DNA from: Paraburkholderia agricolaris
Lineage (GTDB): Bacteria; Pseudomonadota; Gammaproteobacteria; Burkholderiales; Burkholderiaceae
Assembly (NCBI RefSeq): GCF_009455635.1
Contig: NZ_QPER01000001.1
Location: 2,604,001-2,668,000, forward strand
Length of the DNA stretch: 64,000 bases
Direction of reading: 5' to 3'
Positions 1 to 64,000 of the stretch are shown in pieces. The stretch's first letter is position 1. The number at the start of each line of letters is the position of its first letter. The notes under the pieces are model-generated. The model saw nothing but the letters and a program-made list of their open reading frames with translations. It had not been told where the DNA came from and made no database searches. A program made the position numbers and the translations under genes.

Positions 1-2366
1 GCAGCGTCGGCGGCGGGTTTGGCGCGGCTGGCGCCGAATACGCACGCTGCCGTGAAATAGCCCGTTTCGCTGCATCCCCCGTACAGCGGAATGCGACGGC
101 CGTTTTCAGTGACGGACAACAACTCGCCGGTAGTCGCATCGATCGCGACACCGTATTTTTGCAGATCGAGCACGGCGGCGCCCAGTGCCGCGCCGAGCCG
201 CGCCGGATCGGTTTGCAAACCGCGCGGCGTGTTCAGTGGATCGGCGGGATCGAACTGGGTCGCGTAGAGCTTCGCATCGCCGATCTTTTCCGCGCGCGAC
301 CAGAATGCGCCCCACAACGGCGCACCGCGCGATTGCGTCGCGCCGGTGTTGTCCCACCCGCGCAGCACGCGGCACGCGGCGGCGATATCCACTTTGCGCG
401 AGGCTGGCGCACCCGGGGTGCTCGCTGTGTTGGCAGCGTTGGCAGCAGATGCAGCCGCCGCCGGGTCGTTCGGCACACTGACTTCGATGCGATTCGCACT
501 ATCCGCGACGCACACCTGCGCCAGCAACGCAGCCTTGAACAGTTCCGCCGACAGCACGCGGCTATTCAGCGACAGGTCCCGTACCGTCGCATTGGTCGCA
601 CCGCGTCCCGGCAAGCCATCGCTGCCCGCCATACGTTGCGCGATCATCAGATGCCCGAGCCGCGCGCGCAACCCGGGCGCCTCCGGTGCGCCGCCAAAAA
701 TCCTCGGATAACCGGTAAGCGGCTGCGCGGGATTCGTCAGCCAGTGGCTGTTGTTCATGTTCGCGACGTAATCGGTGCGCAGCAGGCTCGGCATGCTGCT
801 CGCGGCGAACGCGCCGGGTTGAGGCGAACCGGCGTCGGTGCGCCAGTTGCACGACGAACGCGAGCCGTCGAGCAAGGGCACGCCCGGAGCGCCTTTGGCG
901 AACGCGGGTGCCAGCTTCGGCGCGCATTGCGCGGCGAGCTCGTCGGGCACGTTCGGCACCGCGCCGATATCCGCGTACCACGCGCGACGATCGCCACGCC
1001 CTATCGCGAGCGTGTTGACCCACGGCACGGCGGCGAGGCGCCGCTGAATCGCGATGAAATCGTCCAGCGAGCGCGCCTGATCCCATGCGAGGAAATTGCG
1101 GAACACCCGGAAGTTGTCCGCGTTGATATCGCGGATCGCAAACGCCTGCTGCCCATTCCACGCAAACGCCGGCGACATGGCGCCGAGATTGACCAGCGGA
1201 CCGAAGCGCGTGCGATACAGCGTGCGCGTACGTTTGATCAACTGACCGTTGCCGTCGAGCACATCGATGGTGAGCGGCACTGCCGTCATCGGCTCGGGTT
1301 TGCCGTCGAACAGATAGGTGGTCGGCTTGCCTTGCTGCAAGCTCAACTGAAACACGCCGAAGCGTCGCGCGCTCGATACCGTGTGGGTCCACGCCACCGA
1401 ATCGTTGAAGCCGATCATCACGAGCGGAACACCGAGAAACCCGGCGCCGCTGACATTCAACTGGCCAGGAATCGTCAGTTGCTGCTGATAGAAACGATCC
1501 GGACCGCGCCAGAACCAGTGTGGGTTGCCGAACAGTAACGGCTGGCCGTCGGGCGTCGCGTCGCCGCCGAACGCGATGCCGTTGCTGCCGAGTCCGACGT
1601 GTCCGCCTGCCTGGAAGTACTGTTGCGACAAGGCCTGCGCCGCGCTATCGAGCGATGCCGTCTGAATGCCGGCCTCTGCTGAACTCCGCCGTTCCGTCGA
1701 CGACGTTTGAGCATTCCCGGAAGGCGGCGTAGCCGTGGCGATCGCGGTGACGAATTGGGCGTAACCGCCGGCAAGATTCGCCGCGTACAGACGGCGGTAA
1801 ATATCGGCTTCAGTGATATCGCTCAGCCACGCCTGCCCGCGGCACGCCTGATATTGCTGGGCCGGTGCGCTACCGTCGCGCACCGATTGCACGACCCGGT
1901 TGTAGCCAGCCGCGAAACCATGCACCAGTTGCCGGATTTGCGGCGGCTGCGCTTGCCGGTAGGTCTCGACGATCTCGTTCGTATCGATCAGCCGGAAGAA
2001 GAAATCGGCGTCGATGTTCTTCGGCTGGCCGTACGTGGAATGCAAGGGCAAATGCGCATCCGCGCCGAAATAGCGCGAACGTTCGCCGCGATACGTGACG
2101 AACGCATCGGCCATCGTGCACAGATTGTCGCTCGCCTGCGCGAAGCCGACGCCATAGCCGAGGCTCGTCCAGTCGGCGGCTTCGATATGCGGCACGCCGT
2201 CGGCCATCCGGCGGATCTGCACCTGAACATGTTCGGGACGTGGATTGCCGGCGGCGTTCGCAGCGCGGCCGTTATCGCCCGACGCAGCGCCGGTCGTGCA
2301 GCCAACGCCGATCAGCGCGGCGAGGACTCCGGCGCCGAGCGCCAGTACGGTCTTCAGTTTTTGCAT
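1..2366 (-). CDS. penicillin acylase / PvdQ-type Ntn hydrolase (3' end cut by window edge)
   Basis: The minus-strand frame is open from the ATG at 2366 to the window edge, so the C-terminus is missing. A GGATGGAG ribosome site directly precedes the ATG. The N-terminus has a hydrophobic export segment (about residues 6-23) ending in a Cys, but the lipobox is poor. The key motif is GLGSNGIAFGG near residue 260. In the penicillin acylase family an autocatalytic cut before such a Ser makes the Ser the N-terminal nucleophile of the beta chain. Family members cleave amide-linked acyl chains in the periplasm; PvdQ removes the fatty acid from the pyoverdine precursor, and others degrade acyl-homoserine lactones. 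It starts 52 bp after the 3690-residue NRPS, so it is probably co-transcribed. By inference it trims or remodels the lipopeptide siderophore. A role in quorum quenching cannot be excluded. Confidence 0.85.
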   Translation of the reverse strand, partial: MQKLKTVLALGAGVLAALIGVGCTTGAASGDNGRAANAAGNPRPEHVQVQIRRMADGVPHIEAADWTSLGYGVGFAQASDNLCTMADAFVTYRGERSRYFGADAHLPLHSTYGQPKNIDADFFFRLIDTNEIVETYRQAQPPQIRQLVHGFAAGYNRVVQSVRDGSAPAQQYQACRGQAWLSDITEADIYRRLYAANLAGGYAQFVTAIATATPPSGNAQTSSTERRSSAEAGIQTASLDSAAQALSQQYFQAGGHVGLGSNGIAFGGDATPDGQPLLFGNPHWFWRGPDRFYQQQLTIPGQLNVSGAGFLGVPLVMIGFNDSVAWTHTVSSARRFGVFQLSLQQGKPTTYLFDGKPEPMTAVPLTIDVLDGNGQLIKRTRTLYRTRFGPLVNLGAMSPAFAWNGQQAFAIRDINADNFRVFRNFLAWDQARSLDDFIAIQRRLAAVPWVNTLAIGRGDRRAWYADIGAVPNVPDELAAQCAPKLAPAFAKGAPGVPLLDGSRSSCNWRTDAGSPQPGAFAASSMPSLLRTDYVANMNNSHWLTNPAQPLTGYPRIFGGAPEAPGLRARLGHLMIAQRMAGSDGLPGRGATNATVRDLSLNSRVLSAELFKAALLAQVCVADSANRIEVSVPNDPAAAASAANAANTASTPGAPASRKVDIAAACRVLRGWDNTGATQSRGAPLWGAFWSRAEKIGDAKLYATQFDPADPLNTPRGLQTDPARLGAALGAAVLDLQKYGVAIDATTGELLSVTENGRRIPLYGGCSETGYFTAACVFGASRAKPAADA

Positions 2367-2380
2367 GCTCCATCCAGTGA

Positions 2381-2398
2381 CGCTGCGTGAGCGCAGCG
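2381..2398. other. short inverted repeat between NRPS and acylase genes
   Basis: CGCTGCG and CGCAGCG arms flank a 4-base loop in the 52-bp gap between the NRPS stop and the acylase start. There is no T-tract, so it is not a convincing terminator. It could affect mRNA stability or the balance of translation. Confidence 0.3.
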
Positions 2399-2418
2399 CC
2401 ACGGTCCATTACGTAGAG

Positions 2419-5400
2419 TTAGTCCATCAGTTCGTCGAGCAGCGACTTCATCTCGCGGACGTTGTCGTCCTGCTCGCGCTGTGCATTCGCGTGCAATGCT
2501 TCGCACTCCGCGGCGATCTCATGCAGTGTCGGCTTCAGAAACAGGGATGCTAGTGGAATATCCGTTTGCAGATCGCGGAAAATTGCGCGCTGCGCTTTCA
2601 TCGTCAGCAACGAGTGTCCGCCAAGTTCGAAGAAATTGTCGTGACGGCCGATCCGTTCGATCCCCAGGATGTCTTGCCAGATTGCCACGATAGCGCGTTC
2701 TGTTGGGTTTTGAGGCGGCTCGTAAGTCGCGGCGCGGTCCGCGATGGCGCCTTGCTCCGGCGCGGGCAGCGCCTTGCGGTCCACCTTGCCGTTGGGACTC
2801 AGCGGCAGCGTGTCCAGCACGACGATCGCCGACGGCACCATGTGCTCGGGTAACGCTTCGGCGAGAGCCTGCCGCAAGCTCGACGCGGCCAGCGCTGTAT
2901 TCGCGTTGGCGCTGACGTAAGCGATCAGGCGCGTGCCCATTGGTGATTCCTGAGCGACGACGACCGCCTCACGCACATTGGTCTGCGCGAGAAGCTGTGC
3001 CTCGATCTCGCCAAGCTCGATCCGGAAGCCACGAATCTTCACCTGATGATCGATCCGGCCCAGATACTCCAGCGCACCGTCCGCACGCCAGCGCGCCAGG
3101 TCTCCCGTGCGGTACAGACGGGTGCCTTCGGCCGAGAACGGGTCCGGCACGAAGCGCTCCGCCGTCAGCGCCGGGCGGTTCAGATAACCCCGCGCGAGCC
3201 CCGCTCCACCCAGATACAGTTCACCTGCCACTCCCACCGGCGTCATGTTCAGCGATGCATCCAGCACATACGTCTGAACGTTCGCAATCGGACGGCCGAT
3301 CGGCGTTACCGTGTCCTCCGCCTGGCAGCTCCAGTGCGTGACGTCGATGGCCGCTTCCGTCGGGCCGTACAGGTTGTAGAGTGCCGCAGCCGGCAGCGCC
3401 GCCAGCGCACGGTCCTTCAGCTCCGTGGACAACGCCTCGCCACTGCAGATCACGCGCCTGAGGCCCGTGCATTGCTGCGCGCCTTCGTACGCGATGAACG
3501 CCTGCAGCATCGACGGCACGAAATGCAGCGTCGTCACCGCATGGCGTTCGATCAGTTCGGCCAGCTTCTGCGGATCGCGATGATCGTCAGGCGCGGCCAC
3601 CGCCAGACGCGCGCCGGTCATCAACGGCCAGAAGAACTCCCACACCGAGACGTCGAAGCTGAACGGCGTCTTCTGCAACACCGTGTCTGTGGCATCCAGC
3701 GCGTAGGCCTGCTGCATCCACACCAGGCGGTTATATAGCGCGCCATGGCGGTTCGCCGCGCCCTTCGGCTGGCCTGTGGAACCCGACGTGTAGATCACGT
3801 AGGCGAGGTTTTCGCCATCCAGTCCGATAACCGGGTTGTGCGACGGTTGGTCCGTAAGATCGGGCGCATCCAGTTCGAGCACCGCGATCCCATCCGGCAG
3901 CGGCAGCGCGTCACGCACCCGGCGCTGCGTCAGCAGCAGCGCAATGCCGCTATCGGCCATCATGTACGCGAGTCGCGCAGCCGGATACGACGGGTCGAAC
4001 GGCACATAGGCGCCGCCCGCTTTCATGATCGCGAGCAGTCCCACCACCATCTCGACCGAGCGCTCGACGGCAATCCCCACGCGCACATCCGGGCCGACGC
4101 CCTGTGCCGATAAGCGGTGCGCCAGACGGTTGGCGCGCGCGTTCAGTTCGGCGTAGGTCAGCTTCTGATCGCCAAACAGCACGGCCACCGCGTCCGGCGT
4201 CCTGCGCACCTGCGCCTCGATGACCCGATGCACAGGTTGTGCGCCGTCATAGTCCACATCGCAACGGCTAAAACCGAGCAGATGCTCACGCTCCGCGTCG
4301 CTCATCAGTTCGACGTCGTTGACCGTGGACACCTGCCCCGACACGAGCGCATTCAGCGACGCCACATAGTGCCGCGCCAGCCGCTCGACCGTCCGCGCAT
4401 CGAACAGCTCGCACGCGTACACAAAGCTCGCCGACATCGTCCCGTCCGACGCCTCCGTCGTATTCAGCGTCAGCTCGAACTGCGCCATCGCCTCGCTCAA
4501 CCCGTACCACGCCACGCTCACCCCGGGCAGCGTCTCCAGCACCCGCTCATCGTCGCGCAGATGGTTGAACATCACCTGGAACAGCGGCGCGTGGCTCAGG
4601 CTGCGCTGCGGCTGCAACGCATCGACCAGCACGTCGAACGGCAGGTCCTGATGCGCCTGCGCCTCCTGCGCGGCGCGCCTCACCGTCTCCAGCAACGTCG
4701 GCAGCGGCGTGCCGCCGTCCAGCTGCGCGCGCATCACCAGCGTATTGACGAACAGTCCGATCAGCCCCGCGGTTTCGACCCGCTCACGGTTCGCCGCCGG
4801 CACCCCAACCCGGATGTCGGTCTGCCCCGTGTAGCGATGCAGCAGCAGCTGGAAGCCCGCCAGCAGCACCACGAACGGCGTCGCCCTCAACTGCTGCGCG
4901 CGTTGACGGATGGCCCGCGCCAGCGTGTCCGGAATGACGATGCGATGGGTGGCGCCGTGCCAGGCGCTCACCGCCTGGCGCGCACGGTCCGCCGGCAGTG
5001 CCAGCACCGGATGATCGTCGCCCAGCTGCGCGCGCCAGTATGCGAGCTGGCGCGCCTGCTCACCCGCTTCGAGCCAGCGCCTCTGCCACACCGCGTAATC
5101 GGCGTACTGCACCGGCAACGGATCCCGCTGCGCCTCGCTGCCTCCGCGCAGCGCACGATAGCCTTCGACGAATTCCCGCAGCAGCACATCCACCGACCAG
5201 CCATCCGACACGATGTGATGCATCACCACCGCCAGCACATGCTCGCGTTCATGCACCCGGATCAGCGCGACACGCAGCAGCGGGCCATGCACCAGATCGA
5301 ACGGCTCGGCGGCGAAGGCGTTGACGGTCGATGCCAGGGTGGTTTCTATCGCGCCGGAAGATGCAATATCAACGATGCGCCAGTCGCATCGCGTCACCAT

Positions 5401-8400
5401 ACCAATGGACTGCACCACTTCGCCATCGGCCTGCGCCACAAAGGTCGTGCGCAGCGATTCATGCCGTGCGACCACCGCATCGATGCTGGCGCGCACCGCG
5501 TGCGCATCGAGTTCACCCGTCAGCCGAAGTGCACCCGGCATGTGATACGCGCTGCTCTGCGGCTGCAGATTCCACAGGAACCACAGACGCTGCTGCGCGT
5601 GCGACAGCGGCAATGCCGTCCGTTCGTCCGCGGCGATGACCGTCATCGGCGGCAGTGCGGCTTGCGTGGCGTCTTCGTTCAGGGTCTGGGCCAGCGCCGC
5701 CACCGTCTGCGTATCGAACAGCTGGCGCGGCGTCATCGTGATGCCGGCGTGATGGGCCTGGGCGACCACTTTCAGGCTGAGAATCGAATCGCCACCGAGT
5801 TCGAAGAAGTTGTCGTGCCGTCCGACGCGCTCCACCCCCAGCACCTGTTCAAACAGCGTGGCGAGCGTCGTTTCGAAGTCGCCTTGCGGTGCTTCATAGC
5901 CACGCGTCTGGAATTCAGGCGCCGGCAGCGCCTTGCGGTCCACCTTGCCGTTCGGCGTCAGTGGCAGCGCCTCCAGCACCACCACGGCGGACGGCACCAT
6001 GTAATCCGGCAATGCCGCCGACAACGCCGCGCGCAACGACGCGCCATCCAGCGTGACGCCCGCATGCGGCGCAACGTAGCCCACCAGGCGCATACCACCC
6101 GCTGCGCCTTGCGCGGTCACCACCGCCTCTCGCACGTCCTGCTGCGCCAGCAGTTGTGCCTCGACTTCGCCGAGCTCAATCCGGAAGCCCCGGATCTTGA
6201 CCTGATGATCGATCCGCCCGAGATATTCCAGCTCACCGTCCGCGCGCCAGCGCGCCAGGTCGCCGGTGCGATAAAGCCGTGCGCCCTGCGTGGAGAACGG
6301 ATCGGGCACGAAGCGCCCCGCCGTCAGCGCCGCACGCTTCAGATAGCCCCGTGCCAGCGCCTCGCCGCCGATGTACAGTTCACCCGCCACGCCTTGCGGC
6401 ACCAGATTCAGACTCGCGTCGAGAACGCGCAACTGCGTCGCCGGTAACGGACGGCCCAGCATTGGGGCACTCTCACCGACATGCGCCACCGACGACCAGA
6501 TCGTCGTTTCGGTCGGTCCGTACATGTTCCACAGATCGACGCCCGCAGCCCGCAGACGCGTCGCCAGTTCGGCCGGCAGCGCTTCACCGCCGCACAGGCC
6601 CTTCAGCGAGACCCGTTGCGCGCCCGCAGGCCAGCCCGAGTCGAGCAGCATGCGCCAGGTCGCCGGCGTCGACTGCATCACGCTCGCCGCATGTTTCTCC
6701 AGCAACCCTGCCAGCAGACGGGCGTCACGTGCTTCATCGCGAGAGGCCAGCACCACCTTCGCGCCTGCCATCAGCGGCAGGAACAGTTCCAGCGCCGCAA
6801 TATCGAACGACAGCGAGGTCACCGCGACCAGCGTGTCACCCACCGTCAGACCCGGTTCGCGCGCCACGCCGTGCAGGAAATTCGTCAGCGCGGCGTGACG
6901 CACCATCGTGCCTTTGGGCTGGCCTGTCGAACCCGACGTATAGATCACGTACGCCAGTTGCTCACCGCTTACGGCCACCGCCGGATTCCCGGCCGGCCCG
7001 GCCGACAGATCCAGCGCATCCAGTTCGATCACACGGGTGGGTTCACCCACCGGCAACGCGCCGGTCATACCCATCACCGCGCGCTGGGTCAGCAGCAAGG
7101 GCGCACGGCAATCGTCGAGCATATAGCCCAGCCGGGCGGCCGGATACGACGGGTCGAGCGGCACATACGCCCCTCCCGCCTTCAGCACCGCAAGCAGCGC
7201 CACCAGCATATCCACCGAACGCTCCAGCGCCACCGCAACCATCACGTCGGCGCGCACGCCTTCGCGGATCAGGCGATGCGCCAGGCGGTTTGCACGCGCA
7301 TTCAACGCGGCATAGCTCAATGCCTCATCGCCACAGACCAGCGCAATCGCATCCGGCGTCGAGGCTCCCTGGCGCTCGATCAGCTCATGCACGGCAGCGG
7401 CGTCGGCGAACGAATCGGTGCTGCATCCAGCGTGCTGCTGGTGCACCGATGAAGTGTCGTCCAGAAGCGTCAGCTCACCGACAAATTCCACGGCGCACAG
7501 CCCATTCAACAGGAGCCCGAACTGCTTCAGAAGCTGCGCGACCCCTGTCGTATCGATCCCGTCTTGCGCAAAACTGCAGCGCGCGCGCAGCACGCCATCG
7601 ATCTGCGCGACCGTCAGCGTCAACGGATAATGCGTCTGCTCGCGGCTCGATACATCGAGCACCTGCAAGCCGCCAGGCGCGCCGGCCTTCAACGCGGCAT
7701 CGACCGGATAGTTTTCGAACACGATCAGGCTGTCGAACAGCGCCTCGCCGCCCACGCCGGCCCAGCGTTGAATCTCGTTGAGCGGCGTGTGTTCATGCTC
7801 GCGCGACATCAGCGCCTGCGCCTGCATCGCCCGCAACCAGTCGCCGACACGCAGGCCGGCGCGCGGCGATGCGATCACCGGCAACGTATTGATAAACAAG
7901 CCGAGCAACTGTTGCGCACCGGGCAGATCGTCGGGACGGCCGGCGACCGTTGCGCCAAATGCAATCGTGTCCTGCGACGTATAACGCTGCAACAGCAACG
8001 CCCACGCGGCCTGCACCAGCGTGTTGACCGTCACGCGCTCCTGTCGCGCAAAGGCGGCCAGTCGCTCACTGGCTTCACCATCCAGTTCGAGATGCGCTTC
8101 GGCGTAGCCGGGGTTTCCAGTCGCACTATAGTCGCTTGCTTCGGCAGCACCCGCGGTGCCGCGTAACGCAGGTGCGAGCCGCGTCGGTGTATCGAGCGCG
8201 GCGAGCTGATCGCGCCAGTACGTTTCGCTGGCACCGGGATCGCGCTTCAACAGCCATTCGACGTAATCGCGATACCGCCCACCGCGCGTCGCCAGAGGTT
8301 CGCCACCGTAGTGGCGCAGCACGTCGCCGATCAGCTGCGATGCGCTCCAGCCGTCGAGCAGCACGTGATGCACGGTCCAGATCAGGTGATAGCGCGTGTC

Positions 8401-11400
8401 GCCGGTTCGCACCAGCGCCAGCCGCTGCAACGGCGGACGCGTGACGTCGAAGCCCTTTGCGAGTTCGGCTTGCGCGAGTGCATCGAGTTCTGCCGATAGC
8501 GAAACGCCGTCAAGCGAGGCACGCTCGCGCCAGTCCAGTTCGTCGAGCGGTAACGACGCGCTCTTCGCGACCCACTGCAACAGCGCATGGCGATGCTGGA
8601 GAAAACCGGTGCGCAGAATATCGTGACGCTCGGTCACCGCGCGCCATGCCGCGCGGAACCGATGTGCATCGAGCCCGTCGAGATCGACGCGCAATTGATT
8701 GCGATACGCGCTGTCGTCAGGTGTCAGCCACGTGTGGAACAGCATGCCGGCCTGCATCGGCGGCAATGGATAGAGGTCCTGCAACTCACGCGCGGCAACC
8801 GGCAGCGTGGCGGTCAACGCATCGAGTTCCGGCTGGGTCAAACGCGCCAACGGAAAATCGGACGGCGTCACACCGCCCGCATCGCTCGTGCAATGTTCGA
8901 TCAATCCGACCAGCTCCGTGCGGAAATCTTGCACGACCCGTTCTATCGTCGCCTGCTCGAAACGCACGCTGCTCCATGCGAGCATCAGATGCAGCTCGCC
9001 GTCGAAAACCTGCCCCGCGATCGACAGCGGATACGTGAGCCGCGCGTGCGGATCATTGGTCGTCCCAGCCGACTCTGTCGCGGCACGCCAGCCTGCGTGA
9101 GCATCCAGTTGCCCGTCGATCTGTCCAAGGTAGTTGAACAGTGTCTGCGCATGAGCCGGCAAGTCGGACAGCACGCCATATCCAAGACCGCGGTCAGGCA
9201 CATTCCGCAGTGTTTCCTTGACGCGCTTCAGCGCCGTCCCAGGCGCCCCGCCGGCGTCGAGCACCACCGGATACACACTCGTGAACCAGCCTACGGTCCG
9301 GCTCAGATCGAGACCGTCGAACAGATCCTCGCGGCCATGCCCTTCGAGATCGATCCGGATCGCCGGCTCGCCCGTCCACGCGCACAGCGCACGGCCCAGC
9401 GCGGTCAGCAGCAGATCGTTGACCTGGGTGCGATAAGCGGCGGGGGCAACTTGCAGCAGCCGTTGTGTGAGGCCGCGATCGAGTTGGAGTTCGGTGCTGC
9501 GCAGCAGCGCGCGGGTTTCCGCAATGCCGCCCAAGGTGTCCTTATCGCAAGGCAAGCTCGCCGACGTCGCCAGTTGCGTGCGCCAGTAGGCGCGTTGCGC
9601 CTGCACCGCGTCGGACGCCGCGTAGGTCGTCAAACGCTGCGACCACGCGCGATACGACGTTCCATTCGACGGCAAACGTACGTCATCGGGCGAGAGTTTG
9701 CCGTCCAGTTGCGCGAAGGCACGCTGCAAATCATCAAGCAGAATGCGCCAAGACACGCCGTCGATCACCAGGTGATGGACCGCCAGCAATACGCGGCTCG
9801 TGCCGTCCGCAACATCGATCAATAGCGCGCGCAGCAGCGGGCCATGTTCGATATCGAGGCTAAGCTGCGCGTCATTGCACAGCGCTTCGATCTGCTCACG
9901 CGTGTCGGCGCGACGCGTCCACAGCAGCGGCTGCGCATCGCTGAAAACAGCACCCGGCTGTTGATGCCAGTTGCCACGCGCGTCGCGCGTGAAGCGCAAG
10001 CGCAACGCTTCATGGTGCGCAACCACGGCGCGCAACGCATCGTGCAGGCGCGCGGCGTCGATCGGCTTATCGCTCGACAACAGCACCGACTGGTTCCAAT
10101 GATTGTGATTCGGAATCTCGCTACCGAAGAACTCGTGCTGGATCGGCAGCAATCCGATCGGCCCTTGCGCGTGCGCTTCGTTGCCTGCTTCGTTGTCCGC
10201 GAACCTGGCATCCGCCTCGAATGCCGGGTTCAATGCCGGGTTCAATGCAATCGCCACCGCCGCCAGTTCCGCAACCGTCTGCCGCTCGAACAACTGACGC
10301 GGTGTGATTTTCCAGCCGGCCTCCCGCGCACGTGCGACGATCTGCAAGCTGAGGATCGAATCGCCGCCCAGTTCGAAAAAGTTGTGATGCCGGCCAATTT
10401 CATCGATTCCGAGAATCTCGCGCCATGCTGCCGCCAGCGCCATTTCCGCGTCGCCCTGCGGCGCGGCATACGCTTCGCGGTCGAATTGCGGTACGGGCAA
10501 CGCGCGGCGGTCGACCTTGCCGTTCGGATTGATCGGCAACGCGTCCATCACGACCAGCGCACCCGGCACCATGTAATCCGGCAATTCGGCCAGCAACGCC
10601 GCGCGCAATGTAGCCGGGGCGAGCCGGCCAGTGGATTCCGCGTCGCCCCGTGCACTCACGTAAGCGACCAGCCGCGTGCCGCCCGGCCCCTCCTGCGCAA
10701 CGACCACCGCTTCACGCACACCCGGCTGTTTCAACAACGCCGATTCGACTTCGCCCAACTCGATCCGGAAACCGCGAATCTTGACCTGATGATCGAGCCG
10801 CCCTTGATACTCGAGTTCGCCGGCCGCGCCCCAGCAGACCAGGTCGCCGGTGCGGTACAGGCGTGCGCCGTCGTTACTGAACGGATCGGGCACGAAACGT
10901 TCGGCGGTCAGCGCGGCACGTCCCATGTAGCCGCGCGCCATTCCGTGGCCGCCGATATACAGCTCGCCTTGCAGACGGTCGGCGAGCAGATGCATGTCCG
11001 GATCGAGCACGTAGACGCTGCGCTCGCCGACCGGCCGGCCAATCGGCGCGTAGGCGCTGTCGAACACACTAGCGGCGTCGGCGACCCACGCGGTCGGCGT
11101 GATCACCGTTTCGGCGGGACCATAGGCGTTGACGAGCCGCTGCGGACGCAAGCTGCGCCGCACCGCGTCAAAGCCGCTCTTCTGCCAGCCTTCACCGCCT
11201 GAAATGCAGGTCTTGACCGAGACGCTGCCGACACCGGCGGCCGACGGCAGCAGGTCCACATAGGCGGGCGGCAAATGCAGGATCGTCACGCGTTTGTCGC
11301 GCACTTCCGCGAGCAGACGTTCGGGGGGCCAGTCGCCCATATCCCGGATCACAATAGCCGCGCCGTTGACGAGCGGAGTCAGCCACTGCTCCGCGGCGGC

Positions 11401-13491
11401 ATCGAAACTGATCGAGAAAAATTGCAGTTCGCGGTCGCCGGGCTGCACGTCGTAGCGCTGCGCGATCGCCTGCAGGTGCATCGACAGCGGACCGTGCGCG
11501 ACGCCGACGCCCTTCGGCCGCCCCGTCGATCCCGACGTGTAGACGACATACGCCAGCGTGCCGTCGAATACGCGCACATCCGGGTTATGCGACGGTTCGG
11601 TATCGAACGCCGCGCTGTCGAGATCGATCAGTCGCATGCCGTCACGCGACGGCAAACTGTCGTGCAAATGGCTTTGTGTCAACAGCAACGCAATGCCGCT
11701 GTCGTCGAGCATGTACGCGAGCCGGTCGTTCGGATACGCGGGATCGAGGGGCACATACGCGGCACCCGTTTTCAGCACGGCCAACAGGCCGACGATCAGT
11801 TCGACCGAACGCTCGGCAGCGATTCCGACACGCATTTCCGGCTGCACGCCGAGCGCAATCAAACGATGCGCGACGCGATTCGCGCGCGCGTTCAGTTCGC
11901 CATAGCTGACCGTCGTGTCGCCGAACAGCAGCGCGGGTTCGGCGGGCGCTTGCGCGGCGCGTTGCGCGATGGATATATGGGCAGGCGGCGTGACTGGATA
12001 ACGCTCGTCGGTACGGCCACGCGCCAGCAGGCTCGCGCGTTGCGCGTCATCGAGAATATCGAGCGAGCCAAGCGGCGCATCGGCGTGGTTCAGCAACGCA
12101 TCGAGTGCGATCTCATACTGCGCGGCGAAGCGCGCGATAGTCGCGGCGTCGAACAGATCGACGTCGTACACAAAGCGCGCCTCGAGCCGCTGCGCGTTGA
12201 AGCCGACGTGCAGCGTCAGATCGAATTTGGCGTCGTCGGCGGGCAGATCGACGGCGTTCACGCGCATGTCGCCCAGCGTCAGCGTGGCCGGTTTCGTCGT
12301 GTCCTGATAGCCAAACGTCACCTGAAACAAGGGATGACGGTTCACGCTGCGTTCGACACCAAGTGTTTCGAGCAGGCGCTCGAACGGCAGGCCAGGATGA
12401 TTCAGCGCGCCGACCGATTCCGCCTGAATCCGGCGCAGCCAGTCGCGCACCGGAAGCTGCGCGTCGGGCCGCGCACGATAGATTTGCAGATCGACAAAGA
12501 AGCCGATCAGATTGTCGACGTCGGGCCAATGCCGGCCCGCGCCGGGCACACCGACCAGGAATTCATCCTGCTGGCTGATGCGCGCAAGCACCAGTTGAAA
12601 CGCGGCGAGGCAGAACACGAATGGCGTGATGCGTTCGCGTGCGCAGAACGCCGCGATGCGCGCGGCAACGCTCGCATCCGCCAGCAAGGTTTGCGCCGCA
12701 CCGCGAAAACGCAGCACGTCGAGGCGAAAACGATCGGTGGGTAAATTCAGCACCGGCAACCGCGTGCCAAGCGCCGTGCGCCAATAATCGAGATCGGCGC
12801 GCGCGGCATCGCTGCGCAGATACTGCGCTTCGCGGCGCGCGTGATCGGCGTACTGGATCGGCAACGCGGGCCAGCGCGGAGTCGAACGCGCGGCGCCATA
12901 CGGGGAGGTTTCGGCCGCTTCGTAGGCAGCAGCCAGATCGCGCGCCCAGATTGCATTCGACCAGCCGTCCGACACCAGATGATGCAACGCCACCACCAGC
13001 AGATGCCGCTCGTCGCTCACCGAATGCACGGACACGCGCAGCAACGAGCCGTCGAGATCGAATGGCTTGCGTGCTTCGCTTTCGAGCGCATCGTGACGCC
13101 ACGCGTCCCCCTTGAGCTGATCGGGCACGTCGGGCACATCGAGCCGCCGATGCGCAATGGCGAATTCCACGGCGTCCAGCACCTGCTGGCCCGTCACGCC
13201 ATCGTGCTCGACGAAGCGCGTGCGAAGAATCTCGTGGCGCTCGATCACCCTCTCGAACGCACGCGTCAGACGCGCGAGATCGAGCGGCCCGTCGAGATCG
13301 AAACCGTGAACGATGTTGTACGCCGTGCTCGACGGCTCGTAGCGTTGCATAAACCACAAGCGCTGCTGTGCGACCGACAACGGCGCCGGAAGATTGTCGG
13401 CGGGTGCCGGACGCTGCGTCGATCCGAAGGACAGATCCGCTGCCAGCAGATCGATCAGGTCCTGGTCGTCGTTGCTCAAGTGCTCGCTCAT
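2419..13491 (-). CDS. NRPS, three modules, no release domain (C-A-T-E / C-A-T / C-A-T)
   Basis: This 3690-residue peptide synthetase elongates the chain, probably after the Asp module. Approximate domains by residue: C1 1-460 (HHLVSDGWS), A1 497-994, T 1040, E 1104-1530 (HHLVIDGVSW, EGHGRED), C2 1564-2010 of the D-accepting type (DLYPLPPMQAGMLFH), A2 2030-2517, T 2564, C3 2627-3067 of the L-type, A3 3087-3574, and a final T with Ser near 3622. Specificity-pocket readings are DAEHIGAIT (unassigned), DILQLGMIW (Gly-like) and DVWHISLID (Ser-like). It ends on a carrier domain, so the chain must pass to another protein; the 5454-residue NRPS opens with an L-type C domain and fits. The ATG at 13491 has a GAG about 10 bases upstream. 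Much of the second half is repeated in the other NRPS genes. Confidence 0.93.
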   Translation of the reverse strand: MSEHLSNDDQDLIDLLAADLSFGSTQRPAPADNLPAPLSVAQQRLWFMQRYEPSSTAYNIVHGFDLDGPLDLARLTRAFERVIERHEILRTRFVEHDGVTGQQVLDAVEFAIAHRRLDVPDVPDQLKGDAWRHDALESEARKPFDLDGSLLRVSVHSVSDERHLLVVALHHLVSDGWSNAIWARDLAAAYEAAETSPYGAARSTPRWPALPIQYADHARREAQYLRSDAARADLDYWRTALGTRLPVLNLPTDRFRLDVLRFRGAAQTLLADASVAARIAAFCARERITPFVFCLAAFQLVLARISQQDEFLVGVPGAGRHWPDVDNLIGFFVDLQIYRARPDAQLPVRDWLRRIQAESVGALNHPGLPFERLLETLGVERSVNRHPLFQVTFGYQDTTKPATLTLGDMRVNAVDLPADDAKFDLTLHVGFNAQRLEARFVYDVDLFDAATIARFAAQYEIALDALLNHADAPLGSLDILDDAQRASLLARGRTDERYPVTPPAHISIAQRAAQAPAEPALLFGDTTVSYGELNARANRVAHRLIALGVQPEMRVGIAAERSVELIVGLLAVLKTGAAYVPLDPAYPNDRLAYMLDDSGIALLLTQSHLHDSLPSRDGMRLIDLDSAAFDTEPSHNPDVRVFDGTLAYVVYTSGSTGRPKGVGVAHGPLSMHLQAIAQRYDVQPGDRELQFFSISFDAAAEQWLTPLVNGAAIVIRDMGDWPPERLLAEVRDKRVTILHLPPAYVDLLPSAAGVGSVSVKTCISGGEGWQKSGFDAVRRSLRPQRLVNAYGPAETVITPTAWVADAASVFDSAYAPIGRPVGERSVYVLDPDMHLLADRLQGELYIGGHGMARGYMGRAALTAERFVPDPFSNDGARLYRTGDLVCWGAAGELEYQGRLDHQVKIRGFRIELGEVESALLKQPGVREAVVVAQEGPGGTRLVAYVSARGDAESTGRLAPATLRAALLAELPDYMVPGALVVMDALPINPNGKVDRRALPVPQFDREAYAAPQGDAEMALAAAWREILGIDEIGRHHNFFELGGDSILSLQIVARAREAGWKITPRQLFERQTVAELAAVAIALNPALNPAFEADARFADNEAGNEAHAQGPIGLLPIQHEFFGSEIPNHNHWNQSVLLSSDKPIDAARLHDALRAVVAHHEALRLRFTRDARGNWHQQPGAVFSDAQPLLWTRRADTREQIEALCNDAQLSLDIEHGPLLRALLIDVADGTSRVLLAVHHLVIDGVSWRILLDDLQRAFAQLDGKLSPDDVRLPSNGTSYRAWSQRLTTYAASDAVQAQRAYWRTQLATSASLPCDKDTLGGIAETRALLRSTELQLDRGLTQRLLQVAPAAYRTQVNDLLLTALGRALCAWTGEPAIRIDLEGHGREDLFDGLDLSRTVGWFTSVYPVVLDAGGAPGTALKRVKETLRNVPDRGLGYGVLSDLPAHAQTLFNYLGQIDGQLDAHAGWRAATESAGTTNDPHARLTYPLSIAGQVFDGELHLMLAWSSVRFEQATIERVVQDFRTELVGLIEHCTSDAGGVTPSDFPLARLTQPELDALTATLPVAARELQDLYPLPPMQAGMLFHTWLTPDDSAYRNQLRVDLDGLDAHRFRAAWRAVTERHDILRTGFLQHRHALLQWVAKSASLPLDELDWRERASLDGVSLSAELDALAQAELAKGFDVTRPPLQRLALVRTGDTRYHLIWTVHHVLLDGWSASQLIGDVLRHYGGEPLATRGGRYRDYVEWLLKRDPGASETYWRDQLAALDTPTRLAPALRGTAGAAEASDYSATGNPGYAEAHLELDGEASERLAAFARQERVTVNTLVQAAWALLLQRYTSQDTIAFGATVAGRPDDLPGAQQLLGLFINTLPVIASPRAGLRVGDWLRAMQAQALMSREHEHTPLNEIQRWAGVGGEALFDSLIVFENYPVDAALKAGAPGGLQVLDVSSREQTHYPLTLTVAQIDGVLRARCSFAQDGIDTTGVAQLLKQFGLLLNGLCAVEFVGELTLLDDTSSVHQQHAGCSTDSFADAAAVHELIERQGASTPDAIALVCGDEALSYAALNARANRLAHRLIREGVRADVMVAVALERSVDMLVALLAVLKAGGAYVPLDPSYPAARLGYMLDDCRAPLLLTQRAVMGMTGALPVGEPTRVIELDALDLSAGPAGNPAVAVSGEQLAYVIYTSGSTGQPKGTMVRHAALTNFLHGVAREPGLTVGDTLVAVTSLSFDIAALELFLPLMAGAKVVLASRDEARDARLLAGLLEKHAASVMQSTPATWRMLLDSGWPAGAQRVSLKGLCGGEALPAELATRLRAAGVDLWNMYGPTETTIWSSVAHVGESAPMLGRPLPATQLRVLDASLNLVPQGVAGELYIGGEALARGYLKRAALTAGRFVPDPFSTQGARLYRTGDLARWRADGELEYLGRIDHQVKIRGFRIELGEVEAQLLAQQDVREAVVTAQGAAGGMRLVGYVAPHAGVTLDGASLRAALSAALPDYMVPSAVVVLEALPLTPNGKVDRKALPAPEFQTRGYEAPQGDFETTLATLFEQVLGVERVGRHDNFFELGGDSILSLKVVAQAHHAGITMTPRQLFDTQTVAALAQTLNEDATQAALPPMTVIAADERTALPLSHAQQRLWFLWNLQPQSSAYHMPGALRLTGELDAHAVRASIDAVVARHESLRTTFVAQADGEVVQSIGMVTRCDWRIVDIASSGAIETTLASTVNAFAAEPFDLVHGPLLRVALIRVHEREHVLAVVMHHIVSDGWSVDVLLREFVEGYRALRGGSEAQRDPLPVQYADYAVWQRRWLEAGEQARQLAYWRAQLGDDHPVLALPADRARQAVSAWHGATHRIVIPDTLARAIRQRAQQLRATPFVVLLAGFQLLLHRYTGQTDIRVGVPAANRERVETAGLIGLFVNTLVMRAQLDGGTPLPTLLETVRRAAQEAQAHQDLPFDVLVDALQPQRSLSHAPLFQVMFNHLRDDERVLETLPGVSVAWYGLSEAMAQFELTLNTTEASDGTMSASFVYACELFDARTVERLARHYVASLNALVSGQVSTVNDVELMSDAEREHLLGFSRCDVDYDGAQPVHRVIEAQVRRTPDAVAVLFGDQKLTYAELNARANRLAHRLSAQGVGPDVRVGIAVERSVEMVVGLLAIMKAGGAYVPFDPSYPAARLAYMMADSGIALLLTQRRVRDALPLPDGIAVLELDAPDLTDQPSHNPVIGLDGENLAYVIYTSGSTGQPKGAANRHGALYNRLVWMQQAYALDATDTVLQKTPFSFDVSVWEFFWPLMTGARLAVAAPDDHRDPQKLAELIERHAVTTLHFVPSMLQAFIAYEGAQQCTGLRRVICSGEALSTELKDRALAALPAAALYNLYGPTEAAIDVTHWSCQAEDTVTPIGRPIANVQTYVLDASLNMTPVGVAGELYLGGAGLARGYLNRPALTAERFVPDPFSAEGTRLYRTGDLARWRADGALEYLGRIDHQVKIRGFRIELGEIEAQLLAQTNVREAVVVAQESPMGTRLIAYVSANANTALAASSLRQALAEALPEHMVPSAIVVLDTLPLSPNGKVDRKALPAPEQGAIADRAATYEPPQNPTERAIVAIWQDILGIERIGRHDNFFELGGHSLLTMKAQRAIFRDLQTDIPLASLFLKPTLHEIAAECEALHANAQREQDDNVREMKSLLDELMD
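2755..4272. repeat. R1a: Ser A-domain block, copy in the 3690-residue NRPS gene
   Basis: The block is nearly identical by eye to 22614-24131 and 44299-45816, at constant offsets of 19,859 and 21,685 bp. It covers the Ser A domain. Confidence 0.85.
2770..4230 (-). other. A domain, predicted Ser (3690-residue NRPS, module 3)
   Basis: Pocket residues read by hand against GrsA are D V W H I S L I D. The known Ser code is DVWHLSLIDK, differing only Leu/Ile. Limits are approximate. Confidence 0.75.
4281..6400. repeat. R3a: A-domain C-terminal part, T and next C domain (3690-residue NRPS gene)
   Basis: It is nearly identical to 28799-30930, apart from a 12-bp in-frame insertion in the other copy. 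Confidence 0.85.
5780..7474. repeat. R2a: Gly A-T block, copy in the 3690-residue NRPS gene
   Basis: It is nearly identical to R2b at a constant offset of 33,840 bp. The lower part is also shared with the loading NRPS (R3). Confidence 0.85.
5940..7400 (-). other. A domain, predicted Gly (3690-residue NRPS, module 2)
   Basis: Pocket residues read D I L Q L G M I W, one change from the Gly code DILQLGLIW. The domain is nearly identical to the Gly-type domain at about 39,780-41,235. Confidence 0.65.
10510..12000 (-). other. A domain, unassigned, followed by E (3690-residue NRPS, module 1)
   Basis: Pocket residues read D A E H I G A I T. Glu at position 239 (GrsA numbering) suggests an amino or basic side chain, but I do not recognise the code. 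The following E domain implies a D-residue. Confidence 0.5.
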
Positions 13492-13560
13492 GGCTGTGTA
13501 TCTCGTGGATGATGCAGACAGATCAAATCGGTTACACGTTCACGTTCGAATCAGGTAAGC

Positions 13561-13581
13561 CGGGCACGGCAGCGGTGCCCG
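13561..13581. other. inverted repeat upstream of the 3690-residue NRPS
   Basis: CGGGCAC and GTGCCCG arms (7 bp) surround a 7-base loop in the 175-bp gap between the receptor gene and the NRPS gene. There is no T-tract. It may form a structure in the NRPS leader. Confidence 0.35.
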
Positions 13582-13619
13582 CTTCCATTCAGATCGCCGC
13601 GCGTGCCGCGGCGGGATGT

Positions 13620-13661
13620 GCGCCGTGCCGTTCGCGATGCAGGATCGAAGCGGCACGGCGC
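13620..13661 (-). other. strong hairpin just after the receptor gene
   Basis: Perfect 11-bp arms (13620-13630 and 13651-13661; one arm reads GCGCCGTGCCG) enclose a 20-base loop. The structure begins 5 bases after the receptor stop codon on the transcribed strand. It lacks the U-run of an intrinsic terminator. It could stabilise the receptor mRNA, or reduce read-through into the NRPS gene. Confidence 0.5.
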
Positions 13662-13666
13662 GGTCG

Positions 13667-16096
13667 TTACATTTGCATCCGCAGCTTGAACAGCAGTTGG
13701 CGCGGGTTGCCCCAGAAGGAGCTGCCCGTCGACGAAATCGAGTCGTAGTAGTGACGATCGAACAGGTTCGTCACGCTCACCGAAGCCGTCAGGTTCTTGT
13801 TGATGTCGTACGCGGCGCGCAGATCGAAGGTTGCGAACGTGCCCTGGCGAACCGTGCCCACGCCGTCGGTGGCGGAAATGCCGCTCGACACATATGCACC
13901 GCCACCCACCGAGACCTTGTTCAGATTGCCCGGCAACCTGTAGTTGGTCCACAGCTTGAACAGATGCTTCGGCGCGACGCTCTGGAACGCGAAGCCGTCG
14001 GCGTTCGTGCTGGCGTCGAGGAACTGCGCATTCGTGTACGTATAGCCGCCGAACACGCTCCAGTTCGACGTCAGCTGGCCGGTCGCCGTCAGTTCGACAC
14101 CGCGTGCACGCGCCTTACCCGCCGCGACCACGAAACCCTGGCCAGGGTAGCGCGGATCGTCGAGCGCACGGTTCTTCTCGGTCAACTGGAACAGCGCGAT
14201 ATTCGTGTTCAGCTGACCGCCGAAATACTCGCCCTTCAGGCCGATCTCATACTGATCGCCTTCGAGCGGTTGCAGCAGGTTGCCGCTCACATCGGTGCCG
14301 TTCTGCGGGATGAAAATACCGGTGTAACTGACATACGCCGAGTAAGTCCGGTTGATGTCATAGATCAGGCCGGCATACGGCGTGACACGGCCCGAAATGT
14401 GGTGATGCTGGGTCGAATCACCCCAATAATTGGCCGCCGGGTTCGGCGTAAAACCGTAGTCCCACCACGTCGCGCGCGCGCCGAGCACCAGCGTCAGCGG
14501 ATCGGCCAGGCTGATGCGCGTGTTGGCGTACAGGCCGTACTGACTCGTCGATTTGGTTTCGTCCGACACGGGGCCGTCAAAGGCCGGTTCGGGAATCGAC
14601 GAGAAGATGCTGCCGGTGCTCTGGCAGAAAACATTGCCGCCCGAGCAATAGAAGTTGCGGGTCCGCAGGCTCTCGTGGAGATAGCTGCCGCCAACCGTCA
14701 GTTGATGCGTGCGGCCGAGCAACTGGAACGGCCCGCTCACGGACAGGTCGACCGATTCCTGCTGGTCGTCCTGCGCCCATTTGGTTGCGCCGATCGTGCC
14801 GGTATTGGTGATCGGATCGATCGGGCCGGACACGTTGCCGTTCAGGATCGACGAGCGGTTTTCGAGGTAATTGAACGCGAGTTTGGCGCTCCAGCCGCCG
14901 CCCAGTTTCTGCGTCAGCGTCGCGAACGCGGTCGTGATGTCGTAGGTATTGTCGTTCCACGGCGCGCCGAGATAGGTCGAACGCGGCAAGTTCAGGAACG
15001 TGTAGTTCGAGTAGGTCGGCGTGCCGGTCCACATCGCCTTCTGATCGGTCTCGGAGTAGCTCGCGCCGATCTGCAATTTGGTCTGCGACGTCAGATCCGC
15101 TTCGAGCGTGCCGTAGATGTTCTTGCTGCGGCGCCACGTCGAATCCTGGGTCAGATCCTGACGATCCGCCTCGGCGACCAGGCGGCCGCGCAACGTGCCG
15201 GCCGCGTTGATCGGGCCGCCGACGTCCACCATTCCGCCAACCTCGTTATACGTGCCGCCGTACAGTTCCGCGTTCATCGAGAACGTGCCCGGCGCCTGCT
15301 TGCGCACCAGGTTCAGCGAGCCGCCCGGGCTGCCGAAACCGTTCATCAGGCCGTCCGGGCCGCGCAGCACTTCGACGCGATCGAACATCGCAAGATTCGG
15401 CGCAATCGATGCAAGGTTCTGATTGCTGGCTACACCGTCGAGCAGCCACGTATCGATCGGGAAACCGCGTGCGTAGTAGTTGGTACGCTCCGAGTCCGCG
15501 TACACGACACTCACGCCCGGTGTCGCGCGCATCGCGTCGGTCAGCGTGGTCATGTTCTGCTGCTGGATCTGCTCTTGCGGAATCACCGTCACCGTCTGCG
15601 GGATTTCGCGCTGCGTGAGCGGAATCTTCGAGCCGATCGTGGTGGGGGGATTGACCGCATTGGCGGCAGCGGTGCCCGCCGCGTTGTCGTTCACCGTGAT
15701 CGCGGGCAACGTGCCGCTGCCGGTGTCGGTCATGCTATTGGCTGGAACGTTCTGTTGCGCAACGAGGTAAGCGTCGCCGGTTTTCACGGCCTGCAAGCCG
15801 GACGCTCCCAGTATCTGTTGCAGCGCCTGCGGAGCCGCGAGCCGGCCATGCACGGCGGGCGCGCTCTTGCCCGCCACCAGTTCGCTCGAGTAGGAAAGCT
15901 TCAGGCCCGTCTGACTCGCGAGTTGCTTCAATGCCTGATCGAGCGGCTGTGCGGGCGAATCGATAAGCTGCGGCACGTCGCTGCTTGCGTGCGCCGCCAT
16001 TGCAAACGCCAACCCGGCAACCAGCGCACCGGCCGTCAACACCCGCCGCCCCGCCAATCGACCGGGTGTGGCTACCCGGTTTCGCCCCTCTCCCAT
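13667..16096 (-). CDS. TonB-dependent siderophore receptor with N-terminal signalling (STN) domain
   Basis: This outer-membrane receptor probably imports the ferric form of the siderophore made here, powered by TonB. From the ATG at 16096 it has 809 residues. The signal peptide is long (h-region VLTAGALVAGLAFAMAA, cut after AHA). An STN-like domain follows (DQALKQLASQTGLKLSYSSE), then a plug (EIPQTVTVIPQEQIQQQN, RGFPIDTWLLDG, VEVLRGPDGLMNGFGSPGG), then a 22-strand-type barrel with a long extracellular loop carrying two Cys (FYCSGGNVFCQS). The frame stays open to a GTG at 16216, but the signal peptide and the AAGAGG and GGGG motifs before 16096 favour the shorter form. An ATG at 16126 is also possible. 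STN receptors (FpvA type) usually signal to an anti-sigma/ECF sigma pair, and none is in this window. Its own Fur-type promoter lies upstream. Confidence 0.92.
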   Translation of the reverse strand: MGEGRNRVATPGRLAGRRVLTAGALVAGLAFAMAAHASSDVPQLIDSPAQPLDQALKQLASQTGLKLSYSSELVAGKSAPAVHGRLAAPQALQQILGASGLQAVKTGDAYLVAQQNVPANSMTDTGSGTLPAITVNDNAAGTAAANAVNPPTTIGSKIPLTQREIPQTVTVIPQEQIQQQNMTTLTDAMRATPGVSVVYADSERTNYYARGFPIDTWLLDGVASNQNLASIAPNLAMFDRVEVLRGPDGLMNGFGSPGGSLNLVRKQAPGTFSMNAELYGGTYNEVGGMVDVGGPINAAGTLRGRLVAEADRQDLTQDSTWRRSKNIYGTLEADLTSQTKLQIGASYSETDQKAMWTGTPTYSNYTFLNLPRSTYLGAPWNDNTYDITTAFATLTQKLGGGWSAKLAFNYLENRSSILNGNVSGPIDPITNTGTIGATKWAQDDQQESVDLSVSGPFQLLGRTHQLTVGGSYLHESLRTRNFYCSGGNVFCQSTGSIFSSIPEPAFDGPVSDETKSTSQYGLYANTRISLADPLTLVLGARATWWDYGFTPNPAANYWGDSTQHHHISGRVTPYAGLIYDINRTYSAYVSYTGIFIPQNGTDVSGNLLQPLEGDQYEIGLKGEYFGGQLNTNIALFQLTEKNRALDDPRYPGQGFVVAAGKARARGVELTATGQLTSNWSVFGGYTYTNAQFLDASTNADGFAFQSVAPKHLFKLWTNYRLPGNLNKVSVGGGAYVSSGISATDGVGTVRQGTFATFDLRAAYDINKNLTASVSVTNLFDRHYYDSISSTGSSFWGNPRQLLFKLRMQM

Positions 16097-16222
16097 GCCT
16101 CTTTTCCCCTTGGTCTCTGCTCTCATGCCCGTTCCAAACGCTGGTAGTTTTTTAGAAACGGCGAACGCCGGCATGACGCTCAATCGGTTGATCGAGGTAT
16201 GCCGTCGAGCGCCCACTCGAAT

Positions 16223-16285
16223 GGTAATGATTCTTATTACTGATGCAAATTACGAATACTAAACGGAATCATTCCCATTACGCAA
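16223..16285 (-). promoter_or_regulatory. Fur-controlled promoter of the receptor gene
   Basis: On the minus strand TTGCGT (16285-16280) and TAGTAT (16261-16256) are 18 bp apart, a good sigma-70 spacing. A Fur-box-like sequence overlaps the spacer (16264-16282, 11 of 19 consensus positions by hand). A second lies just downstream (16223-16241, 13 of 19), with GTAAT...ATTAC symmetry. Iron repression of the receptor is the natural reading. Confidence 0.7.
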
Positions 16286-16348
16286 CTCATTACGCAAGTT
16301 TTTGGGCCGATGGCTTTCAAGCCGATATGACGGCCCCACCGGCGCTCA

Positions 16349-19300
16349 TCACCCCACCGGTTGCTCGCGTAAGCGCGCCTGTTCGCGTGCACGTTCCTCG
16401 AAGCGCGCGCGCTCGGCGGGATCCATCGCGTCGAGCTTCAGACGCAATTTCGCGGTTCGTTCGAGCACGTCCGGTGCGCCGTGCAACGCCGCCAGCGCTT
16501 GCGCGAGATCGGCGACGCCTGGATGCTCGAAGATGAGCCCGGGCAACACGTCGATACGCAGCAGATCGCGAACACGCGACGCCAGCCGGATCACGAGCAG
16601 CGAATCGCCGCCGAGTTCGAACAGGCTGTCGTGAATGCCGACGCTGTCGCGCTCCAGCAACATGGCCAGGTTACGTGCGAGCAGGGTTTCGAGCGCGCTG
16701 CGCGGCGCCGTTTCCGCGCTTGCGCCGGGATGGCCGCCAGATGCTCGGCCGGGTTCGGCCAGCACCCGTCGATCGATCTTGCCGTTCGGCAGACGCGGCA
16801 TCGCCGCCATGACGACGACGCGCGCCGGCACCATCGGCTCCGGCAAGCGTTCGCCGAGCGCGCCACGGATTGCCGTTTCGGTGAGCGCAGCGTCGTCGCA
16901 GGTGATAAAGGCCGCCAGATAGCGATGCGCGTCGTCGCCGAATGCGCGCACCACCGCCTGGCCGACACCCGGTATGGCGAGCAGCGCCGCTTCGATTTCA
17001 ACGAGTTCGATGCGAAAACCGCGCAGCTTGATCTGGTCGTCCGCGCGGCCCGCCAACTGGATGCCGCCGGCCGGCAGATAGCGCGCCAGGTCGCCGCTGC
17101 GGTACAGACGCTCGCCGGGCCGGAACGGATCGTCGATGAAGGCGCTGTTTTGGGCAGCATGGCCCGACGCGTCGAGATATCCGCGGCACAACTGGGCGCC
17201 GCCGATAAACACCTCGCCGAGCACGCCGACCGGCGCGAGCCGTTGCGCCGCGTCGAGCACGTAGACGCGGCAATTCGGCAGCGGCGTGGTGAGCGCAAGC
17301 GTGTCGGCCGGCATGGGTTCGAGCGCACTCTCCCCTTCGATCCCCGCACCAAATTCATGAATCAGCACGCCGATCGTCGTCTCCGTTGGACCGTAGTGAT
17401 TGAAAATCCGGCATGCCGGCTCGATCGCGCGAACCTTGTCGGCAAGACGCCGCGGCACCGGTTCGCCACCGAGAATCAGCGTATGCGGCACGACGGCGCC
17501 GTGCGTATCCAGCAACGCGTCGAGATGCGAGGGCGTGATCTTCACGCAATCGATCGACTGGTCGCGCAGGAAGCGCGCGAATGCAGCCGCGTCATGTGTG
17601 TCGTGAGCGTTCGCGACGACGAGGCACGCGCCGTTGTACAGTGCGCCAAATAATGCGGTATTGCCGAGATCGGCGGCGACAGTCGAAGTCAGCGCAACGC
17701 GGCGCACACGATCAAGGCCAAGCGTTGCGCTCACGCCCGCTACATAGTTCAGCAATTGCCGGTGTTCAATGACGACGCCCTTCGGCGCGCCGGTCGAACC
17801 AGATGTAAACAGGACGTAGGCCGCGTCAGCCGGTTCCGGTTTGTGAAGTTCAGCCGCCGCCTTCACCGTTGACGGAGGTGACGCGATTTCGAACGATGCG
17901 GCGTCGAGTACGGCATACGACGCGCTCGCCAGATCGTCCGCGTTCAACGATGCGTAGTCGTCACGCAGACACAGCACGAGCGACGGCTTCGCCTGCGCCA
18001 CAATCGCGCGACGCCTCGCTGCGGGCCACGCAGGATCGAGCGGCAAATACGGTGCGCCGGCCTGCATCACCGCCAGCAAGGCGACGACTTGTGCGACGGA
18101 GCGCGGCATCGCCAAAGCGATCGGCGTGCCGCGTGGCGCGCCCAGTGCCGCGAGTTGCGATGCGAGTCCCGTGACGCGTGCGTGCAGTTCGCGGTAGCTC
18201 AGCATTACTCCGTCGGCGGCCAGTGCGGGTGCGTCTGGCGTGCGCGTTGCCCAACGCTCGATCCGCTCGCTGACGGTCGATGCAAATTGAACGGGTGCGC
18301 CGCTTACATCGAGCGACGCGCCGCGCCAGTCGAGCAAAGCTCGTTCCGATACCGCGGTCGTTAACGGCAACTCGGCGATTCGATCCTTGCGCCGCGTCGT
18401 CAGCGAAGGCAACGTCGTCAGCACGTTCACATATTGATCGAGCAGCACGGCCATTGCGTCATGCGGATAAACACCGTGCGCGTAATGCAAGGCGACACGG
18501 ACGATCCGCCCATCGGCGTCGATATCGGCTTGCAAGCCCAGTTCGCAGTCCGGCGACGGACCGTGCAACGCATCGATTTCCGCCGACAACGGCAATGAGC
18601 CCGCGCCGCCGATCGCAAGCGTCACAGCCGGATCTGCGTGAACGAAGGCCACACGTTGTGCCGGCGCGGTGAGCAAAGCCGGATGCGACGAAGCATATTC
18701 CTGCCACCGCCGATGCGTCACGAGGGTTGTTTGCAACGCCTGTGCGGTGTCGATAAAACGGTCTTCCGGCGCGCAGCGTAGCAAAACCGGCAGCATCTGC
18801 TGATACGCGCCGATCCCGTCTCGCAGCATGTCGTAGTCACGCCGGCAGTCGTGCTGCCAGGCGCCGTGCCACGCCGACGCGCCGCTCACGCGCGCGAGCA
18901 CGATCCACCATGCCGCCTGAGCAATGACGTCGGCCGAAAGCGCATGGTCGCGTGTGAAAACATCGTACATGGCGTCGCGGGTTGTCGCGCCGAGTTCGAA
19001 CGCAAGAGGCTGCGCTGCACGCTTTCGCGCGCCCTCGGCGGCCGCTCGCCGTCGATACGGCAACCCTGCCGCGTCTTGCGTTTGCGCGGCGACGTCGGCG
19101 GCATAAGCGCGCCAATAGTCGGCGGCGGCGGGCGCATCGCCATCCCGGCTCAATTCGTCGCGCCATTCGACAAATTGCGTGTATTGCACGGGCTCATCGC
19201 TCGCTTCGTCCGCTTCGTCCGCCCCGGATGCTTCGCACGACGTATAAGCGTCGACGGTTGCACGCAACAACGCGGCAAGACTCGCATCGTCCGCTGCCGC

Positions 19301-19756
19301 ACGAGAGGCGATCAGCACGAGACGCGCGGTATTCGCATCCGCGCGCAACAACACCGCGCGCAGCGGATGCGTGTCCTCACGGCACAACGCCGGCGCATCC
19401 AGCGCGGGCGAGATGCGCGCGATGGCTTCCTGTTCGGCTTCAGCAAGCGTCGCCAGCGTGCATGCGACGCGCTCGATCGAAGGCACCGTCAACGCGTATG
19501 GGAATTGTCTGGGCTGCACATAACCCGGCACGTGCCGGAACGCTGTCTGCGTGATCTCATGACGTGCGCAGACGCTTGCAAATGCATCGGCGAGTCGCGC
19601 GTCGTCAAACGGGCCGCGCAAGGTCGCGCCCAACACGGCAGGCACGTCACGCCTGCCATCGGCGTTCGCCGTTGTGCCTTGCGCTGTCAGCACCAGCCGT
19701 TGCGCCGGCGACAGCGCCAGGCCGTCCTGGTCCATCTGTTCTGCGAAATCGTTCAT
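16349..19756 (-). CDS. Asp-activating NRPS protein: inactive C-like (interface) domain - A - T
   Basis: This 1135-residue protein activates and carries one amino acid. Residues 1-460 have a condensation-like fold, but the HHxxxDG site is lost (about SRAAADDAS), so it should not form peptide bonds. The A domain is at about 495-1000, and the T-domain Ser (ELGGDSLLV) is near 1052. The pocket reads D L T K I G H I G, close to the Asp code DLTKVGHIGK. Inactive C-like 'interface' domains next to Asp A domains are known in siderophore synthetases to recruit the aspartyl beta-hydroxylase (Reitz and Butler, 2019). Here that hydroxylase ends the preceding protein, whose stop is only 16 bp upstream. The start at 19756 follows a weak GAGA site; the frame is open 70 codons further up, but that part overlaps the upstream gene and is not protein-like. 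Confidence 0.9.
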   Translation of the reverse strand: MNDFAEQMDQDGLALSPAQRLVLTAQGTTANADGRRDVPAVLGATLRGPFDDARLADAFASVCARHEITQTAFRHVPGYVQPRQFPYALTVPSIERVACTLATLAEAEQEAIARISPALDAPALCREDTHPLRAVLLRADANTARLVLIASRAAADDASLAALLRATVDAYTSCEASGADEADEASDEPVQYTQFVEWRDELSRDGDAPAAADYWRAYAADVAAQTQDAAGLPYRRRAAAEGARKRAAQPLAFELGATTRDAMYDVFTRDHALSADVIAQAAWWIVLARVSGASAWHGAWQHDCRRDYDMLRDGIGAYQQMLPVLLRCAPEDRFIDTAQALQTTLVTHRRWQEYASSHPALLTAPAQRVAFVHADPAVTLAIGGAGSLPLSAEIDALHGPSPDCELGLQADIDADGRIVRVALHYAHGVYPHDAMAVLLDQYVNVLTTLPSLTTRRKDRIAELPLTTAVSERALLDWRGASLDVSGAPVQFASTVSERIERWATRTPDAPALAADGVMLSYRELHARVTGLASQLAALGAPRGTPIALAMPRSVAQVVALLAVMQAGAPYLPLDPAWPAARRRAIVAQAKPSLVLCLRDDYASLNADDLASASYAVLDAASFEIASPPSTVKAAAELHKPEPADAAYVLFTSGSTGAPKGVVIEHRQLLNYVAGVSATLGLDRVRRVALTSTVAADLGNTALFGALYNGACLVVANAHDTHDAAAFARFLRDQSIDCVKITPSHLDALLDTHGAVVPHTLILGGEPVPRRLADKVRAIEPACRIFNHYGPTETTIGVLIHEFGAGIEGESALEPMPADTLALTTPLPNCRVYVLDAAQRLAPVGVLGEVFIGGAQLCRGYLDASGHAAQNSAFIDDPFRPGERLYRSGDLARYLPAGGIQLAGRADDQIKLRGFRIELVEIEAALLAIPGVGQAVVRAFGDDAHRYLAAFITCDDAALTETAIRGALGERLPEPMVPARVVVMAAMPRLPNGKIDRRVLAEPGRASGGHPGASAETAPRSALETLLARNLAMLLERDSVGIHDSLFELGGDSLLVIRLASRVRDLLRIDVLPGLIFEHPGVADLAQALAALHGAPDVLERTAKLRLKLDAMDPAERARFEERAREQARLREQPVG
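16760..18270 (-). other. A domain, predicted Asp (1135-residue protein)
   Basis: Pocket residues read D L T K I G H I G (VAADLGNTALF, CVKITPS, FNHYGPTETTIG). The published Asp code is DLTKVGHIGK. Asp would then be beta-hydroxylated by the TauD-like domain of the neighbouring protein. Confidence 0.75.
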
Positions 19757-19772
19757 CGTCTCTGCCTGCAAT

Positions 19773-22700
19773 TCACGGATAAGTTTCGTCTGCGTTCGCA
19801 GCGGGTACAGAAGGTGCCGCGAGTGCATCGCGCTCGACCATCGCGCCCATCGCGACGACGATCTTGCGGGGTTCTTCGTACGGATCGCGCGCGTGTGCGA
19901 CCAGCATGTTGTCGAGCATGACGACATCCCCCGCGCGCCATTCGAAGCGCACCGCGCATGCTTCATACGCCTCGCCGATGGTCGCGAGGTCGGCTTCGTC
20001 GATCGGCGTTCCGTCGCCGTAGCAAACGTTGCGTGGCAACTGGTCCGGGCCGACCATCTTGAGCAGATCGGCGCGGATATCGGCGCGCAGGAAGTACGGA
20101 TGATGCAGTTGCACCTGATTGAAAAATGCCAGTTCGCCCGTCACCGGATGGGTGATGACGCCCGGACAGATCGTGCGCGTTTGCAGTCCGTCGTTCGGCA
20201 ACCAGCGGAATGCAATGGCCGCCGCGCGCAAACGCGCTTCAACGTCGGCGCGTGCCTCGGTACCGAAAAAGTCCTGCCACGCGACGTCGAGCCGATCGGT
20301 GAAGGTGCGGATATACATCAGGTGTTTCTCGCGGAACGCATGCACGATCGGCGCCGGCAAGCGCCGCAGCATCTCGCGGCAATCGACGATCGGCGTTGCG
20401 CCGCCGACCTTCGACGGCAGTTCGCAGTAGAACCACTGCTTGCGCGGCCAGCGCTCCAGGTGCGAGCTTTCGTTGTGAAACAGGATCATTTCGCGTTCGG
20501 GGTACGGCGTCGAACGATACGTGTTGCGGCCGCCCTCCTTCTTCGGCAGATCGCCGTAACCGCCATACAGTCCCGGCGACATCGCCTCGGCGAATGCCTC
20601 GAAATCCGCCACCGAGCTCAGGTTGAAACCGCGGAACAGGATCGAACCGTGCTGTGCGAGCGTCGCGTCGATGAACCCGCGATGCTGCCGCGCCCACGCG
20701 TGCGGGTCGACGTCCGGGGCCCAGGGCTCGCAGACCGCCGGCAGCGGTTGTCCGGCTTGCAGTGCGCTCACGCGCGCCGGCGGCCGTGGGGTGTCGATAA
20801 CGTTCGCAACGCTTGCAACGTCAGGCGCGGCACTTACCGCACCCGGGGTACCCGGTGCACGCGGTCCGCGTGAGGCGATTTTCTTCAGCTTCGCGAGCTT
20901 GTCCTGTTGTGCGGACTGGCTTGATTGCGTGGTGTGAGCAGCCTGCGCCGGGCCGTTAGCATCGGCGGAGCGCGGCGGAATATTCGCGTGAATCTCGGTT
21001 TGCGTCACGATGTTCTCCAGAAGACTGAGCCATTCGACACTCCACCGCTGGATCGTCGACGGCCTGAAAAGCGCGGTGCTGAACACCCATTCGGCACGCC
21101 ACGTGCTGTCGTGCGGTTCGATGAACAGCGCCATGTCGAATTTCGAATACACGGTCGGGCGCTCGACCGTTTCGCTGACGATGCCGGGCAAATCCAGGGT
21201 CCGCGCCGGCGTGTTTTGCAGCACGAATAGCGCCTGAATCAATGGATTGCGCCGCCGGTCACGGACGGCCTTCACCGTGTCGACGATCTGGTCGAGCGGC
21301 AGTTGCGAATGCTCGAGCGCGCTGACAGTCGACCTGCCGGTATCCGCAAGCCACCTGCCGATATCGAGCGGCGCATCGTCGGCAGCGCCTGTTTCGAGTC
21401 GTGAACGCAGCGGCACGACGTTGACGAAGAAGCCGATCAATGATTCCAGTTCGACCCTTTCGCGGCCCGCGACATCGGTGCCGAGCAACACGTCGCGACT
21501 GCCCGTCAGACGATGCAGCAGCAGTTGATAGCTCGCCAGCAACACGACGAACGGCGTCACGCGATAGCGCTGCGCGGCGTCGTGAACCTTGCGCGCCAAC
21601 CCGGCATCGAGCGTGCAATGCAGCGAATCGCCGGCTTGCGACACGCCCGGCGGACGCGGAAAATCAACCGGCAGATCGAGTACCTGCGGCGCGCCGTCAA
21701 GACGCTCGCGCCAGAATGCGCGCAAGCCATCGGTGCGCGGGCTATCGAGCTGCTGACGATGCCATGCGGCGTAGTCCACGTATTGCACCTCGAGTGGCGC
21801 GGGCAGCGCGTCGTTCGCGCCGCTTTGCGCGGCACGATAGAAGCCGCTGAATTCGTCGACGAGCACCCCCATCGACCAGCCGTCGCAGATCAGGTGATGC
21901 AGCGACAACATCAATAGATGACACTGCGGCGCAAGCTGCACGAGCGTCGCGCGCATCAGCGGACCGCGCGTCACGTCGAACGGACTGTCGACCCGGTTTC
22001 CCGTGAGTTCATCCAGCGCGGCGCGTTGGTCATCGTCAGCGAGGCCGGACAAATCGCGGTTGACGAAATCGGGCACCTGGTATGCGGCTATCGACGCCAG
22101 GGGTTGGCCGTCGCAATCCGGATAACTGGTCCGCAGCGTTTCGTGACGCGCAGTGAGCATCGCGAGCGCCGTCTGCACGTGAGCTGCTGACAATGTGCCG
22201 TACAGCTTCACCGTCGCGGTGACGTTGTACGAAGCGGCGTCGTGCGTCGCGAGTCGCGCGGCGATCCACAACCGGCGTTGCGCGGGCGACAGCGGCAGCG
22301 TGCCCGCGCGCGGGAGTTTTTCGATCGGCGGGGTGTCCGCGAACGCTTCGGCCGACGCGTGCCCGATATGAGATGCGAGCGCCGCAATGGTCGGGTTCGT
22401 GAACAGCGCGCGCAGTGCGCATGCGCTGTCGAGCTTCGCACGGATTCGCGCGCTGACCTGCATGGCGATGATCGAATCCCCGCCCAGTTCGAAGAAGTTC
22501 GCGTGACGGCCAACCTGCTCCACGCCCAGCACGTCCTGCCAGATGGCCGCGAGCGCGGTTTCAACTGCACCTTGCGGCGCTTCGTACTGCGCTGTGGGGT
22601 TCGTGCTGCCCTGCTCTGGCGCGGGCAGCGCCTTGCGGTCCACCTTGCCGTTGGGACTCAGCGGCAGCGTGTCCAGCACGACGATCGCCGACGGCACCAT

Positions 22701-25700
22701 ATGCTCGGGTAACGCTTCGGCGAGAGCCTGCCGCAAGCTCGACGCGGCCAGCGCCGTATTCGCGTTGGCGCTGACGTAAGCGATCAGGCGCGTGCCCATT
22801 GATGATTGCTGCGCGACGACGACCGCCTCACGCACATTGGTCTGCGCGAGAAGCTGTGCCTCGATCTCGCCAAGCTCGATCCGGAAGCCGCGAATCTTGA
22901 CCTGATGATCGATCCGGCCCAGATACTCCAGCGCACCGTCCGCACGCCAGCGTGCCAGATCCCCCGTGCGGTACAGACGGGCGCCTTCGGCCGAGAACGG
23001 GTCCGGCACGAAGCGCTCCGCCGTCAGCGCCGGGCGGTTCAGATAGCCACGCGCGAGCCCCGCTCCACCCAGATACAGTTCGCCCGCTACTCCCACCGGC
23101 GTCATGTTCAGCGATGCATCCAGCACATACGTCTGAACGTTCGCAATCGGACGGCCAATCGGCGTTACCGTGTCCTCCGCCTGGCAGCTCCAGTGCGTGA
23201 CGTCGATGGCCGCTTCCGTCGGACCGTACAGGTTGTAGAGTGCCGCAGCCGGCAGCGCCGCCAGCGCACGGTCCTTCAGCTCCGTGGACAACGCCTCGCC
23301 ACTGCAGATCACACGCCTGAGGCCCGTGCATTGCTGCGCGCCTTCGTACGCGATGAACGCCTGCAGCATCGACGGCACGAAATGCAGCGTCGTCACCGCA
23401 TGGCGTTCGATCAGTTCGCCCAGCTTCTGCGGATCGCGATGATCGTCAGGCGCGGCTACCGCCAGACGCGCGCCCGTCATCAACGGCCAGAAGAACTCCC
23501 ACACCGAGACGTCGAAACTGAACGGCGTCTTCTGCAACACCGTGTCTGTGGCATCCAGCGCGTAGGCCTGCTGCATCCACACCAGACGGTTGTACAGCGC
23601 GCCATGGCGGTTCGCCGCGCCCTTCGGCTGGCCGGTGGAACCCGACGTGTAGATCACGTAGGCGAGGTTTTCGCCATTCAGCCCGATAACCGGGTTATGC
23701 GACGGTTGGTCCGTAAGATCGGGCGCATCCAGTTCGAGCACCGTGATTCCATCCGGCAGCGGCAGCGCGTCACGCACCCGGCGCTGCGTCAGCAGCAGCG
23801 CAATGCCGCTATCGGCCATCATGTACGCGAGTCGCGCAGCCGGATACGACGGGTCGAACGGCACATAGGCGCCACCCGCCTTCATGATCGCGAGCAGTCC
23901 CACCACCATCTCGACCGAGCGCTCGACGGCAATCCCCACACGTACATCCGGGCCGACGCCCTGCGCCGATAAGCGATGTGCCAGACGGTTGGCGCGTGCA
24001 TTCAGTTCGGCGTAGGTCAGCTTCTGCTCGCCGAACAGCACAGCCACTGCGTCCGGCGTCCTGCGTACCTGCGCTTCAATAACACGATGCACTGGCAACG
24101 GGTCACCATAGTCCACATCGCAACGGCTAAACGCTTCGACCTCGCGCCGCGCTTCGGTATCGAGCAACGATACCGCGCCGACTATGGACGACGCATCCAC
24201 GATCATCGCGTTCAGCACCGTCTCGAACTGTCGAACAAACGCTTCGACATCCTCCGTCCGCAGTTTTTCACGGGCAAACGTCCAGTCGATTTTCAGCGTA
24301 TCGCCAGGCATCACCGTGATCGTCAGCGGATAATTCGTCTGCTCGCGATTGCGTAATTCGCCAAAGCGCAATCCGCCCGGCGCGGCATCTTGCAGCGCCT
24401 CATCCACGGGATAGTTCTCGAACACGACGATGCTGTCGAACAGCGGTTGTCCAGCCACGCCCGCCCAGCGCTGAATATCGTTCAGCGGCGTGTGTTCGTA
24501 CTCGCGCAATGCCAGCGCACGCGCCTGCATCTCGCGCAACCAGTCGCCCACGCACGCTGCCGCGTCCACCGTCACGATCACGGGCAATGTGTTGATGAAC
24601 AGGCCAAGCATCTGCTCCGCAGCCGGCAGATCGGCCGGGCGACCCGCGACCGTCGCACCGAACACGACCGCGCGCTGCCCGCTATGCCGATGCAACAGCA
24701 ACGCCCACGCAGCCTGCACCAGCGTGTTCAGCGTGATGCGCTGCTGGCGGGCAAATGCGGAAAATCGCACGGTTGTGGCGGCGTCGAATTCGACGCGAAG
24801 CTCGCCTTGCGAGTCCGGATCGGCATCTGACACATCCCGCTCCGCCGAACCGCTCGCGGCCAACGCCGTCAAGCGGCCCGGCTGATCGAGCGCGGCAAGC
24901 TGTGCGCGCCAGAATGCTTCGCTCGCGTCGTTGTCCCGCGCTTGCAGCCAACGGATGTACTCGCGATACCGGCCGCCCCGTGCCGCCGTCACCGGTGCCG
25001 AAGCCTCGCCGCTATAGTCGCGCAGCACTTCGCCGATCAGTCTCGACACGCTCCAGCCGTCGAGCAGCACGTGATGATGCGTCCAGATGAAGTGATGACG
25101 TGCAGCGCCGGTTCTCACCAGCGTCAGCCGATGCAGCGGACCGCGTGCGAAATCGAATGCCTCGGTGCGCTCCCGTAACGCGAGCGCGTCGAGTTTCCTG
25201 GCAACGCCATCGGAATCGGAATCCGAATCGGCCGTGCCGCGCCAGTCGTACTCGGCGAACGGCAAGCTCGCGGCCTTGGCAACCCATTGCAACCAGCCGT
25301 CGCCATGCTGCACGAAGCCGGTCCGCAGAATGTCGTGGCGCTGCGCCGCGGCATTCCACGCGGCGCGAAAACGCTCGCTGTCGAGTGCATCGATATCGAT
25401 GCGAATCTGGTTCACGTATGCGCCGTCGCCGGGCGCGTAGAGCGAGTGGAACAGCATGCCGCGCTGCATTGGCGACAACGGATAGATGTCGTCGACGCCG
25501 CCGAGCGGAACCGGCCATGCAGCAAGCTGCGTGGCATCCAGAGGCGCCAGCGGAAAATCGGATTGCGTCGCGGAGGGCATCGCATTCACGCAATGCGCGA
25601 CGATCTCGCGCAGTTCGCGTTCGAACGCTTCGGCGTATGCGTCGATGGTCGACGCAGAAAAACGTACACCGCTGTAGCTGATCTGCACGGAAAGCCTGGC

Positions 25701-28700
25701 GTCGAATACCCGTGCATCGATAGAGAGCGCGTGCTCAAGCGGCGCCTCGCGGTCGAACATGGCTCCGCACGATTCGCCCGCGGGCTGCCATCCTGAAGAT
25801 GCGGTGTTATCGAAGCTGCTGTCGAACTGCCCAAGGTAGTTGAAAACAACTTGCGACGCCGCGATGTCCGACAGCGCCGCGCGGTCCTCCTCAACCCCGA
25901 ACTGACGCAGCGCGCCGAAGCCCAGCCCCCGCGCCGGAATCGCGCGCAGCGTTTCCTTCACCCGGCAGATAGCTTCGCCCGTGTCGCCCTGCGGCTCCAG
26001 CCGCACCGGAAACAGCGTCGTGAACCAGCCGCACGTGCGGCTCACGTCGATCCCGTCGAATACGTCCTCGCGGCCGTGACCCTCCACGTCGATACGGATC
26101 GACTCGCGCTTCGTCCAGCCGCACAGTGCCCGCCCCAGCGCAACCAGCAACAGATCGTTGACCTGTGTGCGATACGCCGACGGCGCGTCCTTCAGCAACT
26201 GACGCGTCGTCGCCGCATCGAGCGTGACCGTGCGTTGCTGTGCGCTCGCCTGCGTGTTGCCACCCTGCGGATGGTCCTGCGGAATATCCGCCAGTGTCCC
26301 GCCAATCTGCTGCCAGTAGCCGCGGGTTTCACGCACGGCAGGCGTGCGTGCGTATTCCTGCAACCGCTTCGACCATGCGCCATACGATGCGGTCTTCTCC
26401 GGCAACGCGGGTTTGTCGCCGGCCCGGATCTGCTCATAGGCCGTCTGCAGGTCCTCGAGCAGCACGCGCCATGAAACGCCATCCACGGCCAGGTGATGGA
26501 TCGCCAGCAACAGACGCGCCGTACCATCCGCCAGCCGGATCGACATTGCCCGCAGCAGCGGACCGTGGGCGATATTCAGGCTCTGCTGCGCTTCATCGCA
26601 GATCGCCCCGATCGGGCGGCCTGCCGGTGCATCCCGTGTCCACAGCAGTTGCGCGGACTCGGATGCCGCATAGCGCTGCGTCCATACACCCTGCGCGGAT
26701 TGTTCGAAGCGCAGACGCAGTGCGTCGTGATGCGCGACCAGCGTATGCAGCGCGGCTTCAAGCGCGGGTTCGTCCAGTGCTTCACCGCTTTGCAGCAGCA
26801 ACGCCTGATTCCAGTGATGCCGGTTCGGCACCTGTTGCGCGAAGAACGCGGCCTGGATCGGCAGCAGCGGCACGTCGCCGGCCAGCGTTTCTGCAGCCGC
26901 CGGATCCGCTTGACCGTCCAGCGTTTCCGCGACCGCCGCGAGCAGTGCCACCGTCTGACGCTCGAACAGTTGGCGCGGCGTGATCTTCAGCCCGACCCGG
27001 CGCAGGCGCGCGACGATCTGCAGGCTCAGGATCGAATCGCCGCCCAGTTCGAAGAAGTTCTCATGCCGGCCAACCTGCTCCACGCCCAGCACGTCCTGCC
27101 AGATGGCCGCGAGCGCGGTTTCAACTGTGCCTTGCGGCGCTTCGTACTGCGCTGTGGGGTTCGCGAGGCCCTGCTCCGGCGCGGGCAGCGCCTTGCGGTC
27201 CACCTTGCCGTTCGACGTCAATGGAAACACGTCCATCACGACAAACGCGGCAGGCACCATGTAATCCGGCAGCACGTTACCCAACGCCGCGCGCAAGCTC
27301 GACGCGTCCACCTGTTCACCGGTCTTCGCGCACACATACGCGATCAGCCGCGCGGCGCCCGCGCCTTGTTCCGCGATCACCAGCGCTTCACGCACACCCG
27401 CTTGCGCAGCCAGTTGCGCCTCGATTTCGCCGAGTTCGATCCGGAAGCCACGAATCTTGACCTGATGATCGATCCGTCCGACATACTCGATTTCACCGTC
27501 GGCACGACGTCGCGCGAGGTCGCCGGTGCGATAAAGGCGCCCGCCCCCAGCACCGAATGGATCCGGCACGAAGCGCTCTGCAGTCAACGCGGCGCGGTTC
27601 AGGTAGCCGCGCGCCAACCCCGCTCCCGACACATACAGCTCACCCTCAACACCGGCTGGCACCGGATTGCGCGCAGCATCCAGCACGTAGAGGCCCAGGT
27701 CGGGAAGCGGCTTGCCGAGCGGGCTACGCGGGGCGTCCGTATCGTCGAGATCGCGCGCGACGATCCTCCGATACGTGACGTGAACCGTGGTTTCGGTGAT
27801 GCCGTACATGTTGATCAGTTGCGCTCTGGCATCGCCGAAATGCTCGATCCACGGCCGCAGGCTGTGCAACTCCAGCGCCTCCCCACCGAAGATCACCGCG
27901 CGCAAGGCGAGCGGCCGGCTGGACTGACTGCCCGCATCGCTACCGGCGCTACCGGCGCTGGCATCGCTGAAAAGCGAAGGCGCCAGCATCAGTTGACGGA
28001 ATGCAGACGGCGTCTGGTTCAGCACGGTCACACGTTCACGCCGCAGCAATGCGGCAAATTCATCCGGTGAACGGCTAACGATATGCGGCACGACCACCAG
28101 GCGTCCACCATGGCACAACGCCCCGAAAATTTCCCACACGGAAAAATCGAACGCGTACGAATGGAACATCGTCCAGACGTCGGCGGGACCGAAATCGAAC
28201 CATTCACGTGTGCCGGCCAGCAGGCGCATGACGTTGCGATGCGTCAGTTGTGCGCCCTTCGGCTTACCAGTCGAACCCGACGTGTAGATCACATACGCAA
28301 GGTTGTCGGCATGGACCGCAAGATTCGGGTTGTGCGCGGGGTGGGATTGCGTCTCGCCATTCGCATCGAATTCGACGATGCGCACGGCCGCCGGTTTGCC
28401 CGCTTCCGCTTCTGTTTCCGCTTCGCCACTGCGATCGGTTTGCTCGACGAGCAACACCGCAATGCCGCTGTCCGCGGACATGTAGGCGATGCGTTCCGCC
28501 GGATACGACGGATCGAGCGGCACATAGGCGCCGCCGGATTTGAGGACCGCGAGCAACGCGACAATCAGATCCGCCGAGCGCGTCATCGAGACGCCGACTT
28601 TCACTTCCGGTCTCACGCCCGCTTCGATCAGCCGGTGCGCCATGCGATTCGCGCGCGCGTTCAACTCGGCATAACTCAGCGAGTGGCCTTCGAAAACGAC

Positions 28701-31700
28701 AGCGGTTGCCTCCGGTGTCGCGACGGCGTGCCGTTCGATCAGTACGTGCAACGGCTCCGTCACGGCATAGGTACGCTGCTCTTTTGAGCTTGCCAGCAGA
28801 TGCTCACGCTCCGCATCGCTCATCAGTTCGACGTCGTTGACCGTGGACACCTGTCCCGACACGAGCGCATTCAGCGACGCCACATAGTGCCGCGCCAGCC
28901 GCTCAACCGTCCGCGCATCGAACAGCTCGCACGCGTACACAAAGCTCGCCGACATCGTCCCGTCCGACGCCTCCGTCGTGTTCAGCGTCAGCTCGAACTG
29001 CGCCATCGCCTCGCTCAACCCGTACCACGCCACGCTCACCCCGGGCAGCGTCTCCAGCACCCGCTCATCGTCGCGCAGATGGTTGAACATCACCTGGAAC
29101 AGCGGCGCGTGGCTCAGGCTGCGCTGCGGCTGCAACGCATCGACCAGCACGTCGAACGGCAGGTCCTGATGCGCCTGCGCCTCCTGCGCGGCGCGCCTCA
29201 CCGTCTCCAGCAACGTCGGCAGCGGCGTGCCGCCGTCCAGCTGCGCGCGCATCACCAGCGTATTGACGAACAGCCCGATCAGCCCCGCGGTTTCGACCCG
29301 CTCACGGTTCGCCGCCGGCACCCCAACCCGGATGTCGGTCTGCCCCGTGTAGCGATGCAGCAGCAGCTGGAAGCCCGCCAGCAGCACCACGAACGGCGTC
29401 GCCCTCAACTGCTGCGCGCGTTGACGGATGGCCCGCGCCAGCGTGTCCGGAATGACGATGCGATGGGTGGCGCCGTGCCAGGCGCTCACCGCCTGGCGCG
29501 CACGGTCCGCCGGCAGTGCCAGCACCGGATGATCGTCGCCCAGCTGCGCGCGCCAGTATGCGAGCTGGCGCGCCTGCTCACCCGCTTCGAGCCAGCGCCT
29601 CTGCCACACCGCGTAATCGGCGTACTGCACCGGCAGCGGATCCCGCTGCGCCTCGCTGCCTTCGCGCAGCGCACGATAGCCTTCGACGAATTCCCGCAGC
29701 AGCACATCCACCGACCAGCCATCCGACACGATGTGATGCATCACCACCGCCAGCACATGCTCGCGTTCATGCACCCGGATCAGCGCGACACGCAGCAGCG
29801 GACCATGCACCAGATCGAACGGCTCGGCGGCGAAGGCGTTGGCGGTCGATGCCAGGGTGGCGTCTATCGCGCCGGAAGATGCAATATCAACGATGCGCCA
29901 ATCGCATCGCGTCACCATGCCAATGGACTGCACCACCTCGCCATCGGCCTGCGCCACAAAGGTCGTGCGCAGCGATTCATGCCGTGCGACCACCGCATCG
30001 ATGCTGGCGCGCACCGCGTGCGCATCGAGCTCACCCGTCAGCCGAAGTGCACCCGGCATGTGATACGCGCTGCTCTGCGGCTGCAGGTTCCACAGGAACC
30101 ACAGACGCTGCTGCGCGTGCGACAGCGGCAATGCCGTCCGTTCGTCCGCGGCGATGACCGTCATCGGCGGCAGTGCGGCTTGCGTGGCGTCTTCGTTCAG
30201 GGCCTGGGCCAGCACCTGGGCCAGCGCCGCCACCGTCTGCGTATCGAACAGCTGGCGCGGCGTCATCGTGATGCCCGCGTGATGGGCCTGGGCGACCACT
30301 TTCAGGCTGAGAATCGAATCGCCACCGAGTTCGAAGAAGTTGTCGTGTCGCCCGACACGTTCCACCTCCAGCACCTGTTCAAACAGCGTGGCGAGCGTCG
30401 TTTCGAAGTCGCCTTGCGGTGCTTCATAGCCACGCGTCTGGAATTCAGGCGCCGGCAGCGCCTTGCGGTCCACCTTGCCGTTCGGCGTCAGTGGCAGCGC
30501 CTCCAGCACCACCACGGCGGACGGCACCATGTAGTCCGGCAATGCCGCCGACAACGCCGCGCGCAACGACGCGCCATCCAGCGTGACGCCCGCATGCGGC
30601 GCAACGTAGCCCACCAGGCGCATACCACCCGCTGCGCCTTGCGCGGTCACCACCGCCTCACGTACGTCCTGCTGTGCCAGCAACTGGGCCTCGACTTCGC
30701 CCAGTTCGATCCGGAAGCCCCGGATCTTGACCTGATGATCGATCCGCCCGAGATATTCCAGTTCACCGTCCGCGCGCCAGCGCGCCAGGTCGCCGGTGCG
30801 ATAGAGCCGTGCGCCCTGCGTGGAGAACGGATCGGGCACGAAGCGCCCCGCCGTCAGCGCCGCGCGCTTCAGATAGCCCCGTGCCAGCGCCTGCCCGCCG
30901 ATGTACAGCTCGCCCGCCACGCCCTGCGGCGCGAGTTCGCCGCGGTCGTCGAGCACGTACACTTGCCGCCCGGCCAACGCACGGCCAATCGGCACCTTGC
31001 GCAACGTGTCATCCGCGTTTGCGACCATCGCATCGCAATCGAACAGCGTCGCCGAGACCGTGGTTTCAGTCGGCCCGTACGTATTCAGCAACTTCACGTG
31101 CTGCAAACCGGCCGCGCGCCATGCATTGACGCCCTCGATAGCCATCGCTTCGCCGCCCGCAATTGCGAGCCGCAACGCACCGTAGTCGCGCACACCTTCC
31201 TTGGCGAAGTCCTGCGCCAGCAGATACCAGTAAGCGGTCGTGACATCGATCACGCTGATCCGGTGCTGCAGCAGCTTTCGATAAAACGTGCCGCTGTCCC
31301 ACAACTCGACATCGCGCAGCACGATCGCCGCGCCGACGCACAGCGCCGGGAAAATCTCTTCGATAAAACCGTCGAAGCTGAATGCAGCGAACTGCAGTAC
31401 GCGGTCGGTCTCGTTCAGCGCACAGAAATCGATCGTTGCCTGCGTATGGATGGCCAGCGAGCGCTGATCGATCGCAACGCCTTTCGGTTGCCCCGTGGAG
31501 CCCGAGGTGTAGATCACATAAGCCAGCGAATCGGCATGGGGATCGGCGGCGTCCCGTGGATTCGACGCCGGAAAATCCGCATCCGCGGCAACGTCCGAAG
31601 CATCCAGCTCAATTACGCCGACCCGCGATGCCGCCGCGCCGAGCGTGTCCGCGAACAACGCGCGTGTGGCTTCGTGCGTGATCAGCCATTCAATGCCGCT

Positions 31701-34700
31701 ATCCGCGACCATGTAGGCGAGCCGCGTGGCCGGATACGAAGGGTCGAGCGGCACATACGCGGCGCCTGCCTTCAACACCGCAAGTACCGCGACGATCATC
31801 TCCACCGATCGCTCGACACCGATCCCCACCTTGACTTCGGCGCGCACGCCGGCCTTGATCAAGCGATGCGCGAGCCGGTTGGCGCGCGCATTCAGTTCGC
31901 CGGCGCTGATTTCGAGTTCACCCGCGATCACCGCCGGATTCATGGGCTGCCGCGCTGCTTGCCGCTCGATTGCGGCGACCACCGGCTCGATGCGTTCCGC
32001 TTGCGCGGCCGGTCCGGCAAGCGCCAGCAGCGCGGCCGTTTCGCTGTGCGTCGCGCCGCACACGGCGTCGATCCTGCTGCCGGCCGCACCGATCAGGGCA
32101 CTCAGTACGCTGTCGTAGAAGTCCGCGAATCGTGCGATGGTCCGCGCATCGAACAGATCGCCGGCATACGTGAACACGCCGTCGACTCCGCCATCGGCCG
32201 TCTCGTAGGTATCAAGCGTCAACTCGAACGGCACGCCGGCATCGTCCAGACGGAAGCGGCTGGCGACGAGTTCCGGCAACGCGTGAGCGAGCGTATCGCG
32301 CTGCGTCTGATGACCGGCCATCACGTCGAAGAACGGTGTACGTCCGGCACTGCGCTCCGGTTGCAGCGCATCGACCAGCAGATCGAACGGCAAATCCTGA
32401 TGCGCCTGCGCGCCGAACATCGTGTCGCGCATCTGGATCAGCAGCGCGCGCAATGTCATGCCGTGTTCGATCCGCCCGCGCATCACCTGGGTATTGACGA
32501 AAAAGCCGACCAGTCCCGCGATTTCGCGGCGGTCGCGATTCGCGACCGGTACGCCCACACGCGGATCGACGTCGCCGGTATAGCGATGCAGCGCAACCAG
32601 CAGGGCCGTCAGCGACACCGTAAAGAACGTGGTGCCATGTTCACGCGCGACGGAGTTGAGCGCCGCGTGACGGATCGCGGATAGCGTGAAACGATGTGTC
32701 GCGGCCGGATGGTTAGCAGCGTTGCCGCGCGGCGCGTCGGCGGGCAACGCGGACGCAGGCGCCATGTCGGCGAGCTGGGTGCGCCAGTAGGCGAGTTGCC
32801 GCGTGTGTTCGTCGCTGTCGAGCCAGCGGTGCTGCCATGCCGCGTAGTCACGGTAGCGGACCGGCAGGTTCGGCAGGCTCGGCAACGGTGCGAGCGCTTC
32901 ACGATCTCCGAGGATCGCTCGACGATAGCCGTGCGCGATCTCGTCGAACAGCAGATCGGCGGACCAGCCGTCCGCGGCGATATGGTGCGCGACCAGCAGC
33001 AGACGCCAGGCGGCGTCCCCGGTACGCAACAGCGTCGCACGCAGCAACGGACCGCGCGTCAGATCGAACGGTCGTGCAACGATTTCGCGCGATGCGGCAA
33101 GCGCGGCCTCGTTTGCCTCAACCTCATCCTCTCCGTTGCTGGACGCACGCACATCGAGCTGATCGAGCGCGATCGTCATCGACGGATGAATCACCTGAAG
33201 CGGTATGCCGTCCGCCGACGTTTCGAACGTCGTACGCAAGGTTTCATGCCGATTCACCAGCGCCTGTAAAGCGCCGCGCAACGCGTCGATCTTCAACGCA
33301 CCGCGCAAGGTCAGGCCGCCCGCCAGGTGATAGGCGTTGCTCGCACGGTCGAGTTGCCACAGAAACCACTGGCGCCGCTGCGCAAACGAAGCGGGTACGC
33401 GCCCGTCCGCCTGCGGGTCGAATTCGATCCGCATCGGCAGGATGCGTGCGCCGCTCGCGCACAGGCGTTCGATCAGGGCAGCCGATTCGTGCAGCGTGGC
33501 GGTGCCGAATACATCGGCAATCTGGAATGCGACCTGCCAGCGATCGCGGACCTGTGCGGCGAGTTGCGTCGCCGCCAGCGAGTTGCCGCCCAGCGAGAAG
33601 AAGTGCGCGCTGCGCGTAGCGACGGGTACACCGAGCACCTCGCACCAGATCGCCGCGAGTTCGCGTTCGACGCCTTCGCGCAGGGTGTCGTCGGTGGATG
33701 TGGGATGTGCCGCGATCCGATCCGGCGCCCCGGTTTCATTGTGGCCCGTGGTGACGAAGCTGCCATGCTCGTAGACGGCGTAGGCATCCAGTTCTCGGCT
33801 GCGCCATCTCTGCGCGGCCGCACTGCGCTGCAATTTGCCGCTCGATGTCTTCGGCAGGCCGCCCGGATTCAGCAGCACGACAACCGACAGCGGTTCACCG
33901 CACGCTTCGCCGATGGCATCGTTCAATGCCTCGACGAGCGCTTGCGGCGTGGCGAGCTTTTGCATGCTGCGCGAGATTTCGACGGCGAGGCCAATGCCTT
34001 CCCGGCCCTCCAGTTCGACGCCAAACGCCGCGATGCGGCCTTTGCGCACCGCATCGACGTTCATTTCAACCGCACGCTCCAGATCCTGCGGATACAGGTT
34101 CTGCCCGCGCACGATAATCATGTCCTTACGTCGTCCGACGATAAAGAACTCGCCGTGGTGACGAAAACCGAGGTCGCCTGTGCGCAGCCAGCGTGTCGCC
34201 TCGCGTGTCGGAAAGCTCTCCGCGGTCGCATCGTCACGACGCCAGTAGCCGCGCGCAACGCTCGGCCCCGCCACCCAGATTTCGCCGACACGGCCATCGT
34301 CCAGCGTAACGCCGCTGTCCGGCGCGACGATCCTCACCTCGTGATTGACCGCTTCGCGACCGCAACCGACCAGCGTCACGATACCCGCTGCGGCGTATTC
34401 ACTGTCCGCTTGCGCCTCTGGTATAGCTGGCAACGACGCAACTTCCGCGCGCCCTGCCTTCAATCCGCTGTCGACAAACGACACCGCGGACGGGCCCGCG
34501 CCACGCGTGCCGCCAGTGACGAATAGCGTCGCTTCCGCGAGGCCGTAGCACGGATAACGTGCATCCGAATCGAAACGGGCAGCAGCGAAACGCTCCGCGA
34601 AAGCCTGTTGCGTGTCGAAACGCACCGGCTCCGAACCACAAAAGGCGACCCGCCAGCTCGACAGGTCGAGATCCGCAATCTGGGTGTCCCGCACCCGCTC

Positions 34701-35516
34701 GCAACACAGGCGATACGCGAAATCCGGACCGCCCGAGATCGTGCCGCGATGCCGCGCGATCGCTTCGAGCCAACGCACCGGCCGCTCCAGAAAATATCTG
34801 GGCGACATCAACACGAGTGGAATACCGCTGTATACAGGCTGCAAAAGCGTGCCGATCAGTCCCATGTCGTGATAGAGCGGCAACCAGCTGACGAACACGT
34901 CGTTGGGCGTCACGCCCAATCCGCTCTGAATCGCGATCTCGTTGGCGAGCACGTTGCCGTGCGTGACCATCACGCCTTTCGGACTCGACGTCGAACCGGA
35001 GGTGTACTGCAGGAATGCGATATCGGCCGCGCCGTGGGCCGAAGCGAAAGCCGCACTTGACAAGGCGCTCTCGGCGACTTCATCGACGGCAACAAGTTCG
35101 ACGCCCGGCGCGATAGCGCCGAACGACTCGCGCGTCGATGCGATCAGTGAAGCGGTGGTCAGCACGAAGCGTGCGTCGCAATCCGCCGCGATGCCGCGCA
35201 AGCGCGCCAGATGCTGTTCGCGCGCGGATTCCGGCGGATATGCGGGCACGGCAATCGTGCCCGCATACAGGCAGCCAAAGAATGCGGCGACGTAATCTAT
35301 ACCGCTGTCCATCAGCAGCAATGCGCGTTCGCCGGCCGCATTGCGCGCGGCGAGAAAACGGGCAATCGTCTGCGCGCGGGCATCGAGCGCGTGATAGTCG
35401 TAACGCGTGTCGCCGCTGTCGTCGACGCAGACCAGTGCGGTGTCGTGCGGACGCGTCGCGGCGAGTTCGCGCAGACGTTCGGCGAGATTGAACGATTGAG
35501 GTGACTCAAGCAGCAT
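19773..35516 (-). CDS. loading NRPS: FAAL-T / C-A-T / C-A-T-E / C-A-T / C - TauD-like hydroxylase
   Basis: This 5247-residue protein starts the lipopeptide. Approximate residues: fatty acyl-AMP ligase 1-600 (YTSGSTSSPKGVMVTHGN, WLPLYHDMGLIG), T 642, C 710-1135 (HHIAADGWS), A1 1175-1690, T 1730, C 1790-2238, A2 2255-2775, T 2825, E 2878-3308 (HHLAVDGVSW, EGHGRED), D-type C 3338-3795 (DIYPLSPMQRGMLFH), A3 3812-4290, T 4348, C 4408-4835 (HHLICDGWS), and a SyrP/TauD-like Fe(II)/2-oxoglutarate oxygenase 4918-5225 (FHNESS with the HxE pair, distal VAHARDP). Pocket readings are DGEDAATVS (unassigned), DFWNIGMVH (exact Thr code) and DVWHISLID (Ser-like). The last C has no A domain of its own; the next protein supplies Asp A-T. 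The ATG overlaps the end of the upstream NRPS gene by 11 bp, so translation is probably coupled. Confidence 0.95.
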   Translation of the reverse strand: MLLESPQSFNLAERLRELAATRPHDTALVCVDDSGDTRYDYHALDARAQTIARFLAARNAAGERALLLMDSGIDYVAAFFGCLYAGTIAVPAYPPESAREQHLARLRGIAADCDARFVLTTASLIASTRESFGAIAPGVELVAVDEVAESALSSAAFASAHGAADIAFLQYTSGSTSSPKGVMVTHGNVLANEIAIQSGLGVTPNDVFVSWLPLYHDMGLIGTLLQPVYSGIPLVLMSPRYFLERPVRWLEAIARHRGTISGGPDFAYRLCCERVRDTQIADLDLSSWRVAFCGSEPVRFDTQQAFAERFAAARFDSDARYPCYGLAEATLFVTGGTRGAGPSAVSFVDSGLKAGRAEVASLPAIPEAQADSEYAAAGIVTLVGCGREAVNHEVRIVAPDSGVTLDDGRVGEIWVAGPSVARGYWRRDDATAESFPTREATRWLRTGDLGFRHHGEFFIVGRRKDMIIVRGQNLYPQDLERAVEMNVDAVRKGRIAAFGVELEGREGIGLAVEISRSMQKLATPQALVEALNDAIGEACGEPLSVVVLLNPGGLPKTSSGKLQRSAAAQRWRSRELDAYAVYEHGSFVTTGHNETGAPDRIAAHPTSTDDTLREGVERELAAIWCEVLGVPVATRSAHFFSLGGNSLAATQLAAQVRDRWQVAFQIADVFGTATLHESAALIERLCASGARILPMRIEFDPQADGRVPASFAQRRQWFLWQLDRASNAYHLAGGLTLRGALKIDALRGALQALVNRHETLRTTFETSADGIPLQVIHPSMTIALDQLDVRASSNGEDEVEANEAALAASREIVARPFDLTRGPLLRATLLRTGDAAWRLLLVAHHIAADGWSADLLFDEIAHGYRRAILGDREALAPLPSLPNLPVRYRDYAAWQHRWLDSDEHTRQLAYWRTQLADMAPASALPADAPRGNAANHPAATHRFTLSAIRHAALNSVAREHGTTFFTVSLTALLVALHRYTGDVDPRVGVPVANRDRREIAGLVGFFVNTQVMRGRIEHGMTLRALLIQMRDTMFGAQAHQDLPFDLLVDALQPERSAGRTPFFDVMAGHQTQRDTLAHALPELVASRFRLDDAGVPFELTLDTYETADGGVDGVFTYAGDLFDARTIARFADFYDSVLSALIGAAGSRIDAVCGATHSETAALLALAGPAAQAERIEPVVAAIERQAARQPMNPAVIAGELEISAGELNARANRLAHRLIKAGVRAEVKVGIGVERSVEMIVAVLAVLKAGAAYVPLDPSYPATRLAYMVADSGIEWLITHEATRALFADTLGAAASRVGVIELDASDVAADADFPASNPRDAADPHADSLAYVIYTSGSTGQPKGVAIDQRSLAIHTQATIDFCALNETDRVLQFAAFSFDGFIEEIFPALCVGAAIVLRDVELWDSGTFYRKLLQHRISVIDVTTAYWYLLAQDFAKEGVRDYGALRLAIAGGEAMAIEGVNAWRAAGLQHVKLLNTYGPTETTVSATLFDCDAMVANADDTLRKVPIGRALAGRQVYVLDDRGELAPQGVAGELYIGGQALARGYLKRAALTAGRFVPDPFSTQGARLYRTGDLARWRADGELEYLGRIDHQVKIRGFRIELGEVEAQLLAQQDVREAVVTAQGAAGGMRLVGYVAPHAGVTLDGASLRAALSAALPDYMVPSAVVVLEALPLTPNGKVDRKALPAPEFQTRGYEAPQGDFETTLATLFEQVLEVERVGRHDNFFELGGDSILSLKVVAQAHHAGITMTPRQLFDTQTVAALAQVLAQALNEDATQAALPPMTVIAADERTALPLSHAQQRLWFLWNLQPQSSAYHMPGALRLTGELDAHAVRASIDAVVARHESLRTTFVAQADGEVVQSIGMVTRCDWRIVDIASSGAIDATLASTANAFAAEPFDLVHGPLLRVALIRVHEREHVLAVVMHHIVSDGWSVDVLLREFVEGYRALREGSEAQRDPLPVQYADYAVWQRRWLEAGEQARQLAYWRAQLGDDHPVLALPADRARQAVSAWHGATHRIVIPDTLARAIRQRAQQLRATPFVVLLAGFQLLLHRYTGQTDIRVGVPAANRERVETAGLIGLFVNTLVMRAQLDGGTPLPTLLETVRRAAQEAQAHQDLPFDVLVDALQPQRSLSHAPLFQVMFNHLRDDERVLETLPGVSVAWYGLSEAMAQFELTLNTTEASDGTMSASFVYACELFDARTVERLARHYVASLNALVSGQVSTVNDVELMSDAEREHLLASSKEQRTYAVTEPLHVLIERHAVATPEATAVVFEGHSLSYAELNARANRMAHRLIEAGVRPEVKVGVSMTRSADLIVALLAVLKSGGAYVPLDPSYPAERIAYMSADSGIAVLLVEQTDRSGEAETEAEAGKPAAVRIVEFDANGETQSHPAHNPNLAVHADNLAYVIYTSGSTGKPKGAQLTHRNVMRLLAGTREWFDFGPADVWTMFHSYAFDFSVWEIFGALCHGGRLVVVPHIVSRSPDEFAALLRRERVTVLNQTPSAFRQLMLAPSLFSDASAGSAGSDAGSQSSRPLALRAVIFGGEALELHSLRPWIEHFGDARAQLINMYGITETTVHVTYRRIVARDLDDTDAPRSPLGKPLPDLGLYVLDAARNPVPAGVEGELYVSGAGLARGYLNRAALTAERFVPDPFGAGGGRLYRTGDLARRRADGEIEYVGRIDHQVKIRGFRIELGEIEAQLAAQAGVREALVIAEQGAGAARLIAYVCAKTGEQVDASSLRAALGNVLPDYMVPAAFVVMDVFPLTSNGKVDRKALPAPEQGLANPTAQYEAPQGTVETALAAIWQDVLGVEQVGRHENFFELGGDSILSLQIVARLRRVGLKITPRQLFERQTVALLAAVAETLDGQADPAAAETLAGDVPLLPIQAAFFAQQVPNRHHWNQALLLQSGEALDEPALEAALHTLVAHHDALRLRFEQSAQGVWTQRYAASESAQLLWTRDAPAGRPIGAICDEAQQSLNIAHGPLLRAMSIRLADGTARLLLAIHHLAVDGVSWRVLLEDLQTAYEQIRAGDKPALPEKTASYGAWSKRLQEYARTPAVRETRGYWQQIGGTLADIPQDHPQGGNTQASAQQRTVTLDAATTRQLLKDAPSAYRTQVNDLLLVALGRALCGWTKRESIRIDVEGHGREDVFDGIDVSRTCGWFTTLFPVRLEPQGDTGEAICRVKETLRAIPARGLGFGALRQFGVEEDRAALSDIAASQVVFNYLGQFDSSFDNTASSGWQPAGESCGAMFDREAPLEHALSIDARVFDARLSVQISYSGVRFSASTIDAYAEAFERELREIVAHCVNAMPSATQSDFPLAPLDATQLAAWPVPLGGVDDIYPLSPMQRGMLFHSLYAPGDGAYVNQIRIDIDALDSERFRAAWNAAAQRHDILRTGFVQHGDGWLQWVAKAASLPFAEYDWRGTADSDSDSDGVARKLDALALRERTEAFDFARGPLHRLTLVRTGAARHHFIWTHHHVLLDGWSVSRLIGEVLRDYSGEASAPVTAARGGRYREYIRWLQARDNDASEAFWRAQLAALDQPGRLTALAASGSAERDVSDADPDSQGELRVEFDAATTVRFSAFARQQRITLNTLVQAAWALLLHRHSGQRAVVFGATVAGRPADLPAAEQMLGLFINTLPVIVTVDAAACVGDWLREMQARALALREYEHTPLNDIQRWAGVAGQPLFDSIVVFENYPVDEALQDAAPGGLRFGELRNREQTNYPLTITVMPGDTLKIDWTFAREKLRTEDVEAFVRQFETVLNAMIVDASSIVGAVSLLDTEARREVEAFSRCDVDYGDPLPVHRVIEAQVRRTPDAVAVLFGEQKLTYAELNARANRLAHRLSAQGVGPDVRVGIAVERSVEMVVGLLAIMKAGGAYVPFDPSYPAARLAYMMADSGIALLLTQRRVRDALPLPDGITVLELDAPDLTDQPSHNPVIGLNGENLAYVIYTSGSTGQPKGAANRHGALYNRLVWMQQAYALDATDTVLQKTPFSFDVSVWEFFWPLMTGARLAVAAPDDHRDPQKLGELIERHAVTTLHFVPSMLQAFIAYEGAQQCTGLRRVICSGEALSTELKDRALAALPAAALYNLYGPTEAAIDVTHWSCQAEDTVTPIGRPIANVQTYVLDASLNMTPVGVAGELYLGGAGLARGYLNRPALTAERFVPDPFSAEGARLYRTGDLARWRADGALEYLGRIDHQVKIRGFRIELGEIEAQLLAQTNVREAVVVAQQSSMGTRLIAYVSANANTALAASSLRQALAEALPEHMVPSAIVVLDTLPLSPNGKVDRKALPAPEQGSTNPTAQYEAPQGAVETALAAIWQDVLGVEQVGRHANFFELGGDSIIAMQVSARIRAKLDSACALRALFTNPTIAALASHIGHASAEAFADTPPIEKLPRAGTLPLSPAQRRLWIAARLATHDAASYNVTATVKLYGTLSAAHVQTALAMLTARHETLRTSYPDCDGQPLASIAAYQVPDFVNRDLSGLADDDQRAALDELTGNRVDSPFDVTRGPLMRATLVQLAPQCHLLMLSLHHLICDGWSMGVLVDEFSGFYRAAQSGANDALPAPLEVQYVDYAAWHRQQLDSPRTDGLRAFWRERLDGAPQVLDLPVDFPRPPGVSQAGDSLHCTLDAGLARKVHDAAQRYRVTPFVVLLASYQLLLHRLTGSRDVLLGTDVAGRERVELESLIGFFVNVVPLRSRLETGAADDAPLDIGRWLADTGRSTVSALEHSQLPLDQIVDTVKAVRDRRRNPLIQALFVLQNTPARTLDLPGIVSETVERPTVYSKFDMALFIEPHDSTWRAEWVFSTALFRPSTIQRWSVEWLSLLENIVTQTEIHANIPPRSADANGPAQAAHTTQSSQSAQQDKLAKLKKIASRGPRAPGTPGAVSAAPDVASVANVIDTPRPPARVSALQAGQPLPAVCEPWAPDVDPHAWARQHRGFIDATLAQHGSILFRGFNLSSVADFEAFAEAMSPGLYGGYGDLPKKEGGRNTYRSTPYPEREMILFHNESSHLERWPRKQWFYCELPSKVGGATPIVDCREMLRRLPAPIVHAFREKHLMYIRTFTDRLDVAWQDFFGTEARADVEARLRAAAIAFRWLPNDGLQTRTICPGVITHPVTGELAFFNQVQLHHPYFLRADIRADLLKMVGPDQLPRNVCYGDGTPIDEADLATIGEAYEACAVRFEWRAGDVVMLDNMLVAHARDPYEEPRKIVVAMGAMVERDALAAPSVPAANADETYP
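19840..20760 (-). other. SyrP/TauD-like aspartyl beta-hydroxylase domain (C-terminal fusion)
   Basis: The facial triad is visible: HxE in FHNESSHLER and the distal His in VAHARDPYEEPRK, with nearby Arg residues for 2-oxoglutarate. Family members hydroxylate the beta carbon of Asp while it is bound to a carrier domain. A basic linker (KLAKLKKIASRGPR) joins it to the preceding C domain. Beta-OH-Asp is a bidentate iron ligand. Confidence 0.85.
22481..24152. repeat. R1b: Ser A-domain block, copy in the loading NRPS gene
   Basis: It matches R1c over A and T domains at a constant offset of 21,685 bp, and R1a over the A domain only. Confidence 0.85.
22640..24080 (-). other. A domain, predicted Ser (loading NRPS, module 3)
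   Basis: Pocket residues read D V W H I S L I D, Ser-like. The DNA is nearly identical to the Ser A domains in the other two large NRPS genes. Confidence 0.75.
25788..27214. repeat. R4a: T-E block, copy in the loading NRPS gene
   Basis: It is nearly identical to 42913-44339 at a constant offset of 17,125 bp. It covers the carrier and epimerase domains of the Thr module. Confidence 0.85.
27190..28750 (-). other. A domain, predicted Thr, epimerised (loading NRPS, module 2)
   Basis: Pocket residues read D F W N I G M V H, exactly the Thr code. The following E domain implies D-allo-Thr. Confidence 0.85.
28799..30930. repeat. R3b: A-domain C-terminal part, T and next C domain (loading NRPS gene)
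   Basis: Similarity to R3a ends sharply at 30,930, inside the A domain, where the recognition part becomes unrelated. It contains a 12-bp tandem duplication (CTGGGCCAGCAC) in the inter-domain linker. Confidence 0.85.
30440..31990 (-). other. A domain, unassigned (loading NRPS, module 1, acylated residue)
   Basis: Pocket residues read D G E D A A T V S. Glu and Asp in the pocket suggest a basic residue such as Lys, Orn or Dab, but I do not recognise the code. The C-terminal subdomain (from about 30,930 down) is nearly identical to that of the Gly A domains, so this is a hybrid domain. No epimerase follows. Confidence 0.5.
33720..35516 (-). other. fatty acyl-AMP ligase (FAAL) loading domain
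   Basis: The first 600 residues have the FAAL layout: QYTSGSTSSPKGVMVTHGN, SWLPLYHDMGLIG, and YGLAEATLFVTGG. These enzymes activate a fatty acid as acyl-AMP and load it onto the adjacent carrier domain. They define the start of cupriachelin- and gramibactin-type lipopeptide siderophores. Confidence 0.9.
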
Positions 35517-38500
35517 CGCTAACCTTGTTGTGCTGAAGCGTGAAGTAGTCGTGCACTGCCCCCAGAAAATCGGGGTGATGCAGCAATTCCATATGATTGG
35601 CGTCCACGACGGCCGAGCGCGTGATGCTGCTCGCCGCGTAACGCGGCCACTCGTTCTGGCGCGTGGACACGAGCGGATTGCCGGCCGCGAGCTGACGGCC
35701 GGCCCACCAGTGGTAACGCGACGCGTGCAGCGTCTTGCGGCGCGCGTCGCGGACCATCGACGTAAAGTAGTCGCTCATCAACGCGACGGCGCGCAACAGT
35801 TCGATTTCCGCGTCGCCGGGCAGGTAGTCGCGCCACTTGTGCGCTTCGGCGAGAAACATCCGGTACTTGTCGAGTTCGTGGTCTTCGACATGACGCGGCG
35901 CGATGGCCGGTGTCAGCGGCGTCGCATCGTCGACGATGACGTGCGGCGGTGCGCTATCCACGAGGCCGATCCACGCGACCTGCTGGCCTTGCGCTTCGAG
36001 CTGGTGAGCGACCTCGACCGCGAGCACGCCCCCGAGCGACCAGCCAAGCAGGTTGTACGGACCGTCCGCCTGGACCTGCCGAATCCGCTGGGCGTAATCG
36101 GCAGCGAGTTCGGCCAAATCGGCAGGCCACCACGTGCGGTCGTCGTAGTACGGCGCCTGCACGCCGAAAACCGTGGCCACGCCGTCGAGATGTTGCGCAA
36201 GCGCGCGATACTCGGCGACCAGACCATAGAGCGGATGGATGGCGAACAGCGTGGATGGCGCGGACGCGGTGTTCATCCGAACGATGTTGGTCGGTATTGC
36301 GGCCCCGCTCGATGAAGCGCTTTCAATGGCGGTGGCGAGCGCGGCGATGGTCGGATGGGTGAAAAGCTGTTCGAGCGGCAGGTTGTCCTGACCGGCGTTT
36401 CTCGCGGTCTGGACCACTTTGAGCGCGCGCAGCGAATCGCCGCCGACCTCGAAGAAGTTATCGGTCACACCAATATCGTCGCGGCCCAGCACACCCTGCC
36501 AGATCGCCAGCAGCGCGGCCTCCAGCGGCGTGCGCGGCGCCACCCGTTCGAGTCCGCCCTGCACCTGCGGCTCCGGCAGCGCCCGACGGTCCACCTTGCC
36601 GTTCTGCATCACCGGCAGACGCTCCAGCACCACGAACGCACCCGGCACCATGTAGCCCGGCAGCCGCGCCTCCAGCACCCCGCGCAGCGTGCCCGTCTCC
36701 AGCGCCACCCCGGCCTCGCCCGACACATAACCCACCAGGCGCCGCCCCTCGCCTTCACCCTTGAGCTCCACCACCGCTTCGCGCACCCCGGCCACCTGCC
36801 GCAGCACCGCCTCGATCTCGCCCAGCTCGATCCGGAAACCCCGCAGCTTCACCTGCTGGTCCAGCCGCCCCAGGAAGTCGATCGTGCCGTCCTCCCGACG
36901 CCGGCACAGGTCCCCCGTGCGGTACAGGCGCGCCCCATCCGTCCGGTACGGGTCCGGAATGAACTTCTCCGCGGTCTGCGCCGCCCGGTTCAGATAGCCA
37001 CGCGCCAGCGTCTCGCCGCCGATGCACAACTCCCCCAGCCCGCCCACCGGCACCTCGTTGCCCGCTTCATCGAGCACATACACCGTGCGCGATCCGTACG
37101 GCGCCCCGATCGGGACGATCGCGTGGTCAATGTCTTCAGCCCGGGTCTGCCGGTACAGGCACGCCACCGTGGTTTCCGTCGGCCCGTACAGGTTGTCCAG
37201 GCGGATATGTCCCAGCGGCCCCTCGCGCCATTGACGCAACGCGTCGCCCGGCAGCCCCTCGCCGCCCACCGTGATCTGCCGCAGCGCGCGCAGGCTCTGC
37301 GCCGCCGGCGGCTCGCGCAGCCACTGCTGCCAGTACGCCGTCGGAATGCGCGAGAACGTCACCCCTTCTTCGGCCAGATGCCGGCTGGTGGTCGCCAGAT
37401 CCCACAGCTGCGGTCCGCGCATCTCGACCTGTCCGCCGCACAGCAGCGCGGGCAGCATCTCGTGCAGCGACACGTCGAAGTTGATCGTCGACGACTGCAG
37501 CTGTTTGTCCGTTTCGCCGATCCCGTACGTGCCGATGAAGTCCTCAAGGTGCGAGCACAGCGCGCCATGGCTGATCGCCACGCCCTTCGGCCGCCCCGTC
37601 GAGCCCGACGTGTAGATCACGTAGGCGAGCTGGTCGGGGTGAATGCTGACGGCGGGGGCCGGGGATTCCTCACCATCCCGCAGCGCTTCCAGCGCGATGG
37701 TCTCGCGGCCCGCGAGCAGGCCGGCATGACGTTGCGCCGTGACCGCATCCACCACCACCCGGCTCACCCCCGCGTCTTCCATCATGTACGCCAGCCGGTC
37801 TTCCGGATAGTCCGGGTCCAGCGGCACGAACGCCGCCCCCGACTTCAGCACCCCCAGCACCGACGCAACCAGCCCCGCCGAGCGCGTCAGGCACAGCCCG
37901 ATGCGCTCGTCCGCCCCCGCTCCCCGTTCCACCAGATGCCCCGCCACGCGGTTCGACCACGCCTCCAGTGCGCGGTAGTCCAGCCGCTCGCCCTCGCAAT
38001 GCACCGCCCCCGCCGTGCCCCGGCGCCGCGCCTGCGCCCCGAAGCGCTCGCCCACCGGCGCGAACCCGTGCCGCGCGATCGCCGTGCGGTAGCGGTCCTC
38101 CATCGCCAGCGTGATCTCTCCCAGATACGCATCGTCGCGCGCCGACACCTGCTCGAGAATCTCCACGTAGTGCTCCAGCATGCGCGCCACCACCGGCTCA
38201 TCGAACACGTCGCGCGCGAAGCTCAACGACACCGACAGTCCTTCGTCCTCCGCCACGTTCAGCACCAGATCGAAACGCGCCGTGTGCGCCTCGCCCGACA
38301 GCGCCGACACCTTCAGCCCCGGCAGCGCCACCGTCTCGCGCGAGGCGCCCGTATAGTTGAACATCGCCTGGAACAGCGGCGTATGGCCCAGGCTTCGCGC
38401 CGGCTGCAGGGCATCCACCAGCCGCGCGAACGGCAGATCCTGATGCGCCTGGGCCTCCACCACGCGCGTGCGCACCTGCCCGAGCAGCGCCCCGAAGCGC

Positions 38501-41500
38501 TGCACCCCCGCCAGCTCCGTGCGGATCACCAGCGTGTTGACAAAGAAGCCGATCAGCCCTTCGGTCTCCAGCCGGTCGCGTCCGGCCACCGGCACCCCGA
38601 CGCGGATGTCCTGCTGGGCGCTGTAGCGCGACAGCAGCACGTCATACGCGGCCAGCAGCGTCATGAACAGCGTCGCGCCATGGCGTTGCGACAGCGCGCG
38701 CAGCGCCTGCGCCCGGTGCGCCTCCAGCCGGCGCACCACCCGGCCGCCCGCGGCGCTGCGCAGCCCCGTGCGCTTGCGCGTCACCGGCAGTTCGAGCACC
38801 GGATGCCCGTCGCCCAGGCGCGCGCGCCAGTAGTCGAGCTGTGCATCGAGGCGGCTCGCGTCGAGCCATTCGCGCTGCCACACCGCGTAGTCACCGTACT
38901 GCACCGGCAATGGCGCGAGCGGCGACGCGGCGCCTTCCGCACCCTCGTTCATACCTTCATTCACACCCTCGCTGAGCGCCTGGTACAGCGTGGCGAACTC
39001 CCGCGTCAGCACCCCGATCGACCACGCGTCCGAAACGATGTGATGCATCGCGAAGTGCAGCACGTGCTCCGCCTCCCCGACCCGCACCAGCGACACCCGC
39101 AGCAGCGGGCCATGCTCCAGATCGAACGGCCGGCTCGACAGCTGCGCGAGCAGCGACTTCAGCTCCGTATCCCTATCCGCATCCGCTGCCGGCGCCAGAT
39201 CGTATTGCGCCCATCCGTACGGCGTGCCGTCGATCACCTGCCACGGCGTGCCGTCCACCTCCTCGAAGCGGCTTCGCAGTGACTCGTGGCGCGCCTGAAT
39301 CAGCGAGAGCGCGCGACGCGCCACGTCGACATCAAATTGACCAGCCAGGCGAGTGGCGCCCACCGTGTTGTATGCGGGGCTGTTGCGATCGAGTCGCCAC
39401 AGGAACCACAACCGCTCCTGAGCGTGCGACAGCGGCGCGCGATCTGCTGCGCCAGTGCGTCGTGTAATCGTGTCATGCGCGCCAGATGGACGTGTCTCCG
39501 CTGCATCGCTCGCGAGCATCGCAGCGGCGATTCCCGCAGGCGTCGGATGCGCAAACAGGACAGGCAACGGAATTTCCACGCGACATTGCTGGCGAACTCG
39601 CGAGACCGTCTTGACTGCAAGAATCGAATCGCCACCGAGTTCGAAGAAGTTGTCGTGTCGTCCGACGCGCTCCACCTCCAGCACCTGTTCAAACAGCGCG
39701 GCGAGCGTCGTTTCGAAGTCGCCTTGCGGTGCTTCGTAACCGCGCGTCTGGAATTCAGGCGCCGGCAGCGCCTTGCGGTCCACCTTGCCGTTCGGCGTCA
39801 GTGGCAGCGCCTCCAGCACCACCACGGCGGACGGCACCATGTAGTCCGGCAATGCCGCCGACAACGCCGCGCGCAGCGACGCGCCATCCAGCGTGACGCC
39901 CGCATGCGGCGCTACATAGCCCACCAGGCGCATACCACCCGCTGCGCCTTGCGCGGTCACCACCGCCTCTCGTACGTCCTGCTGTGCCAGCAACTGGGCC
40001 TCGACTTCGCCCAGTTCGATCCGGAAGCCCCGGATCTTGACCTGATGATCGATCCGCCCGAGATATTCCAGCTCTCCGTCCGCGCGCCAGCGCGCCAGGT
40101 CGCCGGTCCGATAGAGCCGTGCGCCCTGCGTGGAGAACGGATCGGGTACGAAGCGCCCCGCCGTCAGCGCCGCACGCTTCAGATAGCCCCGTGCCAGCGC
40201 CTGCCCGCCGATGTACAGCTCGCCCGCCACGCCCTGCGGCACCAGATTCAGACTCACGTCGAGAACACGCAACTGCGTCGCCGGTAACGGACGGCCCAGC
40301 ATTGGGGCACTCTCACCGACATGCGCCACCGACGACCAGATCGTCGTTTCGGTCGGTCCGTACATGTTCCACAGATCGACGCCCGCAGCCCGCAGACGCG
40401 TCGCCAGTTCGGCCGGCAGCGCTTCACCGCCGCACAGGCCCTTCAGCGAGACCCGTTGCGCGCCCGCAGGCCAGCCCGAGTCGAGCAGCATGCGCCAGGT
40501 CGCCGGCGTCGACTGCATCACGCTCGCCGCATGTTTCTCCAGCAACCCTGCCAGCAGACGGGCGTCACGTGCTTCATCGCGAGAGGCCAGCACCACCTTC
40601 GCGCCTGCCATCAGCGGCAGGAACAGTTCCAGCGCCGCAATATCGAACGACAGCGAGGTCACCGCGACCAGCGTGTCACCCACCGTCAGACCCGGTTCGC
40701 GCGCCACGCCGTGCAGGAAATTCGTCAGCGCGGCGTGACGCACCATCGTGCCTTTGGGCTGGCCTGTCGAACCCGACGTATAGATCACGTACGCCAGTTG
40801 CTCACCGCTTACGGCCACCGCCGGATTCCCGGCCGGCCCGGCCGACAGATCCAGCGCATCCAGTTCGATCACACGGGTATGTTCGCCCACCGGCAACGCG
40901 TCGGTCATACCCATCACCGCGCGCTGGGTCAGCAGCAAGGGCGCACGGCAATCGTCGAGCATATAACCCAGCCGGGCGGCCGGATACGACGGGTCGAGCG
41001 GCACATACGCGCCCCCCGCCTTCAGCACCGCAAGCAGCGCCACCAGCATATCCACCGACCGCTCCAGCGCCACCGCGACCATCACGTCGGCGCGCACGCC
41101 TTCGCGGATCAGGCGATGCGCCAGGCGGTTCGCACGCGTATTCAACGCGGCATAGCTCAGTGCCTCATCGCCACAGACCAGCGCAATCGCATCCGGCGTC
41201 GCTGCCGCCTGGCGCTCGATCAGCTCATGCACGGCAGCGGCATCGGCGAACGAATCGGTGTTGCATCCAGCGTGCTGCCGGTGCACCGATGAAGCGTCGT
41301 CGAGAAGCGTCAGCGCGCCTAACGACCGTGATGAATCATCAGCAAACGCACGCAGCAAACCACTCAATCGTTCCGCCAGTTCCGCAACAGCCCCAGCGCT
41401 CAGAACCCTCAGGTCATAGCTGTACTTGAACCGCAACGTCCCGGCTTGCGAAACCGAAATGGTCAGCGCGTAGTTCGTTTCCTCGCGATTGAGTAGCGGT

Positions 41501-44500
41501 CCAAACGATAGACCGCCTGATGCAGCCTGTTTCAACGCGGCGTCGACCGGATAGTTTTCGAACACGATCAGACTGTCGAACAATGCCTGCCCCGCCGAGC
41601 CAGCCCAACGCTGAATCTCGTTGAGCGGCGTGTGTTCATGTTCGCGCGACGCCAACGCCTGCGCCTGCATCGCCCGCAACCAGTCGCCGACACGCAGGCC
41701 GGCGCGCGGCGATGCGATCACCGGCAATGTGTTGATGAACAACCCGATCAACTGCCCGGCATCGGGCAGATCGGCGGGGCGGCCCGCCACAGTCGCGCCG
41801 AACACCACCGTGTCCTGCAACGTATGACGCTGCAATAGCAACGCCCACGCGGCCTGGACGAGCGTATTGACCGTCACGTGCTCCTGTCGCGCGAACGCGG
41901 CCAGTTTCGCGGACGTCGCTGCGTCCAGTTCGAGTTCTAGCTCGTCGTAACGGCGGATCCGCGTCGTTTCGTTGTCGATGGCATCGCGAACCAGGGCTGC
42001 GGCGATGCGGCTCGGCTCATCGTAATCGCAAAGCTGCGCGCGCCAGAAGTGTTCGCTTGCGATACTGTCGCGTTGCTGAAGCCAGCGTACATAGTCGCGA
42101 TACCGGCCGCGATTTGCAGGCAATGCCTGACCGGCGTAATGGCGCAGTACTTCGCCCATCAACTGCGATACGCTCCAGCCGTCGAGCAGCACGTGATGAT
42201 GCGTCCAGATCATCCGGTAGGCTGCGTCGCCGCGTTGCACCAGCGTCAACCGGTGCAGTGGCGCACGCGCAAGATCAAAACCGCGTACACGTTCCGCATG
42301 TTCAAGCGCGCTCAACGCAGCGTCTTGCCCGGCTGCGTCATGCGGATCGCGCAGATCGTGCAGTGCGAATGGCAAGTCGATCGTTTTGGCGACCCATTGC
42401 AGCCACGCATCGTCCTGTTGCACAAAACCCGTTCGCAGAATGTCGTGACGCTCGGTCACCGCCTGCCACGCGGCCCTGAAACGCGCCACGTCGAGGCCGT
42501 CGATATCGACGCACAACTGCATCACATAGGCGCTATCGTTCGGCGCGTACAGGGTGTGGAACAGCATGCCGCGCTGCATCGGCGACAGCGGATACAGGTC
42601 TTCGATTTGCGTCGCCGGCACCGGTAATGTCAACTGACGCAATTGCTGCTGATCGAGTCCGGCAAGCGGGAAATCCGATGGCGTAACGCCGCCAGCCGCG
42701 GCCGCGCCGCTGGTGCAATGCGCGATCAGCTCGCGGAGTTCGCTAGCGAATCGGGCAAGCAATGCCTCGACGGTCGATGCGTCGTGACGCGCAGCATTGA
42801 AGCCAATGGCAAGCGTCAGCTCACTGTCGAATACCTTTGCGTTGATCGACAACGCGTAAGCAAATTCGGCGCTGCTGTCTTGCGGGCGGCCCGTCGATCC
42901 GCTGGCGGGTTGCCATCCCGAAGATGCGGTGTTATCGAAGCTGCTGTCGAACTGCCCAAGGTAGTTGAAAACAACCTGCGACGCCGCGATTTCCGACAGC
43001 GCCGCGCGGTCCTCCTCAACCCCGAACTGACGCAGCGCGCCGAAGCCCAGCCCCCGCGCCGGAATCGCGCGCAGCGTTTCCTTCACCCGGCAGATAGCGT
43101 CGCCCGTGTCACCCTGCGGCTCCAGCCGCACCGGAAACAGCGTCGTGAACCAGCCGCACGTGCGGCTCACGTCGATCCCGTCGAATACGTCTTCGCGGCC
43201 GTGGCCTTCCACGTCGATACGGATCGACTCGCGCTTCGTCCAGCCGCACAGTGCCCGCCCCAGCGCAACCAGCAACAGATCGTTGACCTGTGTGCGATAC
43301 GCCGACGGCGCGTCCTTCAGCAACTGACGCGTCGTCGCCGCATCGAACGTGACCGTGTGTTGCTGTGCGCTCGCCTGCGTGTTGCCACCCTGCGGATGGT
43401 CCTGCGGGATATCCGCGCGTGTCCCGCCAATCTGCTGCCAGTAGCCACGGGTTTCACGCACGGCAGCCGTGCGTGCATATTCCTGCAACCGCCCCGACCA
43501 TGCGCCATACGACGCGGTTTTCTCCGGCAACGCGGGTTTGTCGCCGGCCCGGATCTGTTCATAGGCCGTCTGCAGGTCCTCGAGCAGCACGCGCCATGAA
43601 ACGCCATCCACGGCCAGGTGATGGATCGCCAGCAACAGACGCGCCGTGCCATCCGCCAGCCGGATCGACATTGCCCGCAGCAGCGGACCGTGGGTGATAT
43701 TCAGGCTCTGCTGCGCTTCATCGCAGATCGCCCCGATCGGGCGGCCTGCCGGTGCATCCCGTGTCCACAGCAGTTGCGCGGACTCGGATGCCGCATAGCG
43801 CTGCGTCCATACGCCCTGCGCGGATTGCTCGAAGCGCAGACGCAATGCGTCGTGATGCGCGACCAGCGTATGCAGCGCGGCTTCAAGCGTGGGTTCGTCC
43901 AGTGCTTCACCGCTTTGCAGCAGCAACGCCTGATTCCAGTGATGCCGGTTCGGCACCTGTTGCGCGAAGAACGCCGCCTGGATCGGCAGCAGCGGCACGT
44001 CGCCGGCCAGCGTTTCTGCAGCCGCCGGATCCATTTGACCGTCCAGCGTTTCCGCGACCGCCGCGAGCAGTGCCACCGTCTGACGCTCGAACAGTTGCCG
44101 CGGCGTGATCTTCAGCCCGACCCGGCGCAGACGCGCGACGATCTGCAGGCTCAGGATCGAATCGCCGCCCAGTTCGAAGAAGTTCGCGTGACGGCCAACC
44201 TGCTCCACGCCCAGCACGTCCTGCCAGATGGCCGCGAGCGCGGTTTCAACTGCACCTTGTGGTGCTTCGTACTGCGCTGTGGGGTTCGTGCTGCCCTGCT
44301 CCGGCGCGGGCAGCGCCTTGCGGTCCACCTTGCCGTTCGGACTCAGGGGCAGCGTGTCCAGCACGACGATCGCCGACGGCACCATATGCTCGGGTAACGC
44401 TTCGGCGAGAGTTTCGCGCAGTTCCGCCGTATTGACCGGGGTGTTTGCGTTCGCGCTCACATAACCGACCAGACGCTTGCCTCCGACGCCTTCCTGAGCG

Positions 44501-47500
44501 ACGACGACCGCTTCACGCACATTGGTCTGCGCGAGAAGCTGTGCCTCGATCTCGCCAAGCTCGATCCGGAAGCCGCGAATCTTGACCTGATGATCGATCC
44601 GGCCCAGATACTCCAGCGCACCGTCCACACGCCAGCGCGCCAGGTCTCCCGTGCGGTACAGACGGGTGCCTTCGGCCGAGAACGGGTCCGGCACGAAGCG
44701 CTCCGCCGTCAGCGCCGGGCGGTTCAGATAACCCCGCGCGAGCCCCGCTCCACCCAGATACAGTTCACCTGCCACTCCCACCGGCGTCATGTTCAGCGAT
44801 GCATCCAGCACATACGTCTGAACGTTCGCAATCGGACGGCCGATCGGCGTTACCGTGTCCTCCGCCTGGCAGCTCCAGTGCGTGACGTCGATGGCCGCTT
44901 CCGTCGGGCCGTACAGGTTGTAGAGTGCCGCAGCCGGCAGCGCCGCCAGCGCACGGTCCTTCAGCTCCGTGGACAACGCCTCGCCACTGCAGATCACGCG
45001 CCTGAGGCCCGTGCATTGCTGCGCGCCTTCGTACGCGATGAACGCCTGCAGCATCGACGGCACGAAATGCAGCGTCGTCACCGCATGGCGTTCGATCAGT
45101 TCGGCCAGCTTCTGCGGATCGCGATGATCGTCAGGCGCGGCCACCGCCAGACGCGCGCCGGTCATCAACGGCCAGAAGAACTCCCACACCGAGACGTCGA
45201 AGCTGAACGGCGTCTTCTGCAACACCGTGTCTGTGGCATCCAGCGCGTAGGCCTGCTGCATCCACACCAGGCGGTTATATAGCGCGCCATGGCGGTTCGC
45301 CGCGCCCTTCGGCTGGCCTGTGGAACCCGACGTGTAGATCACGTAGGCGAGGTTTTCGCCATCCAGTCCGATAACCGGGTTGTGCGACGGTTGGTCCGTA
45401 AGATCGGGCGCATCCAGTTCGAGCACCGCGATCCCATCCGGCAGCGGCAGCGCGTCACGCACCCGGCGCTGCGTCAGCAGCAGCGCAATGCCGCTATCGG
45501 CCATCATGTACGCGAGTCGCGCAGCCGGATACGACGGGTCGAACGGCACATAGGCGCCGCCCGCTTTCATGATCGCGAGCAGTCCCACCACCATCTCGAC
45601 CGAGCGCTCGACGGCAATCCCCACGCGCACATCCGGGCCGACGCCCTGTGCCGATAAGCGGTGCGCCAGACGGTTGGCGCGCGCGTTCAGTTCGGCGTAG
45701 GTCAGCTTCTGATCGCCAAACAGCACGGCCACCGCGTCCGGCGTCCTGCGTACCTGCGCTTCAATAACACGATGCACTGGCAACGCGTCACCATAGTCCA
45801 CATCGCAACGGCTAAACGCTTCGACCTCGCGCCGCGCGGCGGCATCGAGCAACTCCACAGCGCCAAGCCGACGCGCACTATCCTCAGCCAACCCGGCCAG
45901 CAACCGCTCAACCTGTGCCCCAATACGCGCGATAAACCCATCAGAAAACACGCCGCAATCGAAGCTGAACTTCAGCTTCAGCGTCGCTGCGAATGTCGCC
46001 GATACCGTCAGCGGATAATTCGTTTCCTCGCGATTCGCAAGCGCCCCGAAGCTGAGTCCGCGCGGCGTGGTGTCCTTGAGCGCGGCATCGACCGGGTAGT
46101 TTTCGAACACGACAATGCTGTCGAACAGTGCCTGCCCACCCATGCCCGCCCAGCGCTGGATATCGTTCAGCGGCGTATGTTCATGCTCACGCGCGGCCAG
46201 CGCCGCAGCTTGCAGACGACGCAGCCAGTCGCCGACCGGCATGGCGTCGTCGACCCGCGCAATCACCGGCAGCGTGTTGATAAACAATCCAAGCAGATTT
46301 TCGACGCCGTTCAGATCGGCCGGCCGCCCGGCAACAGTCGCACCGAACACGACCGTTTGTTGTCCTGTATAGCGTTGCAACAACAGCGCCCACGCAGCCT
46401 GAACCAGCGTGTTTACCGTCACGCTTTCGCGCCGAGCGAACGCGGCAAGCCGTTCGCTCGCGGACGCACTCAATTCGCATTCACGCTCGCCGACCTGGGC
46501 GGCGCCGCTGTCATTCGCAACAGCGCCGGGCGGCACCGAAGCGCCAAGCCGCCCAGGACCTTCGAGCGCCGCAAGTTGTTCGCGCCAGAACGATTCGCTC
46601 GCCGACGCATCGCGCCGGTCCAGCCATGCGATGTAATCGCGGTATCGTCCGCCACGCGCCGGCATCGCATCGCCAGCGTAGTGACGCAGCACCTCGCCCA
46701 TCAACTGCGACACGCTCCAGCCGTCGAGCAGCACATGATGGTCGGTCCACACCAGGTCATGCCCGCCGTCCGGACGGGCGAACACGTTGATACGCAATAG
46801 CGGCGCGCACGACAGATCGAAGCCCCGTGCGATATCCGCGGCGAGCCATTCCGGGAGACGCGTCTCGTAGTGATCCGCGCTGGCGCGCCAGTCGAATACC
46901 GTGTACGGCACCGTTGCGACGCGTTGCACGACCTGCAATGCGGTGCCGCCATGACGCCAGTCGAAATGCGTACGCAGAATGTCGTGGCGGTCCACCGCGG
47001 CCTGCCACGCGGCCCGCATGCGCTCGTGATCGAGTTCGCCATGCAGCGTCAGGCGTTTCTGGTTCAGATAGACGCCGCCGCCGTCCTGCCACACGCTATG
47101 GAACAGCACGCCTTGTTGAACCGGCGCCGCGGTGTAAAGATCGTCGATCGCGGCAAACGGCAAATCCAGCATGTCCAGCGACGCCTGGTCGATCCGCGCG
47201 AGCGGAAAATCCGAAGCGGTTGCGCTCGGCGATGCTTCTGCGCAATGCTCGATCAGACGCTTCAGACGCACTTCGAATTGCGCGGCGAGATCGCGCACGA
47301 TGGACTCGTCGAGTTCGCCCGCGCGATACGCCCACGACACCGACAAACAACCGTTCGCGATTGCGCCGTTCAGATCGAGCACCATGTCGGCGGGATGCGC
47401 GTCCGACATCGTTGCACCGCCCGACTCGCTGGCGAAGCTGAAGCGTCCGCCGGTTTCAAGGCTCTGATCGAACTGGCCGAGATAGTTGAAGCCAATCTGC

Positions 47501-50500
47501 GGCATGGGCAAATCCGCCAGCGAGGCGCGCAACCATCCATAGCCAAGCCCTTTGCGCGGCACGGCGCGCAAACGCTCTTTCACCCCCTTGATCGCGGCAG
47601 ATGGCGCATCGGCAGTTTCCAGCCACACCGGATATTGCGTCGTAAACCAGCCGACCGTGCGGCTCAGATCGAGTTCTTCGTCGAGCGCTTCACGGCCGTG
47701 GCCTTCGAGCGAGATGAGCGTGCCGCGCTCGCCGCTCCATGCCGCGATGGTTTGTGTCAGCGCGGTCAGCAACAGGTCTTCGACGCTGGTTCGATACGCG
47801 CGTGGCGCGGCTTGCAACAGTTGACGCGTCCAGTCGGCGTCAAGTTGTGCGGTGACCGCACCGGGCGCGGCCCGCTGTGCGGTGGACATCGCGATCGGCA
47901 GCGACGTGTGCGCGTCCGACAACGCGGCACGCCACCACGCGGCTTCGCCCTGGACCGCGTCGGTCTGCGCGAATGCCTGCTGTCGTGCGACCCATACGCT
48001 CCACGGCAAGCCTCCCGGCAACGCGGTCCGGGCGGTTGCCGACGCGCTCGATGCGTTCGATGCGTTCGACTCGCTGCTTGCCGCATTGAGTGCGTCGTCG
48101 TAGCGTTGTTGCAGTTCGTCGAGCAGCACGCGCCACGACACGCCATCGACGGCCAGATGATGAATCGCCAGCAGCAAGCGCGCTTCACCGTCACGCTCGA
48201 AGTAACCGACGCGCAGTAGCGGTCCGGTTTCGAGGTTCAGGCTCTGTTGCAGACGAGTCGAGCGGGCTTCGAGCGTCGCGGTCCAGTCCTCGTCTTCGCG
48301 CAGATCGAAAGACTCGACAATGCGTGCTGTTTCGCGCGGCGCGACCTGCTGGCGCCAGCCCTCGGCGGATGGATGGAAACGCAGACGCAATGCGTCGTGC
48401 GCCGCGATCAGATCACCGACGGCGCGCTCAAGAATCGTCGGCTCAAGTACGCCTTCGACACGCAACAATACGGCCTGATTCCAGTGCGATTCACCGTATG
48501 GAAAACGCTTGAAAAAGTCCTGCTGGATTGGCGTCAACGCTTGCACGCCGTGTATCTCGGCATGCTCCTGCGCCGCCTCGGACGATAACGTGCGCGCCTG
48601 TTGCGCGAGCGTCGCGACGGTTGGATGCTCGAACACCTGGCGCGGCGACAGCAACAGATTCGCCTGACGTGCACGCGCAATGATCTGCAAGCTCAGAATC
48701 GAATCGCCGCCGATCTCAAAGAAGTTATCGGTCACACCAATATCGTCACGGCCCAGCACACCCTGCCAGATCGCCAGCAGCGCGGCCTCCAGCGGCGTGC
48801 GCGGCGCCACCCGTTCGAGTCCGCCCTGCACCTGCGGCTCCGGCAGCGCCCGACGGTCCACCTTGCCGTTCTGCATCACCGGCAGACGCTCCAGCACCAC
48901 GAACGCACCCGGCACCATGTAGCCCGGCAGCCGCGCCTCCAGCACCCCGCGCAGCGTGCCCGTCTCCAGCGCCACCCCGGCCTCGCCCGACACATAGCCC
49001 ACCAGGCGCCGCCCCTCGCCTTCACCCTTGAGCTCCACCACCGCTTCGCGCACCCCGGCCACCTGCCGCAGCACCGCCTCGATCTCGCCCAGCTCGATCC
49101 GGAAACCCCGCAGCTTCACCTGCTGGTCCAGCCGCCCCAGGAAGTCGATCGTGCCGTCCTCCCGACGCCGGCACAGGTCCCCCGTGCGGTACAGGCGCGC
49201 CCCATCCGTCCGGTACGGGTCCGGAATGAACTTCTCCGCGGTCTGCGCCGCCCGGTTCAGATAGCCACGCGCCAGCGTCTCGCCGCCGATGCACAACTCC
49301 CCCAGCCCGCCCACCGGCACCTCGTTGCCCGCCTCATCGAGCACATACACCGTGCGCGATCCGTACGGCGCCCCGATCGGGACGATCGCGTGGTCAATGT
49401 CTTCAGCCCGGGTCTGCCGGTACAGGCACGCCACCGTGGTTTCCGTCGGCCCGTACAGGTTGTCCAGGCGGATATGCCCCAGCGGCCCCTCGCGCCATTG
49501 ACGCAACGCGTCGCCCGGCAGCCCCTCGCCGCCCACCGTGATCTGCCGCAGCGCGCGCAGGCTCTGCGCCGCCGGCGGCTCGCGCAGCCACTGCTGCCAG
49601 TACGCCGTCGGAATGCGCGAGAACGTCACCCCTTCTTCGGCCAGATGCCGGCTGGTGGTCGCCAGATCCCACAGCTGCGGTCCGCGCATCTCGACCTGTC
49701 CGCCGCACAGCAGCGCGGGCAGCATCTCGTGCAGCGACACGTCGAAGTTGATCGTCGACGACTGCAGCTGTTTGTCCGTTTCGCCGATCCCGTACGTGCC
49801 GATGAAGTCCTCAAGGTGCGAGCACAGCGCGCCATGGCTGATCGCCACGCCCTTCGGCCGCCCCGTCGAGCCCGACGTGTAGATCACGTAGGCGAGCTGG
49901 TCGGGGTGAATGCTGACGGCGGGGGCCGGGGATTCTTCACCATTGCGCAGCGCTTCCAGCGCGATGGTCTCGCGGCCCGCGAGCAGGCCGGCATGACGTT
50001 GCGCCGTGACCGCATCCACCACCACCCGGCTCACCCCCGCGTCTTCCATTATGTACGCCAGCCGGTCTTCCGGATAGTCCGGGTCCAGCGGCACGAACGC
50101 CGCCCCCGACTTCAGCACCCCCAGCACCGACGCAACCAGCCCCGCCGAGCGCGTCAGGCACAGCCCGATGCGTTCGTCCGCCCCCGCTCCCCGTTCCACC
50201 AGATGCCGCGCCACGCGGTTCGACCACGCCTCCAGTGCGCGGTAGTCCAGCCGCTCGCCCTCGCAATGCACCGCCCCCGCCGTGCCCCGGCGCCGCGCCT
50301 GCGCCCCGAAGCGCTCGCCCACCGGCTCGAACCCGTGCCGCGCGATCGCCGTGCGGTAGCGGTCCTCCATCGCCAGCGTGATCTCTCCCAGATACGCATC
50401 GTCGCGCGCCGACACCTGCTCGAGAATCTCCACGTAGTGCTCCAGCATGCGCGCCACCACCGGCTCATCGAACACGTCGCGCGCGAAGCTCAACGACACC

Positions 50501-51870
50501 GACAGTCCTTCGTCCTCCACCACGTTCAGCACCAGATCGAAACGCGCCGTGTGCGCCTCGCCCGACAGCGCCGACACCTTCAGCCCCGGCAGCGCCACCG
50601 TCTCGCGCGAGGCGCCCGTATAGTTGAACATCGCCTGGAACAGCGGCGTATGGCCCAGGCTTCGCGCCGGCTGCAGGGCATCCACCAGCCGCGCGAACGG
50701 CAGATCCTGATGCGCCTGGGCCTCCACCACCCGCGTGCGCACCTGCCCGAGCAGCGCCCCGAAGCGCTGCACCCCCGCCAGCTCCGTGCGGATCACCAGC
50801 GTGTTGACAAAGAAGCCGATCAGCCCTTCGGTCTCCAGCCGGTCGCGTCCGGCCACCGGCACCCCGACGCGGATGTCCTGCTGGGCGCTGTAGCGCGACA
50901 GCAGCACGTCATACGCGGCCAGCAGCGTCATGAACAGCGTCGCGCCATGGCGTTGCGACAGCGCGCGCAGCGCCTGCGCCCGGTGCGCCTCCAGACGGCG
51001 CACCACCCGGCCGCCCGCGGCGCTGCGCAGCCCCGTGCGCTTGCGCGTCACCGGCAGTTCGAGCACCGGATGCTCGTCGCCCAGGCGCGCGCGCCAGTAG
51101 TCGAGCTGTGCATCGAGGCGGCTCGCGTCGAGCCATTCGCGCTGCCACACCGCGTAGTCGCCGTACTGCACCGGCAATGGCGCGAGCGGCGATGCGGCGG
51201 CTTCCGCACCCTCGTTCATACCTTCATTCACACCCTCGCTGAGCGCCTGGTACAGCGTGGCGAACTCCCGCGTCAGCACCCCGATCGACCACGCGTCCGA
51301 GACGATGTGATGCATCGCGAAGTGCAGCACGTGCTCCGCCTCCCCGACCCGCACCAGCGACACCCGCAGCAGCGGGCCATGCTCCAGATCGAACGGCCGG
51401 CTCGACAGTTGCGCGAGCAGCGACTTCAGCTCCGTATCACAATCCGCATCCGCTGCCGGCGCCAGATCGTATTGCGCCCATCCGTACGGCGTGCCGTCGA
51501 TCATCTGCCACGGTGTACCGTCCACCTCCTCGAAGCGGCTTCGCAGTGACTCGTGCCGGGCCTGAATCAGCGAGAGCGCACGACGCGCCACGTCGACATC
51601 GAGCGCCCCGTCGAAACGGACTGCCGACACCATGTTGTAGCTCGCGCTATCCGGCTCCAGGCGCCATAGGAACCACAGACGCTCCTGCGCGTACGACAGC
51701 GGAAAACGTTCGCCGCGCGATGCAAGCGGCACGATCGGCAGACGGCTGGCCGGGATGCCCCGCTCAGCGAGACGCGCGCGAAATACCTCGCGCTTCGGCG
51801 CCGGCAATCCGGCATAAGCCTTCGATATCGCCAGCATTTCGTCGGCCATTCCGTTCATCGTCTCGCTCAT
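35506..51870 (-). CDS. terminating NRPS: C-A-T-E / C-A-T-E / C-A-T / C-A-T-TE
   Basis: This 5454-residue protein adds the last four residues and releases the peptide. Approximate residues: C1 50-497 (HHIVSDAWS), A1 517-1004, T 1054, E1 1107-1547, D-type C2 1563-2013, A2 2034-2520, T 2568, E2 2623-3050, D-type C3 3083-3523, A3 3545-4030, T 4077, L-type C4 4140-4590, A4 4607-5090, T 5142, TE 5197-5450 (LLGWSLGGVLAVEVA, final HMELLHHP). Pocket readings are DVHRIVLVA (A1 and A4), DVWHISLID (A2, Ser-like) and DILQLGMIW (A3, Gly-like). A1 and A4 are the best candidates for graminine, giving D-Gra, D-Ser, Gly, Gra. The ATG at 51870 follows GAGGGCAAAG. Although it terminates assembly, it is encoded before the loading NRPS. 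Two 2880-bp blocks inside it are nearly identical. Confidence 0.95.
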   Translation of the reverse strand: MSETMNGMADEMLAISKAYAGLPAPKREVFRARLAERGIPASRLPIVPLASRGERFPLSYAQERLWFLWRLEPDSASYNMVSAVRFDGALDVDVARRALSLIQARHESLRSRFEEVDGTPWQMIDGTPYGWAQYDLAPAADADCDTELKSLLAQLSSRPFDLEHGPLLRVSLVRVGEAEHVLHFAMHHIVSDAWSIGVLTREFATLYQALSEGVNEGMNEGAEAAASPLAPLPVQYGDYAVWQREWLDASRLDAQLDYWRARLGDEHPVLELPVTRKRTGLRSAAGGRVVRRLEAHRAQALRALSQRHGATLFMTLLAAYDVLLSRYSAQQDIRVGVPVAGRDRLETEGLIGFFVNTLVIRTELAGVQRFGALLGQVRTRVVEAQAHQDLPFARLVDALQPARSLGHTPLFQAMFNYTGASRETVALPGLKVSALSGEAHTARFDLVLNVVEDEGLSVSLSFARDVFDEPVVARMLEHYVEILEQVSARDDAYLGEITLAMEDRYRTAIARHGFEPVGERFGAQARRRGTAGAVHCEGERLDYRALEAWSNRVARHLVERGAGADERIGLCLTRSAGLVASVLGVLKSGAAFVPLDPDYPEDRLAYIMEDAGVSRVVVDAVTAQRHAGLLAGRETIALEALRNGEESPAPAVSIHPDQLAYVIYTSGSTGRPKGVAISHGALCSHLEDFIGTYGIGETDKQLQSSTINFDVSLHEMLPALLCGGQVEMRGPQLWDLATTSRHLAEEGVTFSRIPTAYWQQWLREPPAAQSLRALRQITVGGEGLPGDALRQWREGPLGHIRLDNLYGPTETTVACLYRQTRAEDIDHAIVPIGAPYGSRTVYVLDEAGNEVPVGGLGELCIGGETLARGYLNRAAQTAEKFIPDPYRTDGARLYRTGDLCRRREDGTIDFLGRLDQQVKLRGFRIELGEIEAVLRQVAGVREAVVELKGEGEGRRLVGYVSGEAGVALETGTLRGVLEARLPGYMVPGAFVVLERLPVMQNGKVDRRALPEPQVQGGLERVAPRTPLEAALLAIWQGVLGRDDIGVTDNFFEIGGDSILSLQIIARARQANLLLSPRQVFEHPTVATLAQQARTLSSEAAQEHAEIHGVQALTPIQQDFFKRFPYGESHWNQAVLLRVEGVLEPTILERAVGDLIAAHDALRLRFHPSAEGWRQQVAPRETARIVESFDLREDEDWTATLEARSTRLQQSLNLETGPLLRVGYFERDGEARLLLAIHHLAVDGVSWRVLLDELQQRYDDALNAASSESNASNASSASATARTALPGGLPWSVWVARQQAFAQTDAVQGEAAWWRAALSDAHTSLPIAMSTAQRAAPGAVTAQLDADWTRQLLQAAPRAYRTSVEDLLLTALTQTIAAWSGERGTLISLEGHGREALDEELDLSRTVGWFTTQYPVWLETADAPSAAIKGVKERLRAVPRKGLGYGWLRASLADLPMPQIGFNYLGQFDQSLETGGRFSFASESGGATMSDAHPADMVLDLNGAIANGCLSVSWAYRAGELDESIVRDLAAQFEVRLKRLIEHCAEASPSATASDFPLARIDQASLDMLDLPFAAIDDLYTAAPVQQGVLFHSVWQDGGGVYLNQKRLTLHGELDHERMRAAWQAAVDRHDILRTHFDWRHGGTALQVVQRVATVPYTVFDWRASADHYETRLPEWLAADIARGFDLSCAPLLRINVFARPDGGHDLVWTDHHVLLDGWSVSQLMGEVLRHYAGDAMPARGGRYRDYIAWLDRRDASASESFWREQLAALEGPGRLGASVPPGAVANDSGAAQVGERECELSASASERLAAFARRESVTVNTLVQAAWALLLQRYTGQQTVVFGATVAGRPADLNGVENLLGLFINTLPVIARVDDAMPVGDWLRRLQAAALAAREHEHTPLNDIQRWAGMGGQALFDSIVVFENYPVDAALKDTTPRGLSFGALANREETNYPLTVSATFAATLKLKFSFDCGVFSDGFIARIGAQVERLLAGLAEDSARRLGAVELLDAAARREVEAFSRCDVDYGDALPVHRVIEAQVRRTPDAVAVLFGDQKLTYAELNARANRLAHRLSAQGVGPDVRVGIAVERSVEMVVGLLAIMKAGGAYVPFDPSYPAARLAYMMADSGIALLLTQRRVRDALPLPDGIAVLELDAPDLTDQPSHNPVIGLDGENLAYVIYTSGSTGQPKGAANRHGALYNRLVWMQQAYALDATDTVLQKTPFSFDVSVWEFFWPLMTGARLAVAAPDDHRDPQKLAELIERHAVTTLHFVPSMLQAFIAYEGAQQCTGLRRVICSGEALSTELKDRALAALPAAALYNLYGPTEAAIDVTHWSCQAEDTVTPIGRPIANVQTYVLDASLNMTPVGVAGELYLGGAGLARGYLNRPALTAERFVPDPFSAEGTRLYRTGDLARWRVDGALEYLGRIDHQVKIRGFRIELGEIEAQLLAQTNVREAVVVAQEGVGGKRLVGYVSANANTPVNTAELRETLAEALPEHMVPSAIVVLDTLPLSPNGKVDRKALPAPEQGSTNPTAQYEAPQGAVETALAAIWQDVLGVEQVGRHANFFELGGDSILSLQIVARLRRVGLKITPRQLFERQTVALLAAVAETLDGQMDPAAAETLAGDVPLLPIQAAFFAQQVPNRHHWNQALLLQSGEALDEPTLEAALHTLVAHHDALRLRFEQSAQGVWTQRYAASESAQLLWTRDAPAGRPIGAICDEAQQSLNITHGPLLRAMSIRLADGTARLLLAIHHLAVDGVSWRVLLEDLQTAYEQIRAGDKPALPEKTASYGAWSGRLQEYARTAAVRETRGYWQQIGGTRADIPQDHPQGGNTQASAQQHTVTFDAATTRQLLKDAPSAYRTQVNDLLLVALGRALCGWTKRESIRIDVEGHGREDVFDGIDVSRTCGWFTTLFPVRLEPQGDTGDAICRVKETLRAIPARGLGFGALRQFGVEEDRAALSEIAASQVVFNYLGQFDSSFDNTASSGWQPASGSTGRPQDSSAEFAYALSINAKVFDSELTLAIGFNAARHDASTVEALLARFASELRELIAHCTSGAAAAGGVTPSDFPLAGLDQQQLRQLTLPVPATQIEDLYPLSPMQRGMLFHTLYAPNDSAYVMQLCVDIDGLDVARFRAAWQAVTERHDILRTGFVQQDDAWLQWVAKTIDLPFALHDLRDPHDAAGQDAALSALEHAERVRGFDLARAPLHRLTLVQRGDAAYRMIWTHHHVLLDGWSVSQLMGEVLRHYAGQALPANRGRYRDYVRWLQQRDSIASEHFWRAQLCDYDEPSRIAAALVRDAIDNETTRIRRYDELELELDAATSAKLAAFARQEHVTVNTLVQAAWALLLQRHTLQDTVVFGATVAGRPADLPDAGQLIGLFINTLPVIASPRAGLRVGDWLRAMQAQALASREHEHTPLNEIQRWAGSAGQALFDSLIVFENYPVDAALKQAASGGLSFGPLLNREETNYALTISVSQAGTLRFKYSYDLRVLSAGAVAELAERLSGLLRAFADDSSRSLGALTLLDDASSVHRQHAGCNTDSFADAAAVHELIERQAAATPDAIALVCGDEALSYAALNTRANRLAHRLIREGVRADVMVAVALERSVDMLVALLAVLKAGGAYVPLDPSYPAARLGYMLDDCRAPLLLTQRAVMGMTDALPVGEHTRVIELDALDLSAGPAGNPAVAVSGEQLAYVIYTSGSTGQPKGTMVRHAALTNFLHGVAREPGLTVGDTLVAVTSLSFDIAALELFLPLMAGAKVVLASRDEARDARLLAGLLEKHAASVMQSTPATWRMLLDSGWPAGAQRVSLKGLCGGEALPAELATRLRAAGVDLWNMYGPTETTIWSSVAHVGESAPMLGRPLPATQLRVLDVSLNLVPQGVAGELYIGGQALARGYLKRAALTAGRFVPDPFSTQGARLYRTGDLARWRADGELEYLGRIDHQVKIRGFRIELGEVEAQLLAQQDVREAVVTAQGAAGGMRLVGYVAPHAGVTLDGASLRAALSAALPDYMVPSAVVVLEALPLTPNGKVDRKALPAPEFQTRGYEAPQGDFETTLAALFEQVLEVERVGRHDNFFELGGDSILAVKTVSRVRQQCRVEIPLPVLFAHPTPAGIAAAMLASDAAETRPSGAHDTITRRTGAADRAPLSHAQERLWFLWRLDRNSPAYNTVGATRLAGQFDVDVARRALSLIQARHESLRSRFEEVDGTPWQVIDGTPYGWAQYDLAPAADADRDTELKSLLAQLSSRPFDLEHGPLLRVSLVRVGEAEHVLHFAMHHIVSDAWSIGVLTREFATLYQALSEGVNEGMNEGAEGAASPLAPLPVQYGDYAVWQREWLDASRLDAQLDYWRARLGDGHPVLELPVTRKRTGLRSAAGGRVVRRLEAHRAQALRALSQRHGATLFMTLLAAYDVLLSRYSAQQDIRVGVPVAGRDRLETEGLIGFFVNTLVIRTELAGVQRFGALLGQVRTRVVEAQAHQDLPFARLVDALQPARSLGHTPLFQAMFNYTGASRETVALPGLKVSALSGEAHTARFDLVLNVAEDEGLSVSLSFARDVFDEPVVARMLEHYVEILEQVSARDDAYLGEITLAMEDRYRTAIARHGFAPVGERFGAQARRRGTAGAVHCEGERLDYRALEAWSNRVAGHLVERGAGADERIGLCLTRSAGLVASVLGVLKSGAAFVPLDPDYPEDRLAYMMEDAGVSRVVVDAVTAQRHAGLLAGRETIALEALRDGEESPAPAVSIHPDQLAYVIYTSGSTGRPKGVAISHGALCSHLEDFIGTYGIGETDKQLQSSTINFDVSLHEMLPALLCGGQVEMRGPQLWDLATTSRHLAEEGVTFSRIPTAYWQQWLREPPAAQSLRALRQITVGGEGLPGDALRQWREGPLGHIRLDNLYGPTETTVACLYRQTRAEDIDHAIVPIGAPYGSRTVYVLDEAGNEVPVGGLGELCIGGETLARGYLNRAAQTAEKFIPDPYRTDGARLYRTGDLCRRREDGTIDFLGRLDQQVKLRGFRIELGEIEAVLRQVAGVREAVVELKGEGEGRRLVGYVSGEAGVALETGTLRGVLEARLPGYMVPGAFVVLERLPVMQNGKVDRRALPEPQVQGGLERVAPRTPLEAALLAIWQGVLGRDDIGVTDNFFEVGGDSLRALKVVQTARNAGQDNLPLEQLFTHPTIAALATAIESASSSGAAIPTNIVRMNTASAPSTLFAIHPLYGLVAEYRALAQHLDGVATVFGVQAPYYDDRTWWPADLAELAADYAQRIRQVQADGPYNLLGWSLGGVLAVEVAHQLEAQGQQVAWIGLVDSAPPHVIVDDATPLTPAIAPRHVEDHELDKYRMFLAEAHKWRDYLPGDAEIELLRAVALMSDYFTSMVRDARRKTLHASRYHWWAGRQLAAGNPLVSTRQNEWPRYAASSITRSAVVDANHMELLHHPDFLGAVHDYFTLQHNKVSDAA
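36454..39333. repeat. R5a: C-A-T block of module 4, terminating NRPS gene
   Basis: This 2880-bp copy is nearly identical to 48721-51600, with only scattered substitutions by eye and no indel (offset 12,267 bp at both ends and in the middle). Confidence 0.9.
36600..38050 (-). other. A domain, candidate graminine-activating (terminating NRPS, module 4)
   Basis: Pocket residues read D V H R I V L V A (NFDVSLHEML, VTFSRIPTAYW, NLYGPTETTVA). His239 and Arg278 would suit an acidic side chain such as a diazeniumdiolate. The pocket is the same as in module 1 of this protein. Confidence 0.5.
39620..41314. repeat. R2b: Gly A-T block, copy in the terminating NRPS gene
   Basis: This is the partner of 5780-7474. 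Both ends are sharp at about 39,620 and 41,314, where similarity stops abruptly. Confidence 0.85.
39780..41235 (-). other. A domain, predicted Gly (terminating NRPS, module 3)
   Basis: Pocket residues read D I L Q L G M I W, Gly-like. The domain lies within a 1.7-kb block nearly identical to 5780-7474. Confidence 0.65.
42913..44339. repeat. R4b: T-E block, copy in the terminating NRPS gene
   Basis: This is the partner of 25788-27214. Here it serves the D-Ser module. Confidence 0.85.
44166..45837. repeat. R1c: Ser A-domain block, copy in the terminating NRPS gene
   Basis: It matches R1b except for a diverged patch at about 44,405-44,500 in the C-terminal subdomain. There is no net length change. 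Confidence 0.85.
44310..45770 (-). other. A domain, predicted Ser, epimerised (terminating NRPS, module 2)
   Basis: Pocket residues read D V W H I S L I D, Ser-like, and an E domain follows. A short patch at about 44,405-44,500 differs from the other two copies. Confidence 0.75.
48721..51600. repeat. R5b: C-A-T block of module 1, terminating NRPS gene
   Basis: This is the partner of 36454-39333, in direct orientation within the same gene. It encodes the second candidate graminine-activating module. Confidence 0.9.
48860..50320 (-). other. A domain, candidate graminine-activating, epimerised (terminating NRPS, module 1)
   Basis: Pocket residues read D V H R I V L V A, identical to module 4 of the same protein. 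The E domain that follows implies the D form. Confidence 0.5.
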
Positions 51871-51989
51871 CTTTGCCCTCGTGGACCGGCTTCACAAGCC
51901 GATCTGTTATTCATGCCCAACCGGTATCGAAGCAACCGGCCGGCAGTGTGTCCTGCGCCATTGCTCTTCAGATGCCGCGCGTCACGCGC

Positions 51990-52841
51990 TCAGCGCGTCG
52001 GTTCAACCGGCTGCCTGCGCTGAACTTCATCCGTTGCCTCGTCCGCGTCCTTCGTCTGCGCCGCATTGCGCGCACGCCGGCTCAAAAACGGACAGGCGTC
52101 CACCGCCGCGACATCGCGATCGTCGAGGAAGTACTGCTTCCACTCGAGATTGCCCGCGTCGCCGTAAAAGCCGAGATCCGGATGCGGCGGCACATCGTCC
52201 CAACGACGCAGACGCTCGCGCACCTGATTGCGTGCCTGACGCCCGATCACCTTGTTCGTGATGGTGTCGACGAACACCGCGCGCGGCTGGAACAGCAGCA
52301 CCATGCCGGGGCCGAGATTGCGGCTGTGCCGCTGGGCGAACGACGGGCATGCGCAGACCACGAACATCTGGATGCCGCCGAACGAAAACTCCCACTCCTC
52401 CTGCGACGGGTCCGGCTGGTGGTCCGCCTCCGGATCCGGGTCCTGGTCGTGCAGAAATTGCAGGGTGTCCCAGAACAGATCGTGATACTCGTCGTGCGAC
52501 AAGGGTTCGGCATCCGGCTCGAAGAAGATCGCGATGTTGTTGCGCCGGTACTCCGGACGCGACGCAAGCGCCGCGAAGGTCGCCATCGTCGCGGGCAGCG
52601 TGCTGGTGTCCTTCTCGTTGACGAATGCGTAGAACATCTCGCCGCGCCGCTCGGCAATCGTGCCGAAGAAACACGGGTACTCCGGATGCATGACCTGGTC
52701 ACGCAAGCTTGCATACGAGTCGGGCAACCACGCGGGCACCTCGGTGAGCCCGAGCTGCTCGCCGAGAATCGTGCGTGAGCGCCAGTCGCTCACGCCGCGT
52801 GTCGCCGGATCCTGCTGTTGGTCATCGAGCTCAGCGGGCAT
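51990..52841 (-). CDS. grbE: YqcI/YcgG-family protein, DcsA/GrbE-like N-hydroxylase candidate
   Basis: The protein resembles the YqcI/YcgG family (PF08892): HPEYPCFFGTIAERRG near the N-terminus, FGGIQMFVVCACPSFAQRH in the middle, and DACPFLSRR near the C-terminus. A member of this family, DcsA of D-cycloserine biosynthesis, is a heme enzyme that N-hydroxylates arginine. In gramibactin producers grbD and grbE are both needed for graminine, which derives from arginine; assigning the letter E to this family is from memory. The upstream gene is the SznF-like partner. The frame opens at 52880 with further ATGs at 52868 and 52841. Only 52841 has a strong site (GGAGAGGGCC), giving 283 residues, and an in-frame TAA lies just upstream of 52880. 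The 3' tail is charged and variable-looking. Confidence 0.85.
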   Translation of the reverse strand: MPAELDDQQQDPATRGVSDWRSRTILGEQLGLTEVPAWLPDSYASLRDQVMHPEYPCFFGTIAERRGEMFYAFVNEKDTSTLPATMATFAALASRPEYRRNNIAIFFEPDAEPLSHDEYHDLFWDTLQFLHDQDPDPEADHQPDPSQEEWEFSFGGIQMFVVCACPSFAQRHSRNLGPGMVLLFQPRAVFVDTITNKVIGRQARNQVRERLRRWDDVPPHPDLGFYGDAGNLEWKQYFLDDRDVAAVDACPFLSRRARNAAQTKDADEATDEVQRRQPVEPTR

Positions 52842-52889
52842 GGCCCTCTCCAATGAAGACTCAGACATGGTGTTTTGCATGTGGCGTTA

Positions 52890-52933
52890 TGCCGTTGTGC
52901 TGCCGTTGTGCTGCCGTTGTGCTGCCGTTGTGC
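52890..52933. repeat. four perfect 11-bp tandem repeats upstream of the YqcI-family gene
   Basis: The plus-strand unit TGCCGTTGTGC occurs four times without mismatch or spacer (minus strand GCACAACGGCA). It ends 49 bases before the chosen start codon. The unit is about one helical turn. Copy-number change would alter the leader length or the spacing of any upstream promoter without touching the protein. Confidence 0.9.
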
Positions 52934-52981
52934 ATGAAGCACTGCGCATCTCCACTCGGTGCGCTGAGCCGGTCGATGCGC

Positions 52982-53004
52982 TTGCGTGCAGAAATCGCAC
53001 GCAA
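52982..53004. other. inverted repeat in the grbD-grbE intergenic region
   Basis: TTGCGTGC and GCACGCAA form perfect 8-bp arms around a 7-base loop. There is no T-tract on either side. It may be an RNA hairpin or a protein-binding site in the 289-bp gap. Confidence 0.5.
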
Positions 53005-53052
53005 ACAGAGGCCCTCCGGCGTGCGCGAACGCATCCGTCGAGGGTGTCGGGG

Positions 53053-53088
53053 AAAACAAAAAATGCGAGGCTTGCGGTGCCGGCCTGC
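53053..53088 (-). terminator. terminator- or attenuator-like element after the SznF-like gene
   Basis: On the minus strand an imperfect GC-rich stem (arms at 53083-53088 and 53065-53071, with a bulge) is followed by TTTTTTGTTTT. It lies about 45 bases after the upstream stop codon. The stem is short, so it may only partly terminate. It could separate the MbtH-TE-grbD transcript from the downstream genes. Confidence 0.35.
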
Positions 53089-53130
53089 CAATCCGCGCGG
53101 CACGCTATCGCATCAGCTCACGAGCTCAGC

Positions 53131-54666
53131 TCATGACGTCACGGCGATTGCAACGGCCGTCTCCGTGGGGGCTTTCGCGACGGGCGCAAGGCCCGCGTTG
53201 GCTGGAACCGGCCGCGTGCCGGGCGGCAGTTCCGCGATCCATTCGTCGGGGATGATCGGCTGGTGATAGGTGCACTCGGCCGACGTGACGGTCGAGCCGT
53301 GCAGACGGCCGTCGGGAATCAGCACCATGTCGCCGCGCGTCATTTGCAATTGCATGCCCACGTTGCCCCAGAAAATCATGTCGCCGCTTTCGATGACGAC
53401 CAGCCGATGATCGTTATGCACATGCGTGGTCGAACACATTTCGCGCGGCTCGACGAAGGTTTCGCGATCGATATCGGGCCGTTCCGCGTTGATACGCTGA
53501 TCGATGCCTTTGGCAAAGCGCACGTACTGGTCGATCGACGACAGCCAGCGCAGCTGTTCGCCGAGATCCCAACGCGCGCGACTCGCGAGCTTGACGGCAG
53601 CGCCCCAGCCCTGGCCAAAGCGATACAGCCCTTGCGTGCCGTAGCGTGCTTCGAGTTCAGCAAGCGCGGCTTCGAAACGGGCAACGAGGGCGGCAAGCGG
53701 ATCGGCGCCAGCGCCAGCATTGGCGCTCGTGCCTGCATGCGGGTTCGCATTGGGGTGCGCCGCGCCGCGCGACGACGGCGCAACCAGATGCGGGCACGCT
53801 TCGGCCAGCGCTAGTGAAAACGCCAGCGCTTCGGCTTCGGCGGCAAACGCCGCGCCGAGCAGCGCGAACGCGCGGTCCGGCCGCGAGCCGAGCGCGTACA
53901 GCAGGTTCACTTTCGCGAGGCTGGTCGGCAGATAGAACTGCCAGTACGAATGTTCGCGGCGCGTGAGGCCGGTAAATCCCGCAACGCGCGCGAGTAGCGC
54001 GTCATTGGCGGCATCGTCGAGGACCGGACGGTTCGCGGCATCGATCGCGTCGAAATAGCCCGACGCCACCGCGCGGCCAACCGCGATGCGGCGCGACGGC
54101 GCGAGGCTCCAGCGCTGGATCATCACGAAGCGCAGGCCTTCGGGCAAATAGTCGTTGCGCATCAGCGTGCCGAATGCATCGCGCCAGAACGCGCTTTCCG
54201 CGTCGATCAGTTCGTGGAGACTCGCCCGGTACGCGCGCGCATCCCGCTGCGGCGACGCTTCATCGCCGACGAACGTGAATGCATAGTTCTCGAGGAACGG
54301 CCGGATGCGCGCGCCAAGCACCTGGTTGCGCTCGCCGTAATAGCCGTCGAAGCGCGCGAACTCGTCGGCATCGACACTGCGCGGCAGTCGTGCAACGCCC
54401 GCTTCGTTGAGTGTCAGCAGCAATCGTTGCGATGCGAGCGACGGCAGACGGCTGACCGTTTCGGCGCGGATCGGCTTCTTGAACAACAGGAAATCGAGGT
54501 CTTCAGGGCGCAACGGACGGCGGTAGAAATCGTCGTCCAGTTCGAGCTCCTCGACCGCCGCGCTGCGAAAACCGTCGTGCGCGGCAAATTCACGGATCAG
54601 CGGAAGTATCTCGTCCCGTTGATCAAGGTACGGCGAAAAATCAAAAAGCAGAGTTTGCTTGTCCAC
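53131..54666 (-). CDS. grbD: heme-oxygenase-like di-iron / cupin protein, SznF/GrbD-like
   Basis: The 511-residue protein has a largely helical region with carboxylates and His typical of heme-oxygenase-like oxidases (ELIDAESAFW, RREHSYWQFYLPTS, AAEAEALAFS) and a C-terminal cupin with HVHNDH and a distal His in DGRLHGS. The same order occurs in SznF of streptozotocin biosynthesis, which N-hydroxylates methylarginine and rearranges it to an N-nitrosourea using a three-His cupin. In gramibactin the related gene is needed to build the graminine diazeniumdiolate from arginine; the symbol is from memory. A low-complexity Ala/Asn/Gly insert separates the two parts. The frame reaches an ATG at 54690 without a ribosome site, whereas the GTG at 54666 has GGAG seven bases upstream and is preferred. 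It lies 51 bp after the thioesterase gene. Confidence 0.85.
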   Translation of the reverse strand: MDKQTLLFDFSPYLDQRDEILPLIREFAAHDGFRSAAVEELELDDDFYRRPLRPEDLDFLLFKKPIRAETVSRLPSLASQRLLLTLNEAGVARLPRSVDADEFARFDGYYGERNQVLGARIRPFLENYAFTFVGDEASPQRDARAYRASLHELIDAESAFWRDAFGTLMRNDYLPEGLRFVMIQRWSLAPSRRIAVGRAVASGYFDAIDAANRPVLDDAANDALLARVAGFTGLTRREHSYWQFYLPTSLAKVNLLYALGSRPDRAFALLGAAFAAEAEALAFSLALAEACPHLVAPSSRGAAHPNANPHAGTSANAGAGADPLAALVARFEAALAELEARYGTQGLYRFGQGWGAAVKLASRARWDLGEQLRWLSSIDQYVRFAKGIDQRINAERPDIDRETFVEPREMCSTTHVHNDHRLVVIESGDMIFWGNVGMQLQMTRGDMVLIPDGRLHGSTVTSAECTYHQPIIPDEWIAELPPGTRPVPANAGLAPVAKAPTETAVAIAVTS

Positions 54667-54717
54667 GCAGAATCTCCATGAAACGCACATTGATTTTGTG
54701 TCGATGACGCGGCTTCG

Positions 54718-55497
54718 TCAGGCGGCCGCTGCGCGCCGTTCCGGCGTGCCGCACTGCACGTGTGCTCCGGTCGCGCGACCCAGGCTGTCGCTCACGAGGT
54801 CAATCACCGCATCGCGGTGCGTGTTGATAAAAAAGTGATCCGCGTCGAGCGACGTCAACTGAAACTCGCCAGTCGTTTCCCGCGACCACGCGGACACGCT
54901 CTGCGGGTCGTCGTCGAGAATCGGATCGGCGGCACCCGCGAGGGCAAGCACGGGACAGTGAAGCGGCACGCGCGAGCGGTATTCGTACGATCCGCACAAA
55001 TGAAAATCGGCCCGCAGAAACGGCAGCACAAGCTCCATGAACTCGCGGTTCTCGAGCAGTTCGTCAGGCATGCCGTTGAGCGAACGCACTTCGTCGATGA
55101 ACTCTTCGTCAGGACAACTCAACCAGTGCAGCTCCCGCTCCCGCCGCGTCGGAGCCGTACACGCCGACGCACCGAACCACACCGGCGAAACGCCGTAGCG
55201 GGCCCTGATTGCATGGGCGAGTTCGATTCCGATAAGCGCGCCCATGCTATGGCCAAAGATCGCAAACGGCTCGCTCAGATGAGGCCGCATGTCCTCGACA
55301 AGCAACGCCAGCAACTCAGGCCACCGGTGCATCGGCTGCATGTTGTGACGCAGGCCACGGCCCGGGATATGCAGCGGCACCAGCCTGATCCAGGCCGGCA
55401 GACGTGAGGGCCACTCACGGTAAATCGCCGCGTTGCCGCCTGCATAAGGCAGACAGAACAGCGTCACGGTGCTGCTGGAGCCAACGGGCCGGGTCAT
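54718..55497 (-). CDS. type II (editing) thioesterase
   Basis: This 259-residue alpha/beta hydrolase of the GrsT/TycF type has an N-terminal FCLPYAGGNAAIYREW, the nucleophile elbow IFGHSMGALIG, a catalytic-acid candidate in AGAADPI, and the active-site His in LDADHFFI. Such free-standing enzymes clear misprimed or stalled acyl groups from NRPS carrier domains in the cytoplasm. It begins 11 bp after the MbtH-like gene, with AAGGAT seven bases before the ATG, so the two are co-transcribed and probably translated together. Confidence 0.93.
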   Translation of the reverse strand: MTRPVGSSSTVTLFCLPYAGGNAAIYREWPSRLPAWIRLVPLHIPGRGLRHNMQPMHRWPELLALLVEDMRPHLSEPFAIFGHSMGALIGIELAHAIRARYGVSPVWFGASACTAPTRRERELHWLSCPDEEFIDEVRSLNGMPDELLENREFMELVLPFLRADFHLCGSYEYRSRVPLHCPVLALAGAADPILDDDPQSVSAWSRETTGEFQLTSLDADHFFINTHRDAVIDLVSDSLGRATGAHVQCGTPERRAAAA

Positions 55498-55508
55498 ACC
55501 GACGATCC

Positions 55509-55763
55509 TTAATGCGCCTGAGATTGCGGCTGCGGCTGGGCCGCTTCCGGCGCCGCGCTACTGCCGTCCATTGCCCGGCGCAAGCTGGCCGGCCGCATGT
55601 CGGTCCAATGCTCCTCGATGTATGCCAGGCATTCGGCCTTCTTTCCCTGCTTGCCCACGGCCCGCCAGCCGCCCGGTATCTGCTTGTAGCCTGGCCAGAT
55701 CGAATACTGTTCCTCTGCGTTGATCACTACCTCGAATTCGGCATTCTCATCGTCCCAACTCAT
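55509..55763 (-). CDS. MbtH-like protein
   Basis: This 84-residue protein carries the MbtH signature: [19 protein letters not shown], a conserved Cys before the helix, and [11 protein letters not shown]. MbtH-like proteins bind NRPS adenylation domains and are often needed for their solubility or activity. The last 17 residues are a Pro/Gln/Ala-rich tail. A clear AGGGGG site lies six bases before the ATG. It is the first gene of the minus-strand biosynthetic operon, directly behind a Fur-box-like sequence. Confidence 0.95.
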
Positions 55764-55855
55764 CGCGGCCCCCTGTCATTTCCGGCATCTCACACGCTGT
55801 CCTTCAGCTATTCGACAGCTTCCAATGCGTTACGCAATAAAACTCATTTCACATA

Positions 55856-55874
55856 GTAAATGAGAACCATTCGC
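55856..55874 (-). promoter_or_regulatory. Fur-box-like site before the MbtH-led operon
   Basis: The plus-strand sequence around AAATGAGAACCATTCGC matches 13 of 19 positions of the Fur consensus by hand alignment. It lies about 95 bp before the MbtH-like ATG. No clean -35/-10 pair could be fixed, so the exact promoter is open. Confidence 0.6.
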
Positions 55875-56040
55875 AAACGCCCGTGAAAGTTAGGCGCTGC
55901 GAGCCTTCTTGTCAAGATTTTTGACGAATTCCCATACGACTGATCGGCCATTACGACCACAACTCGATATCGCCCACGGCGTTGCAAGACCGCGCCACTC
56001 CCCGCCCTTCTCTCATCGTTACGCCTCAAGGGACTAGATG

Positions 56041-56062
56041 TGTAATGAGAATCGTTTATACT
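56041..56062 (+). promoter_or_regulatory. Fur-box-like site overlapping a -10 element before macA
   Basis: TGTAATGAGAATCGTTTAT (56041-56059) matches 12 of 19 Fur-consensus positions. It overlaps TATACT (56057-56062), a strong -10. The -35 is poor. The leader to the macA start would be about 175 bases. Confidence 0.6.
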
Positions 56063-56246
56063 TCGCGGCGATATTTACCCACTGCGGGCCACAGCGTCTC
56101 CAAGGTCCTTCGCGGTAACCAAGTGGATGCATAGTAGAAAGCCAGCGTGACGAATTCGTTACCGCGCTTTCATCGAAAACCGAGCGTCACGTCAGCGGCC
56201 CGTGTGCATGCGCGGCCCGCTGCCCTCTCCTGCCCCGAACCGTTCA

Positions 56247-57437
56247 ATGAGACGACTATCCAGACGACACACACGAACCGGCATTGTTGTGATTTTCATC
56301 TTGCTGACCGCACTGGCTGTCTGGGCGTTTTTCATTAGGGCTATTGAACATGTCGACACTGTCAGCATTGGCCGGGGCGATATCGAGTCCAGCGTCACAG
56401 CCCTGGGTACGCTCCAGCCACACAGCTATGTCGACATCGGCGCGCAGGCATCCGGCGAAATCCGCCGCATCCACGTCCAGCCTGGCGACATGGTCCGCAA
56501 GGGACAGTTGCTGGTCGAGGTCGATCCCAGCATCCAGCAGGCAAAGGTCGATGTCGACCAGTCCACGCTCGCGAGCCTGCGCGCGCAACTGGTCAGCGCC
56601 CAGGCCCAGCGCGAACTCGCGCAGCAGCAATACGACCGGCAGCGGCGCATGGCCTCCGAGGGTTCGACGCGCGACGAAGATTTGCAGACGGCGTACGCCG
56701 CGCTGATGTCGGCTCGCGCCACGATCGACAACCTGCGTGCCCAGATCGACGGCGCGCAGTCCAACCTCAAAGGCGATGAAGCGCAGCTCGGCTATACGCG
56801 TATCTATGCACCGATGAGCGGTACCGTCGTCACGCTCGATGCGCGCGAAGGACAGACGCTCAACGCAACCTATCAGACGCCGACGATACTGCGGATCGCC
56901 GACCTGTCCACCATGACGGTGTGGACCCAGGTTTCCGAAGCCGACATATTGCAGGTCAAGCCGGGCATGCCGGTCTACTTCACGACACTGGGTTCGAGGG
57001 AGCGCCGGTGGACCGGGACAGTGCGGCAGATCCTGCCCGCGCCGCCCAATCAGACCACCTCGTCCAATGGCGGCCAGCAGGGCAATCAGCCGGCGTCCAC
57101 CCAGAGCGCCGGCAAGGTGGTGCTGTATACGGTGCTTTTCGACGTTGCCAACGGCGACGCGCAACTCATGCCGCAGATGAGCGCTCAGGTCTTCTTCGTC
57201 GCGGCGAAGGCGCAGAAGGTCATCGTCGCGCCACTTGCCGCGCTGGTGCCGGCGAATGGCCAGCCGGGCAATTACACGGCGCGGGTTGCGCTGGGTGGGC
57301 GCATTGTGACTCGCGAAGTGCGGATCGGTGTGCATGACCGCCTCAGCGGCGAAGTCCTGGCGGGACTGCAAGCCGGCGACCGGTTGGTCACCGGGGTACG
57401 CCGTACGCGGGCGATCGACGGGAGATTCCAGTGGTAA
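56247..57437 (+). CDS. macA: MacA/PvdR-like periplasmic adaptor of a tripartite exporter
   Basis: This 396-residue membrane fusion protein has an N-terminal transmembrane anchor ([19 protein letters not shown]), a lipoyl-like half ([20 protein letters not shown]), a coiled-coil hairpin (about residues 95-165, rich in Gln, Ala and Arg), a second lipoyl half ([20 protein letters not shown]), then beta-barrel and membrane-proximal parts. It should link the MacB-type ATPase to the outer-membrane channel. The frame is open upstream to a GTG at 56202, but the Met at 56247 gives the usual short basic N-terminus. No clear ribosome site was found for either. The stop overlaps the macB start. PvdRT-OpmQ, a related pump, exports and recycles pyoverdine, so siderophore secretion is the likely role. 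Confidence 0.9.
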
Positions 57438-59449
57438 CGGTAACGGCTGGCAGCGCGACAGCCGCAGGGGTGTCTCCTGCTCCGTTGATCGAGCTTCGGG
57501 ACATCCGCAAGTCTTACGGCGGCAAGACCGAAGGTCCTGACGGCAAGCCGTTGCCGGCGGTCGATGTGCTGCGCGGCGTGAGCCTGTCCATCGGCGCGGG
57601 AGAGTTTGTCGCGATCGTCGGCGCATCGGGTTCGGGCAAGTCGACGCTGATGCACATTCTCGGCTGCCTCGACCGCCCCAGCGCCGGGCATTACCTGTTC
57701 GCCGGGCAGGACATCGCGGATTTCAACGCCGACGAACTGGCCTGGCTGCGCCGCGAAGCGTTCGGGTTCGTCTTCCAGGGCTATCACCTGATCGCCACCG
57801 AATCGGCACGGGAAAACGTCGAGGTGCCCGCCATCTATTCCGGCGTACCGGTCGCCGAGCGCGAAAAGCGCGCGGCAGCCCTGCTCACCCGGCTGGGTCT
57901 CGGGGACCGGCTCGACCATCGCCCCGGCCAGCTGTCCGGCGGACAGCAGCAGCGCGTATCGATCAGCCGCGCGCTGATGAACGGTGGCCACATCCTGCTG
58001 GCCGACGAGCCGACGGGCGCACTGGATTCCCGCAGCGGCGCCGAGGTCATGCTTCTGCTTGAAGAACTCGCCGAAGCCGGCCACACCGTCATCCTCATCA
58101 CCCATGATCGCGAAGTCGCCGCGCGCGCGCATCGCACTATCGAGATCCGCGACGGCCAGATCATTGCCGACTCCACCGGCGGCCCGGTATCGAGCGGGCG
58201 GGCATCGCTCGATGCGAGCACCTTTCTCGCCTCGATGGCCGATGGCGCGGCGCACACGGCATCATGGACGGCCGACACGCATGAAGCGCTGCGCGCGGCA
58301 TGGCGGGTTCTGTGGATCAACCGCTTCCGCACCCTCTTGACCCTGCTCGGCATCATCATCGGGGTCGCCTCGGTGATCGTCATGCTGGCCATCGGCGCCG
58401 GCACGGAACACCAGGTGATCGAAAAAATGGCCAGCTTCGGCACCAACCGGATGTACGTGATACCGGGCGGCGACAATCCTCGCGGACCGGGCGGCACCCT
58501 CTCCGAAGCCGACGCCGATCTCGTGCGCCAGATGCCCAACGTCACCGCCTCGATGCCCTTCCTCCAGGGCAACGTCACCGTGCGCTACAGCAACATCGAC
58601 GTGCAAGTACCCGTGTGGGCAGTGACAGAGGAAGCGTCCCGCGTACTGAACTGGAAGACCAGCCGCGGCATCTTCTTCACCGGCACGGATGAACAGGACC
58701 TTGCCACCGTGATTCTCCTTGGCAAGCGTGTGCGCGAAAAACTCTTCGGCAACACCAATCCCGTCAGCCACTATGTGCTGGTCAATAACGTCCCCTTTCA
58801 GGTGATCGGCGAGCTCGAAGAAAAAGGCGCGACCTCAGGGGACTCCGACGACGACAACGTCGTTCTTATGCCGTTTTCGACCGGAAGCCGGCGGATACTC
58901 GGCACTACGAACCTCTCGTGGATTTCGGTTCTGGTCGACAGGCTCGATCTTGCGGATCAAACCGCACAGCAAATCGCCGATACGCTGGAAGGCAATCACC
59001 ATATCCGTGATTTTGAGGTGTTCAACCGTGCCGCCTCCGTGAAAGCGCAGACCGAAACCCAGAGCACGCTGACGCTGATGCTCGGCATGATTGCCGCCAT
59101 TTCGCTGCTCGTGGGGGGTATCGGAGTGATGAACATCATGCTCATGACGGTCAGGGAGCGCACCCGCGAAATCGGCATCCGGATCGCAACCGGCGCACGT
59201 CAGCGCGACATTCTCCGGCAATTCCTGACAGAAGCCACGCTGGTTTCCGGCATCGGTGGCGTGCTCGGCGTTGTCTTCGGCCTGCTGGTCGGCGCAAGCT
59301 TGATGGCGTGGAGTGTTCCTGCCATCTTCTCGGTGCGTGCCATTCTCGGCGCCTTCACCTGCGCGCTGCTAACCGGGCTGATATTCGGTTTCATGCCGGC
59401 CCGCAAGGCCGCGCGCCTCGATCCTGTGATCGCACTGGCAAGCGAGTGA
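57431..59449 (+). CDS. macB: MacB/PvdT-like ABC exporter (ATPase fused to permease)
   Basis: This 672-residue protein has an N-terminal ABC ATPase: Walker [10 protein letters not shown], signature [10 protein letters not shown], Walker [13 protein letters not shown]. It is followed by the MacB membrane part, with one helix near residues 300-325 ([20 protein letters not shown]), a large periplasmic domain, and three C-terminal helices ([16 protein letters not shown] onward). MacB pumps take substrates from the periplasm and drive them out through an outer-membrane factor. The GTG start overlaps macA by 7 bp, so the two are translationally coupled. It would act on siderophore already moved to the periplasm. 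No inner-membrane exporter of the PvdE type is present in this window. Confidence 0.93.
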
Positions 59450-59453
59450 AGCG

Positions 59454-60872
59454 ATGAAACACTGGGTACTCGGTTTCACCATTCTTGGACTGTACGGGTG
59501 CGGTACGCATGCGCCCATCGACAGCGGCATCACCCCGCCCGCCACATGGCAGTATTCGACGGCCGCCGATACACCGACCCGGCCGACCACGCCGACCCGG
59601 CCGGTCCGGACAGACTGGTGGAACGAGTTCGGCAACAGCGAACTGAACAGCCTTGTCAGGCAGGCGGACACGGATAGCTTCGACCTTGCGGCCTCGATTG
59701 CACGCGTCGAGCAGGCTCAGGCCAGTGCGCGGATCGCCGGCGCGGCGTTGCTGCCTACCGTGTCGGGTTTTGCCGATGCCAGCAGGCAAGGCGGCCTGCT
59801 TGTCAGCGACACCGAATTGGCCGGAACGGCTTTCGACCTGGGTCTCGCCGCCAGCTATGAACTCGACTTCTGGGGGCGCAATCGTGCGCTTCGCGATGCG
59901 GCGCTCGCCCGGCTTCGCGCCTCCGGGTTCGACCGCGACACCGTGGCGCTCACGTTGAATGCGGACGTCACCAACACCTGGTTGCAGACCGTCGCATTGC
60001 GCGAACGATACGGCATCGCCCAGGAAAATCTGAAGATTGCCCAGCAGATTCTCGCCACTGTCGAATCGCAGTTCAGGGCGGGGGCGGCAACGCCAATCGA
60101 TCTTGCCCAGCAACGTGCGGTTGTCGCCGCGCAGCGCCGCAGCACCGCCCTGCTCGGTCAACAGGCAAACGACAGCCACGCGACGCTCGCGGTGTTGCTC
60201 GGCATTCCGGTGTCACGCCTGCAGCTTTCAACGACGGCATTGGACGGACTGCGTATCCCCGGCATTGACGCCGGGGTTCCCTCGTCGCTGCTGGTTCAGC
60301 GTCCGGACCTCGCGCGCGCCGAAGCACAGCTTCAGGCCGCCAGTGCGAATGTCACGGCCGCGCGTGCCGCGATGCTGCCGGGCGTTACCTTGACGGGTTC
60401 TGTCGGGTTCGGTAACGACCGTATTCGTACGCTGTTCGACAACTCCTTGTATAGCATCGCGGCGGGCTTGAGCGCACCGATCTTCAGCGGTGGCTCACTC
60501 GCGGCGGGCCGCGATCTCGCCGTCTCGCAGAAAGAAGAACTGCTCGCCAATTACCGGCAGGCGATCATCGCCGCGTTCGGCGACGTCGAGCGATCTCTCA
60601 ATGCGATCCAGGGGATCGACGCGCAACGCGCGGCGCAGACCGACGAGCTGGATGAAGCGCGGCGCGCCCTTGCACTGGCACAGAGCCGGTATCGGGCAGG
60701 CGCCGAAACCTTGCTTGTCGTACTGGCCGCACAGCAGACGCGGTACCGCGCAGAGGATGAGAACGTTCAGTTGCGACTGGCGCGTTTGCAGGGCGCGGTG
60801 TCGCTATTCCGGGCGCTGGGCGGAGGCTGGCGCGATGGTGGGGTGCAGGCCGGCGCCGGTCGTAGCGGCTGA
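59454..60872 (+). CDS. outer-membrane factor lipoprotein (NodT/OpmQ-like)
   Basis: This 472-residue TolC-family channel has a lipoprotein signal ending in LYGC (Cys at residue 16) and paired OEP repeats: WWNEFGNSELNSLVRQAD, ASYELDFWGRNRALRDAALAR, and in the second half QRPDLARAEAQLQAASANV with SAPIFSGGSLAAGRDLA. It completes the tripartite exporter. The ATG lies 4 bp after the macB stop (overlap-type spacing). The last residues (after about 450) are Gly/Arg-rich. No clear terminator was seen after it. Confidence 0.92.
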   Translation: MKHWVLGFTILGLYGCGTHAPIDSGITPPATWQYSTAADTPTRPTTPTRPVRTDWWNEFGNSELNSLVRQADTDSFDLAASIARVEQAQASARIAGAALLPTVSGFADASRQGGLLVSDTELAGTAFDLGLAASYELDFWGRNRALRDAALARLRASGFDRDTVALTLNADVTNTWLQTVALRERYGIAQENLKIAQQILATVESQFRAGAATPIDLAQQRAVVAAQRRSTALLGQQANDSHATLAVLLGIPVSRLQLSTTALDGLRIPGIDAGVPSSLLVQRPDLARAEAQLQAASANVTAARAAMLPGVTLTGSVGFGNDRIRTLFDNSLYSIAAGLSAPIFSGGSLAAGRDLAVSQKEELLANYRQAIIAAFGDVERSLNAIQGIDAQRAAQTDELDEARRALALAQSRYRAGAETLLVVLAAQQTRYRAEDENVQLRLARLQGAVSLFRALGGGWRDGGVQAGAGRSG

Positions 60873-60939
60873 TTAGATATATTGCGGCTACCGCCAGAGC
60901 TAATGCCGCTTGCTGCTGAGACATCAGTGGGTCGTGATC

Positions 60940-61342
60940 AATGGACAGCCAGATCCCAGATGCCGCTTATGCAAGTCAGCCTCCGATCGTGAAAACGCGG
61001 CTGGCGAGCAGAAGCACAGCAAGCTGGCACTATGGTCGTCCGAGCTGCGCGTGGTGGTCGACGAGCCTGTACGTGTTCGGCAATACGGCAGGGCAGGTGT
61101 ACACGCGCAGCGGCTGGAACACCAGCTGGTCGCGGTTGATGGACTACTGCGAGATCGAGGCGAAGGCGCGCGGCATCGCGCTCGAACGCTTCTCGCTGCG
61201 CGACATGCGGCCGGCTGCTGTTACCGACCGTGAGGAGGAAGGGGACAACCGGATCACAGACGCTACCGGCCATTCCGACGACCGCATGGTGAACAAGGTC
61301 TACGACCGGCGACGTCAAAGGAAAGTGCGCGCGACTCGCTAA
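60940..61342 (+). pseudogene. remnant of a phage-type tyrosine integrase
   Basis: Two frames together resemble the C-terminal half of a tyrosine recombinase. One carries KLALWSSELRVVVDEPVRVR (to about 61,080). After a frameshift the other carries YTRSGWNTSWSRLMDYC, SLRDMRPAAVTD and TGHSDDRMVNKVYDRRRQRK, which match the R...HxxR...Y layout of the family. The N-terminal half is absent. The left edge is approximate. With the tRNA-His gene nearby this suggests an old integration event. Confidence 0.65.
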
Positions 61343-61794
61343 CCGATCGTCAAGAAGGCTTCAGCCCCTTCCACGTGATTGCCGCTACTTCTATTCGCAC
61401 CGATCTTGAGACCCGTTCGATCGCCGGTAACGTTGAGTCCCGCAGGACGAAGATCCAGCTGGGTGACCGCCGCTTCCTCGCTCGATATCTGCTCTACACG
61501 GCACATGACAGTTTCGTCGTATAGCACCGTCGTCGTCCCTGCCGACGCTACAACCCGCACCTGCGGACTGTTCGGCACATTATCCTTCACGATCTGAAAA
61601 AACGCCTGCTGCTCGTTCATCACCATTCCCGCAGACATCCACACTCTCGGGCTGGGGCCCCTACCGATCAATAGAGGCGCAAGACCCTCCTTGATGGAGA
61701 TCGGCGCCTTCGTCGCGATGAGAATGTTCGAGCAAAAGTTGAGCTTGTAATAGGGCTCAAAGCCTAATGGCAACCTCGACAGAATCTGGCTCAT
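61339..61794 (-). CDS. hypothetical protein, 151 residues
   Basis: I do not recognise this protein. It has no signal peptide or membrane helix and is soluble-looking, with a beta-rich middle (SPQVRVVASAGTTTVLYDET, AAVTQLDLRPAGLNVTGDRT). Its ATG overlaps the stop of the upstream 144-residue gene by 4 bp (ATGA), so the two form a pair. Base composition is less GC-rich than the siderophore genes. The end overlaps the integrase remnant by 4 bp in convergent orientation. It may be island or prophage cargo. Confidence 0.6.
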   Translation of the reverse strand: MSQILSRLPLGFEPYYKLNFCSNILIATKAPISIKEGLAPLLIGRGPSPRVWMSAGMVMNEQQAFFQIVKDNVPNSPQVRVVASAGTTTVLYDETVMCRVEQISSEEAAVTQLDLRPAGLNVTGDRTGLKIGANRSSGNHVEGAEAFLTIG

Positions 61795-62225
61795 GGCTTT
61801 CCCCCGAAATGTCGTGTTGCAGGCGTGGTCTTAAAGTGATCGTCAATAGCCTTCATCGTTCGTTTGTATTTGCCCGGAATGAAACGGGCACCGAACCACG
61901 CAAGAGCAGCGACCACGATTGTCACGATTGCAGTCCACTCCGCAGCCGGATCTAAATTTGCCGACTTCCCGCTCACAAGGTTCGCAGCTGCTTGCCCCAG
62001 CACGGTAAATGCAGCACCGGCTCCCGTGAGCAGGAGGTTCATAAAGATCGTGATGGCCATCGGCTGCCCAGCCTTGATCCGTTCGTACTGCACTTCGGTC
62101 AAGTAATAGGGCTCTTGTTGAATGTAAATCTTGGGATCGATCGCAACCGCAGATGACGGCACCTGAAGCGGTTGCTGCCCCGGCGTTCCGCTCTGCGCGG
62201 ACTGACTAGCATTAGTCAAAGGCAC
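61791..62225 (-). CDS. small membrane protein, 144 residues
   Basis: I do not recognise the family. There are two membrane segments, at about residues 57-78 (AITIFMNLLLTGAGAAFTVL) and 97-113 (EWTAIVTIVVAALAWFGARF), after a Gln/Pro/Ser-rich N-terminus and before a basic C-terminal tail. The predicted start is a GTG at 62225 without a good ribosome site. Only about 35 bp separate it from a strong terminator, so its promoter is not obvious. It is translationally coupled to the next gene. GC content is lower than in the neighbouring NRPS genes. Confidence 0.6.
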   Translation of the reverse strand: MPLTNASQSAQSGTPGQQPLQVPSSAVAIDPKIYIQQEPYYLTEVQYERIKAGQPMAITIFMNLLLTGAGAAFTVLGQAAANLVSGKSANLDPAAEWTAIVTIVVAALAWFGARFIPGKYKRTMKAIDDHFKTTPATRHFGGKP

Positions 62226-62260
62226 TCCGAAATCGCCAGTCGGCTAGGGACATAAGACGC

Positions 62261-62284
62261 AAAAAAGCCCGCTACTAGCGGGCT
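62261..62284 (-). terminator. intrinsic terminator downstream of tRNA-His
   Basis: AGCCCGCT and AGCGGGCT arms (8 bp) form a stem with a 3-base loop. On the minus strand they are followed by TTTTTT. It lies about 90 bp after the tRNA-His 3' end. A CTCTTT tract on the other side gives weak activity in the plus direction. Confidence 0.85.
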
Positions 62285-62372
62285 CTCTTTGCTCATCTTC
62301 GATAAATTGGAATCACATCTTCCAAAATATGTAAAAACGACGAGCATTTCACATGCAACTGCTTGAATTCTT

Positions 62373-62449
62373 TGGGGTGGCTGATGGGGCTCGAACCCAC
62401 GACAACAGGAATCACAATCCTGGACTCTACCAACTGAGCTACAGCCACC
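62373..62449 (-). tRNA. tRNA-His (GTG anticodon)
   Basis: The full cloverleaf reads on the minus strand: GGTGGCTGTAGCTCAGTTGG at the 5' end, anticodon loop around TTGTGAT, T-arm GGGTTCGAGCCCC, and an encoded CCA. The extra 5' G typical of tRNA-His is present. Its 3' end points toward the integrase remnant. Confidence 0.97.
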
Positions 62450-62556
62450 ACTGACATCTGCTTGACTTGCTAAGCAACTCACCTAACTGCTGAGAAACTT
62501 GGCTCGTCGATGAAGAAACGAGATTATACGAACAAGAATTCTGTTTGCCTAGTCCT

Positions 62557-63558
62557 TTATTCAAAAATTTCGACCGGCTCACGCAGATGCTGTCTTGCCT
62601 CGTCGAAGATACTCAGATCGCGCGCGGCCAGGCGTTTGCTATCCGACAACACGCGACGCCATCCTCGTGCACCGGCTTCCCCGCGGTAGAGACCGAGCGC
62701 ATGACGCGTGATCGCACCAAGGTACGTGCCGCGCGCCATTTCAGCCGTGCAATATTCGATCAGTTTCGCCTCGACCTGCTCGCGCGTGAGCGGTGCATCC
62801 GTCGCGCCATAGAAGCGCGCATCGACATCGGCCAGCACATAAGGGTTGTGATAAGCCTCGCGCCCGAGCATTACACCGTCGACGTGCTGAAGATGTGTCT
62901 CCACTTCATCAAGCGTCTTGATGCCGCCATTGATGATGATCTCCAGATGCGGGAAATCGCGCTTCAGCTGATACGCGTAGTCGTATTTGAGCGGCGGAAT
63001 TTCACGGTTCTCTTTCGGGCTCAGGCCCTTGAGAATCGCATTACGCGCGTGCACGACGAACACGTTGCAGCCGGCGTCCGCGATCGTGCCGACGAAGTCG
63101 CGCACGAAGTCATATTCTTCGACCGCATCCACGCCGATCCGGTGCTTGACCGTCACCGGTATTGAGACGGCGTCGCGCATGGCTTTCACGCAATCGGCAA
63201 CGAGTTGCGGCTCGTTCATCAGGCAAGCGCCGAACGCACCGCGCTGCACGCGCTCGGACGGGCAGCCGCAATTCAGATTGATCTCGTCATAGCCCCATTG
63301 CTCGCCCAGCCTCGCTGAACGCGCGAGATCGTCCGGCTCGCTGCCGCCGAGCTGCAAGGCAACCGGCGCTTCTTCGGGCGTAAACGCCAGATGGCGCGGC
63401 ACGTCGCCGTGCAGCAACGCGCCGGTGGTGACCATTTCGGTGTAGAGCCACGTATGGCGCGATATCACGCGATGCAGCGAGCGGCAGTGGCGATCGGTCC
63501 AGTCCATCATCGGCGCGACGGACACGCGGCGTGGACTGGGAGTTTGAGCTAAAGACAT
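62557..63558 (-). CDS. dusA: tRNA-dihydrouridine synthase A
   Basis: This 333-residue FMN-dependent enzyme reduces uridine in the D-loop of tRNAs (positions 20/20a in the DusA class). Signatures are SVAPMMDWTDRHCR at the N-terminus, INLNCGCPSERVQRGAFGA with the catalytic Cys, VTVKHRIGVD, FVVHARNAILKGLSPKENR, and IIINGGIKTLDE plus DGVMLGREAY for FMN phosphate binding. It is full length for the family. It lies upstream of tRNA-His on the same strand, with a 107-bp gap that holds no gene. It is a housekeeping gene unrelated to the siderophore. Confidence 0.96.
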   Translation of the reverse strand: MSLAQTPSPRRVSVAPMMDWTDRHCRSLHRVISRHTWLYTEMVTTGALLHGDVPRHLAFTPEEAPVALQLGGSEPDDLARSARLGEQWGYDEINLNCGCPSERVQRGAFGACLMNEPQLVADCVKAMRDAVSIPVTVKHRIGVDAVEEYDFVRDFVGTIADAGCNVFVVHARNAILKGLSPKENREIPPLKYDYAYQLKRDFPHLEIIINGGIKTLDEVETHLQHVDGVMLGREAYHNPYVLADVDARFYGATDAPLTREQVEAKLIEYCTAEMARGTYLGAITRHALGLYRGEAGARGWRRVLSDSKRLAARDLSIFDEARQHLREPVEIFE

Positions 63559-63908
63559 GGGGCGGCCAGACGGCTTGAATCAAACCGCGATTTTACCGCA
63601 AGTGGCCCAATGCCCCTGAAACGCGAATGACAAGCAAGAAATCACCGAAAACCCTGCCAATAACCCACCCCGCCAATCCGGTCTTTGACCGCAAAAACCG
63701 CTTGACTACCGGGGTCGGACCACCGCTGACGCCCGTCACATATACGCCTGACAGATTATTTCAGTACCAAGAATAGTAATTTCATATTATCGGTACAAAT
63801 TTTTAATAGTAGGGGTATACACTGCCATCCATCGACGTTGCAGACACACCCCTACCGGCTCCTGCGACGCCTTCCTGAAATGAAATCGAAACTTATCGGA
63901 GTCACACC
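63559..63908. other. intergenic region between dusA and the small exported-protein gene
   Basis: No gene is seen. The right two thirds are AT-rich (ATATTATCGG to GGGGTATACACTG, about 63,785-63,825) and probably hold the plus-strand promoter. TATACA could be a -10, but no good -35 is present. A GGAG ribosome site precedes the next start by 7 bases. Confidence 0.5.
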
Positions 63909-64000
63909 ATGAAGACCAAGCTCATCGCCGCCCTGCTGGTTGCTGTTTCTGCCTCGATCGCTGCTCCCGCATTCGCTAGCGGCTACGGCCCGGCACCGTT
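63909..64000 (+). CDS. small exported protein (start only; cut by window edge)
   Basis: Thirty codons are visible, with a textbook Sec signal peptide (KTKLIAALLVAVSASIAAP, cut after AFA) followed by SGYGPAP. GGAG lies seven bases before the ATG. The function cannot be told from this fragment. Short exported proteins with such starts are common in Burkholderiales. Confidence 0.75.
   Translation, partial: MKTKLIAALLVAVSASIAAPAFASGYGPAP

Follow-up and report, generated by a model that had tools for sequence, protein, structure and literature searches.

Gene content and extent of the locus

The 64,000-nucleotide stretch of Paraburkholderia agricolaris DNA analyzed here (the window) carries a nonribosomal peptide synthetase (NRPS) assembly line with the enzymes for graminine (Gra) formation. 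Long open reading frames span the assembly line, and the condensation (C) domain matches contain no internal stops, so the locus is not a product of chance. The Gra locus first described in the earlier note is real, and everything listed there was recovered. Its features are:

1..2402, minus strand: Ntn-hydrolase acylase of the PvdQ/MacQ type; first 800 codons, continuing to genome position 2603721
2419..13491, minus strand: NRPS4, modules 5-7; C-A(DAEHIGAITK)-T-E-C-A(Gly)-T-C-A(Ser)-T
13667..16216, minus strand: TonB-dependent siderophore receptor with STN signalling domain (PF00593, PF07715, PF07660)
16226..16238, minus strand: Fur-box-like site upstream of the receptor; one mismatch to AATGAGAAYCRTT
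16349..19756, minus strand: NRPS3, module 4; degenerate C-like domain (interface-type), then A(Asp, DLTKIGHIGK)-T; probable ATG at 19756
19773..35516, minus strand: NRPS2; FAAL-T, modules 1-3, then C and a fused TauD domain; modules 1-3 are C-A(DGEDIGTVSK, Orn/Lys-like)-T-C-A(Thr)-T-E-C-A(Ser)-T
35506..51870, minus strand: NRPS1, modules 8-11; C-A(Gra)-T-E-C-A(Ser)-T-E-C-A(Gly)-T-C-A(Gra)-T-TE
51990..52880, minus strand: GrbE, N-hydroxylase of the YqcI/YcgG family (PF08892, E 3e-65)
53131..54690, minus strand: GrbD, SznF-like N-N bond enzyme (against SznF, PDB 6m9r, E 1e-31)
54718..55497, minus strand: type II thioesterase (PF00975, E 3e-45)
55509..55763, minus strand: MbtH-like protein, 84 aa (PF03621, E 1e-22)
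55859..55871, strand unassigned: Fur-box-like site AATGAGAACCATT upstream of mbtH
56044..56056, strand unassigned: Fur-box-like site AATGAGAATCGTT upstream of macA
56202..57437, plus strand: MacA/PvdR-type periplasmic adaptor (PF16576, PF13437)
57431..59449, plus strand: MacB/PvdT-type ABC exporter (PF12704, PF00005, PF02687)
59454..60872, plus strand: OEP/OpmQ-type outer-membrane channel (PF02321; TIGR01845 over cut-off)

The operon extends beyond base 1 on the left by about 6 kb and reaches genome position 2598051, so that its apparent start is the edge of the window and not the end of the locus. These additional 6 kb hold FhuBCD-like uptake genes, an exporter of the SyrD/PvdE type (cyclic-peptide exporter family TIGR01194, over cut-off) and the rest of the acylase. 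The description of the locus as complete-looking thus holds for the assembly line but not for the operon. The acylase (1-2402), the type II thioesterase and the MbtH gene (55509-55763) had previously gone unmentioned; at E 0.001, PF03621 matches no protein of the genome other than this MbtH.

The SznF-like and YqcI-like genes noted earlier are those of GrbD and GrbE. The nearest solved relative of GrbE is AglA (PDB 9uba, E 1e-36), and the cupin residues His423, His425 and His464 of GrbD are invariant in an alignment of 27 sequences. As in a Gra cluster, GrbD and GrbE occur together, accompanied by an A domain with the code DVHRTGLVAK and by receptor and uptake genes.

Module organization and predicted residues

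The NRPS genes encode 11 A, 11 C and four E domains and one TE, and the line is FAAL-primed; after the loading T come 11 C, 11 A and 11 T domains, with no A-less or C-less module. The counts in the earlier note stand: the FAAL domain opens NRPS2, bearing LQYTSGSTSSPKG and lacking YGPTE; the amino-acid A domains number 11; the E clade of the C-domain tree takes in four of the 15 sequences from the window; and a GWSLGG motif marks the TE at the end of NRPS1. The code DVHRTGLVAK, with its last position assumed, is present in two of the 11 A domains and is the Gra code published in PMC10391617. The same extraction script reproduced all seven tistrellabactin codes and the six-residue composition of gramibactin. 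An 11-residue NRPS peptide with two Gra and one beta-OH-Asp, as previously proposed, is well supported by the A-domain codes and these two known-cluster controls. For the code of residue 5, DAEHIGAITK, a full-text literature search found no paper carrying it.

In a FastTree phylogeny of C domains, of which we use the topology alone, those of the window that follow an E share one clade. The other, L-accepting clade contains the opening C of both NRPS1 and NRPS4 together with the final C of NRPS2. The opening C of NRPS4 clusters with the C following the Asp gene in genomes G168 and G006, and with its counterpart in G015. We infer a synthesis order of NRPS2-NRPS3-NRPS4-NRPS1. The last Gra is predicted to be L, as there is no C/E-type frame between Gra and TE in the window.

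The TauD-like hydroxylase that had been linked to the Asp module (PF02668, E 5e-43) is fused to the C-terminal end of NRPS2, and the gene that comes next carries the Asp-coded A domain; the TauD domain has the motif HNE...H and is a candidate Asp beta-hydroxylase. The C-like domain of NRPS3 lacks HHxxxDG, and its match to PF00668 (E 2e-16) reaches profile position 329 only; both His of the motif are missing in all four aligned NRPS3 orthologues. A motif-less C-like domain adjoining an Asp A domain, the arrangement present in the window, is what we take to define the interface-associated Asp beta-hydroxylases (IbetaH_Asp). The C-domain tree weakly predicts an L configuration for OH-Asp, a shaky call because the Tistrella C domain after the L-erythro OH-Asp module sits among D-accepting domains.

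The acylase and the fate of the acyl chain

The acylase has two candidate starts, ATG at 2366 and GTG at 2402, and a signal sequence that by eye is lipobox-like. It matches PF01804 with E 2e-103 for the part in the window and 7e-111 for the whole protein. Its sole NCBIfam match is bi_acylase_PvdQ, at 528 bits, under the equivalog cut-off of 950. Against PDB 5c9i, listed there as 'protein related to penicillin acylase' and presumably the AHL acylase MacQ, it scores E 8e-232, and against PvdQ (5ubl) E 3e-110. By count, the nucleophile is Ser273 (at the GLG/SN junction), followed by His295 and Val342, at beta-chain positions 1, 23 and 70; these are the positions we take to be catalytic in PvdQ, and the fourth residue (Asn) is absent at the counted place.

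The ATG start lies 52 bp behind the stop of NRPS4, in the same operon, and the gene overlaps the next one by 4 bp. In all four long clusters read, no more than 160 bp separate an acylase gene from the last NRPS frame. Three long relatives, from a Robbsia, a Pandoraea and Chitinasiproducens, likewise have 11 A domains, and each of the three combines the acylase in this place with a MacB pump near GrbD. Pyoverdine maturation proceeds by PvdE, PvdQ and PvdRT-OpmQ, and it is this system that the acylase and MacAB pump of the window recall. Calling the product a lipopeptide is accurate for the FAAL-primed chain but doubtful for the mature siderophore: with an acylase encoded in the operon, the latter may be without a fatty tail.

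The principal alternative, possible but in our view distinctly less probable than deacylation, is that the mature product is an 11-residue Gra lipopeptide that keeps its acyl chain, and that the acylase serves, for example, AHL quenching or self-protection from the precursor. Gramibactin, the megapolibactins and plantaribactin all retain their fatty acid; for gramibactin B, subtracting the six residues from the published mass leaves precisely an octanoyl group. For deacylation it counts that no acylase match at 1e-20 turned up anywhere in the genomes of P. graminis and P. caledonica. In line with a retained lipid, a genome resembling Burkholderia plantarii (G368), whose GrbD is 98% identical to that of B. 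plantarii P0049, has an acylase 55% identical to ours, yet plantaribactin retains its lipid. That the best solved match is MacQ, which we take to be an AHL acylase, also fits a lipid-bearing product. Against it stand the place of the acylase within the operon and the conservation of this place, with the pump, in the long relatives. In the B. plantarii-like genome, by comparison, about 30 kb that include an L-lactate permease gene separate the acylase from the NRPS block. Deacylation is also favoured by Tistrella, in whose product no lipid was detected and where an acylase lies 37 kb from GrbD; that this acylase is annotated as two overlapping pieces counts against it, as does the PvdQ equivalog cut-off that our acylase does not reach.

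Two simpler rules did not hold. The presence of an acylase anywhere in the genome fails to separate lipid keepers, since the B. plantarii-like genome has one. The rule that a linked acylase means no lipid is broken by the same genome, and an acylase lies within 60 kb of GrbD in 21 of 41 GrbD genomes, so that linkage by itself is weak.

Transport and iron control

The receptor and exporter noted earlier are the TonB-dependent receptor (13667-16216; TIGR01783 over cut-off) and MacA-MacB-OEP (56202-60872). A search for a FecR partner of the STN receptor found two FecR proteins genome-wide, and contig C2 carries both of them. A MacB relative lies within 10 kb of GrbD in nine of 23 chosen genomes, our own included; both gramibactin producers gave no MacB match at 1e-150. 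The SyrD/PvdE-type exporter was considered as a marker and rejected: it is present in all 28 genomes at 1e-60, and eight of the nine acylase-free genomes also have it no farther than 3 kb from GrbD, so that it cannot tell the two groups apart.

The canonical 19-base Fur box had no match at up to three mismatches. A relaxed motif was derived first from the two intergenic sites at mbtH and macA; only the receptor site and those of the relatives are therefore independent support. Like sites occur at mbtH and the receptor in all three long relatives, those at the receptor lying between the Asp gene and the conserved receptor part.

Proposed pathway

As read from the DNA, the gene content, codes, domain order and operon layout would be best explained by an iron-regulated operon for an 11-module Gra siderophore whose acyl chain is clipped and which leaves the cell by MacAB-OEP, a reading that we consider probable. 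The order of the synthesis genes, the chemistry, the deacylation, the transport roles and the iron control are its predicted parts. GrbE and GrbD would convert arginine to Gra, as established for gramibactin and here by homology. FAAL would load a fatty acid, and NRPS2, NRPS3, NRPS4 and NRPS1 would add Orn/Lys, D-Thr, Ser, beta-OH-Asp, D-X, Gly, Ser, D-Gra, D-Ser, Gly and Gra, the TE releasing a linear or cyclic chain in which two Gra and OH-Asp would bind Fe(III); X stands for the residue of the unmatched code DAEHIGAITK. With Gln as a placeholder at position 5, the calculated mass of a linear, lipid-free product is 1185.486 for Orn at position 1 and 1199.501 for Lys; a cyclic one would be lighter by 18.011, and two losses of 29.998 are expected. 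The SyrD/PvdE-type exporter would carry the acylated precursor to the periplasm, where the PvdQ/MacQ-type acylase would clip the acyl chain and MacAB-OEP would export the product, both as in pyoverdine maturation. The iron complex would re-enter through the TonB receptor and the FhuBCD-like genes.

It is unlikely that the assembly line is read correctly and the product is nevertheless no 11-mer, with modules skipped or used twice. There are precedents: iterative loading by the Gln module and one protein without an A domain are documented for tistrellabactin, and the Pandoraea and Chitinasiproducens relatives contain C-T modules without a detected A domain. The window itself, however, has every module furnished with C and A, and its C subtypes agree with the E positions. 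Many NRPS loci are silent in culture, but a silent or decayed locus is very improbable here, given open frames, Fur-like sites that recur in the relatives and the same genes kept there.

The long clusters of Paraburkholderia, Robbsia, Pandoraea and Chitinasiproducens may form a distinct subfamily, in which a lipid-anchored 11-mer would lose its lipid in the periplasm to an acylase encoded in the operon and would be exported by its own MacAB. The resulting siderophore would be hydrophilic, would release NO and would contain both a D- and an L-Gra, and the route would be convergent with pyoverdine maturation; we regard this proposal as a whole as evenly balanced. A search of the open-licence literature found no description of this long acylase-bearing subfamily. 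Pandorabactin was considered for the high-ranking Pandoraea GrbD and set aside: its reported residues lack Gra, and the word is absent from the paper. The Pandoraea relatives would be a Gra system apart from pandorabactin, in a genus with opportunistic pathogens.

The Gra siderophores form a young class whose iron ligand is unusual; NO release in plant roots is documented for members of the class (PMC6771848). At 11 residues, and possibly lipid-free, the product would be the longest among the class members compared (gramibactin 6, tistrellabactin 8). Its solubility and reach would differ, because siderophores with a lipid tail are held at membranes and lipid-free ones diffuse. Clusters with an acylase in the operon, set against those without, make the question of who keeps the lipid directly testable.

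Comparison with known systems

The earlier note had left undecided whether the product equals a described compound. Judged by module number and predicted composition, and by the portions of the reports consulted, the product is distinct from gramibactin, megapolibactin, plantaribactin and tistrellabactin alike.

Gramibactin (P. graminis) shares with the window GrbD and GrbE, two Gra plus beta-OH-Asp, a FAAL start, receptor, MbtH and thioesterase, its GrbD being 56-59% identical. It has six residues, however, and its line (OH-Asp, Thr, Thr, Gra, Gly, Gra) differs from the 11 modules and other order found here. The P. graminis genome as a whole lacks acylase (1e-20) and MacB (1e-150) matches, both of which the window has, and C/E-type and TE frames follow its last Gra module, whereas the window has no C/E-type frame between Gra and TE. 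A motif search for TauD in gramibactin found none. Gramibactin has two D-Gra and D-threo OH-Asp, in contrast to the predicted L of our last Gra and the weakly predicted L of OH-Asp.

The megapolibactins (P. megapolitana) resemble the window in Gly, Ser, Thr, OH-Asp and two Gra. The description, as far as consulted, reports no basic residue and attributes the retained acyl chain to a C-starter domain; their composition (Gly, OH-Asp, Ser, Thr, two Gra, Ala or Ser) differs from ours, which is a predicted composition only. Plantaribactin and gladiobactin (Burkholderia plantarii, glumae, gladioli) share the FAAL start, Gra, OH-Asp, Ser and a basic-residue code of the DGED type, but contain Gln or Lys and retain the lipid. 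The code order in the B. plantarii-like genome starts with Asp, in an incomplete reading of a stretch showing only four A domains and no Gra module; it has no MacB match at 1e-150, and its acylase lies outside the NRPS block, not inside the operon as here.

The tistrellabactins (Tistrella mobilis plasmid pTM2) share Gra and OH-Asp, MbtH, receptor, FhuB and a linked penicillin-acylase gene, with a GrbD 55% identical to ours. They differ in having eight residues, one Gra, an OH-Orn hydroxamate and GrbE fused to an NRPS, and the window does not carry the seven A codes of their Table 1. Pyoverdine has different ligands, and the window acylase falls under the PvdQ equivalog cut-off; in maturation, the likeness extends to a PvdQ-matching acylase, a cyclic-peptide exporter and a MacAB-OEP pump.

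Organization of the assembly line

The genome holding the window measures 8.72 Mb in two contigs. Its nearest named relative is P. fungorum ES3-20, whose GrbD is 92-93% identical and whose cluster is split over contigs. The NRPS siderophore locus with 11 A domains that an earlier note had claimed is borne out by our domain analysis, which finds 11 C domains, four epimerization (E) domains, a thioesterase (TE), a FAAL, a TauD domain and the graminine (Gra) enzymes GrbD and GrbE. Four NRPS genes lie in the window, all on the minus strand.

NRPS genes in the window
51870-35506, minus: NRPS1, C-A-T-E-C-A-T-E-C-A-T-C-A-T-TE
35516-19773, minus: NRPS2, FAAL-T-C-A-T-C-A-T-E-C-A-T-C-TauD
about 19756-16349, minus: NRPS3, inactive C-like domain-A-T
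13491-2419, minus: NRPS4, C-A-T-E-C-A-T-C-A-T

PF00668 matches 18 places genome-wide, 16 of them within the window (11 C, 4 E and a degenerate domain). A second, smaller NRPS-like frame with two condensation-domain matches lies outside the window, at G000:C1:3645704-3650119 of the same genome.

Although NRPS1 comes first among the operon's NRPS genes, it bears the TE and should thus act last. In midpoint-rooted FastTree trees of C domains, the first C of NRPS4 clusters with the C following the Asp gene in Pandoraea (G168) and Chitinasiproducens palmae (G006) and with its Robbsia (G015) counterpart. The final C of NRPS2 clusters with the final C of the FAAL genes of these relatives. In G168 and G006 the genes are colinear: FAAL gene, Asp gene, TE gene. 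This grouping and colinearity support a predicted synthesis order of NRPS2-3-4-1. The FAAL genes of these two relatives (L134-L141) have at position 2 a C-T module with no A domain detected, and the C that comes next belongs to the D-accepting clade.

Predicted peptide

Modules are numbered in the inferred synthesis order; in each 10-letter A code the final K is assumed and the rest read.

A-domain codes and predicted residues
Module 1: DGEDIGTVSK, Orn- or Lys-like
Module 2: DFWNIGMVHK, Thr
Modules 3, 7 and 9: DVWHISLIDK, Ser
Module 4: DLTKIGHIGK, Asp
Module 5: DAEHIGAITK
Modules 6 and 10: DILQLGMIWK, Gly
Modules 8 and 11: DVHRTGLVAK, Gra

The Thr, Ser, Gly and Asp calls follow from identical or near-identical printed codes (PMC3207962, PMC10391617, PMC12283262). 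DGED-type codes are predicted to be Orn- or Lys-like: DGEDHGTVTK is given as coming from Orn domains and is set against DGEDHGTVVK in a passage on Lys (PMC12283262), and a DGED-type code stands fourth in the line of the B. plantarii-like genome G368, plantaribactin containing one Orn. As controls, the same script gave seven of seven codes identical to the published table for the Tistrella plasmid (PMC10391617; one extra A-like motif lacking the YGPTE motif was excluded) and, for P. graminis, six codes, Asp, Thr, Thr, Gra, Gly and Gra, which equal the gramibactin composition (FAAL and one acyl-CoA-ligase-like sequence excluded).

In the window, and in G015, G168 and G006 as well, the stretch from the last Gra module to the TE is free of E domains, so the last Gra is predicted to be L. 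Both Gra residues of P. graminis gramibactin are reported as D; there, unlike in the window, the last Gra module is followed by a C/E-motif frame and then a TE-motif frame.

The modules (2419-51870) are recent, shuffled copies of each other. Identity between Gra modules 8 and 11 is 97.9% across 2989 bases, Ser modules 7 and 9 have a 1123-base identical run in common, and module 7 is 91.6% identical to module 2 on the C-domain side. Module 1 has a chimeric A domain: in DNA, its second (C-terminal) part matches the Gly modules at 94-97% identity, and its first part does not.

Graminine enzymes

GrbD aligns to SznF in two stretches, 52-291 (i-Evalue 4e-19) and a cupin part, 373-477, in which histidines 423, 425 and 464 are invariant across 27 aligned sequences. 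GrbD has been stated to be homologous to the cupin domain of SznF only (PMC9679993), whereas the match found here also covers the part ahead of the cupin; judged by eye, though, certain diiron ligands are apparently missing. For GrbE, AglA is the nearest among solved structures. Remote GrbD-like proteins (L091-L100; 24-32% identical) occur in Accumulibacter, Propionivibrio, cyanobacteria, Pyrinomonadaceae, Azospirillaceae and Myxococcaceae, and Bordetella sp. LUAb4 (G327) has two GrbD-like genes, one 63% identical to that of the window and one, on another contig, 29%.

Locus extent, acylase and fate of the lipid

The extent of 1..60872 proposed earlier proved too short, as the operon continues left of base 1 to genome position 2598051. 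This part comprises the remainder of a PvdQ/MacQ-type acylase gene, an FhuD-like binding protein, an FhuB-like permease, an FhuC-like ATPase and an exporter.

Genes at the left end (genome coordinates)
2606402-2603721, minus: acylase
ending at 2598051, last gene of the operon: TIGR01194 cyclic-peptide exporter

By eye, the acylase carries a lipobox-like signal sequence, and its Ser nucleophile is residue 273; its sole NCBIfam match is PvdQ, under the equivalog cut-off. Whether the mature siderophore keeps its acyl chain is accordingly in doubt. The interpretation of the earlier note stands in the main (11 modules, two Gra and Asp codes), but its lipopeptide is made doubtful by this gene.

Removal of the chain would fit the position of the acylase inside the operon: its ATG lies 52 bp past the NRPS4 stop, it shares 4 bp with the gene that follows, and the distance between the last NRPS frame's end and the start of the acylase match is 62 bp in G015, 75 bp in G168 and 156 bp in G006. 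It would also fit the products of other GrbD genomes. P. graminis and P. caledonica make gramibactins (PMC6771848), and subtracting six residues from the 853.3898 of linear gramibactin B leaves 126.1045, exactly octanoyl, so that the lipid is kept; no acylase match at 1e-20 was found in either genome, while 18 of 30 genomes searched alike have one. Tistrella has a penicillin-acylase gene, annotated as two overlapping pieces, 37 kb from GrbD. In the tistrellabactin paper MobM is given as a predicted NTN hydrolase, and an acyl group is deduced for the biosynthesis that was not detected in the product (PMC10391617); we infer that MobM is this gene.

Against removal, a linked acylase is common. 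Among 28 genomes with GrbD, the window's own included, 14 have it within 60 kb on the same contig, one at ~400 kb, four only on another contig and nine not at all; in a second set of 14 handles (13 new, G183 shared) seven have it within 60 kb, giving 21 of 41 genomes overall. In one of these linked cases, G368, an L-lactate permease gene separates the acylase from the NRPS block, which is about 30 kb away, yet plantaribactin is reported to retain its fatty acid; in G373, plantarii-like by its GrbD (92%), the acylase is 70 kb away. The distance to NRPS frames is 5.5 kb in G225 and 3.4 kb in G164, two shorter clusters with eight and five A domains. Nor does clipping require linkage: the PvdQ-like acylase that trims glidonins is encoded 1 Mb away (PMC10587159). 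The case for deacylation rests on tight operon linkage, not on acylase presence as such.

Regulation, receptor and right edge

A candidate Fur-box-like motif, AATGAGAAYCRTT, has two sites in the mbtH-macA gap and a third, with one mismatch, before the receptor; 0.06 are expected at up to one mismatch, a test that is not independent for the first two sites, from which the motif was drawn. G168, G006 and G015 show similar sites at two places, ahead of mbtH and in the stretch that separates the Asp gene from the receptor's conserved part; the identity of the receptor was confirmed. The window's receptor (13667-16216) has an STN signalling domain, and those of the three relatives do not; the genome's only two FecR-like genes are both on the other contig.

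The right edge of the locus adjoins a tRNA-His gene (62373-62448) and dusA (62557-63558), kinds of genes that serve as integration sites in other bacteria. Between exporter and tRNA, small overlapping minus-strand ORFs at 61339-61794 (151 aa) and 61791-62225 (144 aa) have no Pfam match and may not be genes.

Comparison with known systems

In 23 chosen GrbD genomes, MacB was searched at a threshold of 1e-150. Nine of them have a relative no more than 10 kb from GrbD (G000, G299, G015, G168, G186, G222, G210, G117, G006), three have one only at distant places (G225, G083, G324), and no match was found in 11 (G316, G319, G275, G236, G128, G207, G075, G368, G164, G265, G270). Eleven A domains are present in every one of the four long clusters that were read completely, those of the window, G015, G168 and G006. 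Their predicted peptides differ, that of G015 being basic-D-Ser-basic-OHAsp-Gly-Thr-Gly-D-Gra-D-Ser-Ser-Gra.

Among the matches listed in the open-licence literature we came across neither a graminine siderophore of 11 residues nor any account of graminine clusters in Pandoraea or Chitinasiproducens, and trinickiabactin only as a table entry; a word search of the available text of the pandorabactin paper (PMC12144892) gave no mention of graminine. GrbD/GrbE clusters have been mined at scale, with mention of Bordetella (PMC12971057), and some loci treated here may be in its tables. With no A domain detected, the position-2 module found in Pandoraea and Chitinasiproducens is reminiscent of MobG, the A-less protein of tistrellabactin. 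The locus belongs to a known class, the graminine siderophores, as a variant with 11 modules.
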